The position numbers were made by a program, and so were the translations under genes. The notes below the pieces were generated by a model, which was not told the DNA's origin, searched no databases, and was given only the letters and a program-made list of their open reading frames with translations. A stretch of 64,000 bases of DNA, taken from assembly GCF_036195045.1 (NCBI RefSeq), contig NZ_CP108100.1, forward strand, positions 992,001 through 1,056,000, written 5' to 3'. Below, piece by piece: positions 1 to 64,000 of this stretch (the stretch's first letter is position 1; every line of letters starts with the position of its first letter). The DNA is from Streptomyces sp. NBC_00236 (GTDB lineage Bacteria; Actinomycetota; Actinomycetes; Streptomycetales; Streptomycetaceae).

Positions 1-1092
1 ACCGAAGAGGGTGGCGCCCGTCTGTTCGGCGACGCGCCACTGGGCGCTGACGTCCGGGTAGCCGGGGCTTCCGTCGTACAGCACGAGGGTGGTGCCGGTG
101 AGGAGGCCGGAGACGAGGAAGTTCCACATCATCCAGCCGGTGGAGGTGTACCAGAAGAAGCGGTCCTCCGGTCCGAGGTCGCAGTGCAGGCCGATCTGCT
201 TGAAGTGTTCGAGCAGGATGCCGCCCTGGGACTGGACGATGGCCTTGGGGAGGCCGGTGGTTCCGGAGGAGTAGAGGACCCACAGGGGGTGGCCGAAGGG
301 GACCTGTTCGAAGACAGGATCGGTGTCCGCAGCAGTGAGGGCGGACCAGTCGAGGGCGCCTTCGGGCGCCTCGGTGCCGAGCAGCGGGATGTGGACGACG
401 GCGCGCAGGGTGGGCAGTTCGCGGCGCAGTTCGGCGACGGTGTCCGCGCGGTGGTGCTCCTTGCCGCCGTAGCGGTAGCCGTCGACGGTGAACAGGACGA
501 CGGGTTCGACCTGCTGGAAGCGGTCGAGGACGCTGCGGGCGCCGAAGTCGGGGGCGCAGGAGGTCCAGACGCCGCCGACGGCCGCGGTGGCGAGGAAGGC
601 GACGACCGCCTGCGGGATGTTGGGGAGGTAGCCGCTGACCCGGTCGCCGGGGGTGACGCCGAGGGTGCGGAGTTCGGCGGCGAGCGCGCCGACCTGGCGG
701 CGCAGCGTGGACCAGGAGACGGGGACCTGGGTGTGGCTCTCGTCGACGTGGAGAAGTGCGGGGGCGTCGGCGCGCAGGGGGTCCTCGGAGGTGCGCAGCG
801 CGTGCTCGGCGTAGTTGAGGGTGGCGCCGGGGAACCATGCGGCGCCGGGCATGGTGCGGTCGCCGATGACGGTCTCGTACGGGGTGGAGAACCGGACGTC
901 GAACCATTCCGCGACGGCCTTCCAGAAGGTGTCGAGCTCGTCGACCGACCAGCGGTGCAGGCTCGCGTAGCCGCCCTCGGCCGGTGCTCCGTGGTGCTCG
1001 GCAGCCCAGCTCTGGAAGCGGGTGACGGCCGCGGCCGCGATGCGGTCCGGGCCGGGCTGCCACAGAGGGGCTTCGTGGGCTGCTGAGGTCAT
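1..1092 (-). CDS. Acetoacetate--CoA ligase, 3' end cut by window edge
   Basis: ANL-superfamily adenylating enzyme that activates acetoacetate to acetoacetyl-CoA with ATP in the cytoplasm. The 364 visible residues begin MTSAAHEAPLWQPGPDRI. They carry the N-terminal domain typical of acetoacetyl-CoA synthetases (WFPGATLNYAEHAL near residue 87) and the AMP-binding P-loop LYSSGTTGLPKAIVQ in the last third. The following TGWMMWNF is characteristic of the acetoacetate branch rather than acetate-CoA ligase. The start is the ATG at 1092, preceded by GGGAG. The remaining C-terminal half lies beyond the left edge. The gene diverges from the glycosidase at 1343, so the 250 bp between them should hold both promoters. 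Confidence 0.88.
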   Translation of the reverse strand, partial: MTSAAHEAPLWQPGPDRIAAAAVTRFQSWAAEHHGAPAEGGYASLHRWSVDELDTFWKAVAEWFDVRFSTPYETVIGDRTMPGAAWFPGATLNYAEHALRTSEDPLRADAPALLHVDESHTQVPVSWSTLRRQVGALAAELRTLGVTPGDRVSGYLPNIPQAVVAFLATAAVGGVWTSCAPDFGARSVLDRFQQVEPVVLFTVDGYRYGGKEHHRADTVAELRRELPTLRAVVHIPLLGTEAPEGALDWSALTAADTDPVFEQVPFGHPLWVLYSSGTTGLPKAIVQSQGGILLEHFKQIGLHCDLGPEDRFFWYTSTGWMMWNFLVSGLLTGTTLVLYDGSPGYPDVSAQWRVAEQTGATLFG

Positions 1093-1342
1093 GGGGCGGC
1101 TCCCTGGCTGTACGGGTACGCGGTGTGTGCGTGTGTCGCGCGCACGGGCTGGGGTGTGCGCGTGAGGCGGCTCCACGGACGATGCCATGTGATCGTCTTT
1201 CGCACCAGGGTTGCCCGGCCACGGCCGTGCCACCCGATATGTGGTGCGGCCACACTCCGTCCCCGGCCGTCCGCGCCGGCCACGGGTGAACGGAAGTTGA
1301 ACAGAACCCGTTGCCGGATCAGCGGATGGCAGGGTGAGCTGC

Positions 1343-3694
1343 ATGGACGGTCGTGACCTGGTGCGCTCGGTGAAGTTGGTCGGTTCGAAGCAGGGGCTGC
1401 GTACGGTGCGCTCGGCGTGGCGGCGGGCCCGGGCGGATGCGCGGGCGTCGCCTGCGCGCGGTCCGGAACGGGCGCGGGTGCCGGGAGCCGTGGTGGGGGC
1501 GGAGCCCGGGGCGGGCGGCGGTGTGGTGAGGTTCGCCCGTTCGGAGCTGCGCATCCGTGTGGCGGTGGGCGGAGCGGTCTTCTGGGGGTGGGACGGGGCG
1601 GAGCCCGTGCCGTCCTACGCACTGCCGGGGTCCGCGCCCGATGCCGATCCCCGGGCGGTGCTGGAGCCGGACAAGGACGGCGGCTGGCAGGTGGTGTCGG
1701 AGCGGCTGACCGTGGTGGTGTCGCGGCACGGTGCGGTGGAGTTGCGGACCCCGGGCGGGGTGGTGCTCAGGCGGGAGCTGCCGCCCCGGTGGTGGGAGCC
1801 GGTGGCCGGTGGGCCCGTGCGATGGGTGCAGCGGTCCGAGGTCCCGGCGGACGCGCGGTTCTTCGGGCTGGGCGGGCGGGCCGCGGGCCCACGGCTCCGG
1901 GACGGCGTGTACGGGCTGTGGAACACCGATCCGGGCGGACGGTTCGGGCCCGGGGACGATCCGCTGTATCTGACGATGCCGGTGCAGCTGGTGGTCTCGG
2001 ACGCGGGGACGCATCTGATGTTCCACGACAACTCCTGGGCGGGCCGGGTGGCGCTGCGCGAGGGCGAGGAGGGGGCGGGCTCCGGCCATGACCGGCCGGG
2101 TACGTCCGAGGTGCGGGTCGACGGGGGCCCGCTGCGCTGCTGGGTGGTGGTGGGGACGCCGGCCCGGGTGCTCCAGGCGTGGTCGGCGCTGACGGGCGCG
2201 CCGGCGGTGCCTCCGTCGTGGGCGCTGGGTCCGCAGCATGCGCGGTGGGGGTTCGGGAGCGAGCGGGAGGTGCGTCGGGTCGTCGCGGGGTACCGGGAGC
2301 GGGGGCTGCCGCTGTCGGTGCTCCATCTCGACATCGACCACTTCGACGCGCACCGGGTGTTCACGGTGGACCGCGAGCGGTTCCCCGATCTGCCGGGGCT
2401 GGCGAAGGAGTTGCGCGATGACGGGGTGCGGCTGGTGTCGATCGTGGACCCGGCGGTGGCGGCGGTGCCGGGGAACGCGGTCTTCGACACCGGGACCGCG
2501 GTGGGGTCTTCGGGCGCGTTCGTCCGGGACGCGCGCGGGCGGACGGTTCGCGGGGAGGTGTGGCCGGGTGAGTGCGTGTATCCGGACTTCACCGATCCGC
2601 AGGTGCGCGAGTGGTGGGGCGGCCTGTACGAGGAACGCCTCGCACAGGGGTTCTCCGGTGTCTGGCACGACATGAACGAGCCGGTGTCGTTCGCGGCGTT
2701 CGGTGAGCCGACGCTGCCCCGTTCGTCACGGCACTCGCTGGAGGGGCGCGGCGGCGATCACCGGGAGGCCCACAACGTGTACGGCCTCGCGATGGCGCGT
2801 GCCGGGTACGAGGGGCTGCTCCGGCTGCGTCCGGACGAGCGGCCGTTCCTGTTCTCACGGTCCGGGTGGGCCGGGATGCAGCGGTACGGGGGCACGTGGT
2901 CCGGTGATGTGGCGACCGGGTGGCCGGGGCTGCGGGCCTCGCTGGCGCTGGTGCTGGGTCTCGGGCTGTGCGGGGTGCCGTATTCGGGGCCGGATGTGGG
3001 CGGGTTCGACGGTTCGCCGTCGCCCGAGCTGTATCTGCGGTGGTTCCAGCTGGGGGCGTATCTTCCGCTGTTCCGCACGCATGCGGCGATCGACGCGGGG
3101 CGGCGGGAGCCGTGGGAGTTCGGGCCGCGGGTGCTCGACGGTGCGCGGGAGGTGCTGGCGGAGCGGGAGCGGCTGCACCCGTACTGGGTGACGCTGGCGC
3201 ACATGGCCCGGGTGACCGGGGCTCCGTATGTGCGTCCGCTGTGGTGGGCGGCGCCCGGCGACCGGGCGCTGCGGGAGTGCGAGGACGCGTTCCTGCTGGG
3301 TGACGCGCTGCTGGTGGCGCCGGTGCTGGAGCCGGGTGTCGAGGAGCGGTCGGTGCGGCTGCCGGCGGGGCGCTGGTACGACACGGTGAGTGGTGCGGTG
3401 TACGAGGGGCCGGGGCAGGTGGTGGTCGGCGCGCCGCTGTCGCGGGTGCCGGTGCTGGCGCGGGCCGGTGCGGTGGTTCCGGTGCGGGGTGCGGGCGGCG
3501 GGCTCGAACTGGAGGTGTGGGCTCCGGTGGAGGGTGCGGGCGGGGGCGGCTACGTGGTCCGTGACGGGGGTGACGGCTGGGCGCCGGTGGTGGTCGAGCG
3601 GTACACGACCCGGCTCGTGGGCGGGCGGGTCGTGGTGGAGCGGGACGGTGAGGAGGGGCTGGTGGACTGTCCGGTCCGGGTACGGGGACTCTGA
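1343..3694 (+). CDS. Glycoside hydrolase family 31 alpha-glucosidase-like protein
   Basis: Retaining alpha-glycosidase of family GH31, 783 residues. The nucleophile motif WHDMNEP is visible with Asp at about residue 443. Downstream RSGWAGMQRYGGTWSGD carries the acid/base region, and YSGPDVGGFDG is also typical of the family. No signal peptide is seen, so it is probably cytoplasmic and acts on imported maltodextrin-type or alpha-glucoside substrates; the exact substrate cannot be read. The ATG at 1343 is chosen because AGGG lies 8 bp upstream. A GTG at 1334 would add three residues but has no ribosome binding site. The shine of long ORFs in other frames here is a GC-content artefact. Confidence 0.87.
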   Translation: MDGRDLVRSVKLVGSKQGLRTVRSAWRRARADARASPARGPERARVPGAVVGAEPGAGGGVVRFARSELRIRVAVGGAVFWGWDGAEPVPSYALPGSAPDADPRAVLEPDKDGGWQVVSERLTVVVSRHGAVELRTPGGVVLRRELPPRWWEPVAGGPVRWVQRSEVPADARFFGLGGRAAGPRLRDGVYGLWNTDPGGRFGPGDDPLYLTMPVQLVVSDAGTHLMFHDNSWAGRVALREGEEGAGSGHDRPGTSEVRVDGGPLRCWVVVGTPARVLQAWSALTGAPAVPPSWALGPQHARWGFGSEREVRRVVAGYRERGLPLSVLHLDIDHFDAHRVFTVDRERFPDLPGLAKELRDDGVRLVSIVDPAVAAVPGNAVFDTGTAVGSSGAFVRDARGRTVRGEVWPGECVYPDFTDPQVREWWGGLYEERLAQGFSGVWHDMNEPVSFAAFGEPTLPRSSRHSLEGRGGDHREAHNVYGLAMARAGYEGLLRLRPDERPFLFSRSGWAGMQRYGGTWSGDVATGWPGLRASLALVLGLGLCGVPYSGPDVGGFDGSPSPELYLRWFQLGAYLPLFRTHAAIDAGRREPWEFGPRVLDGAREVLAERERLHPYWVTLAHMARVTGAPYVRPLWWAAPGDRALRECEDAFLLGDALLVAPVLEPGVEERSVRLPAGRWYDTVSGAVYEGPGQVVVGAPLSRVPVLARAGAVVPVRGAGGGLELEVWAPVEGAGGGGYVVRDGGDGWAPVVVERYTTRLVGGRVVVERDGEEGLVDCPVRVRGL

Positions 3695-3710
3695 GCCGCC
3701 GGGAGCGCGG

Positions 3711-4220
3711 TCAGCGGTAGCGGCCGGCGAACCAGGCGCGGACGGCCTCGGTGTGCAGGGGGAAGGCAAGCGCTTCGGGGCTCCGCAGCACTCCGTATCC
3801 GGAGGTCTCGTCGGTCGGTACGGACGGCGGGAGCGCGGCGGCCGGCCGTGCGGGGAGCAGCCCGAACAGGAGGAGGTGGCCGTCGGGGGCGCTGAGGGCG
3901 TCGGCAAGGCGTACGTCGTCGCGGTCCGCCTCGATGCCGGTCTCCTCACGGAGTTCGCGTACGACCGCGTGTTTCCAGTCCTCGTCGTGGTCGATGAAGC
4001 CGCCGGGGAGGGCGGTGCCGCCGAGGCAGGGTTCGATGGTGCGGGTGATGACGACGAGTCCGGTGCGGTCGTCGGCGGTGACGGGCAGCAGGGCTACGGC
4101 GACCGGCAGTGGGTTGCGGTAGGCGGTGGCTCCGCAGGCGGTGCAGACGCGGGGCCAGGCACCGGGGTGCGGCAACGCGGTGTACGGCGCTCCGCAACTG
4201 CCGCAGTGGGAGTCCTTCAC
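3711..4220 (-). CDS. Nudix hydrolase with N-terminal zinc ribbon
   Basis: Pyrophosphohydrolase of the Nudix superfamily, about 169 residues. An N-terminal zinc ribbon is formed by CGSCG and CTACG. A complete Nudix box follows, with Gly, Glu after five residues, then RELREETGI. This domain order matches NudC/ADP-ribose-type zinc-ribbon Nudix proteins, but the substrate is not determined. The GTG at 4220 has GGAGAA seven bases upstream and is preferred. The frame stays open to a GTG at 4271, which would add 17 residues and has only a weak ribosome site. The stop lies 17 bp from the end of the convergent glycosidase gene. Confidence 0.8.
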   Translation of the reverse strand: MKDSHCGSCGAPYTALPHPGAWPRVCTACGATAYRNPLPVAVALLPVTADDRTGLVVITRTIEPCLGGTALPGGFIDHDEDWKHAVVRELREETGIEADRDDVRLADALSAPDGHLLLFGLLPARPAAALPPSVPTDETSGYGVLRSPEALAFPLHTEAVRAWFAGRYR

Positions 4221-4307
4221 GGGCTTCTCCGTCTTTCTCGTCACGGCCACGCGCGGACTGTATCCGATCACCCGCCCTGGACGGCCGGACTAGTGGACGA
4301 TGTGCTC

Positions 4308-5114
4308 ATGACAGGTATGGGTTCCGTTCTCCGCGTCCTCGCAGCGACCGCCGCCACGCTGCTCGCCGTCACCGCCGCCGCCCCCTCGGCGCAGGCGAAG
4401 CCCGAGCCGAAGGCTCCCGGGGACTTCGTCGCGCTGCGCACGGTCGATCCCACGATCATCCAGGAGATGCGCTACCCCACCGGGCACGACTTCATGGGTG
4501 TCCCGGTGGACGGGTACCGCCAGCCGCTGTGCATCCTGACCCGGCCGGCGGCCGAGGCCCTGCACCGGGCCCAGGTCCGGCTGCTGGCCCAGGGGTACTC
4601 GCTGAAGGTGTACGACTGCTACCGGCCGCAGCGGGCCGTGGATCACTTCGTGCGGTGGGCGAAGGACCTCGACGACGAGACGATGAAGACCGAGTTCTAC
4701 CCGCAGGTCGACAAGACCCGTCTGTTCGCGGACGGTTACATCGCCGAGAAGTCCGGACACAGTCGCGGCAGCACGGTGGACCTGACCCTGGTGCGTCTGC
4801 CGGCCCTGCCGACCAGGCCGTACCGTCCGGGCGAGAAGCTGGTGCCGTGCTACGCCCCGCAGGCCGAACGCTTTCCGGACAACTCGGTCGACATGGGCAC
4901 CGGATTCGACTGCTTCGACACGCTCTCGCACACCGACGACCCGCGGATCCAGGGCGTGCAGCGCGCCAACCGCCAGTTCCTCAAGAAGACGCTCACCGAC
5001 GCCGGATTCGTGAACCTCGCCGAGGAGTGGTGGCACTACACCTTCAAGCCGGAGCTCTTTCCGGACACCTACTTCGACTTCCCGGTGGCCCGCAGGTCCG
5101 TCGCCGGCCACTGA
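4308..5114 (+). CDS. Secreted VanX-like D-Ala-D-Ala dipeptidase (peptidase M15D)
   Basis: Zinc dipeptidase of the VanX/DdpX type, 268 residues, with an N-terminal signal peptide ending at about AQA-KPEP (residue 30). Metal ligands are visible as SGHSRGSTVD (His151, Asp158) and EWWH (Glu240 catalytic, His243 ligand), with the family Arg in YDCYRPQRA. Export suggests a role in recycling or trimming peptidoglycan-derived D-Ala-D-Ala outside the membrane. Vancomycin resistance is unlikely, because VanX itself is cytoplasmic and no vanH/vanA partner is nearby. The start is uncertain: the ATG at 4308 lacks a strong ribosome site, and a GTG at 4293 and an ATG at 4317 are alternatives. Confidence 0.82.
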   Translation: MTGMGSVLRVLAATAATLLAVTAAAPSAQAKPEPKAPGDFVALRTVDPTIIQEMRYPTGHDFMGVPVDGYRQPLCILTRPAAEALHRAQVRLLAQGYSLKVYDCYRPQRAVDHFVRWAKDLDDETMKTEFYPQVDKTRLFADGYIAEKSGHSRGSTVDLTLVRLPALPTRPYRPGEKLVPCYAPQAERFPDNSVDMGTGFDCFDTLSHTDDPRIQGVQRANRQFLKKTLTDAGFVNLAEEWWHYTFKPELFPDTYFDFPVARRSVAGH

Positions 5115-5176
5115 GGGGGCGCGTCGGGGAAGCACGTGCGTCGCCCGCCACCGAGGGGCGCGTCGGGAAGGAGAAC

Positions 5177-5221
5177 GAGCGGGCTGCCGGGACCACCCCC
5201 GTGGGTTCCGGCCGCCCGCTC
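5177..5221 (+). terminator. Rho-independent terminator after VanX-like gene
   Basis: GAGCGGGC pairs with GCCCGCTC across an inner stem made of GACCAC and GTGGGTTC. The hairpin is followed by CTTCTTCTC. It sits 60 bp after the stop of the dipeptidase gene and before the DUF962 gene. Confidence 0.6.
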
Positions 5222-5280
5222 TTCTTCTCGGACGCGGATCGGCCGTATCCGGTTGCCGATCCAGCCATTACGGTGCCCGT

Positions 5281-5628
5281 ATGTCACAACAGACGTTCGA
5301 TTCGTATGAAGAGTTCTGGCCCTATTACGTCGCGATGCACTCCCGGGCCGCGACCCGCTGGGTCCATCTCGCCGGCACCCTGACCGGTCTCGCGATCACC
5401 GCCTACGGACTGGCGCGCGGCCGGAAGCGCTACATGGCCGCGCTGCCGCTGATCGGGTACGGGACCGCCTGGCCCGCCCATTTCCTGATCGAGAAGAACA
5501 ACCCGGCCACGTTCGGTCATCCCGCCTGGTCCCTGCGCGGTGACGCGCAGATGATCGGGATGATGCTGGCCGGCCGCGACCACGAGCTCGCGGAGACCGC
5601 TGCCAAGTGGCTCGCCGACAACAGCTGA
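5281..5628 (+). CDS. DUF962 / Mpo1-like small membrane protein
   Basis: 115-residue protein beginning MSQQTFDSYEEFWPYYVAMHS. It has the conserved histidines of the DUF962 (Mpo1-like) family: HSRAATRWVH, the AHFLIEKNNPATF stretch and GHPAWSL. Two hydrophobic segments suggest an integral membrane protein. Yeast Mpo1 is an iron-dependent 2-hydroxy fatty acid dioxygenase; bacterial members are mostly untested, so that reaction is only a family-based guess. It stands alone, with a terminator upstream and a regulatory palindrome 12 bp after its stop. No strong ribosome site is visible, so a leaderless or weakly translated start is possible. Confidence 0.75.
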   Translation: MSQQTFDSYEEFWPYYVAMHSRAATRWVHLAGTLTGLAITAYGLARGRKRYMAALPLIGYGTAWPAHFLIEKNNPATFGHPAWSLRGDAQMIGMMLAGRDHELAETAAKWLADNS

Positions 5629-5640
5629 CCGTGGCACACT

Positions 5641-5657
5641 TCTGACGTTCCGTCAGA
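5641..5657. promoter_or_regulatory. 17-bp palindrome, probable repressor operator
   Basis: TCTGACG-TTC-CGTCAGA is a perfect 7-bp dyad with a 3-bp spacer, flanked by looser symmetry (CACT ... AGTG). It lies 20-36 bp before the start of the DUF35/thiolase pair. The size and form suit a TetR-family dimer site. No TetR gene is adjacent, so the regulator would be encoded elsewhere. Confidence 0.55.
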
Positions 5658-5676
5658 TCCAGTGCCGGGAGGGGCT

Positions 5677-6153
5677 TTGCCGCGCAAGCGCATACCTGTG
5701 GTGGCCGGGTGGTTCACCGAGGACGGTACGGAGGAGGACTTCCGGCTGCTGGGCACCCGCTGCCCGCTCTGCTCGTCGGTCTTCTTCCCGCCCCAGAAGG
5801 GGCTCTGCCGCAATCCGGGCTGTACCGGCGGCGAGCTCGTCGAGGTGCCACTGTCCCGGCGCGGCACGGTCTGGTCGTACACCGACGGCCGCTACCGGCC
5901 GCCCGCGCCCTACCTCTCGGATCCGGACGCGCCCTGGAAGCCGTACACGCTGGTGGCGGTGGAGCTGGCGGCCGAGCGGATGGTCGTGCTCGGACAGGCC
6001 GCACCCGGCGTCGGCGTGGGGGATCTCGCGGTCGGGATGGCCGTGGAGGCCGTGCCGGGGGTGATGGACTCCGGCCCCGGTGACGACGGCGTGGTGCGGA
6101 CCACCTGGCACTGGCGGCCGGTCGCCGCCGGCTCCGCGGGGGGTGCGGCATGA
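5677..6153 (+). CDS. DUF35 zinc-ribbon/OB-fold acyl-CoA-associated protein
   Basis: About 158 residues. The N-terminal rubredoxin-like zinc ribbon CPLCSSVFFPPQKGLCRNPGC is followed by an OB-fold region (KPYTLVAVELAAERMVVLGQ). DUF35 proteins bind acyl-CoA and usually pair with a thiolase or hydratase partner, as in steroid side-chain degradation or PHA-like pathways. That fits the thiolase gene overlapping its stop by 4 bp. The TTG at 5677 is preferred because GGGAGGGG is just upstream. A GTG at 5662 would add five residues but has no ribosome site. The palindrome at 5641 suggests repressor control of the pair. Confidence 0.8.
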   Translation: MPRKRIPVVAGWFTEDGTEEDFRLLGTRCPLCSSVFFPPQKGLCRNPGCTGGELVEVPLSRRGTVWSYTDGRYRPPAPYLSDPDAPWKPYTLVAVELAAERMVVLGQAAPGVGVGDLAVGMAVEAVPGVMDSGPGDDGVVRTTWHWRPVAAGSAGGAA

Positions 6154-7340
6154 GCGGGGACGTGGCCGTCCTCGGGGCCGGGATGCATCCCTGGGGCAAA
6201 TGGGGCCGCGGCTTCGTGGAGTACGGCACGGTGGCGGCCCGCAGCGCGCTCGCGGACGCGGGCGTCGAGTGGCGGGACGTGCAGTCGGTGGTCGGCGCCG
6301 ACACCGTGCGGGGCGGTTATCCGGGATACGTGGCCGGGGCGACGTTCGCCCAGGCGCTCGGCTGGCAGGGCGCCCGCGTGACCAGCGTGTACGCGGCCTG
6401 CGCGTCGGGCGCCCAGGCGGTGAACACCGCCAGGGCGCAGATCCTGGCCGGCATGGCGGACGTGGTGCTCGTGGTGGGCGCGGACGCGGCGCCCAAGGGG
6501 TTCTTCGCACCGGCGGGCGGGGAGCGGCCGGACGATCCGGACTGGCTGAGGTTCCGGGTGCTCGGTGCGACCAATCCCGCGTACTTCGCGCTGTACGCCC
6601 GCCGCCGGATGGCGCTGCACGGCGACACTCCGGAGGACTTCGCGCTGGTCAAGGTGAAGAACGCGGCGGCCGGCGCCCTGAACCCGAACGCCCGCTACCG
6701 GGCCGCGGTGAGCGCGGAGCAGGTCGCGGCCTCCGCGGTGGTCGCCGATCCGCTGCGGCTGCTGGACATCTGCGCCACCTCCGACGGCGCGGCGGCCCTG
6801 GTGCTGTCCAGCATGGACTTCGCCCGGCGCCACGGGACGCCGGACCCGGTCCGCATCCGCGCCGTGTCGACCGTGACGCCCACGTACCCGAAAGCGGTGC
6901 TCGACCTGCCGGACATCGCCACGGACTCCGCGGTCGCCGTGGAACCCTCCCCCATGGGTTTCCGGGGATCGATCGCCCGGGCCGCGTACGAGGAGGCGGG
7001 CATCGGCCCCGGGGACCTGTCCCTGGCGGAGGTGTACGACCTCTCCACGGCGCTGGAACTGGAGTGGTACGAGGACATCGGACTGTGCGCCCCCGGCGAG
7101 GGCGCGGCGCTCGTGCGCTCCGGGGCGACGTCGCTCGGCGGACGCGTCCCGGTGAACCCGAGCGGCGGACTCGCCTCCTTCGGCGAGGCGGTGCCGGCCC
7201 AGGCCATCGCGCAGGTCTGCGAGCTGACCTGGCAACTGCGCGGCACGGCGGGGGAACGCCAGGTTCCGGGCGCGCGGGTCGGGATCACGGCGAACCAGGG
7301 GCTGTTCGGTCATGGCTCCGCGGTCGTCGCGGTGCGCTGA
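6150..7340 (+). CDS. Thiolase-family protein (lipid-transfer/SCP-x-like acetyl-CoA acetyltransferase)
   Basis: 396-residue thiolase-fold protein. The nucleophilic Cys lies in VYAACASGAQA (Cys84). NPSGGLASFGEAVPAQ and a C-terminal GLFGHGSAVVAVR motif follow. Sequence style matches the SCP-x/lipid-transfer thiolases that work with DUF35 partners rather than the degradative FadA group. Translation is coupled to the DUF35 gene through an ATGA overlap (6150-6153), so a heteromeric complex is likely. The substrate is unknown; CoA thioesters of a long or branched chain, or a steroid side chain, are reasonable by family. Confidence 0.82.
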   Translation: MSGDVAVLGAGMHPWGKWGRGFVEYGTVAARSALADAGVEWRDVQSVVGADTVRGGYPGYVAGATFAQALGWQGARVTSVYAACASGAQAVNTARAQILAGMADVVLVVGADAAPKGFFAPAGGERPDDPDWLRFRVLGATNPAYFALYARRRMALHGDTPEDFALVKVKNAAAGALNPNARYRAAVSAEQVAASAVVADPLRLLDICATSDGAAALVLSSMDFARRHGTPDPVRIRAVSTVTPTYPKAVLDLPDIATDSAVAVEPSPMGFRGSIARAAYEEAGIGPGDLSLAEVYDLSTALELEWYEDIGLCAPGEGAALVRSGATSLGGRVPVNPSGGLASFGEAVPAQAIAQVCELTWQLRGTAGERQVPGARVGITANQGLFGHGSAVVAVR

Positions 7341-7565
7341 AATTCCACCTCTGGTAACCAACAGCGTTTGTTGTCAGCCTGCTTGACGACCCATCAAGCA
7401 CGGTGAACACTCCATTCCCAGCCGATGCCGTCCTCCCACACCGCGGCGGCCGGCTGATCCCACGCTCGTCACGGTCGCCGGGCGGGGCACGGATGCTCCC
7501 TGCCCTCGGCCTCCGCAGCCATGGAAGCGCCCGGCGAAACCCGCCGGACAACCACTGGGAGCGCC
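7341..7565 (+). promoter_or_regulatory. Upstream control region of glpFK with two inverted repeats
   Basis: 225-bp non-coding leader. It holds CAACA-GCGTT-TGTTG at 7359-7373 and TGCTTGA-CGACCCA-TCAAGCA at 7380-7400. The second can form a 7-bp hairpin and may be a terminator for the thiolase operon or part of an operator. In S. coelicolor the glycerol operon is controlled by the IclR-type GylR, but no gylR lies beside this copy. The assignment to glycerol control is therefore inference from position. Confidence 0.4.
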
Positions 7566-8327
7566 ATGAGCAATGGAGACATCTTCACCGGGGAAGTCCT
7601 CGGAACGGCCATCCTGATCCTCTTCGGCGCGGGCGTCTGCGCCGCCGTCACGCTCCACCACTCGAAAGCCAGGGCCGCGGGCTGGGTCGTCATCGCCTTC
7701 GGATGGGGCTTCGGGGTACTGGCCGGGGCCTACACGTCCGCCCCGTTGTCGGGCGGCCATCTCAACCCGGCGGTGACCGTCGGCATCGCCGTCGACACCG
7801 GCGAGTGGGACAAGGTCCCGCTCTACATCGCGGGTCAGCTGACGGGCGCCGTCATCGGCGCGGTGCTGGCCTGGCTGACGTACTACGCGCAGTTCCGCGC
7901 CAACGCCGACAAGGAGACGTCAGGACCCACGCTCGGCATCTTCGCGACCGCTCCGGAGATCCGCAATCCGGTGGCCAACCTCGTCACCGAGATCATCGCC
8001 ACGGCCGCCCTGGTGCTGCCGATCCTGGCGTTCGGGAAGAACGCGGGCATCGGGATCGGCCCGGTCGCGGGGTCGGAGGCCGGGATCTACGGCTCCGGGA
8101 TCTCGGTTCTCCTGGTGTCCCTCCTCGTGGTGGGCATCGGGCTCTCGCTCGGCGGCCCCACCGGATACGCCATCAACCCGGCCCGGGACCTCGGCCCCCG
8201 GCTGGTGCACACGCTGCTTCCGATACCGAACAAGGGGACGTCCGACTGGAGTTACGCCTGGATACCGGTCGTGGGGCCGATCCTGGGCGGACTGCTGGGC
8301 GGTGTCGTGTTCAACGCCGCGTTCTGA
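7566..8327 (+). CDS. glpF: Glycerol uptake facilitator (aquaglyceroporin)
   Basis: MIP-family channel of 253 residues with six hydrophobic helices. The two half-helix NPA motifs are visible as NPAVT (about residue 67) and NPARD (about residue 204). The Asp after the second NPA-Arg is a hallmark of glycerol-conducting GlpF rather than water-only aquaporins. It should passively admit glycerol for phosphorylation by the kinase 37 bp downstream. The ATG at 7566 has GGGAG upstream; an in-frame ATG at 7521 would only add a polar 15-residue leader before the membrane start. Confidence 0.9.
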
Positions 8328-8364
8328 GGCCTCGGCCACAAGCACCCGATGGACAAGGGGAGTC

Positions 8365-9864
<1,500 letters not shown>

Positions 9865-9904
9865 CGGACGGTCCGCTCCCCCGCCGCCCATGGACGCGCG
9901 GCCC

Positions 9905-9926
9905 GTACCCTCGTCGGCGGGGGTAC
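9905..9926. terminator. Short hairpin between glpK and the conservon
   Basis: GTACCC pairs with GGGTAC across a 10-base loop, between the convergent ends of glpK and cvnD. There is no T tract, so termination is only suggested by position. Confidence 0.3.
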
Positions 9927-9945
9927 GTGCCGCGTTCCGCCGGCT

Positions 9946-10551
9946 CTACGTGGTAACGGGCTCCCGGAGCTTGTCCACCCGGGCCACCGCGTGTTCGACG
10001 ACGGCCACCAGGACGTCCCGCACGGACGACCGGTCCCGGGCGTCGCACATGAGTACCGGCACCTGTGGATCCAGGTCCAGCGCCGCCTGCACCGTCTCGG
10101 TGGGGAACCGGTCGGCGCCCTCGAAGCAGTTGACGGCCACGGCGAACGGGATCTCGCGGCGCTCGAAGTAGTCGACCGCCGCGAAACAGTCCTCCAGCCG
10201 GCGGGTGTCCGCGAGCACGACCGCCCCCAGCGCGCCCTGGGCGAGTTCGTCCCAGAGGAACCAGAAGCGGTCCTGTCCGGGGGTTCCGAAGAGGTACAGC
10301 ACGAGGTCCTCGCGCAGCGTGATCCGCCCGAAGTCCATCGCCACCGTCGTCGTGGTCTTCGCCTCGACACCGTCCAGGTCGTCCACCGGACGTCCCGCCT
10401 CGCTCAGCCTCTCCTCCGTACGCAGCGGTCTGATCTCGCTGACCGCCCCCACCAGGGTCGTCTTGCCCACTCCGAAGCCGCCCGCCACCAGGATTTTCAG
10501 GGTGACGGGCTCAACGGGCCGCCTGTTGCGGCTAGAGCGCCCGAAGACCAT
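9946..10551 (-). CDS. Conservon Ras-like GTP-binding protein (CvnD type)
   Basis: 201-residue small GTPase of the MglA/CvnD group. The P-loop is GGFGVGKTT, the switch region holds TTTTVAMDFG, the DxxG motif reads FGTPGQDRF, and the guanine-specificity motif is VNCFEGA. It is the last gene of a cvnABCD conservon, a membrane-associated signalling module unique to actinobacteria and likened to eukaryotic G-protein-coupled systems. It overlaps the end of the DUF742 gene by 20 bp, implying translational coupling. Which of the many Streptomyces conservons this is cannot be told from sequence alone, so no number is given. Confidence 0.9.
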   Translation of the reverse strand: MVFGRSSRNRRPVEPVTLKILVAGGFGVGKTTLVGAVSEIRPLRTEERLSEAGRPVDDLDGVEAKTTTTVAMDFGRITLREDLVLYLFGTPGQDRFWFLWDELAQGALGAVVLADTRRLEDCFAAVDYFERREIPFAVAVNCFEGADRFPTETVQAALDLDPQVPVLMCDARDRSSVRDVLVAVVEHAVARVDKLREPVTT

Positions 10552-10945
10552 TGATCACCTCGCGAAGAATGTTCACGTCCGGCAGCTCGGCCGGCGGAAC
10601 GGGACGGGTTACGTGCACCAGCTCGTCCTCCACCAGATCGCCGACCAGGACCCGGACCACCCCGACGGGGAGATCCAGACCGGCGGCGAGCTCGGCGATC
10701 GACTGGGGCATCTCACTGCAGAGTTCGACGATCTCCACGTGCTCCGGGGAGAGCATCTGGTCCCTGCCGGGGTCGTCGGCCGCGGGTTCGGGCATGACGA
10801 TCGCGATCAGGTCGAGGCGGTGACGGGACGCGCTGCTGGTGCGTCCCCTCGTCATCGCGTACGGGCGGACCACCGGCCCCGCGTCGGCGTCGTACCAGCG
10901 CGAGGACTGCGGGTCGCCGGGGGTGCGCGAGGTGTCGGCGCTCAT
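10532..10945 (-). CDS. Conservon DUF742 protein (CvnC type)
   Basis: About 137 residues with the DUF742 winged-helix-like fold: VVRPYAMTRGRT near the N-terminus, then LDLIAIV and the conserved EHVEIVELCSEMPQSIAELAAGLDLPVGVVRVLVGDL. Members link the sensor kinase and roadblock proteins to the downstream GTPase; direct DNA binding is not established. The ATG at 10945 is chosen, with GGAGG about 12 bp upstream. A GTG at 10954, immediately after the cvnB stop, is the alternative. Confidence 0.87.
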   Translation of the reverse strand: MSADTSRTPGDPQSSRWYDADAGPVVRPYAMTRGRTSSASRHRLDLIAIVMPEPAADDPGRDQMLSPEHVEIVELCSEMPQSIAELAAGLDLPVGVVRVLVGDLVEDELVHVTRPVPPAELPDVNILREVINGLRAL

Positions 10946-10954
10946 CCCGTCCAC

Positions 10955-11398
10955 TCACCCTCCGGAGGACAGACCGGTCGTCCGGGGAGCGTTGGCCAGG
11001 TGGGCGCCCACGCGCTTGACCATCAGCGTCATCTCGTACGCCACCTGCCCCACGTCCGAGTCCGAGTCGGCCAGTACGGCGAGGCAGCTGCCGTCACCGG
11101 CCGCCGTGACGAACAGGAACGCCTCGTCGAGTTCGACGACGGTCTGCCGGACCCGGCCCGCGTCGAAATGGCGGCCGACACCCTTGGCGAGGCTGTGGAA
11201 TCCGGAGGCGACGGCCGCCAGGTGTTCGCCGTCCTCCCTGGTCAGGTCCTTCGACGCGCCGGTGGGGAGGCCGTCGCTGGAGAGGACCAGCGCCTTGCGG
11301 ATGCTGGCGACGCGCTCGACGAGTTCGTCGAGGAGCCAGTTGAGCTCACCCGACCCCTGACGTGCGGAGTTGAGTGCTGCGGCGTTCGGTGCGGTCAT
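10955..11398 (-). CDS. Roadblock/LC7-domain protein (CvnB type)
   Basis: 147-residue roadblock/LC7 protein, the partner class that binds small Ras-like GTPases. Typical stretches are LNWLLDELVERVASIRKALVLSSDGLPTG and SFLFVTAA-like strands (EAFLFVTAAGDGSCLAVLA). Its ATG overlaps the stop of the upstream sensor gene (ATGA, 11395-11398), and the next gene starts within 10 bp. It probably acts as a scaffold or regulator at the membrane between the kinase-like sensor and the GTPase. Confidence 0.9.
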   Translation of the reverse strand: MTAPNAAALNSARQGSGELNWLLDELVERVASIRKALVLSSDGLPTGASKDLTREDGEHLAAVASGFHSLAKGVGRHFDAGRVRQTVVELDEAFLFVTAAGDGSCLAVLADSDSDVGQVAYEMTLMVKRVGAHLANAPRTTGLSSGG

Positions 11399-14280
11399 GG
11401 ACCGTCCCCTCCCGGAGTGGTTCCTTGTGCTGTATCACCGGGGCCGGTCACGTCCTCGGCGTTCTGCAGGCGTCCGCGCTGCCAGCCGCGCTGGAGCGAG
11501 GCCATGCGGTCGCGTACCTCGTCGGCGTCCCGCTCGATGTCCTCGACGCTCTCCACCCGGTCCGGGCCGGGCACGCCCGAGCCGTCGCGCAGCTGGGGGG
11601 CGAGGCTGGCCTGACGGACGCGGCGGGGCAGTCCGCCCACGGTGTCGGCCTCGGGCGACGAGGACGGGACGGCTGAGGTGGACGGCCGGGGCGCGGGCAC
11701 CGAAGGCGCGGGCCGCGGGGCTTCGGCGGGCCCGGTCGGCGTCCGGAAGCCCGTGGACCGCCGGGGTTCCGCGGAGCGGCGCCGGTCCTCGTGCGGAACG
11801 GGGCCGGTGGCCCGGGACCGGGTCGAGGTGTGCGCGGGCTCCGGATCGCCGGTCGTGGGGTGGGAGCGGCCGCTCTCGTCGACGCGGACGCCGCGGTCGG
11901 TGACCAGGGTCGGCGGCTTGCGGCGGGGCAGCGGGCGCGTGCCGTCGGGGCGCAGGGCCCGTACACCGTCCGGCTCCGACGCCCGGTCGGCTGCCTGCTG
12001 GTGCTGCTCGCGGTCGGATTCGCGCCGGAACTCGCGGGCGCGGAAGATGCCGCCGCGTTCGCTCTCGGTGTCGTCCAGGTCGGAGACGCCGTCGAGTGCG
12101 GGGTCGGTGCCCAGGCCTGTGACGGCTTCGAGGAGCGGGTCACGGTCGAAGTCCAGGGAGGCGACCGGTCCTTCGAGCTCGACCGGGCCGTCCAGCAGGG
12201 CCGGGTCCATCAGCCCGCTGGGAACCGGTGAGAGGCTGCCCGGCCGTTCCTGCGACCGGGCGGCGGCGAGGCTGCGGTCCGGTGTGTCCGGCCCGCCGTT
12301 GTCCCTCTGGCCGCTGCCGGGCCTGCTGCTGGCGATCGCCTTCTCCGACCTGCGGTCGAGACGGAATCCCGTGCCGTGCGAGTCCGGGGCGTCGGTGAGC
12401 AGCGCCGCCGGGATGAAGACGACGGCGGTGGTGCCTCCGTACGGGGAGATCTGGAGCGAGACGCGGACGTTCTGCCGCTGGGCCAGCCGACTGACGACGA
12501 AGAGGCCGAGCCGGTCGGTGTCGGACAGTTCGAACTCGGGGGTCTCCGCCAGCCGGAGGTTGGCGTCCAGGAGCACTTCGGGGGGCATTCCCAGACCGCG
12601 GTCGTGGATTTCGAGGGTGAAGCCGTTGGCGACCTGTTCGCCGTGCACCTGGACCGCGGTGTGCGGGGGCGAGAACACCGTGGCGTTCTCCAGGAGTTCG
12701 GCGATGAGGTGGGTGAGGTCGGCGACCGCGGGGCCGCCCACTCCGATCCGCGGGAGGCGGCGGACCTCGATCCGTTCGTAGTCCTCCACCTCGGCGACGG
12801 CAGCCCGCACCACGTCCATGAGCTGGATGGGCTTGCGCCACTGCCGGGAGGGCGCGGCTCCGGAGAGGATCACCAGCCCCTCGGCGTGGCGCCGCATCCG
12901 GGTGGTGAGGTGGTCGAGGCGGAACAGGTCGGCGAGTTCGTCGGTGTTCTCGGTGCGGCGCTCCATCGTGTCCAGGAGCGTCAGCTGCCGGTGCAGCAGC
13001 ACCTGGTTGCGGCGGGCGAGGTTGACGAAGACCTCGGAGACGCCGCGCCGCATGTCCGCCTGTTTGACGGCCGCCTCGACCGCGGCGCGCTGGAGCGTGT
13101 TGAGCGCCTGCCCGACCTGGCCGATCTCGTCCCGTTCGTAACTGAGGTGCGGGGACTCGGTCTCGACGTCGATGTGCTCGCCGGCGGCGAGGCGGCGCAT
13201 CACGCTCGGCAGCCGCACGCCGGAGACCTCGTGGGCGTCCTTGCGCAGCCGGGAGAGGTCACGGACGAGCTCGCGGCCTATGCGTACGGACACGAAGACG
13301 GAGACGAGCAGGGCCAGGAATCCGAGTACGCCGGCGACGCCCGCCTTGATCAGGACGCCGTAACCGGCGGGCTTTCCCCGGTCCTGGAAGCGGTTGTTCA
13401 TCTCGGTCGAGTCGTTGGCCAGCCGGTCCAGGACCGGCGGCGCGACCTCCTGCCAGCGGGCGGCGTCCACGGCACGGGAATCGCGGGTGGGACCCTGCGC
13501 GATGAGTCTGTTCTCGGCGGTGCGCAGCGGTTCGCTGTCGGGGCCCGACCAGTACTGCTCCACGCGCCGCCGCTCGGACGCGGGCAGGACCTGGAGGTTG
13601 ATCTCGTACAGCAGTCCCCGGTTGGCCACGAGGTCGGAGATCTGCCGGAGTTCGGCGGCGGTGAACCGCCCTGCCAGGAGTCCGGAGGCGACCAGCGCGT
13701 CCTCCCTGGAGAGCATCTCGCGGGCGCGCGACACGCCGGCCAGCGCCCGGACCTGCTTGTCCATGGACACGTTCTCCATCGTGTGGAGTCCGGTCAGGAA
13801 GCGGTAGCAGGGGTCGATGAGGCGGTTGTAGTACTCCATCGCTGTGGCCCGGCCGATGGTGCGCCGGTCGACGGAGTCGCGGAGGGCGTCGAGTTCGTCG
13901 ACCGCTCCGAGGATCGAGCCGAGCTGGGTCTCGGCGTCGGGGCGCAGTGCGTCGCGGATGTCCTTCTGGTGCGCACTCGACGTGACGCGCTCCACGACCC
14001 GGTCGGTGACCGCGCGCTGTGTGCGCAGGACCGGAAGGGCGTCGGAGGCCCTCGGGTCGGCAAGGAAGACGAGGGTCTGGCGGCGCTCGTTCTGCACGGC
14101 CCTGACGGTGTCCTCCAGCGGGTGGCCGACCTTCTCCACGACGGTGCTCGCACTCAGCAGCTGGCCGGCCTCGCGTCCGGTCAGATAGGTGGCGAAGCCC
14201 CAGAGTGCGGTGAGGGAGACGAGCGGCACCAGAAGCAACGCCACGATCTTCCTGCGGATGGACTTTCCGCGAAAGCGCAT
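11395..14280 (-). CDS. Conservon sensor histidine kinase-like protein (CvnA type)
   Basis: 961-residue membrane sensor and first gene of the conservon. A short cytoplasmic N-terminus precedes a transmembrane helix (about 13-33). An extracellular nitrate/nitrite-sensing (NIT) region of about 270 residues follows, then a second helix (about 308-330), a HAMP linker and a GHKL ATPase domain with HLIAELLENATVFSPPHT and LEIHDRGLGMPPEVL. The last 300 residues are disordered and rich in Arg, Pro and Ser. CvnA proteins lack a clear phospho-accepting His box, so kinase activity is not assured. The 14281-14340 region upstream should hold the operon promoter. Confidence 0.9.
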   Translation of the reverse strand: MRFRGKSIRRKIVALLLVPLVSLTALWGFATYLTGREAGQLLSASTVVEKVGHPLEDTVRAVQNERRQTLVFLADPRASDALPVLRTQRAVTDRVVERVTSSAHQKDIRDALRPDAETQLGSILGAVDELDALRDSVDRRTIGRATAMEYYNRLIDPCYRFLTGLHTMENVSMDKQVRALAGVSRAREMLSREDALVASGLLAGRFTAAELRQISDLVANRGLLYEINLQVLPASERRRVEQYWSGPDSEPLRTAENRLIAQGPTRDSRAVDAARWQEVAPPVLDRLANDSTEMNNRFQDRGKPAGYGVLIKAGVAGVLGFLALLVSVFVSVRIGRELVRDLSRLRKDAHEVSGVRLPSVMRRLAAGEHIDVETESPHLSYERDEIGQVGQALNTLQRAAVEAAVKQADMRRGVSEVFVNLARRNQVLLHRQLTLLDTMERRTENTDELADLFRLDHLTTRMRRHAEGLVILSGAAPSRQWRKPIQLMDVVRAAVAEVEDYERIEVRRLPRIGVGGPAVADLTHLIAELLENATVFSPPHTAVQVHGEQVANGFTLEIHDRGLGMPPEVLLDANLRLAETPEFELSDTDRLGLFVVSRLAQRQNVRVSLQISPYGGTTAVVFIPAALLTDAPDSHGTGFRLDRRSEKAIASSRPGSGQRDNGGPDTPDRSLAAARSQERPGSLSPVPSGLMDPALLDGPVELEGPVASLDFDRDPLLEAVTGLGTDPALDGVSDLDDTESERGGIFRAREFRRESDREQHQQAADRASEPDGVRALRPDGTRPLPRRKPPTLVTDRGVRVDESGRSHPTTGDPEPAHTSTRSRATGPVPHEDRRRSAEPRRSTGFRTPTGPAEAPRPAPSVPAPRPSTSAVPSSSPEADTVGGLPRRVRQASLAPQLRDGSGVPGPDRVESVEDIERDADEVRDRMASLQRGWQRGRLQNAEDVTGPGDTAQGTTPGGDGP

Positions 14281-14683
14281 GGCCTCCCCCAGCTCGGCCC
14301 CGCAGGGCGGGGATGGTGTTCCGTCAACAAACGGCGCGAGCCTACTACCGACACACAGACAACTCGAAGGCGTGTCCGGACGATTTTCGGCCGCGTTACT
14401 GGGAGTTGACCATGAGTTGTCCCGGTATTCCGGGAGATGAAATTCGCGAATGCGACAGAAGACGCCGATCAGAGCGGCATATTCCTCCCCCCGCCGGTTG
14501 GCTGGAATTCTTCGCTCCGCGCCGATCCGGGGGAATCTTCACCGTTCGGCACTCGTCTGTCTGTACGGGGGCAGGAGAGCTGCAGGAGTGCACTGAGGCA
14601 GGACGGGACGGTCCGTCCGCGTAGAAAGGGTGCATGCGGGGCAGCAACCCTGAAGTCGGACAGCGGTGGGGAGTTGAAAGTCG
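14281..14683. promoter_or_regulatory. Divergent intergenic region with candidate ECF-type promoter
   Basis: 403 bp separate the conservon from the next plus-strand gene, with no convincing ORF. GGAAT at 14532, an 18-base spacer and GTC at 14555 resemble a sigma-R/ECF promoter reading right. The -10 element departs from GTT, so the assignment is weak. Minus-strand TAGTAGGCT-like boxes near 14340 may serve cvnA. Confidence 0.3.
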
Positions 14684-15178
14684 TTGGACACGCAGGAGCG
14701 TCACGGCGCGGTGGAGGTGCCACCGGCCCGGGCGGCGAAGGAGGCGGGCACCGCGGCTTCGGCGACGCGGGGCGGGCCGGAGGCGCCGCGGCAGCCGCTC
14801 TGGGTCGAGGAGCCGGCCACACGCCGCCGGATGCCGGATCCCGTGCGCCGGGCCGCCGTGCGGGCCGTCATCATCACGTCGCTGACCCTGATCCAGGCGA
14901 TGGTCGCGTTCCTGGCCTCGCTGACCGCCTCGTGGCTGGCCTTCCCGATGGTGCTCAGCAGCGTGGGCAGCACGGTGGTCGCGACCTGGTCGGTGCTGGA
15001 CGTGTGGGTCACCCGCCAGGTGTGGAATCAGCGCAACGGCGTGGTGTCGGTGCCCAGCAGTTCGGCCCGGCGGCTGCGCCGCGAGCGGCGCAGGGCCAGA
15101 CGGGCGGCGCGGACCGCCGAGCGGGAAGCGGCACGGATACGACGACGGGACGCGGGCCGCCGTCTCTCCCGGGCCTGA
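14684..15178 (+). CDS. Hypothetical membrane protein with Arg-rich tail
   Basis: 164 residues with no recognised family. A Pro/Ala-rich N-terminal 50 residues precedes two hydrophobic segments (about 58-100: AVIITSLTLIQAMVAFLASL and a second containing SWLAFPMVLSSVGSTVVATW). The strongly basic C-terminus is dominated by RRERRRARRAA-type sequence, which is probably cytoplasmic. The start is a TTG at 14684 with GGGGAG ten bases upstream. It lies between the conservon and the SMC-like cassette on the opposite strand to both, so no operon partner is evident. Confidence 0.6.
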   Translation: MDTQERHGAVEVPPARAAKEAGTAASATRGGPEAPRQPLWVEEPATRRRMPDPVRRAAVRAVIITSLTLIQAMVAFLASLTASWLAFPMVLSSVGSTVVATWSVLDVWVTRQVWNQRNGVVSVPSSSARRLRRERRRARRAARTAEREAARIRRRDAGRRLSRA

Positions 15179-15267
15179 CCCGCGCCCGGCTCCTTCAGGC
15201 CTGACCCGCGCCCGGCTTCTTCCGTCCGCGGGGCCGGCTCGTGGCAGGCCCCTTCCGTCCGCGGGGC
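15174..15267. repeat. Local tandem duplications after the membrane protein gene
   Basis: A 23-bp unit starting CCTGACCCGCGCCCGGCT occurs at 15174 and again at 15200, differing at one base. A 16-bp unit CTTCCGTCCGCGGGGC occurs at 15219 and 15252. The first copy covers the stop codon of the membrane protein gene. These are simple duplications, too few and irregular for a CRISPR. Confidence 0.65.
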
Positions 15268-15286
15268 GGTATCGAGGTGCTCTCCC

Positions 15287-18200
15287 CTACGGGGCTGTGT
15301 CGAGGTTCGCCGTGGTGCGGGATTCGCGCTCGGTCCGGGCCGCCGGTACGTCCGGCGTCGGCGCGGACCGCTTGAACATGCGGGTGGCGGTGATCTCTCC
15401 GTGCACCGTCTCGGCACCCGGGTCCTGCTGGGGCAGTCCGGGGCGCAGATGCTCCTCGACGCTGATGTACTTCAGTCCGGCCCTCAGGTCGGCGTCATTG
15501 CGCAACCTGATCACCAGCGGGAATTCGGCCAGTGCGGTCGTGTCGAAGAGGCCCGTGGTGTAGAGCAGCTGGACGCCCAGCGCATCCGAGACCGCACGCT
15601 GGAGCTCCAGCAGATACGTGGCGTTGGCACGGCCGATGGGGTTGTCGAGGAACAGGGTCCCCGCATGGCGGTGCTGGTGCCGGTCGCGGCCCCGGTCGTT
15701 GCTGCGCAGGGCGGCCATCGTGCAGTACAGGGCGATGGCGGCCGTGAGCAGCTGGCCGCCGGAGAAGACGTCGCCCATCTGCCCGACCGGCACCCGCTCT
15801 GCGCGCAGCACCGCGTCCGGCTTGAGGATCTCGACGGCGATTCCGCGGGGCTCCAGCGCCGCCTGCACGCCGCGCAGCAGCAGGGACATCCCGTCGCGTC
15901 GCAGGTCGGAGTTCTTCTTCAGTGCCGCTTTGGTGGCCTCGTCGATGACTTCGCCGAGCCGTTCGGTGAGCGTGGCCTGGTCGGGTTCCTCGAAGCGGAT
16001 ACGGAGGAACTCCTGGCCGGACCACTCGCCCAGGCCCTCCGGGAGCCGGGAGAGCCGCTGAGCGGAGCGGAGCGTGGTCAGCGCGGAGTCCACCAGGCCG
16101 CGCAGCCGGTCGACGATGGAGTCGCGGTTGCGCTCCAGCTGGGCCAGTTCGTCGGTGAGGACCCGCAGCCGGGGTGCGAACGCCGTCGCCCACTTCCGGG
16201 CGTGCTCGGGCAGGGCCGTGGCCGGGAGTTCGCGGATCTGCTGGCGGGCCGGGGTGCGGACCTGTTCGTAGCGGGTGGCGTTGGCGTGCCGGACGAGTAC
16301 GTCGCTCGCCTCCCGTACGGCCGCTTCCGCGGTGGAGAGGTCGACGGCGCAGCCACGCAGTGAACGGCGGGCCTCGGCCGCGGACTGCCGGGCCTCCTCC
16401 AGGCTGCCGGGGTACGGCTCGGGGGTCTCGGGGTCGTCCTCGGCGCCGTGGTCCCGCAGGAGGTCGCGCAGCAGGGCCGCGGTCTCGTCGAAGCCGCCTG
16501 CCGAGTCCTCTGCGGTGCGGTGGGCGTGGAGGAGCTCGGCGTGGGCGGCGCGGGCGGTGTCCAGTGCGGCGGTCGCGGCGGCGAGCTCGCCCGTCGCGGT
16601 ACGCAGCAGCGCCTGCGCCTGTTCGGCGTCGGCGGGAACCTGATCGCCGGCGAGTTCGGTGTGCAGGCTCTCGCCGTCGGCCGGGGCCAGCCGCTCGGCC
16701 TCGCCGCGCAGCCGGCCCAGCTGCTCGCTGGCGGCGGAGGCACGCGTCTCCAGGAGCTGGACCAGGGACTCGGCGCGGGCCGCTGCGGCCTGCCGGGAGG
16801 GCCCGTCGGCGCCGTCCGTACCTTCCAGGAGCTGCGCCGCCCGGGTACGGACCTTGTTGGTGAGCCGGTCGAGTTCGGCGAGCGCGGCGCTCTCGTCGCT
16901 CTCCGCGCGCGCCTGCTCGGCGCGCAGGTCGGCGCCCACGCCGACCTTCTCGTAGAGCTGGGACGCGGCCCGGTAGGCCTCGCGCAGGGCGGGCAGGGTG
17001 TGCCGCGGGGCGCCGGGCTCCGGCTCGGGGAGGTGTTCGGGGGCGCCGGCGATCTCGGCCCGTTCGGCGCGCAGGGCGCGGGAGGTGCGTCGGGCGTCGT
17101 CGGCCGCGCGCTGGGCGGCCCTGCGGTCCTCGTCGGCGGCGCGGGCCCGTTCGAGGCAGACGGTGGCACGGGCCTCGGACTCGGCCGCCTCGTCGACCAG
17201 TTCGCGCAGCTTCACCTGCCAGCCGGCCCGTTCGCGGAGCCGGAAGGCGAGTCCGGCGAGTGCGTCGGCGGCGCGGCGCGCGCGCTGGGCGGCCTCCTGG
17301 CGTTCGTCGCGGACGCGGGCGGTGTCCGCCGCCGCCTCGTCGGCCTCGGCCCGCACCGTACGGGCCTCGGCGAGAGCGGCCTCGGCCGTCGCGGCGGCCG
17401 CACGGGCGGTGCGGGCGGCTTCCGCGAGTTCGGTGAGCATGCCGGGCGGGCAGTCCGCACGCCAGGAGCCGATCCGGGCGGCGAGTGAGCGGTCCCCGGT
17501 GAGGCGGGCCGCCAGCGTGCGGATGTCCTCGTCGCGGGCCGCGGTCCGGCTCCTGAGCGCCTGTCGTTCCTCGTCGGCGGCGTGCTCGTCGTGCATCGCC
17601 GGGTTCGGCGGGACGAGGAAGACCCCGTCGGCGCTCGCGGCGGATCCGGCGGTGGGGTCCGGTACGGGGGCGAGGAGGGCGGCTGCGGTGCCCACGGCCA
17701 CGGCGGAGCGCGGCAGCAGGGCGGCGGCGCCGAGCACCTCACGGGCACGGGCGTGCGCGTCCGGGTCCGTGATGACGACGCCGTCGACGAGCTCGGGGCG
17801 GGCCGCGAGCACGGCAGCGTGATCGGCGGGGTCGACGGCCTGGGCGAGGTAGCGCCAGCCGGGCAGGGCCGGAATGCCGTGTTCGCCGAGGTATTCGACG
17901 GTGGCGAGCACATCGGGTCCCGGCGGCAGCAGTCCGCCGTCGCCGAGCGCGCCCAGGATGCGGGAGTCGTCGGCAGCGGCGGTGCGCAGTTCGAACAGGC
18001 GTCGCTCGGCTGCGGCCACACCTTGGTCGAGGAGGTCCCGCAGCTCCTCCGCGTTGCGGTCGAACTCGTCTGCGGTGAGGGACTGTCCGGCGGGCCTCGG
18101 CGGTGCGGTGGTGGCGGTGCGGGTTCCGTGAGCGGCCGGTTCGGCGCCGTCCGCGGCGGCCCCGGGCTCGCGGTCCTCTTCGTGCTGCTGGTCCTCGGCA

Positions 18201-20095
18201 CCGTCCTGTGCGCCGGGCGGGCTCTGCCGGGGCCGGGGAACGCCTCCGGCGGCCGGCAGGCCCAGGAGGTCGGCGAGGCGGTGCTCTGCGGCGATGGACT
18301 CGGCGGCCCTGAGCTCGGCCTCGTAGGCCTGTTCCGCGGCGCGTGCGCCGTCGGCGGCCCGGGCGGCGGCGAGTTCGGCCCGGCTCTCGTCGGCGGCGGC
18401 CTGCCGTGCCCGGTCCGCCGCGGCGCCGGCCGCGTCGCGGGCGGTGTCCCAGGCGGCCACCGCGGAGTGCTCGGCGTCGTTCGCGGCGAGCGCGGCGCGG
18501 GCCGGGTCCGCGTTGGGCGCGGTGTCATCGAGCCAGCCCGCCCGGACGGCTTCCGCGGTCTCCTGTTCCACCTCGGCGAGGCGCTGGCGCAGATGGCCGG
18601 CCTCGCTGCGGGCGCGCTGGGCCTCGGTGGCGGCGGTGGTGGCGTCCCGGTGGGCGGCCTCGCCCGCAGTCTGGAGGCTGTCGGAGCGCTCTTCCTCCTC
18701 GTTGGCCACGTTCTCGCCCGCTTCGGCGGCGGTGTGGAGGGCCCGTACGAGATCGGCGGCGGCGGTGGCCCGGGCGGCCAGGGCCGGTGCGGCATCGCGC
18801 TCGGCCTCGCGGATGGCCACGGCCACGCGGGCGGAGCGGTCCGCGGCGGCGCGGTGGCGGAGCACGGCCTCGGCTGCCTGCCAGGCGGAGTGCAGGGTAC
18901 GGGCGTCACCGAGTTCGCGGCGCTGGGAGGCGGCGCTCCTCTCGGCGGCGGTGAGCGCCAGGGAGGCGTGCCGGTAGGCGAGTTCGGCGGCGATCAGCGC
19001 GCTGCGGCTGCGGGTCTCCTCGGCACCGGTGACGGTGTGGGCGGCGCCGGTGACCTGCTGGGCGAGCTCCGCGGTCCGGCCGCGCTCCAGACCGGCGCGG
19101 GCGGAGAGCCGACGGGCCAGGGTGCGGGTGCGGCGCTCGGCACCGGCGTGGATGTCGCGGGTCCTGGCGCGAGCTTCCGCGGCCTCCACGATCCGGCCGA
19201 GCAGATCGACGGAGCCCGCCGTGAAGTCGCGCTCGGCGGTGAGTTCGGCGCGGCGGCCCAGCTTGTTGCCGAAGCCGCTGACGAGGTCGGCGAGTCCGTC
19301 GGTGTCGCGGGTGTCGGTGACGGCGCGCAGCAGCAGGTCGGTGAAGTCGGAGTCCTTCTTCACCGCGAAGAGTCCGGCCGCCTCGCCCTCGTCGGCGTTC
19401 ATCTCGCGCTGGTAGCGGAAGAGTTCGGGGTCCAGGCCCAGCTCGCCGAGGTGCTCGTTCCAGCGGTCGTGGATCTCTTCCCAGTGCACGTCGAGGTGCT
19501 GGTAGAACTTGCCCGCCTCGGTGAGTGCGTCGCGGAAGCCCTTCATGGTGCGGCGCCTGCCGCGGGCTCCGGAGACGCCTTCGGCGGGGCGGCCGACCGA
19601 GGTGGCCTCGGCGACGGGCAGCGAGTCGAGACTGAGTCCGGGGCCGGGGCGGAAGGAGTACCAGGCCTCGGCGAACTTCCTGGGATCGTTGGATACCTGG
19701 CGTCCGCGCCATTCGCTGACCTTGCCGACGACCACGCATTCACCGGTCAGCGTGTGCTGCCATTCCAGCGCGACGTGTCCGCAGTCCTCCGCGAGCAGGA
19801 ACTTGCGCAGGACACCCGAGCTCGCACCGCCCAGGGTGTTGCGGTGGCCGGGCAGCATGACCGAGAAGATCAGCTTCAGCAGGACGGACTTGCCGCCGCC
19901 GTTCTCCAGGAAGAGCACGCCTGCGGGGGCGGGCCGGCGCGGCGGGCCGACCGGCTCCTCCTCGAAGAACTCCGCCTGTGCCGGCGCAGGGTGGGGCACC
20001 GGCTCGCCGACGCCGCGCAGGTCGAGCACGGTGTCGGCGTAGCGCGCGCCGGCAGGCCCGATGGAGTAGAGGCGGACCCGGGACAGCTCGTACAT
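15287..20095 (-). CDS. SMC/MukB-like chromosome-organisation ATPase
   Basis: 1,602-residue ABC-type SMC-like ATPase of the MukB/MksB/JetC branch. The N-terminal head carries the Walker A ENGGGKS (about 65-70). A very long Ala/Arg/Glu-rich coiled coil fills about 270-1350. The C-terminal head has the signature FSGGQ (about 1444) and Walker B LFLDNP (about 1481). The residue after the Walker B Asp is Asn, where SMC and MukB proteins have the catalytic Glu. The start is the ATG at 20095. The open frame continues upstream, but only as a shadow of the winged-helix gene. It is the third gene of a kleisin/KITE/SMC cassette. Confidence 0.83.
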   Translation of the reverse strand: MYELSRVRLYSIGPAGARYADTVLDLRGVGEPVPHPAPAQAEFFEEEPVGPPRRPAPAGVLFLENGGGKSVLLKLIFSVMLPGHRNTLGGASSGVLRKFLLAEDCGHVALEWQHTLTGECVVVGKVSEWRGRQVSNDPRKFAEAWYSFRPGPGLSLDSLPVAEATSVGRPAEGVSGARGRRRTMKGFRDALTEAGKFYQHLDVHWEEIHDRWNEHLGELGLDPELFRYQREMNADEGEAAGLFAVKKDSDFTDLLLRAVTDTRDTDGLADLVSGFGNKLGRRAELTAERDFTAGSVDLLGRIVEAAEARARTRDIHAGAERRTRTLARRLSARAGLERGRTAELAQQVTGAAHTVTGAEETRSRSALIAAELAYRHASLALTAAERSAASQRRELGDARTLHSAWQAAEAVLRHRAAADRSARVAVAIREAERDAAPALAARATAAADLVRALHTAAEAGENVANEEEERSDSLQTAGEAAHRDATTAATEAQRARSEAGHLRQRLAEVEQETAEAVRAGWLDDTAPNADPARAALAANDAEHSAVAAWDTARDAAGAAADRARQAAADESRAELAAARAADGARAAEQAYEAELRAAESIAAEHRLADLLGLPAAGGVPRPRQSPPGAQDGAEDQQHEEDREPGAAADGAEPAAHGTRTATTAPPRPAGQSLTADEFDRNAEELRDLLDQGVAAAERRLFELRTAAADDSRILGALGDGGLLPPGPDVLATVEYLGEHGIPALPGWRYLAQAVDPADHAAVLAARPELVDGVVITDPDAHARAREVLGAAALLPRSAVAVGTAAALLAPVPDPTAGSAASADGVFLVPPNPAMHDEHAADEERQALRSRTAARDEDIRTLAARLTGDRSLAARIGSWRADCPPGMLTELAEAARTARAAAATAEAALAEARTVRAEADEAAADTARVRDERQEAAQRARRAADALAGLAFRLRERAGWQVKLRELVDEAAESEARATVCLERARAADEDRRAAQRAADDARRTSRALRAERAEIAGAPEHLPEPEPGAPRHTLPALREAYRAASQLYEKVGVGADLRAEQARAESDESAALAELDRLTNKVRTRAAQLLEGTDGADGPSRQAAAARAESLVQLLETRASAASEQLGRLRGEAERLAPADGESLHTELAGDQVPADAEQAQALLRTATGELAAATAALDTARAAHAELLHAHRTAEDSAGGFDETAALLRDLLRDHGAEDDPETPEPYPGSLEEARQSAAEARRSLRGCAVDLSTAEAAVREASDVLVRHANATRYEQVRTPARQQIRELPATALPEHARKWATAFAPRLRVLTDELAQLERNRDSIVDRLRGLVDSALTTLRSAQRLSRLPEGLGEWSGQEFLRIRFEEPDQATLTERLGEVIDEATKAALKKNSDLRRDGMSLLLRGVQAALEPRGIAVEILKPDAVLRAERVPVGQMGDVFSGGQLLTAAIALYCTMAALRSNDRGRDRHQHRHAGTLFLDNPIGRANATYLLELQRAVSDALGVQLLYTTGLFDTTALAEFPLVIRLRNDADLRAGLKYISVEEHLRPGLPQQDPGAETVHGEITATRMFKRSAPTPDVPAARTERESRTTANLDTAP

Positions 20096-20180
20096 GGCGG
20101 CGGACTCTCGTCGTTCAGGCAGCGGGAGGGTGACGTCGTTGGCGGGGCCGGTCTGTGGCCGGCCCGGTGGGGTGGACCGG

Positions 20181-21149
20181 TCAGCTGTGGAACGGCAGGC
20201 CGGCGTCGGCCGCCAGCTCCAGGTCGTCGGGGTCGGGCGGCGGGAGCAGCGTGGCCGAGCCGTCGGTGACCGGCACCACGCCCAGTTCCAGGAGCTCGGC
20301 CAGGGCGGCGCTTCCCGCCATGTCGCGGACCTGGAGCTGGTAGCGGGCCGTGGTGCGGAAGGCGCCTCCGGCGTCGTCCCCGGTGCGCTGGAGGAAGCCG
20401 GAGTCGGTGAGGAAGGCCACCGCCTTGCCGACGATGCCGGTGGTGGATCCGGCCAGCCGCCGTGCGTCCTTCGTCGCTCCGGTGGCGCTGCGCCGGGAGT
20501 AGATGCGCCAGCCCGCCTCCAGGCCGGGGGCGTCACTGGCCGGGTCGGTGTTGTCGCCGTGTTCGTCGGCGCGCTCTTCCAGGCGGTGGCACGCCTGACG
20601 CACGAAGGCGTCGACGCCGTTGACGGTGATCCGGCCAATGTACGCGTCGTCGGCGAGGTCTTCGGGGCGCGGGAAGGCCATGGCCGCGACGGCGAGGTGC
20701 GCGAGGCCGTGGAGGAAACGGTCGGCGGAGTCCGAGGAGGCCCGCCGTGCGTAGTCACCCATGCGCACGGCGAAGACCGAGTCCTCGCCCGCCGTGACGG
20801 CCATCCCGGCCCGGGTGGACACCTCCAGCACGACGAGGCCGAGGCCGGTGGCCACGGCGTCGGCGAGCCGGGCGAAGGCGGGCTCCTCCCGGTAGCGGCG
20901 GAGCAGTTCGGCGTACTCGGCATCACGGGCGGGCAGCAGCTTCGGCTGGAGCCCGAAGGCGACGAGCCGGGAGGCGTCCGCCGCGTCCGCCGGGGTGACC
21001 GCGGCAGGGGCGGCGGGCGCCGCCGGGCGCTCGGCGGGATATCCGGCCGCCGTCCGCTCCGCCGGGTGCGCGGCGGTCGGGTACGCGGCGGTCCGGTGCG
21101 CTGCCGGGTCGCTCCACGCGTCGGTGTGCTCTGCGCGGTGGTCGCTCAC
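20181..21149 (-). CDS. Winged-helix KITE-type subunit of SMC-like complex (MukE/MksE/JetB-like)
   Basis: 322 residues. The first 55 residues are a His/Pro/Ala-rich low-complexity arm. The rest resembles the tandem winged-helix KITE subunits that bridge kleisin and SMC heads: LLRRYREEPAFARLADAVATGLG, then a middle stretch with RFLHGLAHLAVAAMAFP and a C-terminal helix-strand pattern TARYQLQVRDMAGSAALAELLELGVVPV. Assignment rests mainly on gene order between the kleisin-like and SMC-like genes and on fold-like features; sequence identity to MukE would be low. The start at ATG 21149 leaves 166 bp after the kleisin stop. Confidence 0.65.
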   Translation of the reverse strand: MSDHRAEHTDAWSDPAAHRTAAYPTAAHPAERTAAGYPAERPAAPAAPAAVTPADAADASRLVAFGLQPKLLPARDAEYAELLRRYREEPAFARLADAVATGLGLVVLEVSTRAGMAVTAGEDSVFAVRMGDYARRASSDSADRFLHGLAHLAVAAMAFPRPEDLADDAYIGRITVNGVDAFVRQACHRLEERADEHGDNTDPASDAPGLEAGWRIYSRRSATGATKDARRLAGSTTGIVGKAVAFLTDSGFLQRTGDDAGGAFRTTARYQLQVRDMAGSAALAELLELGVVPVTDGSATLLPPPDPDDLELAADAGLPFHS

Positions 21150-21315
21150 GACGGTCGCTCCTCGTTGCGGAAGTTCTTCGGTACGGGGTGGCCTGCCCGG
21201 GCACGTGCGGCTGGGGCGCCGGCTCTCGCGGGGGCGGTTGTCGTAGAACCGGCTCTCGAAGGGGCGGTTTTCGAAGGGGCGGTTCTCCCGGCGGCGGCCG
21301 GGGCGTGACGCGTCC

Positions 21316-22842
21316 TCATGTCGCCTCCGAGCGGTCGGCCGCCATGCCCACGGCGTCCAGCAGGGCCGTGCCCACGATCAGGTCGGCGCCGCCGAACTCC
21401 GGGTCGTCGAGCTGGGTGCCGTCGTCGACGGAGAACAGCAGGCGGCGCTCGCCCTGGCGGTAGGCGGTGCCGACCGGGGGGCTGGCGGCGTGCACCGCGA
21501 GCAGGGCGACCAGGTAGGGCAGTTCCGCGTCGCGCCGCCGGGCCTCGGCGAGGAGACCGGAGAGGCGGCGCGGGGCGTCGTGCTCCAGATCGAGCAGTTC
21601 CATGGCCGACGCCAGTTGCTCCTCGCTGAACCGGCTGTCGTCCGGCGTCGCGATCAGATCGGGTTCGGGCATCTCGGCGCCCAGGTGTTCCCGTTCGAGC
21701 GGCGGGGTGAGCAGCATGTCGACCAGGTCGCCCACCCGCACCGAGGTGGGGGTGCGAAGGCCTGTCCCCCGGGCGAAGAACGCGTCGGTGGCCCGGATCG
21801 CCTGCTCGACGGGGAGCGGCAGCAGCGGGGCCAGGAGCTGGCCGTAGAGGTCGAGGCCGGTGCGGGCGGCCGGTGCGGCGAAGGCCTGGCGGTCCTGCTC
21901 GGCACGGAACAGCGGTCCGGCCTCCAGGAGGCGGGACTGGAGCTGGGTGTGGCGGCGGATGCAGTCCTTGACGATGTCCACGAGCTCGGCGGCGCGCCTC
22001 TTGTGCTCGGGTTCCTCGGCCTCGTCCCGTGCCTTGCGGATGTTGGTGAGGATGGCGTTCTCGTGGCGGTAGCGGTCGGCGACGTGGTCGAGTGCCTCGG
22101 CGATCATGTCGGGCACGGCGTTGAGCCAGTCGACCGCGCGGACGTTGCGCCGGGTCGCGTCGAGCGTCTTGCGGAGCGTCTCCGCGTACTGAACGGTCCG
22201 GTAGCGGGCCTGCTCGGCAGCGAGCTGGGCGTCGGCGAGGCGGCCCCGGCTGATCAGGACCTCCAGTTTCACCTCGGCGGCGATCTGGGCGCTGGTGACG
22301 TCCGTGTCGAGCGCGCCGACCAGGACGTTGACCGCTTCGTCGGTGGCCCGCAGGTAGACGCTGCCGCCGTATCCCGGGACTTCCTCGATCAGCTTGAAGT
22401 CGTAGTCCCGGCGGACGTAGACGCCGTCCGGTCCGAAGGTGCCGTAGACCGCCCGGAAGCCGCGGTCCACACTGCCGACGTTGATCAGGTTCTCCAGGAC
22501 CCAGCGGGCGACCCGTTCGTGCTCGGCGACGGGGCGGCTCGGGGCCTGGGCGGCGACGCGGGGCAGCAGCCTGGCCACTATCTGGTCGTGGTCGGCCCCG
22601 GTGTCGAAGTCCATGTTGAGGGTGACGTGGTCGATGGCCGCGAGGGCGACCTCGGCCATCGCGTACACGGTGTACTCACCGGCGAGGTTCGCCTTGCGCA
22701 CGTCGAGGTCGTGCAGCGGCGCCGTGCAGGCGAGCGCGCGCAGCCGTCGCGAGAGCCCCTCGTCGGCGGCCGGGCCCGGTGCGGGCCGCGGCCCCGCGCT
22801 GAGCTGGGGCGCAGCGTTTTCCGTGTAGGCAGGCGAAGTCAC
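21316..22842 (-). CDS. Kleisin-like subunit of SMC-like complex (MukF/MksF/JetA-like)
   Basis: About 508 residues, mostly helical. It has an N-terminal winged-helix-like region (LDVRKANLAGEYTVYAMAEVAL), a long helical middle (AEVKLEVLISRGRLADAQLAAEQARYRTVQYAE) and a C-terminal domain with EEQLASAMELLDLEHDAPRRLSGLL. It is the first gene of the three-gene SMC-like cassette and should bridge the SMC heads. The GTG at 22842 lies seven bases after a TAATCT box and fits a leaderless start. An ATG at 22917, overlapping the previous gene's stop, would add 25 residues of unlikely composition. Confidence 0.68.
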   Translation of the reverse strand: MTSPAYTENAAPQLSAGPRPAPGPAADEGLSRRLRALACTAPLHDLDVRKANLAGEYTVYAMAEVALAAIDHVTLNMDFDTGADHDQIVARLLPRVAAQAPSRPVAEHERVARWVLENLINVGSVDRGFRAVYGTFGPDGVYVRRDYDFKLIEEVPGYGGSVYLRATDEAVNVLVGALDTDVTSAQIAAEVKLEVLISRGRLADAQLAAEQARYRTVQYAETLRKTLDATRRNVRAVDWLNAVPDMIAEALDHVADRYRHENAILTNIRKARDEAEEPEHKRRAAELVDIVKDCIRRHTQLQSRLLEAGPLFRAEQDRQAFAAPAARTGLDLYGQLLAPLLPLPVEQAIRATDAFFARGTGLRTPTSVRVGDLVDMLLTPPLEREHLGAEMPEPDLIATPDDSRFSEEQLASAMELLDLEHDAPRRLSGLLAEARRRDAELPYLVALLAVHAASPPVGTAYRQGERRLLFSVDDGTQLDDPEFGGADLIVGTALLDAVGMAADRSEAT

Positions 22843-22880
22843 GCTGCACAGATTAGGTCCTCGGACTGACAACGGTCGAA
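22843..22880 (-). promoter_or_regulatory. Candidate leaderless promoter of the kleisin/KITE/SMC operon
   Basis: On the minus strand, TAATCT (22855-22850) ends seven bases before the GTG at 22842, the spacing expected when transcription starts at the start codon. No strong -35 match lies 17-18 bases upstream. If real, the cassette is transcribed separately from the oxoprolinase gene. Confidence 0.4.
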
Positions 22881-22913
22881 ACGGCGCAGAAGCGGCCGCT
22901 TGCCCCGAGTCGG

Positions 22914-26627
<3,714 letters not shown>

Positions 26628-26774
26628 TCCTCCATAGTGGCGCGCGGCCCTTCGGGAGGCGCGCAGGACGCGAGGGCGTCCGGTGCGGGGCTCCACGGCG
26701 CGGCGCGCCCCCGACGCGCTGCGCTCTCCCGCGGTGTCCCGGTCGTGCGGGCTCCGGCTGCGACTCCGGCCTGG

Positions 26775-28196
26775 TCAGACCGCCGGTGCGTCCGGCCCGA
26801 TCCTGCTGCGTACGGCCGACTGGACCTCGGCCTCCTCGGCCGGATCGGCGGCCAGCCTGCGCAGGCGCTCGGCCACCCTGATGTCACCGGTCTCCGCATG
26901 GCGTGCGGCGACCTCGCGGGTCGTCTCCTCGCAGTCCCACAGGCATTCGACGGCGAATCCGGTGGCGAAGGAGGGGTCGGTGGCGGCGAGGGCCCGGGCG
27001 GCCCTGCCCCGCAGGTGCGAGGAGGACGTCTCGCGGTAGACGTGCCGCAGTACGGGCGCGGCGCAGACGATGCCGAGCCGGCCGGCGCCGTCGACCAGGG
27101 TCCACAGGCGGGGCGCGTCCGGTCCTTCGCCCCGTACGGCGTCCCGCAGGGCGCCGAGGACGAGCGGGGCGTCCTGTGCGCCGCCGCGGCAGGCCAGCAC
27201 GCCGGCCGCCGAGGCACCGAGCGCGTCGGGCCGCAGGGCCCAGCGGCGGGCACGCTCCACGGCCGCCTCGCCGCACATCCGCTCGAAGGCGGCGACGGCC
27301 GCTTCGGAGACGGTGGGTGACGCGCTGAGCGTCGCGGCCTCGATCAGGTCGAGGACGACCGGGTCGCGGACCTCGGCGGCGAGGTAGTGCAGCGCGGCGC
27401 AGCGGGCTCCGTCGGAACCGCTGCGGGCGGCCTCGACGATCACGGGCCGGTCCTCGGGCCCCGCCACCGCGGAGAGGCAGCGGGCGGCCGGTACGTGCAG
27501 GACGCTGCCTCGGTCGAGGCCTTCCTGAGCCCAGTCGAAGACGGCCCGGACGCCCCAGCCGGGGCGCGGACCGCCGGGTCGCATCTGCCGCTGCCAGCGG
27601 TCGAAGGAGCCCTGTTCGGAGGCGGCTCTCACCCGTGCGCCCACCGATGGGCGCGGGTCGTCGGCCCAGAGCCGCCAGGGGCGGGGCTCGTAGGCGTCCC
27701 GCACGGTGGCGGCGAGCTCGGCACGGCCCTCGGCGTTCTCCGGGAAGCGGGCGAGCACGGGCACGGCGAGGGACCGCAGCCCGGCGTCGTCGTCACGCAG
27801 CGCGAGCTCGTCCAGGGCCCAGGCCCAGTTGGAGCCGGTCGCGGCGTAGCGCCGCAGCAGGGCCAGGGCGTCGTCGCGGCCGTACGAGGCGAGGTGGCCG
27901 AGGACCGCCAGGGCGAGGCCGGTCCGCGAGTCGTCCGTGTCGAGGTGGTCGTCGGCGTCGCACAGGTGCCGTTCGATCTCCTCGATCCCGCCGTCGAGGT
28001 CGAGATACAGGCGCGCGTAGTAGAGGGAGCGGTTCTCCACCTGCCAGTCGTGACGCGGGTCGCTCAGGACGCAGTGGTTGAGAGCCGCCAGGGCCTCGGG
28101 GCGTGGTGCGGCGAGTGCGTGGAGCGTGCCGTCGCCGCGGCCCCTCTGCAGCAGGCCGAGCAGAGTGCCGCTCGGCGCTATGAACGGATCAAACAT
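26775..28196 (-). CDS. HEAT-repeat protein
   Basis: 473 residues made of helical repeats of HEAT type throughout, for example ALAVLGHLASYGRDDALALLRRYA, RSLAVPVLARFPENAEGRAELAATV and LRGRAARALAATDPSFATGF. No catalytic motif or membrane segment is seen, so it is probably a cytoplasmic protein-interaction scaffold. It lies on the same strand as the oxoprolinase gene, with a 147-bp gap that argues against tight coupling. The 220 bp upstream, to the ankyrin gene, contain no convincing gene. Confidence 0.8.
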   Translation of the reverse strand: MFDPFIAPSGTLLGLLQRGRGDGTLHALAAPRPEALAALNHCVLSDPRHDWQVENRSLYYARLYLDLDGGIEEIERHLCDADDHLDTDDSRTGLALAVLGHLASYGRDDALALLRRYAATGSNWAWALDELALRDDDAGLRSLAVPVLARFPENAEGRAELAATVRDAYEPRPWRLWADDPRPSVGARVRAASEQGSFDRWQRQMRPGGPRPGWGVRAVFDWAQEGLDRGSVLHVPAARCLSAVAGPEDRPVIVEAARSGSDGARCAALHYLAAEVRDPVVLDLIEAATLSASPTVSEAAVAAFERMCGEAAVERARRWALRPDALGASAAGVLACRGGAQDAPLVLGALRDAVRGEGPDAPRLWTLVDGAGRLGIVCAAPVLRHVYRETSSSHLRGRAARALAATDPSFATGFAVECLWDCEETTREVAARHAETGDIRVAERLRRLAADPAEEAEVQSAVRSRIGPDAPAV

Positions 28197-28416
28197 GGGA
28201 AAAGCCTCACATCAAGCTGTCGACGCAACCGGGACTGTGCAGTTCCATGTGGACGAAACGCCCCCTAGACCGCGCAGCAACATGATCGGCCGACCGCCGT
28301 CTTCTGCCTGGTGCAGACCATCTTCCCTGCCTCTCGTCGGTGGCCCGAATCGGGCCCGCGACGTCATGATGACCCAGCCATTTCGCCACCGCGACCACAT
28401 TTACGGCGAAGCCCCT

Positions 28417-28809
28417 TCAACGGGCGCCGAAGAGTTCCAGCAGGTCGGCCTTGCCGAACATGCGCGCCGTGTCCAGTGCGGAGGGTGTTCCGGCCGCCGG
28501 ATCGGCTCCCGCGTCGAGCAGGGCCCTGACGACCGCGTCCTCGCCCTTGAAGACGGCTCCGGCGAGCGGCGTCTGCCCTCGGTCGTTGGCGCGGTCCGGG
28601 TCGGCGCCGCGGCCGGCCAGGGCGACGACCGCCGGGGCGTGCCCGTGGTAGGCCGCGAGCATCAGCAGCGAGTCGCCCCGGTCGTTGGTGAGGTTGGCCG
28701 GGACGCCGGCGTCGACGTAGGCCGCGAGGGCGTCGGCGTCGCCGTGGCGCGCCAGGTCGAAGACCTTGGTCGCCAGCTCGACCACCTCGGGATCAGGGGT
28801 TTCGCTCAT
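28417..28809 (-). CDS. Ankyrin-repeat protein
   Basis: 130 residues with about three ankyrin repeats: DADALAAYVDAGVPANLTNDRGDSLLMLAAYHGH, then APAVVALAGRGADPDRANDRGQTPLAGAVFKGE and DAVVRALLDAGADPAAGTPSALDTARMFGK. Short free-standing ankyrin proteins of this size are common in Streptomyces and are likely binding adaptors. The start MSETPDPEVV at 28809 is chosen because the repeat array begins shortly after it. The longer frame to 28932 adds atypical sequence. A purine stretch GGAAGGCGG lies upstream. Confidence 0.8.
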   Translation of the reverse strand: MSETPDPEVVELATKVFDLARHGDADALAAYVDAGVPANLTNDRGDSLLMLAAYHGHAPAVVALAGRGADPDRANDRGQTPLAGAVFKGEDAVVRALLDAGADPAAGTPSALDTARMFGKADLLELFGAR

Positions 28810-29122
28810 CGGGGGACCGCCTTCCAGTAACCGTTCGCGCTGGTTCCGGCCTGCCGGGGCGCGTGCCGCGTGGGCCGTACGAGTGAATCGACAGGGTACT
28901 GCCCGGGGGCGCACATGCCCGGGCCCACCCATGGCAAAAGATCACGTCGAGTGACGACGAGGAGGGACCAGACCCCCGAAACCCCTCCCGACGGCGCCCC
29001 CTTGTACGCCAGTCAAGTGAAAAAACAGACTTTTCACCCAATTGCAGCTTTTATCATATAGATACTTCCGGTGAGCTTGGAAGGACTCATGGTGACTGTC
29101 CCCCCAACCAGGAGAACCACTC
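28810..29122. promoter_or_regulatory. AT-rich divergent region with GTGAAAA/TTTTCAC dyad
   Basis: 313 bp without a credible gene. At 29017-29037 the dyad GTGAAAA-AACAGAC-TTTTCAC is perfect over 7 bp. It is followed by the most AT-rich stretch seen in the window (TTTTATCATATAGATA, 29050-29064), which contains a TATCAT -10-like box. This should be the promoter and operator of the small membrane protein gene at 29123; the binding regulator is unknown. Confidence 0.5.
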
Positions 29123-29317
29123 ATGATCCTTTCCATGTCAGGCGTCGTCATCCTCGGCATCATCGTCTTCCTGTTCTTCAGGAAGGACGGCCTCAAGGCG
29201 TCGCACGCCCTCGTCACCGCCCTGTTCGGCTTCTACCTGGCCGGCACCGCCATCGCACCGAGCATCACCGCGGGCGGGGCGAGCCTCGCCGGCCTCTTGG
29301 GCGGGATCAAGTTCTGA
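29123..29317 (+). CDS. Small hydrophobic membrane protein
   Basis: 64 residues with two hydrophobic helices (VVILGIIVFLFF and VTALFGFYLAGTAIAPSITA) separated by a basic RKDGLKA turn. There is a Gly/Ala-rich tail, ASLAGLLGGIKF. AGGAG sits nine bases before the ATG. Only 38 bp separate it from the FtsK/Tra-like gene, so the two probably form an operon. Its size and composition recall the small Spd-type membrane proteins beside Streptomyces transfer genes, but no homology can be claimed. Confidence 0.72.
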   Translation: MILSMSGVVILGIIVFLFFRKDGLKASHALVTALFGFYLAGTAIAPSITAGGASLAGLLGGIKF

Positions 29318-29355
29318 TCTTCCGCTACCGCTCCCACCCCCTTCAGGAGACCGAC

Positions 29356-30948
29356 GTGGCCCGGCGACCACTCCCCCGCATTCTGAGCAGCGGCAGCGCT
29401 TCGATCGCTCGCAGTCGAGAGTTCGCGCGCACGGCCGCCGACAGCGCCACCGACGTGCTCCATCCGCTGATCATGATCACTCGTGGTCTGCGGCTGCTGG
29501 CCGGTGCAGGACGGCAGAAGTGGGCCGCGACGCCCAAGGACCGGCGTGGTCCCACGCTGTTCCTCGTCGCGGCCTGCGTACTCGTGGTCGCGCTCATCCC
29601 GTACGGGCCGCTGCTGGCCCTCGTTGCGGTGATGGGCGCCGCCGCGTGGAAGGGACGGGAACGCACCCCCGTCAAGACCGGCCCGGACGAGGCGGAGACG
29701 GGGCGTCTGCAGGCTCTGTACGAGGCCCTCGTGCCGTACTTCTCGACGGCCGACGACCCCAGTCCGCTGTTCACCCACGGCGGCGACTGGGACAAGGTCT
29801 TCAGCGGGTACGAGTTCGACGGAGACGGCCGGGTCAGCAGTCTCCGGGTGACCTACCCCGCCTACTTCACCGACAGCGAGGCCGCCTCCCGCGCCCGGAT
29901 CGAACAGCTGCTGCACGCCAAGTCGGGCCGCGGCCGGGAGTACCTCTTCAGCTGGGACGAGGAGGGCAACCAGCTCCTCATGAACGTGCTCGACGCCCTG
30001 CCCACCACCCTCACCGCCCAGCGCTTCGTCACCGCCCCCGGCGAGACGGTCCTCGGGTTCACCGACGACGACGCGGTACAGCGCACCGTGCCGGTGAGCG
30101 ACGGCGACGAGACGCGCGACGCGCCCGGTGTCGTCTGGCGGACCGGCGCACGCTCCACCGAACCGCATCTGCTGATCGCCGGACAGCCCGGCAGCGGCAC
30201 CACCACACTCCTGCGCTCCATCGCTCTCCAGGCACTCCAGCAGGGCGACATCCTGATCGTCGAAGGCAGCGGCACCGGCGAGTACGCGTGCTTCACCGGC
30301 CGCGAGGGCGTCCTGGCCGTCGAATGCGGACTGGCCGGGGCGCTGTCCACCCTGGAATGGGCGGCCAGCGAGACGGAGCGCCGGCTGATCGAGGCCAACC
30401 GGGCCCGGCAGTCCGGTCAGGCCGCGCCCGAGGACATCAGGCGCCCGCTCTGGATCCTGCTGGACCGGCCGAGCGTGCTCGGCCACCTCGCCGCCGCGGA
30501 CGGCGGCCCCGATCCGCAGGAGCTCCTCCAGGTGCCCCTGCGCCACGGCAGGGCCGCCAACGTCACCGTCGTGATGACCGAGCAGTTCGACAGCCTGGAC
30601 GGCCTGAGCGACACCGTCCGGACCCACACCAGGGCCCGGGTCGTGCTCGGCCACTGCTCGCCCGGCCAGATCGAGTCCGTCCTCGGCCTGGAGCCGCACA
30701 CCACCCCCACTCCGGATGTCCCGCCCGGCCGTGGGTACGCACGGCTCGGCACCGGCCAGGTGCTGCGCATCCAGGTGCCCGCCACTCCCGACCCGTACGA
30801 CGACGCGACGAGCGAGGCGCAGCGCCAGGCGGTGCTCGACCTGCTTCCCGAGCGGCGCACCGCCGTCGAGGCGAGCAGGCCCGAACCCGTGATGGCGGAC
30901 ACCGTGACGGCGTCCGTCGCCGTCGAGGGCCTGGCGCTCAGCGACTGA
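29356..30948 (+). CDS. FtsK/Tra-like membrane protein with degenerate P-loop
   Basis: 530 residues. Two hydrophobic segments lie at about 67-98 (TLFLVAACVLVVALIPY, LLALVAVMGAAAWKG). A central region of about 150 residues and a C-terminal RecA-like domain follow. The nucleotide motif reads GQPGSGTTT (276-284), so the invariant Walker A Lys is Thr. A Walker B-like strand is RPLWILLDRPS. Domain order is that of FtsK/SpoIIIE or Streptomyces TraB-like translocases, yet without the Lys it may not hydrolyse ATP. The GTG start at 29356 follows AGGAG with a 7-bp gap. Alternatives include a non-motor membrane anchor or regulator. Confidence 0.68.
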   Translation: MARRPLPRILSSGSASIARSREFARTAADSATDVLHPLIMITRGLRLLAGAGRQKWAATPKDRRGPTLFLVAACVLVVALIPYGPLLALVAVMGAAAWKGRERTPVKTGPDEAETGRLQALYEALVPYFSTADDPSPLFTHGGDWDKVFSGYEFDGDGRVSSLRVTYPAYFTDSEAASRARIEQLLHAKSGRGREYLFSWDEEGNQLLMNVLDALPTTLTAQRFVTAPGETVLGFTDDDAVQRTVPVSDGDETRDAPGVVWRTGARSTEPHLLIAGQPGSGTTTLLRSIALQALQQGDILIVEGSGTGEYACFTGREGVLAVECGLAGALSTLEWAASETERRLIEANRARQSGQAAPEDIRRPLWILLDRPSVLGHLAAADGGPDPQELLQVPLRHGRAANVTVVMTEQFDSLDGLSDTVRTHTRARVVLGHCSPGQIESVLGLEPHTTPTPDVPPGRGYARLGTGQVLRIQVPATPDPYDDATSEAQRQAVLDLLPERRTAVEASRPEPVMADTVTASVAVEGLALSD

Positions 30949-30957
30949 CCCGGCCAT

Positions 30958-30999
30958 GACGAGGGGCCCGCGGATCGACTGATCCGCGGGCCCCTCGTC
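30958..30999. terminator. Strong bidirectional terminator
   Basis: GACGAGGGGCCCGCGGATC and its exact complement are separated by the 4-base loop GACT. It sits between the convergent ends of the FtsK/Tra-like gene and the MocR-type regulator gene. Confidence 0.88.
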
Positions 31000-31014
31000 C
31001 TGTGACGCGGCAGC

Positions 31015-32514
31015 TCAGGCGACGAACGTCCGGGGCGCCTCCGCCCCCGCGCCCGCCCCCGAACCGACCAGCTGGGCGGCGGCGGCGAGCCGCTGGGCCG
31101 CCTCGTCCGCGACCGGGCCGCCGACCGTGAACGGCAGCCGTACATAGCCCTCGAAGGCCCCGTCGACCCCGAACCGGGGCCCGGACGGCACCCGCACCCC
31201 GACCCGCTCCCCGGCCACCGCGAGCCGCGATCCGGAGAGCCCGCCGGTGCGCACCCAGAGGGTCAGCCCGCCACGCGGCACGGCGAACTCCCAGTCCGGC
31301 AGCTCCCGGCGCACCGCCGCGACCAGCGCGTCACGGTTGTCCCGCGCCTGCTGCCGGCGGATCTGCACGGCCTCTTCCCAGCCGCCGGTCCGCATCAGCC
31401 AGTTGACGGCGAGCTGTTCGAGGACCGGGGTCCCCATGTCGGCGTAGGCGCGGGCGGCCACCAGGCTGCGGATCACGTCGGGAGCCGCACGGACCCAGCC
31501 GATACGCATGCCCGCCCAGAAGGCCTTGCTGGCCGATCCGACGGTGAGGACGGTGCTGCCGGCGGGGTCGAAGGCGCAGACCCGGCGCGGCATGTCCACG
31601 TCGTCGTCCAGATACAGCTCGTGCATCGTCTCGTCGACCACCAGGACCGTGCCGGCCGAACGCGCGGCGTCCACCAGCGCGCGCCGGCGGGCCTCGTCGG
31701 CCAGGGCGCCGGTGGGGTTGTGGAAGTCCGCGACGACGTACGCGAGCCGGGGCGCCGCGTCCCTCAGCACCTGGCGCCACCGGTTCATGTCCCAGCCGCC
31801 GAGCCCCTCCTCCATGGCCACCGGCACGAGGCGGGCACCCGCCTCCCGCATCAGCTGGAGGATGTTGGCGTAGCTCGGGGACTCCACCGCGATCCGTTCG
31901 CCGCGGCCGGCGAAGAGGTGGCAGATCGCGTCGATCGCGCCCATCGCCCCGGTCGTGACCATGATCTGTTCGGGCATCGTCGGGATGCCGCTCGCGGTGT
32001 ACCGGTCGGCGATCATCTGCCGCAGCGCGGGAAGACCGGCCGGGTAGTCGCCGTGGGTGTGTGCGTAGGGAGCCAGCTCCTCCAGGGCGCCCTGGACGGC
32101 CCGGGTGAGCCATGGCTCGGGGGCGGGCAGCGAGGCGCAGCCCAGGTCGATCATCGATCCGAGCGCCTCGGGCGGCAGCGGTTCCAGTCCGCGGGCGGGC
32201 AGCGGGTTGCCCGCGGGGACCGCCGTCCAGCTGCCGGCCCCGCGCCGGGACTCCAGGAAGCCCTCGGCCCGCAGTGCCTCGTAGGCCGCGGCGACCGTCG
32301 TACGGCTGACGGAGAGGGCCAGCGCGAGTTCGCGCTCGGCGGGGAGGCGGGCGGCGACCGGGACCCGGCCCTCGAGGACGAGCAGCCGGATGCCGTCGGC
32401 CAGTGCACGGTAGGCGGGCGGCCTGCGGGTGCCGGGGCCTGCGGGCCGGGGCTGCTGGGCGTGGAGCTGCCGGGCGAGCTGTGCCGCGCCGACGGCCGAA
32501 GTCCACTGCGCCAT
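31015..32514 (-). CDS. MocR-family regulator (GntR winged helix plus aminotransferase domain), YczR-like
   Basis: 499 residues. The N-terminal GntR helix-turn-helix (about 33-95: ALADGIRLLVLEGRVPVAARLP ... SRTTVAAAYEALRAEG) is fused to a class-I aminotransferase fold. The PLP-binding Lys is in GSASKAFWAG (Lys330), and the NPTG motif is at about 266. This architecture defines MocR regulators, which sense PLP or an amino compound. It is divergent from a yczE gene, the classic YczR-YczE arrangement. The ATG at 32514 is chosen; the reading frame further upstream is a shadow. Confidence 0.87.
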   Translation of the reverse strand: MAQWTSAVGAAQLARQLHAQQPRPAGPGTRRPPAYRALADGIRLLVLEGRVPVAARLPAERELALALSVSRTTVAAAYEALRAEGFLESRRGAGSWTAVPAGNPLPARGLEPLPPEALGSMIDLGCASLPAPEPWLTRAVQGALEELAPYAHTHGDYPAGLPALRQMIADRYTASGIPTMPEQIMVTTGAMGAIDAICHLFAGRGERIAVESPSYANILQLMREAGARLVPVAMEEGLGGWDMNRWRQVLRDAAPRLAYVVADFHNPTGALADEARRRALVDAARSAGTVLVVDETMHELYLDDDVDMPRRVCAFDPAGSTVLTVGSASKAFWAGMRIGWVRAAPDVIRSLVAARAYADMGTPVLEQLAVNWLMRTGGWEEAVQIRRQQARDNRDALVAAVRRELPDWEFAVPRGGLTLWVRTGGLSGSRLAVAGERVGVRVPSGPRFGVDGAFEGYVRLPFTVGGPVADEAAQRLAAAAQLVGSGAGAGAEAPRTFVA

Positions 32515-32536
32515 GAGAATCAGTCCACCTTCCTCG

Positions 32537-32561
32537 GATTGGCCATAGTTGGCAGCCAATC
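32537..32561. promoter_or_regulatory. Probable operator of the MocR/yczE divergent promoter
   Basis: GATTGGC at 32537 is the inverse of GCCAATC at 32555, and an inner CATAGTTGGC gives an extra direct TTGGC repeat. Paired direct and inverted half-sites between divergent genes are typical of MocR regulators. It is 23 bp before the regulator start and 56 bp before yczE. Confidence 0.55.
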
Positions 32562-32616
32562 CCCTGCCACAGAGTGACATGCAGCAGTCCACCACCACCA
32601 CACCAGGGGGCACCAC

Positions 32617-33279
32617 TTGTCCATCACCGCCGTTCCGCGCGGGGCTCACCTCACCCGACGGCTGATCCAGCTCTACGCGGGCCTGGCGCTGTACGGGGCG
32701 AGCTCGGCCCTGCTGGTCGTCGCCGGACTCGGCCTGGAGCCCTGGGGCGTCCTGCACCAGGGACTCGCCGAGCGCACCGGGATCAGCATCGGAGTCGTCT
32801 CGATCATCATCGGGGCGATCGTGCTGCTCCTCTGGATCCCGCTCCGCCAGCGTCCCGGCCTGGGCACCGTCTCGAACGTCTTCGCCGTCGGTCTCGCGAT
32901 GGACGGCACGCTCGCCCTCGTCCCCGAGGTGCACGGGCTCGTGGCGCAGGCCGGGGTGATGGTGGCGGGGATCGTCCTCAACGGTGTGGCGACAGGGCTC
33001 TACATCGCTGCCCGGTTCGGTCCCGGGCCGCGCGACGGGCTGATGACCGGGCTGCACCAGCGGACCGGCCGCTCGATCCGGCTCGTCCGTACGGCGATCG
33101 AGGTCGCGGTCGTGGTCACCGGGTTCCTGCTCGGCGGCTCCCTCGGCGCGGGCACGGTCCTGTACGCCCTGGCCATCGGCCCGCTCGCCCAGTTCTTCCT
33201 GCGCTTCTTCACGATCACGGACAACGGTGGCACCACGGTCGCCGACCGGACATCCGGGCAGGCCATACTGCCGCAGTGA
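32617..33279 (+). CDS. YczE-family integral membrane protein
   Basis: 220 residues with five to six hydrophobic helices (for example LIQLYAGLALYGASSALLVVAGLG and SIGVVSIIIGAIVLLLWIPL). The conserved LGLEPWGVLHQGLAERTGIS and GPRDGLMTGL stretches define the YczE/YyaS family. Its function is not established; regulon studies place it under its divergent MocR regulator. The start is TTG 32617 with AGGGGG seven bases upstream. Its stop overlaps the start of the phosphodiesterase gene (GTGA). Confidence 0.83.
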   Translation: MSITAVPRGAHLTRRLIQLYAGLALYGASSALLVVAGLGLEPWGVLHQGLAERTGISIGVVSIIIGAIVLLLWIPLRQRPGLGTVSNVFAVGLAMDGTLALVPEVHGLVAQAGVMVAGIVLNGVATGLYIAARFGPGPRDGLMTGLHQRTGRSIRLVRTAIEVAVVVTGFLLGGSLGAGTVLYALAIGPLAQFFLRFFTITDNGGTTVADRTSGQAILPQ

Positions 33280-34040
33280 CTTCCGTACGCCACCCCTATC
33301 TGGACCACCCCGCCCCTCTCGCTTTCGCCCACCGGGGCGGGGCGGCGGACGGGATCGAGAACACGGCGGCCGCGTTCCGCCGGGCCGCCGACGCCGGGTA
33401 CCGGTACTTCGAGACCGATGTGCACGCCTCGGCGGACGGCCGGCTGGTCGCCTTCCACGACCCCACCCTGGACCGCCTCACCGATTCCCGGGGACGGATA
33501 GCGGAGCTGCCGTGGAGCGAGATACGGCGGGCCCGGGTGGCCGGGCAGGAGCCGCTGCCGCTGTTCGAGGAACTGCTGGAGGCGTTCCCCGAGGCCCGCT
33601 GGAACGTGGACATCAAGGCCGGGCCGGCCCTCGTGCCGCTCGTGGATCTGATCCGCCGGACGGACTCCTGGGACCGGGTGTGCGTCGGGTCCTTCTCCGA
33701 GGCCCGGGTGGCCAGGGCGCACCGGCTCGCGGGCCCGCGGCTCGCCACGTCCTACGGCGTGCGGGGCGTCCTGGGGCTGCGGCTGCGCTCGTACGGAATC
33801 CCGGCGGCCCTGCGCGCCGGTGCGGTCTGCGCACAGGTTCCGGAGAGCCAGGGCGGCGTCCGGGTCGTCGACCGGCGCTTCGTACGGGAGGCGCACGCGC
33901 GCGGACTCCAGGTGCACGTGTGGACGGTCAACGAACCGGAGCGGATGACCGCGCTCCTGGACCTCGGAGTGGATGGCATCATGACCGATCACATCGAGAC
34001 GCTGCGTACGGTGCTGAGCGAGCGGGGGGCCTGGGCCTGA
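33276..34040 (+). CDS. Glycerophosphodiester phosphodiesterase
   Basis: GDPD-fold enzyme of 254 residues that releases sn-glycerol-3-phosphate and an alcohol from glycerophosphodiesters. Key residues are in FAHRGGAADGIENT (His and Glu), FETDVHASADG (Glu, Asp metal ligands) and FHDPTLDRLTD (His). No signal peptide is present, so it acts in the cytoplasm. The GTG at 33276 overlaps the yczE stop by 4 bp, so the two are translationally coupled; whether they share a pathway is unknown. Confidence 0.88.
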   Translation: MTSVRHPYLDHPAPLAFAHRGGAADGIENTAAAFRRAADAGYRYFETDVHASADGRLVAFHDPTLDRLTDSRGRIAELPWSEIRRARVAGQEPLPLFEELLEAFPEARWNVDIKAGPALVPLVDLIRRTDSWDRVCVGSFSEARVARAHRLAGPRLATSYGVRGVLGLRLRSYGIPAALRAGAVCAQVPESQGGVRVVDRRFVREAHARGLQVHVWTVNEPERMTALLDLGVDGIMTDHIETLRTVLSERGAWA

Positions 34041-34083
34041 CGCGGGCCGGCGACGTCTTCACGGGGAGAGACGAGGGGTGCGC

Positions 34084-35457
34084 ATGAGCGCCGAGACCGC
34101 GGACACCGCCGAGCCGGCGGACGGGACGGCCGGGCCGGACGGCCCCGACGAGCGGCGCCGCCAGCAGCGTGGCTGGTACTTCTACGACTTCGCCTGCTCC
34201 GTCTACTCGACGAGCGTCGTCACCGTCTTCCTCGGCCCGTATCTGACGTCCGTCGCCAAGGCCGCCGCCGACACCGACGGCTACGTCCATCCGCTGGGCA
34301 TCCCGGTCCGCGCCGGATCACTGTTCGCCTACACGATCTCGGCCTCCCTCGTGCTCGCGGTGATCCTGATGCCGATGGCGGCCGCCGCGGCCGACCGTAC
34401 GGGCCGCAAGAAGCCGCTGCTCGCAGCCGCGGCGTACACGGGCGCGACCGCGACGGCTGCGATGTTCTTCCTGGACGGCGACCGCTATCTGCTCGGCGCC
34501 TTCCTGCTCATCGTGGCGAACGCCTCGATCTCCGTGTCGATGGTGCTCTACAACGCCTATCTGCCACAGATCGCGGAGCCCGACGAACGGGACGCGGTCT
34601 CCTCACGCGGCTGGGCGTTCGGCTATACGTCCGGGGCACTGGTCCTCGTCCTCAACCTGGTCCTCTACACGGGGCACGACTCCTTCGGTCTCTCCGAGTC
34701 GGACGCCGTGCGGATCTGTCTGGCCTCGGCCGGTGTGTGGTGGGGTGCCTTCACCGTCATTCCGCTGCGCCGGCTCCGGGACCGGAGCACGAAGGGGGCC
34801 GGCGCCGAGCCGGTCGGATCCGGCTGGCGGCAGTTGCGGGCGACCCTGCGCGACATGCGCCGCCACCCGCTGACGCTCTCGTTCCTGCTGGCGTACCTCG
34901 TCTACAACGACGGTGTGCAGACCGTCATCTCCCAGGCGTCCGTGTACGGCTCCGAGGAACTGGGCCTGAGCCAGACGACGCTGATCACGGCCGTCCTGCT
35001 GGTCCAGGTGCTGGCGGTCGCCGGGGCGCTCGGCATGGGACGCATGGCCCGGGTGTACGGGGCGAAGCACACGATTCTCGCGTCTCTCGTGGTCTGGACG
35101 CTGATCCTCGTCGCCGGCTACTTCCTGCCCGCCGGTTCGCCGGTCTTCTTCTACGCGCTGGCCGCGGCGATCGGCCTGGTCCTCGGCGGCAGCCAGGCGC
35201 TCTCCCGGTCCCTCTACTCGCATCTGGTGCCGCGCGGCAAGGAGGCGGAGTACTTCTCCGCGTACGAGATGAGCGACCGCGGGCTGAGCTGGCTGGGGCC
35301 ACTGGTGTTCGGGCTCGCGTACCAGCTGACCGGCAGTTATCGGGATGCGATCATGTCGTTGGTGGTCTTCTTCGTGGTCGGTTCCGTGCTGCTCGCGAGG
35401 GTGCCGGTACGGCAGGCCGTGGCGGCTGCCGGTAACCCTGTTCCCGAACGGATTTAG
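34084..35457 (+). CDS. MFS transporter of the UMF1/Atg22-like type
   Basis: About 457 residues with some twelve hydrophobic helices. The N-terminal RRQQRGWYFYDFACSVYSTSVVTVFLGPYL is the hallmark of the UMF1 (Atg22-like) family of major-facilitator permeases. AADRTGRKKPLL is the MFS loop 2-3 motif. The substrate is unknown; Atg22 proteins export amino acids in yeast. The ATG at 34084 has GAGGGG six bases upstream, and a GTG at 34078 is the alternative. It follows the phosphodiesterase by 43 bp and is probably co-transcribed. Confidence 0.83.
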   Translation: MSAETADTAEPADGTAGPDGPDERRRQQRGWYFYDFACSVYSTSVVTVFLGPYLTSVAKAAADTDGYVHPLGIPVRAGSLFAYTISASLVLAVILMPMAAAAADRTGRKKPLLAAAAYTGATATAAMFFLDGDRYLLGAFLLIVANASISVSMVLYNAYLPQIAEPDERDAVSSRGWAFGYTSGALVLVLNLVLYTGHDSFGLSESDAVRICLASAGVWWGAFTVIPLRRLRDRSTKGAGAEPVGSGWRQLRATLRDMRRHPLTLSFLLAYLVYNDGVQTVISQASVYGSEELGLSQTTLITAVLLVQVLAVAGALGMGRMARVYGAKHTILASLVVWTLILVAGYFLPAGSPVFFYALAAAIGLVLGGSQALSRSLYSHLVPRGKEAEYFSAYEMSDRGLSWLGPLVFGLAYQLTGSYRDAIMSLVVFFVVGSVLLARVPVRQAVAAAGNPVPERI

Positions 35458-35644
35458 ACGTTGAAGTGAAAGGCCGGTAGTGTACGCCTTTGGCCTGCCC
35501 GGAGGACCGTTACTGCGAGTGGAAGAATCCAAACCGTTGGGTGACAACTTCCGCCAGATGTGACAAACCGGGCATTGGCGGGTACTTCAACACTCGCAAA
35601 CCTGAAAAAGCAGCGGCACGACGGGCGACGCATGACCGGCAACG

Positions 35645-35670
35645 GGAATCTTTGCCGCCGACCGGACGTT
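35645..35670 (+). promoter_or_regulatory. Sigma-R type promoter of rbpA
   Basis: GGAAT at 35645, a spacer of exactly 18 bases and GTT at 35668 match the sigma-R consensus GGAAT-N18-GTT. It lies 61 bp before the rbpA start. The S. coelicolor rbpA gene is known to be induced through sigma-R by thiol-oxidative stress. The rest of 35458-35731 holds no gene. AAAGGC at 35469 pairs with GCCTTT and may end the MFS transcript. Confidence 0.8.
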
Positions 35671-35731
35671 GACCGGATGACGACGACAGCGACATTTGTC
35701 CTGTGGGCGACAAGCCCGGGAGGCACGATTC

Positions 35732-36106
35732 ATGAGTGAGCGAGCTCTCCGCGGCACGCGACTCGTGGTTACCAGCTACGAGACGGACCGCGGCATCGAT
35801 CTGGCCCCGCGCCAGGCGGTGGAGTACGCATGCCAGAACGGACATCGATTTGAGATGCCGTTCTCGGTAGAGGCGGAAATTCCGCCGGAGTGGGAGTGCA
35901 AGGCGTGTGGCGCCCAGGCACTCCTGGTGGACGGGGATGGCCCCGAGGAGAAGAAGGGCAAGCCTGCGCGTACGCACTGGGACATGCTCATGGAGCGGCG
36001 CACACGCGAGGAGCTCGAAGAGGTGCTGGCCGAGAGGCTGGCGGTTCTGCGCTCCGGCGCCATGAATATCGCCGTGCATCCGCGGGACAGCAGGAAGTCT
36101 GCTTGA
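35732..36106 (+). CDS. rbpA: RNA polymerase-binding protein RbpA
   Basis: 124 residues. RbpA binds sigma-HrdB group factors and the RNA polymerase beta subunit, stabilising open complexes. The central zinc-binding-like region reads YACQNGHRFEMPFSVEAEIPPEWECKACG. The C-terminal sigma-interaction domain is RTHWDMLMERRTREELEEVLAERL. GGGAGG lies 10 bp before the ATG at 35732. A sigma-R promoter upstream and a strong terminator downstream make it a single-gene unit. Confidence 0.95.
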   Translation: MSERALRGTRLVVTSYETDRGIDLAPRQAVEYACQNGHRFEMPFSVEAEIPPEWECKACGAQALLVDGDGPEEKKGKPARTHWDMLMERRTREELEEVLAERLAVLRSGAMNIAVHPRDSRKSA

Positions 36107-36127
36107 CCGCGTAGCACGCATCGAGAC

Positions 36128-36172
36128 AGAGCCGCGGGCCGCGACACCTTGTGTGTCGCGGCCCGCGGCTCT
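36128..36172. terminator. Strong terminator after rbpA
   Basis: A perfect 20-bp stem starting AGAGCCGCGGGCCGCGACAC closes over the 5-base loop CTTGT and is followed by a short T run. It separates rbpA from the convergent fxsA-like gene. Confidence 0.92.
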
Positions 36173-36306
36173 TTGCGTGGGCCTTGGGCGTCCGGCCGTA
36201 CCGGGGCAGCCCGGCGGACCTGGCTCGGGCCCGTTCGCTCGCCGTCAGAGATGTCCTCGATCGCCGGACGGGCTTGACACCCACGGCCCAACGGCCGTGG
36301 GCGCCG

Positions 36307-36882
36307 TTACGGCGTCAGCGGCGGGCGCGGGGTGTCGTCGGGACGGGAGGGGTCCTCCCGGATCACCTCGCCCTGGACGACCTTTCCGTCCGGGCGGTGC
36401 ATACGGGCCTGCTGGAAGGCGTCCGAGAGGCTGCCGGGACCGGCCGCCCTCATCCGCCGTTCCAGTGAGCGCTCCGCGTACCTGCTGAGCGCCGACCGGA
36501 CCGGCGGCACCAGAAGCAGCAGGCCGGCCACGTCCGAGATCATCCCCGGAATCATGATCAGGAGCCCGGCCAGCATCAGGAAGCCGTTGCCCCGGGTGCT
36601 CGCGGGGGCGGGTGACGAACCGCCGGCCCCCGGCTGTCCCGGCATCTGCTGGAGCGTCTCGGTGAGGTTGCGGAAGGCTCGGCGGCCGGCCCGCTTCATC
36701 ACCACGGCCCCGAGGACGACCCCCGCGGCCAGGAGCAGCAGCACGGTGAACCCGCCCGCCACGTCCGCCACCACGGTGAGCAGCCAGATCTCCAGCACCG
36801 CCCAGGCGGCGATGGCGAGAGGTACGAAGGTCCGGGCGCGCGAGCGCTTGCGGGCGGTCGGGGGCGGTGTGCCGGTCGTCAT
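36307..36882 (-). CDS. FxsA-family membrane protein
   Basis: 191 residues with the FxsA pattern: helices AIAAWAVLEIWLLTVVADVAG and FTVLLLLAAGVVLGAVVMKRAG, then a third pair GFLMLAGLLIMIPGMISDVAGLLLLVPPVRS. The GMISD-type loop is the family signature. In E. coli FxsA overproduction relieves phage T7 exclusion by F plasmid; its native role is unclear. The C-terminal 50 residues are polar. The gap of 134 bp to the rbpA terminator contains nothing recognisable. Confidence 0.82.
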   Translation of the reverse strand: MTTGTPPPTARKRSRARTFVPLAIAAWAVLEIWLLTVVADVAGGFTVLLLLAAGVVLGAVVMKRAGRRAFRNLTETLQQMPGQPGAGGSSPAPASTRGNGFLMLAGLLIMIPGMISDVAGLLLLVPPVRSALSRYAERSLERRMRAAGPGSLSDAFQQARMHRPDGKVVQGEVIREDPSRPDDTPRPPLTP

Positions 36883-36951
36883 GTCACCAGTGTGCCTGGG
36901 CCGGCGTCCGGACGGGGTAAGCGGGGTGACGGAGGCCGCCCGGATCCGGGG

Positions 36952-37719
36952 TCAGGGGTTCTTGCGGCCGAGGGCCCGGTTCGTACGCGTGGTGACACCC
37001 CAGGCGGTCACGCGCCAGAGCGCCTCGACCAGGATGTCGCGGCTCATCTTGGAGTCACCGACCTCCCGGTCCACGAAGGTGATCGGGACCTCGACGACGT
37101 GGAAGCCGGCCTCGATCGCGCGGCGGGCCAGGTCGACCTGGAAGCAGTAGCCCTGCGAGGCGACCTCGTCCAGTCCGATGCCCTGCAGCGTCTCGGTACG
37201 GAACGCCCGGTAGCCGCCGGTGACGTCGCGCGTCTGCAGCCCGAGCATCAGCCGGGAGTACGTGCTGCCACCGCGGGAGATCATCTCGCGGGACTTGGGC
37301 CAGTTGACGACCCGGCCGCCGGGGACCCACCGGGAGCCGAGTACCAGGTCCGCGCCCTTGAGCGCGGTGAGCAGGCGCGGCAGTTCCTCGGGCTGGTGGG
37401 AGCCGTCGGCGTCCATCTCGACGAGAACGCCGTAGTCGTGGTCCATGCCCCAGCGGAAACCGGCGAGGTAGGCGGCGCCGAGCCCCTCCTTGCCCTTGCG
37501 GTGCAGCACGTGGACCTGGTCGTCGGTCGCGGCGATCTCATCGGCGAGCTTGCCGGTGCCGTCCGGACTGTTGTCGTCGGCGACCAGGATGTCAGCCTCC
37601 GGCACGGCGGCGCGCACCCGGCTGACGATCGGCTTGATGTTCTCGGCCTCGTTGTAGGTCGGAATGATCACCAATGCTCTGCCGAGCGGGCCGTATCGCC
37701 TCTGACCGCCGTCGTTCAC
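36952..37719 (-). CDS. ppm1: Polyprenol phosphate mannosyltransferase (Ppm1-type, GT2)
   Basis: GT2-family glycosyltransferase, 255 residues, that makes polyprenol-phosphate mannose from GDP-mannose, the donor for protein O-mannosylation and phage receptor glycosylation in Streptomyces. Visible motifs are VIIPTYNEAENI, ILVADDNSPDGTG, EMDADGSHQPEELP (DxD) and SRGGSTYSRLMLGLQTRDVTGGYRAFR. It lacks the N-terminal acyltransferase domain of mycobacterial Ppm1, as expected for this genus. The GTG start at 37719 has AAGGGG upstream. Confidence 0.9.
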   Translation of the reverse strand: MNDGGQRRYGPLGRALVIIPTYNEAENIKPIVSRVRAAVPEADILVADDNSPDGTGKLADEIAATDDQVHVLHRKGKEGLGAAYLAGFRWGMDHDYGVLVEMDADGSHQPEELPRLLTALKGADLVLGSRWVPGGRVVNWPKSREMISRGGSTYSRLMLGLQTRDVTGGYRAFRTETLQGIGLDEVASQGYCFQVDLARRAIEAGFHVVEVPITFVDREVGDSKMSRDILVEALWRVTAWGVTTRTNRALGRKNP

Positions 37720-38246
37720 TTACTGCCCCTTAAGTCCGTACGCAGATGCACACCATATCGAGCGCGGCACGTGCACAGACCGACCCGGTCGGGTGGCGTG
37801 GGGAACGGCGGCGGACAGAAGCACGGAAGTGCGGACAGAACTGCGGATCGGGGCCCGGCGCCCTTCGGGCCGACCTGGGACCCGCCGGCTGCGGGTCGAC
37901 CTAGAGCCGTTGTCTACTGAACGTCCGGGCCCCACCCGGGTCGCACCCTCCGCCCGGCTGAAACCTTCCCTCGCCCCCGAGGCGCGGGCGCTGAACCTGG
38001 CTGTCAGTGGTGGTGCGCCGGTGCGGCACACCACCCCATGACCCAGCGGCGTTCGACGACTGCGTGGAGGTTTAACCGGTCGGACGTCCTGTGGTGGACC
38101 TGGCCGAACCTACCGGCCAGTGGGCGCATTCTGTCAATAGTTGCCTGACCTGCATCGTTTACCGAACTTGCCTGGTCAGTCCCGAAGATCCCCAGGTCGT
38201 GGCAGAACGAGGGCACCTTCGACCGGCGGTACGAAATGTCCGCACG
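37720..38246. other. Intergenic region without recognisable gene
   Basis: 527 bp between the amidohydrolase stop and the ppm start, both on the minus strand. Short frames inside have atypical composition and no start signals. The ppm promoter should lie at the left end. TTGCCTGACC at 38141 and GTTTAACCGG at 38069 break the GC pattern, but no promoter pair could be fixed. Confidence 0.5.
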
Positions 38247-39887
38247 TCACTCGTTCGGTCGTACGTAGACAGTTTGTCCGAAGACGACGGTGCGCAGGCA
38301 GACCGGGAGCTCGCCACCGGGGCTGAGGTCGGGCAGCCCGGGCGTTCCCGACCTGGGATCCGTCGACCAGCGCGCCACCCGGTCGTCCGGGGCCTGGACC
38401 ACCAGTTCCTCGGTGCGCCAGACCGCGTAGTCGGCCGGCGCGCCGGGCACCAGGGTGCCCGCGTCGTCCCGCCCGACCGCCCGCCAGCCGCCCCGGGTGT
38501 GGGCGGTGAAACCGGCCCGTACCGAGATCCGGTGCTCGGGCGTCCGGTGGAACGCGGCCGCCCGCACCGTCCCCCACGGGTCCAGCGGGGTCACCGGGCT
38601 GTCGGAGCCGAACGCGAGGGGCACACCGGCCCGCAGGAGGGCCGCGTACGGGTTGAGGGTCCTCGCCCGCCCGGCACCCAGCCTGCGGGCGTACATGCCC
38701 TCCTCGCCGCCCCAGGCGGCATCGAAGGCGGGCTGGACCGAGGCGGTGAGGCCCAGCTCGGCAAAAGCGGCGACGGTCTCGGGGGTGAGCATCTCGGCGT
38801 GCTCGATGCGGTGCCTGGCGGCCCGGACCCGACCGAGGCCCACCTTCTCGGCCGCCGCCCTGATGCCGTCGACGACGGCGGTGTGCGCCGCGTCGCCGAT
38901 GGCGTGGAAGCCTGCCTGGAGCCCGGCCTCGGTGCAGGCGGCGACATGGGCGGCGATCTGCGCGGCATCCAGATGGGCGGCGCCCGTGACCGGCGCGTCG
39001 GCGTACGGCTCATGGAGGCAGGCGGTGTGGGAGCCGAGCGACCCGTCGACGAAGAGGTCCCCCGCGGCGCCCACCGCCCCGAGCTCCCGGATGCGCCGGG
39101 CGTCCTTCCCGTCGCCGACCTGTTCGGCCCAGTAGCCGAAGACCCGCGGCCCCGGTTCCCCGGCCGCCAGCTTCAGCAGCGAGGTGAAGTCCTCCTCGTC
39201 GGAGATGTCCGGGCCGCCGCACTCGTGGACCGTTCCGATGCCGAGGGACGCCGCGTGGGCCAGCGCGGCACGCTGGGCGTCGGCCCGCTGCCGCGACGAG
39301 ACGGCGCCGTGGGCGGCCGCGCGCACCGCGTGGTGGGCGGCGCCCGTCAGCGGCGCGTCGGGCCGGTAGCCGGCCAGGGAGGCGGCCTGGGGGACGAGAT
39401 CGAGCAGCGCGGTCGTGACGACCGCCGAATGCACGTCGATCCGGGGCAGATAGACCGCCCGCCCGCCCGCCGCCTCGTCCAGCTCGCCGCGCGTGGGCGG
39501 GCGCTGCTCGGGCCAGCGCGTGGCATCCCAGCCGTGCCCCAGGACGACCCGGTCGGACGGGTGCGCCGCCACGTACGACCGCACGAGGGCAAGGGCCTCG
39601 CCGAGGGTGCCCGCACCGGAGAGGTCGAGGCCGGTGAGGGCCAGACCGGTCGATGTGGTGTGGACGTGCGCGTCGGTGAACGCGGGAGTGACCAGGGCCC
39701 CGTCGAGGTCGATCACCTCGTCGACGCCGCTCGCGAACGCGTCGGCGGCTCCTTCGGAACCCACCCAGGCGACATGGCCCCGTTCGACCACCATGGCGGT
39801 CGCGAAGGGGTCGGCGGGGCTGTGGACGTCTCCACCGCGCAGCAGCACGGTGCGGTGTTCGCTCTGGGGGGCGGTGCTCTCGGTCAT
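38247..39887 (-). CDS. Amidohydrolase of the YtcJ-like / exoenzyme-regulatory type
   Basis: Metal-dependent hydrolase, 546 residues, TIM-barrel amidohydrolase-3 group. Metal ligands are visible as TDAHVHTTSTG near residue 78 and the later GFHAIGDAAHTAVVDGI and HRIEHAEML. Small composite beta-sandwich ends flank the barrel (VLLRGGDVHSPADP, VPGAPADYAVW). Substrates of this group are poorly known; long-chain N-acyl amides are common guesses. The start MTESTAPQSE at 39887 is preferred to the longer frame. Confidence 0.83.
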   Translation of the reverse strand: MTESTAPQSEHRTVLLRGGDVHSPADPFATAMVVERGHVAWVGSEGAADAFASGVDEVIDLDGALVTPAFTDAHVHTTSTGLALTGLDLSGAGTLGEALALVRSYVAAHPSDRVVLGHGWDATRWPEQRPPTRGELDEAAGGRAVYLPRIDVHSAVVTTALLDLVPQAASLAGYRPDAPLTGAAHHAVRAAAHGAVSSRQRADAQRAALAHAASLGIGTVHECGGPDISDEEDFTSLLKLAAGEPGPRVFGYWAEQVGDGKDARRIRELGAVGAAGDLFVDGSLGSHTACLHEPYADAPVTGAAHLDAAQIAAHVAACTEAGLQAGFHAIGDAAHTAVVDGIRAAAEKVGLGRVRAARHRIEHAEMLTPETVAAFAELGLTASVQPAFDAAWGGEEGMYARRLGAGRARTLNPYAALLRAGVPLAFGSDSPVTPLDPWGTVRAAAFHRTPEHRISVRAGFTAHTRGGWRAVGRDDAGTLVPGAPADYAVWRTEELVVQAPDDRVARWSTDPRSGTPGLPDLSPGGELPVCLRTVVFGQTVYVRPNE

Positions 39888-39968
39888 GAGGACCAGTCTC
39901 CCGCCTGCCGGGGCCCGCGCGGTGCGCGGCCCCCCTCCGGCCACCCGGGGCCGACGGCGGCGGGGGCG

Positions 39969-40409
39969 TCAGATCTGCGGCGGGCGCGCCTCGTAGGGCG
40001 TGGAGAGGACAACGGTGGTGCGGGTGGAGACACCGGCGAGCGACCGGATCCGGGTGAGCAGGTGCTCCAGCTCCAGCGGGGTGGCGACCCGCACCTTGAG
40101 GATGTAGTTCTCGTCGCCCGCGACGCTGTGGCAGGCCTCCAGTTCCGGGACACCGGCGAGCCGGTCCGCGATGTCGTCCGGCGCACTCGGGTCGAAGGGC
40201 TTCACCGAGATGAACGCGGTCAGGGGCAGCCCGACGGCCTCGGGGTCGACGACCGCGGCATAGCCCCGGATCACCCCGCGCTGCTCCAGCCTGCGGACGC
40301 GCTGATGAACGGCCGAGGTGGAAAGGCCGGTGGCCTTGCCCAGGTCGGTGTAGCTCATCCGCCCGTCCTTGACGAGCAACTCCACGATTTGACGGTCCAG
40401 CTCCTCCAT
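39969..40409 (-). CDS. Lrp/AsnC-family transcriptional regulator
   Basis: 146 residues. The N-terminal helix-turn-helix is LDRQIVELLVKDGRMSYTDLGKATGLSTSAVHQRVRRLEQRGVI. The C-terminal RAM ligand domain shows AFISVKPFDPS and CHSVAGDENYILKVRVATPLELEHLL. Such proteins form octamer or dimer assemblies and sense amino acids. The start MEELDRQ at 40409 is preferred to the frame extending to 40496. The start codon lies inside the palindrome TCCATATGGA (40405-40414), a possible self-regulation site. The target may be the amidohydrolase or acyl-CoA dehydrogenase region. Confidence 0.86.
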   Translation of the reverse strand: MEELDRQIVELLVKDGRMSYTDLGKATGLSTSAVHQRVRRLEQRGVIRGYAAVVDPEAVGLPLTAFISVKPFDPSAPDDIADRLAGVPELEACHSVAGDENYILKVRVATPLELEHLLTRIRSLAGVSTRTTVVLSTPYEARPPQI

Positions 40410-40611
40410 ATGGATCAATCTATGGCCACTGGCCCTCCAGGCACAGCCGTGGAGGGCGGTGAAGGGCACCTGCGAGCGGCATGTGACGAATGCCACAGGT
40501 TTACGCGCCGGTAGCCGGGCCCCTCACGGTTACGGCGGATGCGTGACGGGAAGTGCTTGCTGTGGTCGAGGCCGCGGCGCCTTGTCGGCCCACCCGAGGG
40601 GGGAATTTCCC

Positions 40612-41013
40612 ATGCAGAGCCTGAAGCTCACCGGACGTACCGAACCGGAGCCCGTTGATCCTTTCGAGGACACCGCTCCCGACGCGTACGACACGTTCGA
40701 GATGTACCGGGTCGTCTGCCCGGACTGTGCGCAGCCCATCGCACTCCTGGCGGACGAGGACGTGCTGCCGGAGCACGCACTGTGCCCCACTCCGTGGAAC
40801 CCGTTCGTCCTGACGGTGTGCGCCGGAACCGGCCGCGCCGCCTCCGCGGCCCGGCCCGCCGACGAGACCGCGGAGGCCCAGGAGCAGGAGACGGCCCTGC
40901 TGCTGACGCTCCCCCAGGGGCTCGACTGGAGGATGCAGCCGTTCTCGCACGCCGGGGGCGCCGGTTCGCACCCGCTCCGGGTGCCCCACCAGCCTCGCCG
41001 CGACGCCGCCTGA
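40612..41013 (+). CDS. Hypothetical protein with a Cys pair
   Basis: 133 residues with no recognised family. A motif RVVCPDCAQPIALLADEDVLPEHALCPTPWNPF gives CxxC and a third Cys, possibly a zinc site. The acidic/Ala middle and His/Pro/Arg tail look disordered. The ATG at 40612 has GAGGGGGGAA twelve bases upstream. It follows the divergent Lrp gene and ends at a hairpin terminator, so it is probably transcribed alone. Confidence 0.6.
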   Translation: MQSLKLTGRTEPEPVDPFEDTAPDAYDTFEMYRVVCPDCAQPIALLADEDVLPEHALCPTPWNPFVLTVCAGTGRAASAARPADETAEAQEQETALLLTLPQGLDWRMQPFSHAGGAGSHPLRVPHQPRRDAA

Positions 41014-41020
41014 GACTGCC

Positions 41021-41067
41021 GCGCTCCCGGGCCGTCCGCCTCATCCGCCGGACGGGCCCGGGAGCGC
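41021..41067. terminator. Hairpin terminator after hypothetical gene
   Basis: GCGCTCCCGGGCCGTCCG pairs with CGGACGG(G)CCCGGGAGCGC, with one bulged G. It starts eight bases after the stop at 41013. Confidence 0.7.
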
Positions 41068-41224
41068 CGGGACGGACCGCCCGCACCACGCCCCGGCCGG
41101 AGCGCGGCGATGCGGGTGGTCCGCAGCCGCTCCGGACCGGGGCGACACGCCAAGAGGACCTGGCGAACAGGCGCTCGGATCGGCCGGGCAGTGACCCGGC
41201 CCGGCTCCGTACCGTTGGCCCGGC

Positions 41225-41533
41225 ATGACCCTGCTGCATTCCACGGCCGGCCCCGGTCGTCGCCGTCTCACCGCTCCGGCCTCCGAAGAATCGGTTCCGC
41301 AGCCCCCTGCCCCGGCGGCTCCGTCACCGACGCCCCGTCCGGCACCGCGATCCGGGCCCCACTCGACCGATCCGCCCCTCTACCGGGCGCTGCTCCGGCA
41401 CTGGGAGAGCACCGGCAGGACACTGCCGGGCCGCCACGACCAGGAGTGGAACCGGATCATGACGACGCCGGTGTGGGCGGACCGTCCGCCGCGGGTCAGC
41501 GCGTCTCGGGACCCGCGAGGTGGCGAGCGATGA
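41225..41533 (+). CDS. Small conserved-looking hypothetical protein
   Basis: 102 residues. The N-terminal 50 are Pro/Ala/Ser-rich, and the ordered part LYRALLRHWESTGRTLPGRHDQEWNRIM looks like a short conserved helix pair. No function is recognised. TACCGT lies nine bases before the ATG, consistent with a leaderless mRNA. The last 38 bp overlap the 3' end of the convergent acyl-CoA dehydrogenase gene, so antisense interference is possible. Confidence 0.5.
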   Translation: MTLLHSTAGPGRRRLTAPASEESVPQPPAPAAPSPTPRPAPRSGPHSTDPPLYRALLRHWESTGRTLPGRHDQEWNRIMTTPVWADRPPRVSASRDPRGGER

Positions 41534-42668
41534 CCATCCGCTGGATCTGGTTGGTGCCCTCGACGATCTGCAGCACCTTCGCCTCGCGCATCAGCCGCTC
41601 GACGGGGAAGTCCAGCGTGTAGCCGTATCCGCCGAGCACCTGGACGGCGTCGATGGTGACCCGCATCGCGGCGTCCGTGCAGAAGAGCTTGGCCATGGCC
41701 GCCTGCCGCGAGAAGGGGCTTCCCGCGTCGCGCAGCCGGGCCGCCTCCAGGTAGAGCGCGCGGCCCGCCTCGATCTGGGTGGCCATGTCGGCGAGCATGA
41801 AACGCAGACCCTGGAAGTCGGCGATGGGACGGCCGAACTGCCGGCGCCCGGTGGCGTAGGCGACGGCCTCGTTCATGGCTGCCTGCGCCACGCCGATGGC
41901 ACAGGCGGCGATGCCCAGCCGGCCGGAGTCGAGCGCGGACAGGGCGATCGCGAAGCCCTGCCCCTCGTCACCGATCCGGCGCGCGTCGGGGACCCGCACA
42001 CCGTCGAAGTGCAGCTGGGCGGTGGGCGAGCCCTTCATCCCCATCTTCTTCTCGGGCACGGCCGCGCTCAGGCCCGCGGCGTCGCCGGGGACCAGGAAGG
42101 CGGTGATGCCGCGGGGGCCGTCGACGCCGGTGCGGGCCAGGACCGTGTAGAAGTCGGCGATGCCGCCGTGGGTGATCCAGGCCTTGGTTCCGGTGATGAC
42201 CCAGTCCTCACCGTCCCGTACGGCCTTGGTGCGCAACGAGGCGGCGTCGGAGCCCGAGGCGGGCTCGGAAAGGCAGTAGGCGCCCAGCAGACCTCCCGAG
42301 AGCATCGCCGGGAGGTGGTCGGCCTGCTGGTCCTTGGTGCCGTAGCCGGCGACCGCGTGGCAGGCGAGGGAGTGGACGCTGACGCCGAGTCCGACGGTGA
42401 GCCGGGCGGCGGCGAGCTCCTCGAGGACCTGGAGGTAGACCTCGTACGGCTGGTCCCCGCCGCCGTGGGCGGAGTCGTAGGGCAGGCCGAGCAGGCCGGA
42501 CTCGGAGAGCAGGGTGAAGATCTCGCGCGGGAAACGGCCCGCGTCCTCCTCCTCGGCGGCCCGCGGCACGATCTCCCGCTGGGCGATGTCGCGGACGAGC
42601 GCGACGAGTTGCCTGGACTCCTCGGTGGGCAGACGGCGTTCCACCGATTGCAGGGCACGGTCGGACAT
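41496..42668 (-). CDS. Acyl-CoA dehydrogenase
   Basis: FAD-dependent alpha,beta-dehydrogenase of acyl-CoA thioesters, 390 residues. Family signatures are GAYCLSEPASGSDAASL, ITGTKAWITHGGIADFY, RRQFGRPIADFQGLRFML and QVLGGYGYTLDFPVERLMREAKVLQIVEGTNQIQRM, with the catalytic Glu at about 370 in the last. The chain-length preference is unknown. The start MSDRALQSVE at 42668 is preferred; the frame upstream is unlike coding sequence. Confidence 0.9.
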   Translation of the reverse strand: MSDRALQSVERRLPTEESRQLVALVRDIAQREIVPRAAEEEDAGRFPREIFTLLSESGLLGLPYDSAHGGGDQPYEVYLQVLEELAAARLTVGLGVSVHSLACHAVAGYGTKDQQADHLPAMLSGGLLGAYCLSEPASGSDAASLRTKAVRDGEDWVITGTKAWITHGGIADFYTVLARTGVDGPRGITAFLVPGDAAGLSAAVPEKKMGMKGSPTAQLHFDGVRVPDARRIGDEGQGFAIALSALDSGRLGIAACAIGVAQAAMNEAVAYATGRRQFGRPIADFQGLRFMLADMATQIEAGRALYLEAARLRDAGSPFSRQAAMAKLFCTDAAMRVTIDAVQVLGGYGYTLDFPVERLMREAKVLQIVEGTNQIQRMVIARHLAGPETR

Positions 42669-42913
42669 GACGGCGCTCTCCTCCCTGTCGGGCGTTGCGG
42701 CGGTCGCACGCGCGGGGTGTGAGCGGCGCCGCCGGGGGATCTCCGGACGATGCCCGGAAAACACTGCTGCCCAGCCGATGTTGCCCTCCCGGATTACGAG
42801 AGGCGCAGGCAGGCGGCTGTGGCGGGTTGAGTATGCCCGATCGGACGGCATCCGTCACCGGTTGACAGAACGCGCCCGAAGAGCGGTGGGGCAGCCGGGA
42901 CGATCACGGAAAT

Positions 42914-42955
42914 TGGTCCGAACCATTGACCCAACTGGTCTAGTCCATCTACGGT
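42914..42955 (+). promoter_or_regulatory. Chitinase promoter with DasR-like repeats
   Basis: TGGTCCGAACCA at 42914 and TGGTCTAGTCCA at 42936 form a 22-bp-spaced pair like the direct repeats of Streptomyces chitinase promoters. The second, with flanks ACTGGTCTAGTCCAT, matches the DasR dre consensus at about 13 of 16 bases. TTGACC at 42926, 18 bases and TACGGT at 42950 form a candidate -35/-10 pair, so the second repeat lies in the spacer. The remainder of 42669-43049 holds no gene. Confidence 0.7.
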
Positions 42956-43049
42956 TTCGGCGAACCGACTTTCCGCGTTCATGCCAAATTCACATACGCG
43001 GGAAGGCCGGCCGTCCACTGGCACGTCCCCTCCCCCACGAGGAGCAACC

Positions 43050-44324
<1,275 letters not shown>

Positions 44325-44344
44325 CGTCGTCGCGGCAGGCATGA

Positions 44345-44375
44345 GGGGCGGGGAGCCGGGCAGGCTCCCCGCCCC
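44345..44375. terminator. Terminator after chitinase
   Basis: GGGGCGGGGAGCC pairs exactly with GGCTCCCCGCCCC around a 5-base loop. It is 21 bp after the chitinase stop and 26 bp from the end of the convergent small gene. Confidence 0.85.
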
Positions 44376-44400
44376 CGTCACGTCCGGGGCCGGACGCGGG

Positions 44401-44553
44401 TCACATGAGTCCGAGCTGCGTGACGAACATCGCGACGACGACGACAAGCGTCCAGCCCAGGACGTTCTCCAGCAGCTTGGAGCCGTCGTCGGGCCCGCCG
44501 GTCCGTGCGCGGCGGCGGGCAAGGGTGGTGGTTGCGGCGGAAGTCGCGGTCAT
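44401..44553 (-). CDS. Small single-helix membrane protein
   Basis: 50 residues beginning MTATSAATTTLARRRARTGG. A polar basic N-terminus is followed by one hydrophobic helix, LGWTLVVVVAMFVTQLGLM, at the extreme C-terminus, the form of a tail-anchored small protein. The function is unknown. A longer frame to 44736 exists but has non-coding character. The 216 bp to the next gene contain only a possible promoter. Confidence 0.55.
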   Translation of the reverse strand: MTATSAATTTLARRRARTGGPDDGSKLLENVLGWTLVVVVAMFVTQLGLM

Positions 44554-44769
44554 GGCATCTCGTTCGGTCGGCCGGCAGTCGTTGTCCCCCGAGGACCCGA
44601 CCACAGTGCCAGCCCGACGGTCCACCGGGGTAGAGATCTGCGTCACGGCCCCGGGGCCGCCCGGACCGCGCCGGGGGATGCCGACAGCCGCCGGGGCCCG
44701 GTACCGGGCGGCCGCCGGACGGGTGGGAAAGCACAATGGCAGGTGCCGCCTGTGCCCGACACCACACCG

Positions 44770-45048
44770 CTATCCAGGCGTGCGGACAGCCTCATGGACC
44801 GTGCCGCGAAGGCGTCGCAGGGCGAACATCGCACCGACTCCCGGAATCAGGGCCGTCCACCTGGCACCCGACGAAGCCGCGCCCGGAGCGACCCAGGTCA
44901 GCGCGATGGCGACGAGGTAGGCCGTGCCGTGGAGCGGTCCGCAGAGCGAGCTGACCGGCTCGGCGTGCACGGTGAGCACATTGGCCAGCAGGACGACGAG
45001 GGAGACGGCCTCGACGGCGGCCGCGACCCGCAGGGAACGCACGCTCAT
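44770..45048 (-). CDS. DUF3817-family small membrane protein
   Basis: 92 residues with about three hydrophobic helices: AAAVEAVSLVVLLANVLTVHA, LHGTAYLVAIALTWVAPG and ALIPGVGAMFALRRLRG. The pattern of a polar GPLHG after the first helix matches DUF3817 (YdzA-like) proteins, of unknown role. Its ATG overlaps the upstream stop by one base (TGATG), so it is translated with the DUF2269-like gene. Confidence 0.65.
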   Translation of the reverse strand: MSVRSLRVAAAVEAVSLVVLLANVLTVHAEPVSSLCGPLHGTAYLVAIALTWVAPGAASSGARWTALIPGVGAMFALRRLRGTVHEAVRTPG

Positions 45049-45524
45049 CACGCACCCGTCGTGGAGCCGGGGCGGACGATCATGAGGATCACGACGACCG
45101 TCCACAGCAGGTTGAAGACGCCGGTGAGCATGGCCAGCCGGCTTGCCGGAGGAGGCGGCGCGTCCGCGGCGGCCGACCCGTCGGCCGCCGCCATGACGCG
45201 CCGCTGGCCGGGCAGGACGGCCATCGCCAGGACGGCTGCGGCGACCGCGGTCAGGGCGATCGAGATGACGAGCCATACATCGGTGAGGACACCGAGCCGG
45301 GCAGCGGTGGCGAACCCGAACACAGGGACGGCGATCCCGAAGAGCGCGTAGCCGCGGCAGATGCGGTGCAGGACCGCGGCGACCCCGGCGGCCCGGCCGG
45401 CCCGGTCCTCCCCCTCGGCCGTCAACTGCCGTGCGTAGCGCGGAAACATCGAGGCGGCCACGGCGATCGGGCCGATCGCCAGGATCGCCACCAGGACATG
45501 CACGGACAACAGCACCTTGGTCAC
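45048..45524 (-). CDS. DUF2269-like integral membrane protein
   Basis: 158 residues with four hydrophobic helices: VHVLVAILAIGPIAVAASMFP, YALFGIAVPVFGFATAARLG, WLVISIALTAVAAAVLAMAVLP and a last one, NLLWTVVVILMIV. The helix pattern and length suit DUF2269. The GTG start at 45524 has GGGGAG eight bases upstream; the frame beyond it is a shadow. It is divergent from the PadR gene and is probably its target. Confidence 0.65.
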   Translation of the reverse strand: MTKVLLSVHVLVAILAIGPIAVAASMFPRYARQLTAEGEDRAGRAAGVAAVLHRICRGYALFGIAVPVFGFATAARLGVLTDVWLVISIALTAVAAAVLAMAVLPGQRRVMAAADGSAAADAPPPPASRLAMLTGVFNLLWTVVVILMIVRPGSTTGA

Positions 45525-45553
45525 TGCGAGCTCTCCCCTTGGCAGCAAATATG

Positions 45554-45604
45554 TTGGCTGCCAATAGATAGCATGCCAACTATGCCGTTGTGTAGGCTGC
45601 CTAC
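45554..45604. promoter_or_regulatory. Divergent PadR-type operators
   Basis: TTGGCTGCCAA (45554-45564) and GCATGCCAACTATG (45571-45584) form a broken dyad about GTTGGC/GCCAAC. A perfect palindrome GTAGGC-T-GCCTAC follows at 45592-45604. The second includes a TAGGCT box eight bases before the padR ATG, as for a leaderless transcript. The dyad should let PadR control both itself and the DUF2269 gene. Confidence 0.6.
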
Positions 45605-45606
45605 TC

Positions 45607-45948
45607 ATGAGACAGGACGCGGTACGGGGCCATCTGGACGGGCTGCTTCTCGCCGTTCTCGAACAAGGCCCCCTGCACGGATACGCGATCATCACGGCGG
45701 TACAGGAGCGCAGCGCGGGAGCGCTCGAACTGCGCACGGGCACGATCTACCCGGCCCTGAACCGCCTCGAGCGAGTAGGGCTCCTCCGCAGCAGCTGGCA
45801 GTCCGTCGGGGAGCGGCGCAGGCGCTGCTACGAACTCACCGACGCGGGGCAGCGCACCCTGGCCGGCGAGCGGACGGCGTGGATCGAGTTCACGACGGCG
45901 ATCGGTTCGGTCCTGAATCCGGCGGCACCGCCCGGATTCGCCACATGA
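45607..45948 (+). CDS. PadR-family transcriptional regulator
   Basis: 113 residues, a short PadR protein. The winged helix is HLDGLLLAVLEQGPLHGYAIITAVQERS ... RTGTIYPALNRLERVGLLRSSW, with a short dimerisation helix after YELTDAGQRTLAGERTAW. No ribosome site precedes the ATG. Its stop overlaps the start of the next gene (ATGA), the usual PadR plus membrane-partner arrangement. Confidence 0.9.
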   Translation: MRQDAVRGHLDGLLLAVLEQGPLHGYAIITAVQERSAGALELRTGTIYPALNRLERVGLLRSSWQSVGERRRRCYELTDAGQRTLAGERTAWIEFTTAIGSVLNPAAPPGFAT

Positions 45949-46640
45949 GCTCCGCGGGACGGACGACCGACCCGGTCGAGGAGTACGTCACCTCGCTGGA
46001 ATCGGCCCTGCACGGCCCCGCCCGGGCCAGGGCGAGGCTCGTCGAGGAGGTACGCGACGGCCTCACGGACTCCGTGGCGGAGTACGCCCAGCGGGGACTG
46101 CCCTACGGTCGCGCCGCCGCCGAGGCAGTGCGCGAATTCGGGAGCGCGCTCGGCCTCGTAGAAAGCTGCCAGCGGGAACTGACCATCGCCCAGGCCCGGC
46201 ACACGGCCCGGCGCATCGCCATGACGGCACCCTTCCTCGTGGCCTGCTGGTACCTCGTCCACCACGCCGACCAGGACCAGCAGGTGCCGCGGACCGCTCA
46301 GCTGATGGCGGCGCACCTGGCGGGTGTCGCGCTCGTCGCGACCCTGCTCGTGGCAGTGGCACTCGCCGCCACCGGCACCCTGGCCCGCAGGCTGCCCACC
46401 CCGGACCGGCTGCCGCGCATGGTGGGATGGGCGGGCACGACCGCCAGCGTGTCCATGGCCGTCGCCGCGCTCGCCCTCGCCACCGCCTCCGCCCTGGCCA
46501 CGAACTGGTCGCTGACAGCGCTCGCCGGCGCACTCGCCGCCGCCTCGCACGGCTGGATGGCCGGCTCGGTCCGCGCCTGCCGTGCCTGCGCGCGTCTGCC
46601 GGTCATGGAACGCGCGGTCGAGCACGAACGGTCCGGGTGA
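45945..46640 (+). CDS. HAAS-domain membrane protein coupled to PadR
   Basis: 231 residues. The N-terminal 80 residues form the HAAS/permease-prefix helical domain (DPVEEYVTSLESALHGPARARARLVEEVRDGLTD and AAEAVREFGSALGLV). Four hydrophobic segments follow, for example MTAPFLVACWYLVHH and LAGVALVATLLVAVALA. PadR-HAAS pairs are widespread in Firmicutes and actinobacteria. The membrane protein is thought to modulate or be modulated by the regulator; its own role is unclear. Expression is coupled by the 4-bp overlap. Confidence 0.78.
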   Translation: MSSAGRTTDPVEEYVTSLESALHGPARARARLVEEVRDGLTDSVAEYAQRGLPYGRAAAEAVREFGSALGLVESCQRELTIAQARHTARRIAMTAPFLVACWYLVHHADQDQQVPRTAQLMAAHLAGVALVATLLVAVALAATGTLARRLPTPDRLPRMVGWAGTTASVSMAVAALALATASALATNWSLTALAGALAAASHGWMAGSVRACRACARLPVMERAVEHERSG

Positions 46641-46784
46641 CCGGCACGGCGTTCGCCCGGTTCCCCGGCCCCCGGCAGGTCACAGGCCCGGACGGCGCGA
46701 GACAAATCGAGGGCGACCGCGCTGGTGCCGACCTGCCGGTACCGGAAGGCGCCGGCCGGTCCTCCTCGCCGACGGTCCGGCGGG

Positions 46785-48335
46785 TCAGCCCCGCAGGCAC
46801 CACGCGACGAACTCGGTGACGCTGGCGTCCACACCGGCCTCCTCCTTGGTCACGGCGGCCGTGTGGAAGAAGCGCACCTCCCCGAAGTGGAGATCCATCG
46901 CCCGTACGAGGCTGTGCAGGCCGAGTACGTCGCGGAGCCAGGTCCGGGTGGCGGCGCTGTCCTCGAGGCGGGCCGGCAGCAGGCCGTGTTCGGTGAGCAG
47001 GTCCATCTTGCTGACGGCGACCGCCAGGCGGGAACGTCCCAGCGGGGCGCCCATCGCGGCCACCGCCTGAACCGAGCGGGCGAAGACCTCCTCGGGGTCG
47101 ACCGTGGAGCCGAGGGTACGGTCCATCAGGGGGCCGGGAGCGGGTTCCACACGGGTCCAGAACGCCTTCACCGCCATCGGGTCCAGGACGAAGACGAAGG
47201 TGCGCGCCGCCCGCGCGTACCGCAGCGCGTCCGTGTCGTCGCGGTCGACGAACCGCTCACCCGCCGTGTCGAAGAGATGGACCAGACGCTGGGAAAGACC
47301 CCTGCCGAGGACGAAGGAGTGGGCTCGGGGCAGGGTCCTCTGCGTGGCACGGGTGTGCCCCCGCATCTGCAGAACCTCGCGGAGCACCTGGTAGTTGGCG
47401 TCCGACTCCTCGTCGGCGAGGGTGATCGCCGGACCGCCGTTCGCCGCCGCGTGTTCCAGGGACAGGAGCATCGCTGCCATCAGCTGGGTCTTGCCCGCCG
47501 CCTGCCCGCCTATCAGCGGGATCACCACCTCGGGCATATGGCCCGCGTCGGTGTTCATCGGCTTCCCGCAACGCGGGTAGACACAGTGTGCCTGGAGCCG
47601 CCCGTTCCGGCCCATCAGCATCAGCAGCGTCGGCATGTGCCCGCCGCACTCGCAGCGGCGCCGGAAGACGCCGTACGTCCCCGGGCGGATGTCCGTGTGC
47701 CGGCGACGGCACGTGGCGCTGGGACAGTCGTACGCCGGGTAGGGCACGCGCTCGAAGCAGTGGGGGCAGAGCATTCCGGTGCGCAGTCGCTTCATCCACA
47801 GCACCGCCCGGTCGACGGTCCGCAGGGCTCCCGCGACGAACCGGGCGCCGGCCGTCAACAGGGCCAGGACCAGTGCGTGCAGGCCCAGCAGCAGGCAGAT
47901 CAGTGCCAGGGCCGGCACCGTGCCCACGCACAGCCCCAGGTACAGCGCCACACCGTACGGCATGGTCAGGGCGCGGTGACGCGTCGGAGCGACGAACTGC
48001 CGTGAGGTCACGGCACGGAAGGAATCGCCGACCGTGGTGGCGTACGAGCGCCGCGCCAGCGTGAGGAGCTGGCGCAGGTCACGGAAGGCAGGTCCGAAGA
48101 AGTAGTTGCGGTACGCCTTCACCTGCTCGTCCTGCGGCCGGTAGGGCGGCAGTGTCTGGAACTCGGGGGTGCGTCGGTACACCACGCCGAACAGCGTGCG
48201 TCCGTAGCCGGCGAGTACCTGCATCACGAGGGCGAGACCCCGCAGGGCGGCGATGACCGGTACGAAGGGCAGGAACGCGCCGAGTGCGACGAGGTAGAGG
48301 GCGGGGACGAGAACGAACGCGACGATCTCAGCCAT
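46785..48335 (-). CDS. Membrane-anchored zinc-ribbon GTPase of a double-GTPase conflict system
   Basis: 516 residues. Hydrophobic N-terminal helices (5-40) and a second pair (about 127-165) precede a double zinc ribbon (CPHC, CPSATC, then CECGGHMP and CVYPRC). A TRAFAC-class P-loop domain follows: GGQAAGKT (276-283), the DxxG motif FDTAGERF, and the base-recognition-like SKMDLL. It is the last gene of the large minus-strand operon and begins 6 bp after the natural end of the GAP1-like gene. Comparative work describes such paired GTPases as the core of predicted NTP-dependent conflict systems. The transposon upstream is likely polar on it. Confidence 0.68.
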   Translation of the reverse strand: MAEIVAFVLVPALYLVALGAFLPFVPVIAALRGLALVMQVLAGYGRTLFGVVYRRTPEFQTLPPYRPQDEQVKAYRNYFFGPAFRDLRQLLTLARRSYATTVGDSFRAVTSRQFVAPTRHRALTMPYGVALYLGLCVGTVPALALICLLLGLHALVLALLTAGARFVAGALRTVDRAVLWMKRLRTGMLCPHCFERVPYPAYDCPSATCRRRHTDIRPGTYGVFRRRCECGGHMPTLLMLMGRNGRLQAHCVYPRCGKPMNTDAGHMPEVVIPLIGGQAAGKTQLMAAMLLSLEHAAANGGPAITLADEESDANYQVLREVLQMRGHTRATQRTLPRAHSFVLGRGLSQRLVHLFDTAGERFVDRDDTDALRYARAARTFVFVLDPMAVKAFWTRVEPAPGPLMDRTLGSTVDPEEVFARSVQAVAAMGAPLGRSRLAVAVSKMDLLTEHGLLPARLEDSAATRTWLRDVLGLHSLVRAMDLHFGEVRFFHTAAVTKEEAGVDASVTEFVAWCLRG

Positions 48336-48341
48336 GGCGGG

Positions 48342-48521
48342 TCACCACCCCTTCCCTTCCCGGGGGTCGCCGGGTTCCCGCGGGGCGGGCGGGTCGGAGG
48401 CGTCCTGAGATGTTCGCGTCGCGCGGCGGTCCAGGAACGGTAGCCAGGTCGGCCGGCTTCGCGGTGCGGGCCGACGTGCCTCGGCCCCCTCGGCGTAGCG
48501 GTTGGCGAGTTCGGCCCCGTA
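48342..48521 (-). pseudogene. 3' remnant of the GAP1-like gene, severed by the transposon
   Basis: 59 codons and a TGA in the frame of the GAP1-like gene, starting YGAELANRYAEG and ending PREGKGW. They lie on the far side of the insertion from the gene body. If the element and one TA are removed, codon CCC of the body is followed by TAC GGG here, restoring 831 residues with no frameshift. The fragment alone has no start codon. Its end is 6 bp before the GTPase ATG, as expected of a coupled operon. Confidence 0.8.
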
Positions 48522-48545
48522 GGGCGCGTATCGAGTCGCGATCAA
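48522..48545 (+). repeat. Outer left terminal inverted repeat
   Basis: GGGCGCGTATCGAGTCG followed by CGATCAA. It is the inverse of 50313-50336 with one mismatch (C for T), and TA precedes it. Confidence 0.85.
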
Positions 48546-48700
48546 TCTGCGGATTCGCCCTGTTGGCGGAGAGAGTGCCTGAGCGGCCCCAACACCATCG
48601 GGCCACACCAAAGCCACCGAATCGTGCGGGTCCGGCGAGCTCGCTGGAGAGGAGCGCCACCCCTGTCTCTACCGCTGAATGGCACGTAGCGTGTTGCGGC

Positions 48701-49240
48701 ATGACGCTGCCGGAGCTGCCTCAAAACAGGGCCCTGCTTGACCTGCTGCGGCAGCAGGGGGTTCCGCAAGAGCGTGGTGCCGACGCCTACGAGGGGTGGG
48801 AGCTGCATACTCACCCCGATCTGGTCGAGAGACTTGAGGACCTTGCTCCCCAGTGGCCTGTCCTGGCGACGTTCGGGGTGCCGGTGCTCGCAGGCAAGGG
48901 CATCGCCGCAGTCGTTGCGTGGGGCATGCGCATGTTGCTGGTGCGCCTTCCCGAAGCACCGCCCGAGCCCCTGGAACTCGCGGAACCATGCCCGCTTCTG
49001 ACGGACCCGGGTCAGGGTTGGTACTCGGTCTGCCCCTGGCAGAGGGAGCTGCACTCGGCGGAGTCCAAGGCCCGGCTGTCGCTGTTGATCCGGCATGCGC
49101 TCTCGTATGCGGCGACCCTGTCGGAGGATGACAGCATCGACTGGCAGGGGCGCCCGGTGCAGGCTCCCGGCACGCGCAAGGGTAAGGCCACGGGCAGACG
49201 ACCCAGCAGGGACCAGGGCAGACGCGGGCGACGGCGCTAG
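48701..49240 (+). CDS. Passenger protein of the transposon, unknown function
   Basis: 179 residues starting MTLPELPQNRALLDLLRQQG. The ordered core (residues about 10-145: GWELHTHPDLVERLEDLAPQWPVLATFGVPVLAGKGIAAVVAWG) ends in a basic Arg-rich tail. No family is recognised. TAGCGT lies eight bases before the ATG, suggesting a leaderless transcript. The TAG stop uses the TA preceding the internal IS end plus its first G, so its own C-terminus may have been cut by that IS. It runs opposite to the transposase and to the host operon, which marks it as cargo or a captured gene. Confidence 0.55.
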   Translation: MTLPELPQNRALLDLLRQQGVPQERGADAYEGWELHTHPDLVERLEDLAPQWPVLATFGVPVLAGKGIAAVVAWGMRMLLVRLPEAPPEPLELAEPCPLLTDPGQGWYSVCPWQRELHSAESKARLSLLIRHALSYAATLSEDDSIDWQGRPVQAPGTRKGKATGRRPSRDQGRRGRRR

Positions 49241-49263
49241 GGTGCCGAACGAGTCGTGATCAA
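49240..49263 (+). repeat. Internal left end of the basic IS
   Basis: GGGTGCCGAACGAGTCG followed by TGATCAA matches the inverse of the right end at 20 of 24 positions and is preceded by TA. With the right end it delimits a 1,097-bp IS. Confidence 0.75.
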
Positions 49264-50263
49264 AGGGCGGCGCTGGTGAGGTCTTTGATCCAGATCACCG
49301 AGGCACGGAGGTGGAGTCCGGCGAGGTAGCTCTCGGGCGTCTTGTCGTAGCGGGTGGCGATGCCGCGCCAGGCTTTCAGCTTGTTGATCAGCCGCTCGAC
49401 GGTGTTCCGTTCCTTGTACAGGTCGCCGTCGTGGCTGATGGGCCGGCCACCGCCGGACCCCTTCCTCTTGCGGTTGGCGGCCTGGTCGACCTTCTCCGGG
49501 ATGACGGCCTTGATGCCGCGTCTGCGCAGGTGGGCTCGGTTGCCGCGGGACGAATACGCCTTGTCGCCCGCGACAGCGTCGGGCCGAGTGCGGGGGCGGC
49601 CAACGGGCCCGCAGATCCGGACCTTCCTCAGGACAGGGATGAACTGCGGGCTGTCGGCTGCCTGTCCGGCAGTCAGGACGAACGCCAGCGGGCGGCACTT
49701 GCGGTCGGCGGCGAGGTGGATCTTGCTGGTCTGCCCGCCCCGTGAGCGCCCGAGGTGGGCGACTTTCAGCCGGAGCTTTCGGCGCCGCCGGACGCGTCGT
49801 CGCTCCTCCCGTTCAGGATCGGCTTCAACGTCGTGTCCGCTTTGTTCTTCGAGGCCGCCCCTTTTGAGCTGGCCTTCTCCTCCTCGGCAGCTGCCTTCTC
49901 CAGGGAGGTGAGCACGTCCTCGCCAAGGTGCATCCCGGCGGCATCATGGTGGGCACGCGCGGTGGTGGAGTCGATGCTGACCAGCGACAGGTCCACTTCG
50001 CCCCGCTTCGCAGCCTCCACGATCAGGCCCTCCAGCAGGGACTCGAACACACCGGCGTCACGCCACTGCCGGAAGCGGTTGGAGACGGTCGACCAGGCGC
50101 CGAACTCCTGTGGCATCTCCCGCCACTGCCCGCCGGTCTTGAACCGCCAGATCACACCCTCGAATTGCTGCCGCAGCCGCTCCGGATACGGGCCGTACTC
50201 GCCGATCGGCAGGTGGGGCCCGATGACTTCCCACTCTTCGTCGGTCAGTTGCACTCGCGTCAC
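49260..50263 (-). CDS. IS5-family transposase, two frames joined by -1 shift
   Basis: The first frame (50263 to 49766, 165 residues) has the N-terminal DUF4096-type domain (VQLTDEEWEVIGPHLP) and the first DDE Asp in SLVSIDSTTARAHHDAAG. The second (about 49789 to 49260) carries VAHLGRSRGGQTSKIHLAADRK, the second Asp in AVAGDKAYSSR, and the Glu in YKERNTVERLINKLKAW. The second frame is -1 relative to the first and overlaps it by about 20 bases. A purine-rich GGGAGGAG just upstream could stimulate programmed slippage, as in other IS5 elements. Both frames look intact, so the enzyme may be active. Confidence 0.8.
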
Positions 50264-50312
50264 GCGGATGATCTACCGGTTCAGAACCTCTAAGCGGGGT
50301 CGAACCCAAGAA

Positions 50313-50336
50313 TTGATCACGACTCGATACGCGCCC
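50313..50336 (-). repeat. Right terminal inverted repeat
   Basis: On the minus strand it reads GGGCGCGTATCGAGTCG followed by TGATCAA. Its first G completes the TAG that stops the truncated GAP1-like gene at 50336-50338. Confidence 0.88.
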
Positions 50337-52654
50337 TAGGGCCTGACCGCCCGCTGCAGGCGTTCCAGGTCCGCGACGGGCCAGTGCCCCACGGGACGGG
50401 CGCGGATCGCGGCGACGCTCTCCTCCTGGGACTGGGAGAGCCCTGATCCCCTGCGCAGGGTGACGACGGCGGCGACATGGCTGAGCGTGACCTCGTCAAT
50501 CCGCTCGGCACGCGTCACCCTCCGGTGCAGGATCGACAGATATCGCTCCCGTTCGCGGTCGTTCAACTCCGGCAGTCTGTCGCGGAGTCGGCCGATGTCG
50601 GCGGGCAGGCGCAGCATGGCGGGGACCAGACGGAAGCGCTTGAGTGCCCGCGGGGCCGCCCACGGACCGGTCTCATGGATCGCGAAGGCGCCGGCGAGTT
50701 CCGCCGCCTCGCGGGCGTCCTGGAGTACGTCGTCCAGCTCCAGCGTGGTCCGTACGTACTCCCCGGCGCCCTGCGGCAGCCAGGCGAAGCGGCCCGGGTG
50801 GATGAACCGCCGGCAGAGGTGGAGACAGGACTCGAGCGCGTCCTCGTCCTCCACGGGTTGCCGCAGGGCGCGGTCGAACCACTCACCGACGACTTCGCCC
50901 ATCGGACCCGAGGGGGGCAGTTCCTCGGCGATACGGATCGCTTCGGTGTGGGTCCAGCGGCGTGAGGGCTGCCGCCACAGGCCGCGCAGCAGTTCCTCGT
51001 CGGGGGACGCGCAACCGCGGATCCGCAGGATCCTGAACATGATCGGGACCGTTTCCGAAGGCGTACGCTCGGCCCGCGCCCGCAGGCGGTACTCCTGGAG
51101 CAGCGGGCGGCCTTCCAGGTCGTCCTCCATGAGCAGGTCGGCGGGGAACTGCGAGAACAGCTGCTCCTGGCCCGCGCGCCGCTCCAGCACCTCCTCCACC
51201 GCCGTGGCCAGAGATGCCCTCATCACCGGGAGGGAACGGAGGAGTTCGGCCACCTCCGAGCGAAGCCGCGGGGCGTCGGCGGGGGAGCCGAGCAGCGCTC
51301 GGGCCAGGGTGAGCGTCTCGCCCGCCATGACCTCCGGCGACACCGGGAGGCCTGCGCCGAAGGCCCAGAGCAGCAGCCGCGTCCGTTCGCGCGGGGTTCG
51401 CGCCTCGGCCCCCAGCATCCGCTCCCAGAGGACGGTGGCCCGCTCGCGTGACACCGGGTCCACGATCGGCACAGGCGCGACGGCACCCTTGGCTCCGGTC
51501 GCATACGCCCGCATGCGCGACGCGTGGAGCTTCCCTTCGATCTCCTGGTGCACCGCGATGTCGCCACCGGCCTGCGCGGCGGCGCTCAGCGCGGCCAGTC
51601 GGCCGTCGTCCAGGTCCCGGTGCTCGCGATGAATGTCCGCGGCGACGGCCGCCCTCCGTGGCCCCAGATGCTCGGCCCCGGCCAGCCAGTCGATCACCGC
51701 GTGGGCGTCGGCCGGGGCGAGCGTGATGCTTCCCGAGGCCGCCGCCGCGGCAACCGGGGCGTGCCAGTCGTCCGCCGACTCCTCCCCGCCCCGGGCGTAG
51801 TCCGCCGTCCAGGACCAGACGGGCCGTACGGAGCCGACACCGATCCTGGTGAGAAGACGGACCAGGGCGCCGATCGGGACCTCGGGGAAGACGCCCCGCG
51901 CGAAGTCGAACACGGTGTACGCCGCTTCGTCGTCCGGTCCGAAGGCGAGCTGCGCCTCGGGCACCGTCCCGATCAGGTGCAGGCGGCTGCGGGCCGGACG
52001 GAAGACGTAGGTGGCGAAGGAGAGGCCTCGGGCGAGCGGAGGCGGCAGCAGATAGGAGACCGCGGCGAACCAGTGCGCGATCTGGTCGGTCGACCGGTCG
52101 ACCACCACCACCGAACCGTGCTCGGTGAGCGCACCGAACACGGCGGCCAGCAGCCCCGGCAGCCGGTCCGCGTGGGGATGTGCGCGCAGGAACGCGCTCA
52201 CGGCCCGGGCGTCGATCGGCCCCGGCGGAGGCGTCCCGAGCATCGGGATCTCGGTGCTGGGCGATACCTCGCCGGCCCACGCGGACGAGTTCCACAATTC
52301 GATCGGGAGCACCCCGTCCCCTGCGACCGTGAAGTCCTCACTGTGCAGAGCGTGGGCGAAGTAGTTGCCGAAGCGACGGGCGGAGTCACGGCCCACGTAC
52401 CGCACGCACACGGCCGTGGCGCGGCGCCCCGCCCGGTCGTAGGGCTTGTAGCAGAGGTTGACCGGGCAGCGCTCCAGTGACTCCGGCGTGTCCGACTCCA
52501 CCAGGGAGCGGGGCGGCTCGTACCCGGCCAGCGCCTCCACGGCCTGGCGGGTCTCCTTGGTGACGCCCGCGCTGACGGCGTTGAACTGGAATCCGGAGTA
52601 CCCGGTGAGCCCGTGCTCGCAGGACGTGTAGTAGAGCTGCTCGAATCGCGTCAT
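50336..52654 (-). CDS. GAP1-like protein (GTPase-associated protein 1), truncated by transposon
   Basis: 772 residues beginning MTRFEQLYYTSCEHGLTGYSGFQ, the start pattern of the GAP1-N2 domain. A central helical region and a C-terminal repeat-like region (about 430-770) follow, without catalytic motifs. GAP1 proteins accompany paired GTPases in predicted conflict systems and are taken to be their effector or adaptor. The ATG overlaps the stop of the zinc-ribbon GTPase gene (ATGA). The TAG stop is made by the TA target copy plus the first base of the transposon, cutting off 59 residues found at 48342-48521. Confidence 0.65.
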   Translation of the reverse strand: MTRFEQLYYTSCEHGLTGYSGFQFNAVSAGVTKETRQAVEALAGYEPPRSLVESDTPESLERCPVNLCYKPYDRAGRRATAVCVRYVGRDSARRFGNYFAHALHSEDFTVAGDGVLPIELWNSSAWAGEVSPSTEIPMLGTPPPGPIDARAVSAFLRAHPHADRLPGLLAAVFGALTEHGSVVVVDRSTDQIAHWFAAVSYLLPPPLARGLSFATYVFRPARSRLHLIGTVPEAQLAFGPDDEAAYTVFDFARGVFPEVPIGALVRLLTRIGVGSVRPVWSWTADYARGGEESADDWHAPVAAAAASGSITLAPADAHAVIDWLAGAEHLGPRRAAVAADIHREHRDLDDGRLAALSAAAQAGGDIAVHQEIEGKLHASRMRAYATGAKGAVAPVPIVDPVSRERATVLWERMLGAEARTPRERTRLLLWAFGAGLPVSPEVMAGETLTLARALLGSPADAPRLRSEVAELLRSLPVMRASLATAVEEVLERRAGQEQLFSQFPADLLMEDDLEGRPLLQEYRLRARAERTPSETVPIMFRILRIRGCASPDEELLRGLWRQPSRRWTHTEAIRIAEELPPSGPMGEVVGEWFDRALRQPVEDEDALESCLHLCRRFIHPGRFAWLPQGAGEYVRTTLELDDVLQDAREAAELAGAFAIHETGPWAAPRALKRFRLVPAMLRLPADIGRLRDRLPELNDRERERYLSILHRRVTRAERIDEVTLSHVAAVVTLRRGSGLSQSQEESVAAIRARPVGHWPVADLERLQRAVRP

Positions 52655-53841
52655 CCCCGGCCCGCCTTCGGCACCGAACCGAACTCGCTCAGCAGCCACA
52701 GCAGCGGGTCGGCCACCCGGTACGGCTGGATGCCGGTGGGGGCGACGCGGGCGTCGGGGGTGGGGTTGCGGCCGAGAGCGGAGACACCGAAGTACCGGTA
52801 GCGGCTGAAGTGGTTGTCGAGGAGGTGGTCGATGGCCACGCCGTCCCAGTCCTTCAGGAGCCGGCGCACCTCCTCGTGGACGCTGAGGCTGTCGCTCACG
52901 TCGAAGTGGCCGCGTGGCGGCGCGTAGTCGCGCAGCGGACTGCCGGGGTCGAGCAGGTGCCAGAAGGCGTCCATCTTGGAGAAGACGACGGAGACCGGGG
53001 TGTCGATCTTCTGTGCCGACCGTCCGGAGCGGGGGGCCAGCAGAAGGTTGGTGACCCGGGAGAGCACGTTGATCGGGGCGTCGAGGCCCTCGGTACCCGG
53101 CAGCGGGGTACCGGGCAACGCGTTGTCGCGGGCGCCCGGCATCTGGAGCGGGTCGAGCAGCAGCACGATGCCGTCGGCGCCGGCCAGGTAGCGCGTGTTC
53201 AGCTCTACGTTCTCCCGGGAGCTGAAGTCCTCACCGGCCGTGTCGAAGAACGAGAGGACGGTGTGCTGCGGGCGCTCGCCGAGCAGGGTGCGCCGGCGCA
53301 GGCCGAAGCGGAAGACGAGTGGATCCACCCGGTTGAGCGTGGTGGAGGCGGTCTGGGTGCCGGGGAACATCTGGTTGTCGCCGTAGAGACGGTCTTCGTA
53401 GTCACTGCCGAAGCGCCGCATCGTCTCGTCGTCCGAGCCCATGAGAGCGGCTCCGAACGCCTCGCCAACCCGATTGCGCATCTCATGGAGCAGCACCGTC
53501 ATGTAGACGGTCTTGCCGGACGCCTTGGGGCCGACCAAGGCGATCAGCCGGTTGTCCACCATGCCGAACTGGACGGGCAGATCGGAGTGGCACACCGGGC
53601 AGATCCGGTAGGTGGTCTCGCCGTCGCAGTCCGGGCAGACCGACGTGGGCCTGCGCCCGTCGGCGGCGAAGTCCGGGCCGAGGTCGTGGCTGCGGCGCGG
53701 GCCCTTGCGCTGGTCGAGGGCCTGGTCGCGGCGGCGTTCGCACTGTTTGCCCGTCCGGCTCAGACGGCAGTTGCAACGGAAGCGAATCTCTCGCGGGGCG
53801 AAATGCTCGTAGCAGTAGGGGCAGGTGAGGCGTTTGGCCAT
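52651..53841 (-). CDS. Zinc-ribbon TRAFAC GTPase (DO-GTPase2-like)
   Basis: 396 residues. Two zinc ribbons lie at the N-terminus (CPYC ... CNC, and CPDC ... CPVC near residue 81). They are followed by the P-loop GPKASGKT (104-111), the DxxG motif FFDTAGED, and SKMDAF as the base-recognition-like motif. It lacks membrane helices, unlike the second GTPase of the operon, so one member may be soluble and the other membrane-held. The stop and start overlap with GAP1 (ATGA) and the Hsp70-like gene (TGATG) makes it part of the coupled series. Frames extending it upstream are shadows. Confidence 0.7.
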   Translation of the reverse strand: MAKRLTCPYCYEHFAPREIRFRCNCRLSRTGKQCERRRDQALDQRKGPRRSHDLGPDFAADGRRPTSVCPDCDGETTYRICPVCHSDLPVQFGMVDNRLIALVGPKASGKTVYMTVLLHEMRNRVGEAFGAALMGSDDETMRRFGSDYEDRLYGDNQMFPGTQTASTTLNRVDPLVFRFGLRRRTLLGERPQHTVLSFFDTAGEDFSSRENVELNTRYLAGADGIVLLLDPLQMPGARDNALPGTPLPGTEGLDAPINVLSRVTNLLLAPRSGRSAQKIDTPVSVVFSKMDAFWHLLDPGSPLRDYAPPRGHFDVSDSLSVHEEVRRLLKDWDGVAIDHLLDNHFSRYRYFGVSALGRNPTPDARVAPTGIQPYRVADPLLWLLSEFGSVPKAGRG

Positions 53842-55808
53842 CAGGTGACTCGCAGTCTGTGCAGTGCCGTCGGGCGGAGGTCGATGCCGGAGTCGGTGCC
53901 CGCGTCCGCGTCCGCCGGGAAGCAGGCCAGCCAGGACGGGCCGCGGGTGGCGGGCAGCGGGAACTCCACGGTCAGCGGGGTGCCGGCAGCCAGGCGCTGC
54001 GCGGGCACCTCGTGGAGGACGGTGCCCTCGGCGATGCTGGTGGGACGGAACCGGCCGAGGCTGTGGACGATACGGACGTCGGGCAGGTCGCAGCCGGTCT
54101 CCGAGGTGAAGGTGACCGACGCAGCCCGACCCGTGAACCGGCGGCGCACACTGGGCTCGTACGCGACGACCGTCGGTGCGGCCGGGACGAGCAGCGACGA
54201 GGCTCCCTCGCAGCCGTCGCCGAGGTCCGCGACCAGGGCCTCCACCGTGACGGTGACGGCGCCCCGGCCGACCGCCAGGTCGAAGCCGCCGTCGTGCTCG
54301 TACACCCGGCGCCGGCACACGTCGTCGCCGCGTTCGGGACCTGTCCCGGCCGCGTTCCCCTCCCGGCGCCAGCGGACCCGCGCGCTCAGGGCGCCGGCGG
54401 GCCACGCCCACAGGACGAGCAGATGGTCGCCGCGCCGGAGAGCCTGAAGCTGGTCGACGGGGACGGCGAAGGCGGCCTGCGGGTCGAGGGGGGAGCCGGT
54501 GGGAGGTGTTGCGGAGAACTCCGGAGGCGGGGTGGAGGGGGCGTCGGTGTACGAGGGCGGCGTGCGGGGAGGCTCGGCGGACAAGGGGGCGGAGTACGTG
54601 GCCTCGGGGTGCGGCGGTTCGGCGGGAGCCGCGGTCGGCGGGTCGGCGGACGGTTTCGCGTCCGCCTCGCTCTCCGGGTCCTCGAACGCATCGCCCTGGC
54701 TCCCCGCCGCCGTGGTCTGCCGGGCCCGTCCGGCGTACGTACCGGTCGACGAGGTGTCCTGCCGTGCGGCGGGCTCGGGGTCGTCCGCCCGGGGGCTCCC
54801 GGCGCGGGGCTCCGGGTCGGCCGCCGCAGCGCCGGCGGGTTCGGGGTCCAGCAGGGTGTCCACGGCAACGCGGGGGTAGCCGGTGCCCAAGCCCGCGAAT
54901 CCGGGTTCCGCCCGCCCCGGCCGCGCGGCCGACCCCGCGACGACACGCAGGGCGCCGAAGTCCAGAAGCGTGAACAGGCCGAGGACGACGGCCAGTTCAG
55001 GCTGGAAGCAGCGGACCGTCAGCCCCTGCGCGGCGGGCAGTGCCTCGATCTCGGCCCGCCGGTCCGGGGCGACGCACATGCCTCCCGCCAGCAGCACCGT
55101 GTCCACGGCAGGTTCTGCGGTGGTGAGCTGCTCGGCCACTGCGGCGAGCAGCTGCTCTCGGAGGGGAGCCACTGCCCGCTCGAAGTCGCCCCTTTCCAGG
55201 GCCACTTCGTGACGGACGCCGGTGGCGTCCTCGAAGAACTCGGTGACCCGGTCCGAGCCGCCCAGCGCCCTGCGGAGGGTCTCCGCCGCACTCATCGGAT
55301 CGACCCCGTCGGGGAGGCGTCCGGCGAGTTCGGTAGCGAGCGCCGCGTCCCAGTCGTCCCCGCCGAGCCGGAGACTGAGGGTGCGGACCAGGTGCACGGT
55401 GAGGTCGGGGGCGATCGCCAGAACGCTCAGGCCCAACGTCGTCGCCCCCTGGTCGCAGACCAGGACCGTGTGGTCCACGCCCTCCGCGATCGCCCGGTAG
55501 TGCAGGGCCACGGCCACCGGCTCCGGTACGACGCGGGCGACGTCGAGCCCCGCGCGCTCCACCACATATCGCAGCTCGTCCTCCCGGCCGTCCGGCACGG
55601 TCAGCCCGAGCACGGCCCTCCGGTCCGGCTCCGCCGCCGGGACGCCCTCCGCAGCCGGGTCGGGCCCGATCAGCCGGGGCAGCGCCGTGACCGGGTCGAG
55701 GACGCCGTCCACGGCGAGTTCGGTCGTGGTCACGGCCGGCCCGCCGTCGGGGCCGACCCGAGCGACGCGCCCGAAACGGTGCCCCAGATCGATGGCGATC
55801 ACGCTCAT
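53841..55808 (-). CDS. Hsp70-like protein with C-terminal beta-sandwich
   Basis: 655 residues. The actin-like ATPase fold shows phosphate-1 AIDLGHRFGRVARV, phosphate-2 VCDQGATTLGLSVLAI and an adenosine motif VLLAGGMCVAPDR. The ATPase half (about 1-300) is followed by a Pro/Ala/Glu-rich, disordered linker (about 310-440) and a beta-rich domain in place of the usual Hsp70 substrate domain. This resembles the divergent Hsp70s seen in regulatory operons rather than housekeeping DnaK. It probably senses or remodels a partner in the GTPase system. Overlaps both neighbours (ATGA to the AAA+ gene). Confidence 0.72.
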   Translation of the reverse strand: MSVIAIDLGHRFGRVARVGPDGGPAVTTTELAVDGVLDPVTALPRLIGPDPAAEGVPAAEPDRRAVLGLTVPDGREDELRYVVERAGLDVARVVPEPVAVALHYRAIAEGVDHTVLVCDQGATTLGLSVLAIAPDLTVHLVRTLSLRLGGDDWDAALATELAGRLPDGVDPMSAAETLRRALGGSDRVTEFFEDATGVRHEVALERGDFERAVAPLREQLLAAVAEQLTTAEPAVDTVLLAGGMCVAPDRRAEIEALPAAQGLTVRCFQPELAVVLGLFTLLDFGALRVVAGSAARPGRAEPGFAGLGTGYPRVAVDTLLDPEPAGAAAADPEPRAGSPRADDPEPAARQDTSSTGTYAGRARQTTAAGSQGDAFEDPESEADAKPSADPPTAAPAEPPHPEATYSAPLSAEPPRTPPSYTDAPSTPPPEFSATPPTGSPLDPQAAFAVPVDQLQALRRGDHLLVLWAWPAGALSARVRWRREGNAAGTGPERGDDVCRRRVYEHDGGFDLAVGRGAVTVTVEALVADLGDGCEGASSLLVPAAPTVVAYEPSVRRRFTGRAASVTFTSETGCDLPDVRIVHSLGRFRPTSIAEGTVLHEVPAQRLAAGTPLTVEFPLPATRGPSWLACFPADADAGTDSGIDLRPTALHRLRVT

Positions 55809-57937
55809 CCGTTCCCTCCGCTCATGAGCGGCGCCACGTCGTCGGGGGAGACCCGCACGGCGCCGTCGGCCCCGACGCCGACCCGGATCCGGGTGCCGGG
55901 CTCCGGTCGGTGCGCCAGCAGGTGCCCGACGACGGCCGACCGCACCAGCTCCAGCTCATTGCGGATCTGCCGCCCTCCGTACGCCTGATGCTCGGGGTCC
56001 GCCATCCGCTCCGTGATCCACGGATGCAGGCTGTCCTGGTCAGGAACCAGCTCCACGCGGTGACGTTCGCGGACGGACTCGGCGAGCTGTCGCAGCAGCC
56101 GGTCGGCGATCCGGACTACGTGCTCATGGCGCAGCATGTCGAAGACGACCACTCCGGGCTTGAGCCGGCCGTAGATCTCCGGTCTGCCGATCTGCCGGAA
56201 CTTCTCCTCAACCGCCCGGGTGAAGTGTGCCTCCAGCTGGGGGTACGAGAGCTCCTCACGCTCCTCCAGCAGGCTCCGTACCTGCTCCGCCCCCGTGTTG
56301 GAGGTGAAGATGATCAGGCACTGGGAGAAGTAGGCGGTCTGACCACGCCCGTCGGTGAGTCTGCCGTCCTCCAGGATCTGCAGGAACTTGTCCAGAACCT
56401 TGGGATGGGCCTTCTCGATCTCGTCGAAGAGCAGCACGCTGAACGGCCGTTCCTGGACCCGGCGTGTCAGTTCACCGCCCTGCTCGTGTCCGATGTAGCC
56501 GGGCGGCGCCCCGGCCAGCCGCTCGGCGGCGTGCTCCTGCTGGTACTCGCTCATGTCGAAGCGGGCGTACGCGCTCTGGTCGCCGAACATCAACTCGGCT
56601 ACGGCCTTGGCCAGTTCGGTCTTGCCGACGCCGGTCGGCCCCACGAAGAAGAAGGAGCCCCGAGGTCGAGCGACGCCCGAGCTGCCGAAATCGACTCCTA
56701 CGAATGCGGACTGGAGCGCCGACGCGACGGCGCGCACGGCCGTGGGCTGGCCGACCACCCGGGTACCGAGGACTTCGGCGGCGCCGGCGACGGTCTCCCG
56801 GTCGAGCTGGGTCCACGGGTCGACGCTCACGTTGAGCCGGTGCAGCTCCAGCAGCTTGTCCGGCTTCCGCACGGGCGCGTTGCGCAGCCACGAGGTCCTG
56901 GCAAGGGACTCGATGTCCCAGGCCGCCATGCCGTCGGTGGCTCCCACGAGGGCTTCCAGGTCGGCACGGGAGGAGTCCTGCGCCCCCTTGAAATCCTGCA
57001 GCAGCCAGGTGAGCCACAGCCGCCGCTCGCTCGGGTCGGGCGGGCCGATGTGCAGCGCGGCGATCCTCGGGTCCTCCAGGTGGAACCAGCCGGGCAGCCG
57101 CCCGACGTCACCGACCGCGCACAGCACCGCGTTGCGCGCGTGCGGAGCCGGGCCCGTGGCGGAGCGCGGAGTCACGGCGCCCGTCATCGCGGCCCGCAGC
57201 CGCAGATAGCCCAGGTGCGATTCGGGCTGCCCGGGCGGGAGCTGGTGGTCGACGTCCTCGAAGACGAAGGCGGTGGCCGCGTCGGGCGAGGCCGCCAGGC
57301 GTTGCACGGTGGCGACGACGTCCTCGAAGGCACGCGGCGGCCCCGACCGGCGAGGCGCCAACAGGCGCTCCCGGCCGCGGTCCCGCTCACCACCGCGTCG
57401 GCCACGAGCCGCCGTGTCCGAGCCGTCGTCGGGTGCCGCGTCGTCGCGTGCCCCGCCCCTCCGCGGTCCGTCCTCGCTGGGCCCTTCTCCGTCCCGGTGG
57501 CCCCGTGGCGGCCGGATCCCGGAACCTTCCGGCGCCGCTTCTCCGGCCCTGCCCCGACTCCCCGCCCCCTCCGCGGGACGCCCCTCGCGCAGCTGGTCGA
57601 AGCGCTCCGCGTGACCCGGCAGCGGAAAGGTGAGCCCGTCCACCGGGTCCCACCAGCCGACCACCTCCGCGCCACGGTCCTCAAGCAGTCCGGCGACCAC
57701 GTGGCGGAAGGAAGCCGGGCGGTCCGCGAACCACCAGCGGTCTCTGATCTGCCCGTTCAGGACCACTTGGCGCCCGCGCCGCAACTCCCAGCCCAGGGAC
57801 ACCGCCCACAAGGGCATCATGCCGTCCGCGGTGACCGGCTCCCCGTCCCGGGTGGATCCGTTTCCACGGGACGCGTTCGGGGAGCCTGCCGCGCCGCCGA
57901 CGCCGTTCTCGCGCTTGACCCAGCCGACCGTGCTCAC
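55805..57937 (-). CDS. ClpB-like AAA+ ATPase
   Basis: 710 residues. The N-terminal 240 residues contain a degenerate AAA-like region (VLNGQIRDRWWF, FVFEDVDHQLPPG) without a Walker A motif, interrupted by a low-complexity Gly/Arg insert (about 120-200). The C-terminal domain is a ClpB/ClpA D2-type ATPase: VVGQPTAVRAVASALQSAF, Walker A GPTGVGKT (433-440), Walker B VLLFDEIEK, pore-like GYIGHEQGG and sensor TSNTGAEQ. It should remodel proteins with ATP. The GTG at 57937 overlaps the previous stop (GTGA) and has GGAGGTGG upstream. Confidence 0.78.
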   Translation of the reverse strand: MSTVGWVKRENGVGGAAGSPNASRGNGSTRDGEPVTADGMMPLWAVSLGWELRRGRQVVLNGQIRDRWWFADRPASFRHVVAGLLEDRGAEVVGWWDPVDGLTFPLPGHAERFDQLREGRPAEGAGSRGRAGEAAPEGSGIRPPRGHRDGEGPSEDGPRRGGARDDAAPDDGSDTAARGRRGGERDRGRERLLAPRRSGPPRAFEDVVATVQRLAASPDAATAFVFEDVDHQLPPGQPESHLGYLRLRAAMTGAVTPRSATGPAPHARNAVLCAVGDVGRLPGWFHLEDPRIAALHIGPPDPSERRLWLTWLLQDFKGAQDSSRADLEALVGATDGMAAWDIESLARTSWLRNAPVRKPDKLLELHRLNVSVDPWTQLDRETVAGAAEVLGTRVVGQPTAVRAVASALQSAFVGVDFGSSGVARPRGSFFFVGPTGVGKTELAKAVAELMFGDQSAYARFDMSEYQQEHAAERLAGAPPGYIGHEQGGELTRRVQERPFSVLLFDEIEKAHPKVLDKFLQILEDGRLTDGRGQTAYFSQCLIIFTSNTGAEQVRSLLEEREELSYPQLEAHFTRAVEEKFRQIGRPEIYGRLKPGVVVFDMLRHEHVVRIADRLLRQLAESVRERHRVELVPDQDSLHPWITERMADPEHQAYGGRQIRNELELVRSAVVGHLLAHRPEPGTRIRVGVGADGAVRVSPDDVAPLMSGGNG

Positions 57938-59373
57938 CGGGTCCACCTCCACTCCCCCGCGCCGGGCACCTGCCTGGCCTGTCGCCCGGGCGGCTTGCCC
58001 TGCCAGGTGAGTTCACCGGGGACGAAGCCGTCCCGGACGACGATCGCCTCGTGCACCCGGTCCAGCAGGTCCTCGGTGCGGTCGCACACAGCGCCGTCCG
58101 GCTCCGGCCGGAGTGTCACATCGGGCTCGCCGTCGACCTGGTACACGAGGAGGGGGGTGCCGCCGCCGTCGGTCGTGATCGTGGTCCGGTACGTGGCCCC
58201 GCTCGGACGTTCGAAGCTGAGCAGCAGGCGCCCGTCCTGGTCGTCTCCGCCGGTGAAGGCGAAGCCCTCGCCGAGCATGGCGTCCTGCAGCGCCTGCGCG
58301 AGGTCCATCCGACGGATGTAGGCCAACTGCAGTTCGTCCAGACGGGCTTCGGCTCCGACGAGCATGTCCTCCAGCGCCGCGACCGCTGCCAGCGCCTCGG
58401 GCGGCGCGCCCGCCGCGAGTCGGTCCGTGACGGCGGCCAGCGCCGCCTCGATCCGATCGGCGAGTTCGCGGTCGGCGAGCTCCCGGGCCTCGTCCGCCGC
58501 CTCTTCCACGGCGCCCCGTACGACGCGCAGCCGGTCCTCCGCTTCGGTGAGCGTCGCCGCCAGGCGTTCCCGCTCCGCCTCCGACTCCGCCTGGCGGGCT
58601 GCCTCCTGGACGGCCGCGCGCTCCTGCGCCTCCCGCTCGGCCTCGAGCGCCCGCTCCGCGCGGCGGCGCTCCTCGGCGACCCGTTCCCCCGCCGTCGCGG
58701 CATGCCGGGCGAGCGCGTGCTCCACGGTGCCGAGCAACGCCCGGAACCGGGTCTCCGTGCCGGGCCTGGCCGCGGCGCGCAGCTCGCCGAGCAGGTCGAC
58801 GCAGTTCCGGTGCCCCTGCGGGTCCTGCGCCCTGGCGTCCGCCCCGATCCCGGCCAGCCGCGACTCGAGACCCGCCATGACGGTCTCCTGGTCGGCGTCC
58901 CGGCCGGGCGGCTCCCCGTCCCGGCCGAGTACGACGACCCGGCCGCGCAACTCCTCGATCGCCCCGCCCACGTCCTCCGCGCGGCCGACGCCGGCCTGGA
59001 GCTCTTCCAGCCGCCGCCGCAGGGCCCGCACCTCGGACTCCTCCGCACGAATCCGGTCAAGGAGTTCGCGTACCTCGGCCAGTCGACGCGCGTCGGCCGC
59101 GGCCTGCTCCTGGCGCACCTCGTGCGCGTGTGCCTGGTCGCGCGCGGCCCGGCGGTTCGCCAACCCGGCCTCCCGGCGCTCGGCCTCGGCCCTGGCCCGC
59201 TCCCGACGAGCCACCGTCTCCGCAGCCCGCCGGGCGGCTTGTTCGGCCCGCTCCTTGTCACGCTGTGCCCGTTGGCGCCGGCGCTGCGCCTCCCGGGCCC
59301 GGCGGCGTTGCGCCTCTAGCCGCGCGTACGCCGGCGCTACCGTGACGGTGCTGTACTTCGGTGATCCGCTCAT
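57934..59373 (-). CDS. Coiled-coil protein
   Basis: 479 residues. A long highly charged coiled coil (about 15-330, ARLEAQRRRAREAQRRRQRA and later EAEREAQERAAVQEAARQAE) ends in a globular C-terminal domain (about 350-479) with FAFTGGDDQDGRLLLSFERP and HEAIVVRDGFVPGELTWQG. It is found between the AAA+ and radical-SAM genes with 4-bp overlaps on both sides. Such coiled-coil partners probably scaffold the ATPase; the C-terminal domain is not recognised. Confidence 0.65.
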   Translation of the reverse strand: MSGSPKYSTVTVAPAYARLEAQRRRAREAQRRRQRAQRDKERAEQAARRAAETVARRERARAEAERREAGLANRRAARDQAHAHEVRQEQAAADARRLAEVRELLDRIRAEESEVRALRRRLEELQAGVGRAEDVGGAIEELRGRVVVLGRDGEPPGRDADQETVMAGLESRLAGIGADARAQDPQGHRNCVDLLGELRAAARPGTETRFRALLGTVEHALARHAATAGERVAEERRRAERALEAEREAQERAAVQEAARQAESEAERERLAATLTEAEDRLRVVRGAVEEAADEARELADRELADRIEAALAAVTDRLAAGAPPEALAAVAALEDMLVGAEARLDELQLAYIRRMDLAQALQDAMLGEGFAFTGGDDQDGRLLLSFERPSGATYRTTITTDGGGTPLLVYQVDGEPDVTLRPEPDGAVCDRTEDLLDRVHEAIVVRDGFVPGELTWQGKPPGRQARQVPGAGEWRWTR

Positions 59374-60017
59374 GCTTCCCTCCCAGCCTCGGCGCGCAGG
59401 ACGAACCCCCGAGCCGCGAGTCGTTCCTCGAGCCCTTCCCGGAAACCGGGAGTCGGTGGCACCCCGGCCCAGGACAGCGAGCCGTCGGCCTCCACGGTCA
59501 GTTCGACACCCGCGCTGGTGTCGGGCTCGGTGCCCACCTGTGCGTAGCGCTCGGTCAGGGCGACGAGGCGCTGGTTGGACGAGCCACGCCACCGCAGACC
59601 GTGCTGCGCGGAGGCCACGTACGGCCCGTCGACGAGCAGGTCGAGGCGCCGCAGCAGCCCGAGCCGTTCCGGGCCGCCGCGAAGCAGGGCCTCGTACCGG
59701 AATCCTGAGTACGCCATCGCCGTGAACCCCGGCCGCCGCGACCGTACGTGGTCGAGCAGTTCGGCCAGCGCCTCCGCCTGGCCGAAGGGCTCGCCACCGG
59801 AGAGGGTCACGCCCTCGATTTCGGACAACTCGCAGAGCCAGTCGGCCAGTTCGGTCACATCGTGCGTGGTGCCACCGTCGAAGGGCAGCGTCTCCGCCGC
59901 CACGCAGCCCCGGCAGCGCAGCGGGCAGCCCTGCACCCAGATAACCGCTCGGACCCCGGGCCCGAGGACCGTGCAGCGGTCGAGCGTGCGCGCCACCGAG
60001 AGCGTCACCTCTGCCAT
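59370..60017 (-). CDS. Single-domain radical-SAM protein (4Fe-4S, NrdG-like)
   Basis: 215 residues. The cluster motif CPLRCRGC (Cys31, Cys35, Cys38) is the CxxxCxxC of radical-SAM enzymes, followed by GVTLSGGEPFGQ, the SAM-binding GGE. The length suits an activase-like single-domain form such as NrdG/PflA. No glycyl-radical enzyme is in the window, so the target is probably a protein of this operon or an unknown small molecule. The ATG at 60017 overlaps the kinase-like gene by 13 bp. Confidence 0.75.
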   Translation of the reverse strand: MAEVTLSVARTLDRCTVLGPGVRAVIWVQGCPLRCRGCVAAETLPFDGGTTHDVTELADWLCELSEIEGVTLSGGEPFGQAEALAELLDHVRSRRPGFTAMAYSGFRYEALLRGGPERLGLLRRLDLLVDGPYVASAQHGLRWRGSSNQRLVALTERYAQVGTEPDTSAGVELTVEADGSLSWAGVPPTPGFREGLEERLAARGFVLRAEAGREA

Positions 60018-61138
60018 CCGACCCTCCCCTTCACATCGGTTGTGGCCTGCGGGCCCTTCGTGACCCCTGGGTCCGGCGTCGAGTCGTCCCGTAACGGCCG
60101 CGCGGCCGGTGCCGGATAGCCGTCCGCGCCGCTTTCGGCCAGGTCGCACCAGGGGCACCAGGGCCGCTCGGCGGTGTGCACGTGCAGCGGCCCGCGCCGG
60201 CAGGTCCTCAGACGGGCCGGGTCCACCTCCTCCGCCAGCGCCTGCGCCCAGGCCGACGCAGTGGGCCGTACTCCACCGAACGCCGCCCGGAAGAGGGCGG
60301 TGAGCCGGCGCGGGAGCAGGTCGACGGGTGGTGCGGAGCGGGGCAGGACCACCGAAGCCCGGTCGAGGAGGCGGCAGCGGCGGTGCAGGACGTTGTCGTC
60401 GTACGAGAGGTAGTCGCCGCCGGAGGCGGGATGCCCGGCGAACGGGTGGAGCCCGCACATCAGCAACTGGTGGACGAGGACGGCGAGGACGAACTCGTCG
60501 GACGCCCGGTCCGGCGCGGTGCCGGCCGGGGCCCCGATCCGTTCGGGCGCCGTGTGGCCCGGGCTGCCCATCCGCCCGGGGAACACCTCACCGCCGTCGG
60601 TGAACTGCCAGGAGTCCGCGTCCGCGATGCCGACCCTGCCGTACGCGTCGACCCAGAGGTTGTCCGGTTTCAGATCGCCCACCACATAGCCCTCGGCATG
60701 CAGGTCGGCAAGGAGACGGGCGAGCGACAGGGCGGCCGCGAGCCCGGTGGCCCAGGTCGCATGGGAGAGGAGCCTCTGGCGGACCTGCGGGGTCAGCAGG
60801 TGCGCGAACGGCTGGTGGGCGTGACGCATGTCGGTCATCACATAGCCGTCCACGCCCTCGGCGCCCGGGCCGCCGGCCCGGACCCCCGCCAGCGGCCAGG
60901 CGACCCGCGCGGGCGTCGCGGACAGCAGCCGGACGGCTCGCGGCTCGCGGCGCTGCCGTACCAGCCGCTCGATACGGCGCCGGTAGGCCGCCGGGTCGCG
61001 CGGGGCGGGGACCAGCTTGGCCACCAGAGGGCGCGCGTCGTCCACGGCGTAGACGATTCCCTCCGAACCCGCGCCGATCTGCTCGGTGAGGCGCCATGTG
61101 TGCCCACTGCCGGACACCACCGTGAGGGCCATCGTCAA
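60005..61138 (-). CDS. Serine/threonine kinase-like protein
   Basis: 377 residues with an N-terminal kinase fold: glycine loop GAGSEGIVYA (about 22), catalytic Lys41 in VAKLV, HAEGYVVGDLKPDN (Asp155, Asn160), and ADADS in place of DFG. The APE equivalent is TAPERIGAP. The C-terminal tail has CPWCDLA, a possible zinc site, and no PASTA domain or membrane helix. The ADADS form is common in the kinase branch paired with PP2C and vWA genes in operons of this type. The stop overlaps the next gene; ATGA links it with the phosphatase gene upstream. Confidence 0.72.
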   Translation of the reverse strand: MTMALTVVSGSGHTWRLTEQIGAGSEGIVYAVDDARPLVAKLVPAPRDPAAYRRRIERLVRQRREPRAVRLLSATPARVAWPLAGVRAGGPGAEGVDGYVMTDMRHAHQPFAHLLTPQVRQRLLSHATWATGLAAALSLARLLADLHAEGYVVGDLKPDNLWVDAYGRVGIADADSWQFTDGGEVFPGRMGSPGHTAPERIGAPAGTAPDRASDEFVLAVLVHQLLMCGLHPFAGHPASGGDYLSYDDNVLHRRCRLLDRASVVLPRSAPPVDLLPRRLTALFRAAFGGVRPTASAWAQALAEEVDPARLRTCRRGPLHVHTAERPWCPWCDLAESGADGYPAPAARPLRDDSTPDPGVTKGPQATTDVKGRVGWQR

Positions 61139-61938
61139 CTGCCCTCCGTCAGGGCACAGACCACGGTCAGGTCGTCGCCGGTCCGTGCGGCCCCGGGGCC
61201 GGAGAGCAGGGCCCGCAGGTCTGCGGCGTCCCCGCCGTTGGCACGGAGCGTCGCGGCGAGACCGCAGAAGAATTGCTCGGCGGGCAACGGGCCCGCATGG
61301 GGAGGAAGTTCATGTACGGAGGGGTGATCGAGGGTCAGGGCGGCGCAGCCGTCAGTGGCGAGCACGACCCCGCTGAGCCGCGGCTCCCACAGCGCGAACG
61401 ACCGTAATCGCAGACCGGCGCCGGGCGAGGAGAGGAAGACGGTCTCCGTCGCGCCGGGAGGGGGCGGTGGCAGGACGAGATGACACCGCTCGTCCGGTCC
61501 GGCGGGCTCGTGGGTGAGCACCGTGCCGAAGCAGTCGCCGACCGCGAGGAACGCCACCCAGGGCGGCCGTACCACGGCCGCGGCCAGTGTGGCGGCCAGC
61601 GCGCCCGCGTCGACCGGCTCCGACGGGCCGGCCACCGCCGACAGCACCCCCTCCACCGCCCTCCGGTACCCCTCGACCACCCGGGCGCCCGCCGTGGCGA
61701 TCCACCCCGTCCACGCCTCCGGGGCGTCCGCCGCATCCGGTACGTCCTGGGCCAGGATCCGGCACGCGGCGTCCACCGCGATGTGCGCGCCGAGCGCGCT
61801 GCGCTGTCGTCCGCCGGCGCCGTCCGCGACGGCGAGCACGGCCGCCGCGCCCAGGTCGACCACCTTGAAGGCGTCCTGGCAACCCTGGGCATGGGCCAGG
61901 TGCGCGGTCCCCTGGACGGCCGCCCCCGCCACGATCAT
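61135..61938 (-). CDS. PP2C-like protein phosphatase
   Basis: 267 residues with the PP2C pattern HAQGCQDAFK, AVLAVADGAGGRQRSALG, AVGDCFGTVLT, GVVLATDGCAALT and a C-terminal TGDDLTVVCAL. The metal-binding Asp residues of these motifs are present. It directly precedes the kinase gene with ATGA overlap, so the two probably set the phosphorylation state of the system's parts. Confidence 0.78.
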   Translation of the reverse strand: MIVAGAAVQGTAHLAHAQGCQDAFKVVDLGAAAVLAVADGAGGRQRSALGAHIAVDAACRILAQDVPDAADAPEAWTGWIATAGARVVEGYRRAVEGVLSAVAGPSEPVDAGALAATLAAAVVRPPWVAFLAVGDCFGTVLTHEPAGPDERCHLVLPPPPPGATETVFLSSPGAGLRLRSFALWEPRLSGVVLATDGCAALTLDHPSVHELPPHAGPLPAEQFFCGLAATLRANGGDAADLRALLSGPGAARTGDDLTVVCALTEGS

Positions 61939-62705
61939 TGGACCTTCTCCTCAAGGAGTCGCATGCGCCGCTGCCGCTCCACGCGGTCGGCCACCCTCCC
62001 GTGGATCTCGTCGGCGGCCTGACTCGCCCCGACCACGTCCGAGCTCTCGAACAGCAGGTCGAGGATCCGCCCGAAGTCCAGGCCCTCCAGCATCAGCGCT
62101 CCCTTGGGCGTCAGGACCCGCAGCAGCTCCAGATCCGCGCCACTCACGCCGATCGCCTGGAGCACACACTCGCCCCGCTCCTCGCCGCGTCGCACCATCT
62201 CCGCTGTACCGGCCAGAGCGGCGGGGTCCATCGCCTCCCCGTTCGCGTCGCTCGGCGCGCCGTCCGTCAGCACCCAGAGGAACGGCCTGCGCACCTGCAC
62301 CTGTTGTTCCTGCAAGGCCCGATGGCGCGAGCGCGCGAAGTCGAGCGCCGTCTCGACGGCGTCCGTCATCCGGGTGAGTCCGGATGCCTCCAGCCGGGGC
62401 GGGCGCATCCGGTCCACCGGTACGAAGAGCCGGTCCGGGGCGGCGTCCTCCACAGGCACCAGCCGGTCCCGGTCCGGGTCGAAGACCCTGACCCGCGAGT
62501 CGAAGGTGATCAGGCACACCTCCACCCGCGCGCGCAGCCTCGGTTCCGCCCGCACTCCATCGAACCAGCGGACCAGCGCCTCACCGAGCTCGTCGATCCG
62601 GGGGTTCCCGACCGGGCGCCCCATGGAGGCCGAGGTGTCGAGCAGCAGGACGACGGGCTGCCGCTCGTCGTACCCCTGCGCAAGCCCGAAGCCGTACTCA
62701 CTCAT
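61935..62705 (-). CDS. vWA-domain protein
   Basis: 256 residues. A complete metal-ion-dependent adhesion site is visible: LLDTSASMG (Asp23, Ser25, Ser27), a Thr in GLTRMTDAV and Asp in VLTDGAPSD. It is a cytoplasmic protein-binding module, typical of TerY or MoxR-associated operons. The ATG overlaps the small gene upstream by 8 bp, and its stop couples to the phosphatase gene. Confidence 0.82.
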   Translation of the reverse strand: MSEYGFGLAQGYDERQPVVLLLDTSASMGRPVGNPRIDELGEALVRWFDGVRAEPRLRARVEVCLITFDSRVRVFDPDRDRLVPVEDAAPDRLFVPVDRMRPPRLEASGLTRMTDAVETALDFARSRHRALQEQQVQVRRPFLWVLTDGAPSDANGEAMDPAALAGTAEMVRRGEERGECVLQAIGVSGADLELLRVLTPKGALMLEGLDFGRILDLLFESSDVVGASQAADEIHGRVADRVERQRRMRLLEEKVQ

Positions 62706-62928
62706 CTCCGACCGCCCCGCCCTCGTCCGTCCGGCCCGCCGCGTGGGCGAGGCGCCGTTGCCGCTCGGGGTCGTAGCGCACGACGACCTCCGTACCCGGC
62801 GCCATCCCGGGAGAGTCCGGGAGCATGCGCAGCAGCACCCCTTCGACCAGAACGTACGCGTCGGGAGCCGGCCAGGTGATGACCCGGCCCGGCGCCCCGT
62901 GACCCCACTGTTCCATCGCGCCACTCAT
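62698..62928 (-). CDS. Small hypothetical protein of the conflict operon
   Basis: 76 residues starting MSGAMEQWGHGAPG; a second ATG at 62916 is an alternative start. The part RVITWPAPDAYVLVEGVLLRMLPDSPGMAPGTEVVVRYD looks like a small beta fold. No family is recognised. It is the first gene of the overlapping run; 172 bp separate it from the macro-domain gene, so an internal promoter is possible there. Confidence 0.55.
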   Translation of the reverse strand: MSGAMEQWGHGAPGRVITWPAPDAYVLVEGVLLRMLPDSPGMAPGTEVVVRYDPERQRRLAHAAGRTDEGGAVGDE

Positions 62929-63100
62929 GGGCCCACGCTAAGTGCTGCGACATCAACTTCGGCTGCACGGGCAGAGATTACCCACACGAAGATCCCCCCG
63001 ATTCCCTGCCGCCGTTTTCCGCTTCCCGGCATCCCATGTGCCGCCCCGTGCACTGTCGCGCGCCCTGGTGCGCCCTGGTGCGCCCTTCCATTGCACCGGA

Positions 63101-64000
63101 TCAGCCGGTCGCCCTCCGGGCGTGCTCCGGGCGAATTCCGGCCGGGATACGTTCCACCAGCCCCGCCGCCTCGGGCGTGCGCACCACGAAGTGGACGTCC
63201 CAGCTCGCCCCGCGCGCCAACTCCGCGTCCACAGCCGCCCATACGGCGCCCAGGCTGACTTCGTACGAGAGTCCGCCACGGCCCGAGCCGAGCAGCGGGA
63301 AGCACACCGAACGCAGCGCCGGCACGTGGCGCTCGTGTTCCTCGGCGAGCACTGCCAGCGCCCGGGACACCGCCCGGGTGACGTCGGCCGGCAGCACGTC
63401 GTAGTCGTTGGTCCCGGCCCGGGGTACGGCGATGGCCGCGTGGTAGACCCGCCGGATGCCCTGAGCGGCAAGTGCTCCTGCCCCGGTGGCCGCCACCGTG
63501 CCCGCTCGCACCGCCCGCCCCGAAGTGCCGTGCCGCGCGGCCCACTCGCGCAGCTCCGCCGGGAGCGGGTCCGCCAGCACCTCTCCGGTGACGCCGTGCA
63601 CGGCCGCGGCACGACGCAGTGACGCGGCGACGGAGGACTTGTACGCCTCGGGCAGCGCGAAGTACACGTTGGAGGGGCAGACGACCACGTCCACGTCACG
63701 GAGCAGGTCCACCGGGTGCATGTGCAGGGTGAGCCGGACGGGCCGGCCCGCGGCCCGGACGTCCACGACCCGATGGGTGCCCACCCCGCCGGTGGTGCTC
63801 CCGTCCCCGGCGGCAACGCCGAGATCCGCTCCCGCCGCGTCCACGGTCAGCCGCACAATGTGCTCGGCGACCTGACCGAGGACCATCACCTCCTGGTCCT
63901 TGCGGAACCGCTCGACGCTCACGCCGTAGACCGAGGCCGCCCTGGCCCGGCGGGAGGACGCCGGCCAGTCCCGGGTCCCCTGCGCCAGTCCCAGGGTGTA
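63101..64000 (-). CDS. Macro-domain protein, 5' end cut by window edge
   Basis: The visible 299 residues read through to the right edge without a stop. A first ATG-like GTG at 63922 is internal to a coherent sequence (RAASVYGVSVERFRKDQEVMVLGQVAEHIVRL), so the gene continues beyond 64000. The C-terminal half is a macro domain: VVVCPSNVYFALPEAYKSS, then AGTVAATGAGALAAQGIRRVYHA and FPLLGSGRGGL, which forms the ADP-ribose-binding loop. It probably binds or removes ADP-ribose on a protein of the system. The operon may begin further right. Confidence 0.72.
   Translation of the reverse strand, partial: YTLGLAQGTRDWPASSRRARAASVYGVSVERFRKDQEVMVLGQVAEHIVRLTVDAAGADLGVAAGDGSTTGGVGTHRVVDVRAAGRPVRLTLHMHPVDLLRDVDVVVCPSNVYFALPEAYKSSVAASLRRAAAVHGVTGEVLADPLPAELREWAARHGTSGRAVRAGTVAATGAGALAAQGIRRVYHAAIAVPRAGTNDYDVLPADVTRAVSRALAVLAEEHERHVPALRSVCFPLLGSGRGGLSYEVSLGAVWAAVDAELARGASWDVHFVVRTPEAAGLVERIPAGIRPEHARRATG

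Follow-up and report, generated by a model that had tools for sequence, protein, structure and literature searches.

According to Kaur et al. 2020 (PMC7159879), GAP1-N2 GTPase-centric conflict systems are a predicted class whose members follow three non-overlapping themes, and the effectors of GAP1-N1 systems include caspase-superfamily peptidases. Our literature search found no experiment on a GAP1/DO-GTPase system. The gene cluster described here comes from Streptomyces sp. NBC_00236 (contig NZ_CP108100.1, positions 992,001-1,056,000 of the forward strand; this whole 64,000-nt stretch is called the window, and coordinates refer to it) and resembles a known kind of predicted self-sacrifice defence system, with a combination of parts that is novel. 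Two modules that are apart in the sampled loci, the GAP1-N2 GTPases and the radical-SAM/coiled-coil/AAA+ chaperones, are joined in it with identifiable effectors, so that a purely predicted class becomes testable by simple mutants.

The cluster resembles theme 3 of the GAP1-N2 systems (kinase, PP2C and vWA): it is actinobacterial and carries GAP1-N2/M/C, two DO-GTPases (one membrane-bound), a kinase, a PP2C and a standalone vWA protein. It differs from the non-overlapping themes of Kaur et al. in that the Hsp70 and kinase themes meet here (PMC7159879). In the text of that paper, "radical SAM" occurs a single time, in connection with FtsH ternary systems, and "CHAT" does not occur; its figures may show such neighbours. 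Ten operon proteins other than CHAT, RES and its partner, the membrane GTPase and the 76-aa protein were scanned with PADLOC, and two of them gave matches: the kinase (PD-T4-6, 31.7 bits) and, in its core, the AAA+ protein (PDC-M37B, 108.8 bits; DolB, 71 bits).

Gene order and the GTPase and kinase components

All twelve products named by the initial annotation between 46785 and 64000 were found at their places on the minus strand. Its domain calls agree with Pfam for PP2C, kinase, radical SAM, AAA+, Hsp70, the GTPases and GAP1, and are marginally below the cut-offs for vWA and Macro; several of the Pfam scans ran on the longest ORF. The overlaps of 1-13 bp that it saw at nearly every junction are present at 8 of 11 junctions, the others being one 2-bp gap and two long gaps, of 172 bp (macro to the small protein) and 2000 bp (GAP1 to the membrane GTPase). 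The overlap between the coiled-coil and AAA+ genes assumes a GTG start at 57946, by analogy with locus L007, and amounts to 19 bp with the gene caller's start. The operon has outgrown its description as twelve-part, since it continues past 64000, with the macro gene reaching about 64222 (gene call) and at least four further genes beyond the window edge. Ahead of the macro gene lie those for RES, a 226-aa protein, CHAT and a 208-aa protein. Chance does not account for this order, which recurs in further Streptomyces as well as in two more genera of the same family.

GAP1 (50336..52654, minus strand) has the N2-M-C architecture in alignments and in Pfam (PF20013, PF20014 and PF20052), with scores far over the cut-offs for GAP1-N2 (3.1e-36), GAP1-M (6.2e-25) and GAP1-C (1.5e-58). 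A zinc-ribbon DO-GTPase2 (52651..53841, minus) matches PF19993 at 2.8e-7 (30.9 bits, cut-off 27), and the membrane zinc-ribbon DO-GTPase2 (46785..48335, minus) matches it at 6.3e-16 (59.2 bits). The products first read as GAP1-like and as a membrane GTPase therefore match the corresponding profiles. The former GTPase has CxxC at 7, 69 and 81; the ribbons, which are expected of DO-GTPases in GAP1-N2 systems, were read from Cys pairs, with no Pfam zinc-ribbon match. Hydropathy places three hydrophobic segments in the membrane GTPase, none of them C-terminal in a simple scan.

The zinc-ribbon kinase, PP2C and standalone vWA of theme 3 are all present, the vWA being 2 bits below its cut-off. The Ser/Thr kinase (60005..61132, minus; PF00069, Pkinase, 5.5e-8) has a C-terminal CxxC at 326, and its zinc ribbon was read by eye from this one CxxC and a Cys close by. 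The PP2C phosphatase (61135..61938, minus) matches PF13672 (PP2C_2) at 5.9e-28. The 256-aa vWA protein (61935..62705, minus; VWA_2, 24.8 bits, cut-off 27) keeps the DxSxS motif, as do all 20 relatives that carry the gene. Next to it, a conserved 76-aa protein (62698..62928, minus) belongs to no Pfam family and has matches in Streptomyces relatives.

In its predicted structure, the N-terminal half of GAP1 appears to resemble a DENN module. Foldseek gave no match of the GAP1 model at E<=0.001; the top ranks were helical solenoids, and DENND1A was at rank 12. Neither was there a sequence match to DENN-module regulators. GAP1 differs from these regulators (DENND1A/B, DENND10, FLCN-FNIP) in being bacterial and in its much longer helical C-terminus. 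PMC3521125 states that DENN and d-DENN had been found nowhere outside the DENN module and that GEFs and GAPs are for the most part confined to eukaryotes. One can tentatively suggest, as a possible scheme in which we have limited confidence, that GAP1 is a bacterial DENN-type module (GAP1-N2 as longin, GAP1-M as DENN, GAP1-C as an enlarged d-DENN-like solenoid) that switches the membrane GTPase pair and is coupled to the radical-SAM/coiled-coil/ClpB module, releasing the CHAT protease and the RES NAD-depleting enzyme. If so, DENN-style GTPase control would be present in bacterial conflict systems, regulators described as mostly eukaryotic would gain a bacterial counterpart in immunity, and an AAA+ chaperone would be primed by a radical-SAM enzyme for which no glycyl-radical partner is known.

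The radical-SAM module and the upstream genes

The 215-aa radical-SAM enzyme (59370..60017, minus) is NrdG-like: PF13353 (Fer4_12) matched at 4.1e-33 in a scan of the longer ORF, and the CxxxCxxC and GGEP motifs occur in it and in all 21 relatives for which the gene was called. It was rejected as an anaerobic RNR activase, because its score against the NrdG model TIGR02491 of NCBIfam (105.9 bits) is below the cut-off (126.1) and NrdD had 0 matches in its own genome (the control was positive in 6 of 14). The single Gly_radical match in this genome is not an obvious partner either, since it adjoins a PflA-like gene and its reading frame looks broken.

The coiled-coil protein (57934..59373, minus) has no Pfam match; in alignments, its C-terminal domain is conserved across phyla, with a near-invariant Cys. 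The ClpB-D2-type AAA+ protein (55805..57946, minus) has a long N-terminal region and matches AAA_2 (1.2e-49) and a ClpB1 chain in PDB (2.9e-62). It is not the MoxR-type AAA+ that stands beside vWA in MoxR-vWA ternary systems, scoring 168.9 bits with AAA_2 versus 43.6 with AAA_5. The Hsp70-like protein (53841..55808, minus) matches PF00012 (HSP70, 1.6e-11) at residues 85-255 only, after which come a linker rich in Pro and a C-terminal part with no Pfam family; this C-terminus looks beta-rich by eye only, and no FNIII Pfam match was obtained for an FNIII-repeat component.

The radical-SAM/coiled-coil/AAA+ trio is conserved across phyla and has a wider range than the full operon, often with no GAP1 match. 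"GTPase-centred", the term used originally, is thus not a full account of the locus. The literature search found no description of a radical-SAM/coiled-coil/ClpB module, and nothing joining at least four of the six terms radical SAM, ClpB, CHAT, RES domain, FHA and anti-phage. That an NrdG relative sits in a genome with no NrdD found, and in most cases adjoins genes for a coiled-coil protein and an AAA+ unfoldase, suggests new protein-radical chemistry.

Upstream, the macro-domain gene (63101..64000 within the window, minus, starting ~222 bp past it; 373 aa in total by gene call) scores 21.4-21.5 bits with Pfam Macro (cut-off 22). RES and CHAT are probably two cell-damaging effectors. The RES protein matches PF08808 (60.8 bits, cut-off 23.2, 2e-16), so that it has the domain that defines RES toxin-antitoxin pairs, and its R, E and S columns, judged by eye, are invariant in 18 of 18 rows. 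According to PMC8065639 and PMC11535050, RES proteins in Pseudomonas deplete NAD. As in the toxin-antitoxin pairs, RES adjoins a conserved small gene with a 4-bp overlap; unlike them, it lies inside a large operon, and its partner has no antitoxin family or fold match. The 226-aa partner belongs to no Pfam family (single match, E 0.19) and has no PDB profile or fold match with a model of pLDDT 70; these searches do not show it to be an antitoxin.

The CHAT protein matches Pfam at 6.5e-34 and has SHG and SACQT motifs; no PDB sequence matched at E<=0.1. TPR-CHAT of Craspase is a caspase-like protease according to PMC9729208. Both are long proteins with a C-terminal CHAT and retained His and Cys motifs; unlike Craspase, the operon has no CRISPR-type family among the genes scanned. 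In L006, ORFs 6265-7089, 11010-11450, 11447-11875 and 11872-12594 were discarded as lying in the wrong frame, codon-usage gene calling giving 6285-6971 (RES) and 11065-11691 instead; the discarded ORFs had served as queries in some domain scans and relative searches.

Distribution and possible function

The gene set is not common to every Streptomyces: the radical-SAM gene was found in 27 of 295 genomes at E<=1e-20, eight of which (its own included) are at >=67% identity. The chromosomal setting of the operon varies among carriers. By gene calls, 22 Streptomycetaceae radical-SAM loci (L015 and L171 seem to be the same genome) contained radical SAM, kinase and AAA+ in 21 each, vWA in 20, PP2C in 19, Hsp70 in 17, GAP1 and CHAT in 16 each, RES in 14 and macro in 11; absences in contig-cut (L011, L016, L018) and GAP1-free loci (L133, L134, L153) are set apart. 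L168 and L172 have no CHAT or RES upstream of the operon, and their genomes have CHAT matches downstream of it (L179, weak, 71 bits; L176). The macro gene does not adjoin the operon in L009, L166-L168 and L172 and is downstream in L177 and L178; in L013, kinase, PP2C, vWA, CHAT and RES are absent within 10 kb upstream.

In a second operon type the effector position varies, with CHAT in L140 and TPR-trypsin in L137. Nine of its 10 loci have their own DO-GTPase-like gene (PF19993 22.5 bits, cut-off 27, in the one scanned), which speaks against a GTPase having been joined to the radical-SAM module only once. Its 840-aa neighbour, a possible GAP1, aligned only weakly with GAP1-M as a single pair (probability 9%, E 0.0036), and at full length with three rows gave 6.8% at a different place.

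The GAP1/DO-GTPase profiles and patchy spread support the conflict system proposed by the initial annotation, its conflict role remaining a prediction; the conditions that the annotation named as refuting it did not hold. Also in favour are the CHAT and RES domains with their motifs, the conserved gene set, the changing chromosomal settings, the reach of the radical-SAM trio across phyla, the exchange of the effector gene in the second operon type and the DENN-like GAP1 model. The scarcity of PADLOC matches and of published experiments, the gene absences listed above and the RES partner with no antitoxin match count against it. We give a probability of about 0.5 to an accessory, moving conflict (self-sacrifice) system of ~16 genes. 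In such a system, the Hsp70-like and vWA proteins may sense a bound or misfolded ligand, and GAP1 would, at the membrane, reset the nucleotide state of the two DO-GTPases, a step that would set a threshold tuned by the kinase and PP2C. The target of the radical-SAM enzyme is presumably the coiled-coil or AAA+ partner travelling with it. The AAA+ unfoldase would then release or activate the outputs, possibly proteolysis by CHAT together with a RES activity that breaks down NAD+ or transfers ADP-ribose, and the macro protein may limit ADP-ribose damage.

Alternatively, the operon may serve membrane or envelope stress and protein quality, the GTPases, Hsp70 and ClpB-like AAA+ repairing or remodelling membrane complexes, and CHAT and RES being kept under tight control for emergencies. 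DO-GTPases are predicted in PMC11237479 to act in membrane-related stresses, and the hydrophobic segments of the membrane GTPase and the presence of a disaggregase-type AAA+ with Hsp70 agree with this; we consider it doubtful, as one would not expect a housekeeping repair system to be accessory or to include protease/RES-type genes. In another reading, the operon is a switch for development or the cytoskeleton in filamentous bacteria, its GTPase pair placing complexes in hyphal growth or sporulation; this would fit the link of GAP1-N2 to the multicellular habit (601 of 904 organisms, P 6e-152; Table 1 of Kaur et al.) and the cytoskeleton-like complex assembly proposed there (PMC7159879). It seems unlikely for an operon that carries toxin-type domains and has no match in 268 of 295 Streptomyces at E<=1e-20. 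The radical-SAM/AAA+ part also occurs in lineages that are not known for multicellular growth, among them those of the archaeal MAGs L042 and L057.

Quite improbable is a RiPP-like peptide or protein-modification pathway built on the radical-SAM enzyme, with the remaining genes as regulators. Its conserved motifs and the 76-aa protein close by are in line with such a pathway; however, the enzyme resembles NrdG and not peptide maturases, Pfam gave neither a precursor nor an exporter among the operon genes scanned, and the 76-aa protein had no match in L019-L086 or in the examined loci lacking the full operon.

The insertion in the NBC_00236 operon

The operon copy in NBC_00236 is probably impaired, because an insertion separates the membrane GTPase from the operon and GAP1 lacks its final helix and tail. 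GAP1 is 772 aa long here versus 831 aa in the 97%-identical relative P0001, whose residues past 772 are recognisable in an ORF on the far side of the insertion; by eye comparison of ORF 48342-48617 with relatives, the detached 3' coding part of GAP1 spans 48342..48522 (minus). The relative S. eurocidicus (L007) has the gene set free of the insertion. The initial annotation, limited to the window, had CHAT and RES, the likeliest effectors, out of its sight and did not mention this interruption. The IS4/5-type element (48523..50335) occupies the 2-kb gap between GAP1 and the membrane GTPase and has a PF13340 transposase fragment, a 179-aa ORF (48701..49240, plus strand; gene call, no Pfam match) and inverted ends of 16 bp each (48523-48538 and 50320-50335), with a third end of similar sequence at 49250-49261.

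Organisation and putative effectors of the operon

The operon genuinely belongs to the GAP1-N2 class, is conserved and puts its parts together in a new way; we infer for it a role in defence. The class is defined in PMC7159879, and no other class-defining paper was found in a literature that mostly excluded subscription papers and bioRxiv preprints; PMC11237479 names a DO-GTPase once, in another context, and PMC8195603 contains neither "GAP1" nor "DO-GTPase". Our analysis adds likely effectors, a wider module of a radical-SAM enzyme (rSAM) with chaperones, and a structural hypothesis on GAP1 that can be put to the test.

The source genome (G000) is a single contig of 8.33 Mb, and the window spans its positions 992001-1056000. 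The operon is encoded on the minus strand, reaching from outside the right-hand border of the window to 46785. According to codon-usage gene calls with separately chosen start sites, the gene order in the direction of transcription starts in the adjoining stretch L006, outside the window, with minus-strand genes for a 208-aa protein, a CHAT protein of 1122 aa (PF12770, 6.5e-34), a 226-aa protein, a RES protein of 228 aa (PF08808, 2e-16) and a 373-aa macro protein, of which only the 3′ part is inside the window. These are followed by the 76-aa protein, vWA, PP2C, kinase, rSAM (59370..60017), coiled coil (coil), ClpB-like AAA+, Hsp70-like protein, DO-GTPase, GAP1 (50336..52654) and, finally, a membrane DO-GTPase. 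The overlap of 1-13 bp that the initial annotation saw at nearly every junction holds for eight of 11, the coil/AAA+ figure depending on a start picked by analogy with the S. eurocidicus locus L007, and fails at a 2-bp gap, at the 172-bp gap between the macro and small genes and at the 2000-bp gap between GAP1 and the membrane GTPase. Pfam supports its domain assignments except for the 76-aa and coiled-coil proteins, which have no family, and for vWA and Macro, which fall just below the cut-offs. The 76-aa protein (62698-62928, between macro and vWA) is conserved and may be a small partner or substrate.

The best effector candidates are CHAT and RES, whose genes both lie beyond the window. CHAT has its His and Cys motifs, and in RES the Arg, Glu and Ser columns, which we take to be the residues giving the domain its name, are constant in all 18 aligned rows as judged by eye. 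RES proteins reportedly lower NAD in Pseudomonas (PMC8065639, PMC11535050), and the TPR-CHAT protein of Craspase is described as a caspase-like protease (PMC9729208). A second CHAT gene, transcribed divergently (L006:11981-15301, plus strand; PF12770, 6.2e-44), faces the operon just past the window; the stretches upstream in relatives L202-L208 gave no match to it, though related CHATs score in L017, L018, L166, L167 and L176.

The closest family to rSAM is NrdG (105.9 bits, below the 126.1 cut-off), and 120 of 121 radical-SAM rows carry CxxxCxxC. The host genome has no NrdD, and its one glycyl-radical match, the reading frame of which is apparently broken, adjoins a separate PflA-like activase gene (L180, G000:C1:3371407-3371703). 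Since the most constant neighbours of rSAM are coil and AAA+, we propose one of these as its target.

An insertion in the present copy

An insertion of 1.8 kb (48523-50335), bounded by inverted ends of 16 bp, separates GAP1 from the membrane GTPase; within it are a third similar end (49250-49261), a fragment of an IS4/5 transposase (PF13340) and, on the plus strand, an ORF of 179 aa that matches no family. The three IS-like ends and the ORF look as if an IS had taken up a passenger gene. GAP1 has 772 aa here versus 831 aa in the 97%-identical P0001; in alignment, its relatives extend beyond the point where it stops, and the P0001 sequence past residue 772 is recognisable in the window ORF 48342-48617. 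In the P0001 model the lost part corresponds to the final helix (775-788) and a tail modelled with low confidence, so that the truncated protein may retain partial function. The membrane GTPase reading frame itself is open. In L007 this gene starts 7 bp past GAP1 with no intervening insertion gap, and among the other full-type loci (GAP1/DO-GTPase genes plus the rSAM-coil-AAA+ set), those that extend so far likewise have it after GAP1. In the present genome the operon is probably impaired.

Distribution and gene content in Streptomycetaceae

As the initial annotation's reading of a conflict system implied, the set is not present in every Streptomyces genome: the rSAM gene occurs at E<=1e-20 in 27 of 295, with at least 67% identity in eight (own included), and in 17 of 200 genomes of a family-level sample overlapping with the former. 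All eight carriers tested (of the 11 other genomes with rSAM at >=62% identity across the two samples) have a relative, 71-85% identical, of an acyl-CoA dehydrogenase gene that flanks the operon in the window. In every case this relative is either on a different contig from the full-type rSAM gene or no less than 0.33 Mb away from it, the G356 rSAM surroundings being left out. The locus is therefore accessory, and its chromosomal setting varies among carriers.

Gene calls were compared in 22 Streptomycetaceae rSAM loci (L007-L018, L166-L172, L133, L134, L153), of which L015 and L171 are apparently one genome, L011, L016 and L018 are cut by contig ends, and L133, L134 and L153 are without GAP1. 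Kinase, rSAM and AAA+ were each found in 21 loci (the single rSAM miss, L172, being a gene-call miss), vWA and coil in 20, PP2C in 19, Hsp70 in 17, GTPase, GAP1, membrane GTPase and CHAT each in 16, RES with its partner in 14, and macro in 11. We regard as real the absence of CHAT and RES upstream of the operon in L168 and L172, and of macro from L009, L166-L168 and L172; some genomes with such absences have macro or CHAT matches downstream (L176-L179). L013 (S. misionensis) has the genes from rSAM to the membrane GTPase (coil, AAA+, Hsp70, GTPase, GAP1), and within 10 kb upstream of rSAM nothing, with no kinase, PP2C, vWA, CHAT or RES match, which was counted as a real absence.

Of 101 Streptomyces genomes, 32 carry GAP1-N2, in 36 rows that correspond to 35 places. 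Excluding three full-type places (G000, G088, G091) and 11 others, 20 regions cover the remaining 21; none scores for rSAM, ClpB-AAA, CHAT, RES, macro, vWA or PP2C, with profiles derived from the full-type operon that divergent relatives may escape. GTPase was found in 12 of the 20, a weak kinase match in several and an Hsp70 match in one; these regions double as a control for chance AAA+ matches in 20-kb Streptomyces stretches. The own genome has a second, different GAP1-N2 gene (L201, G000:C1:6769040) with a kinase match and no rSAM-module match nearby.

Conversely, L133, L134 and L153 have vWA, PP2C, kinase, rSAM, coil and AAA+ and no GAP1 or GTPase match; Hsp70-like matches occur in L133 (Pfam HSP70 20.3 bits, cut-off 20.6) and L153, and CHAT in L133. 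A second operon type is formed by a clade of ten rSAM loci (L136, L137, L139-L141, L151, L152, L156-L158), nine of which share a layout of a 632-aa protein, a DO-GTPase-like protein, an 840-aa protein weakly aligning to GAP1-M at the same relative position, a 467-aa protein, vWA, rSAM and coil; nine have a two-domain AAA+ from a different family, followed by a CHAT in L140 and by a TPR-trypsin protein in L137. The third set (L145, L150, L159, L162-L165) combines kinase, coil, AAA+ and rSAM with RES in varying order, and some loci have FHA, CHAT or macro. Across these groups, then, the presumed effectors vary and rSAM, coil and AAA+ are retained, a pattern in keeping with a sensor/effector system.

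The rSAM-coil-AAA+ module in other phyla

A GTDB search yielded 144 relatives, of which 80 loci were kept: 12 from Streptomyces, with the whole operon or part of it, and the others from cyanobacteria, Armatimonadota, Riflebacteria, Planctomycetota, Bacteroidota, Pseudomonadota, UBP7, archaea and more. ClpB-like AAA+ lies in 15 of the 26 non-Streptomyces loci L019-L044, in three of 42 loci that are still more distant (L045-L086) and in 25 of the 40 Streptomycetaceae rSAM loci L133-L172; the other 15 of the latter are the ten second-type loci and five (L143, L144, L146, L147, L149) that the radical-SAM tree places on its NrdG-like side. Coil is recognisable across phyla by its C-terminal domain, in which 26 of the 27 rows aligned share a Cys (Arg in L017), the most divergent rows being less surely aligned. 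Kinase, vWA and FHA matches occur in L019, L021, L034, L040 and L041, and Hsp70 and vWA matches in L025, for some of these loci by Pfam; none of L019-L086 has a GAP1 or DO-GTPase match. In cyanobacterial L025 and L029, which have no GTPase match, Hsp70-like, rSAM, coil and ClpB-like AAA+ genes are near each other, and L025 additionally has vWA as well as a coiled-coil protein that weakly matches GrpE. In archaeal MAGs L042 and L057 the ClpB-like AAA+ gene lies beside rSAM, the gene calls in L042 being adjacent. In the radical-SAM tree (120 rows, midpoint root, some long branches), 51 of 54 grouped AAA-linked rows are on one 72-row side, and all 17 GAP1-carrying rows are within one starred 20-row branch.
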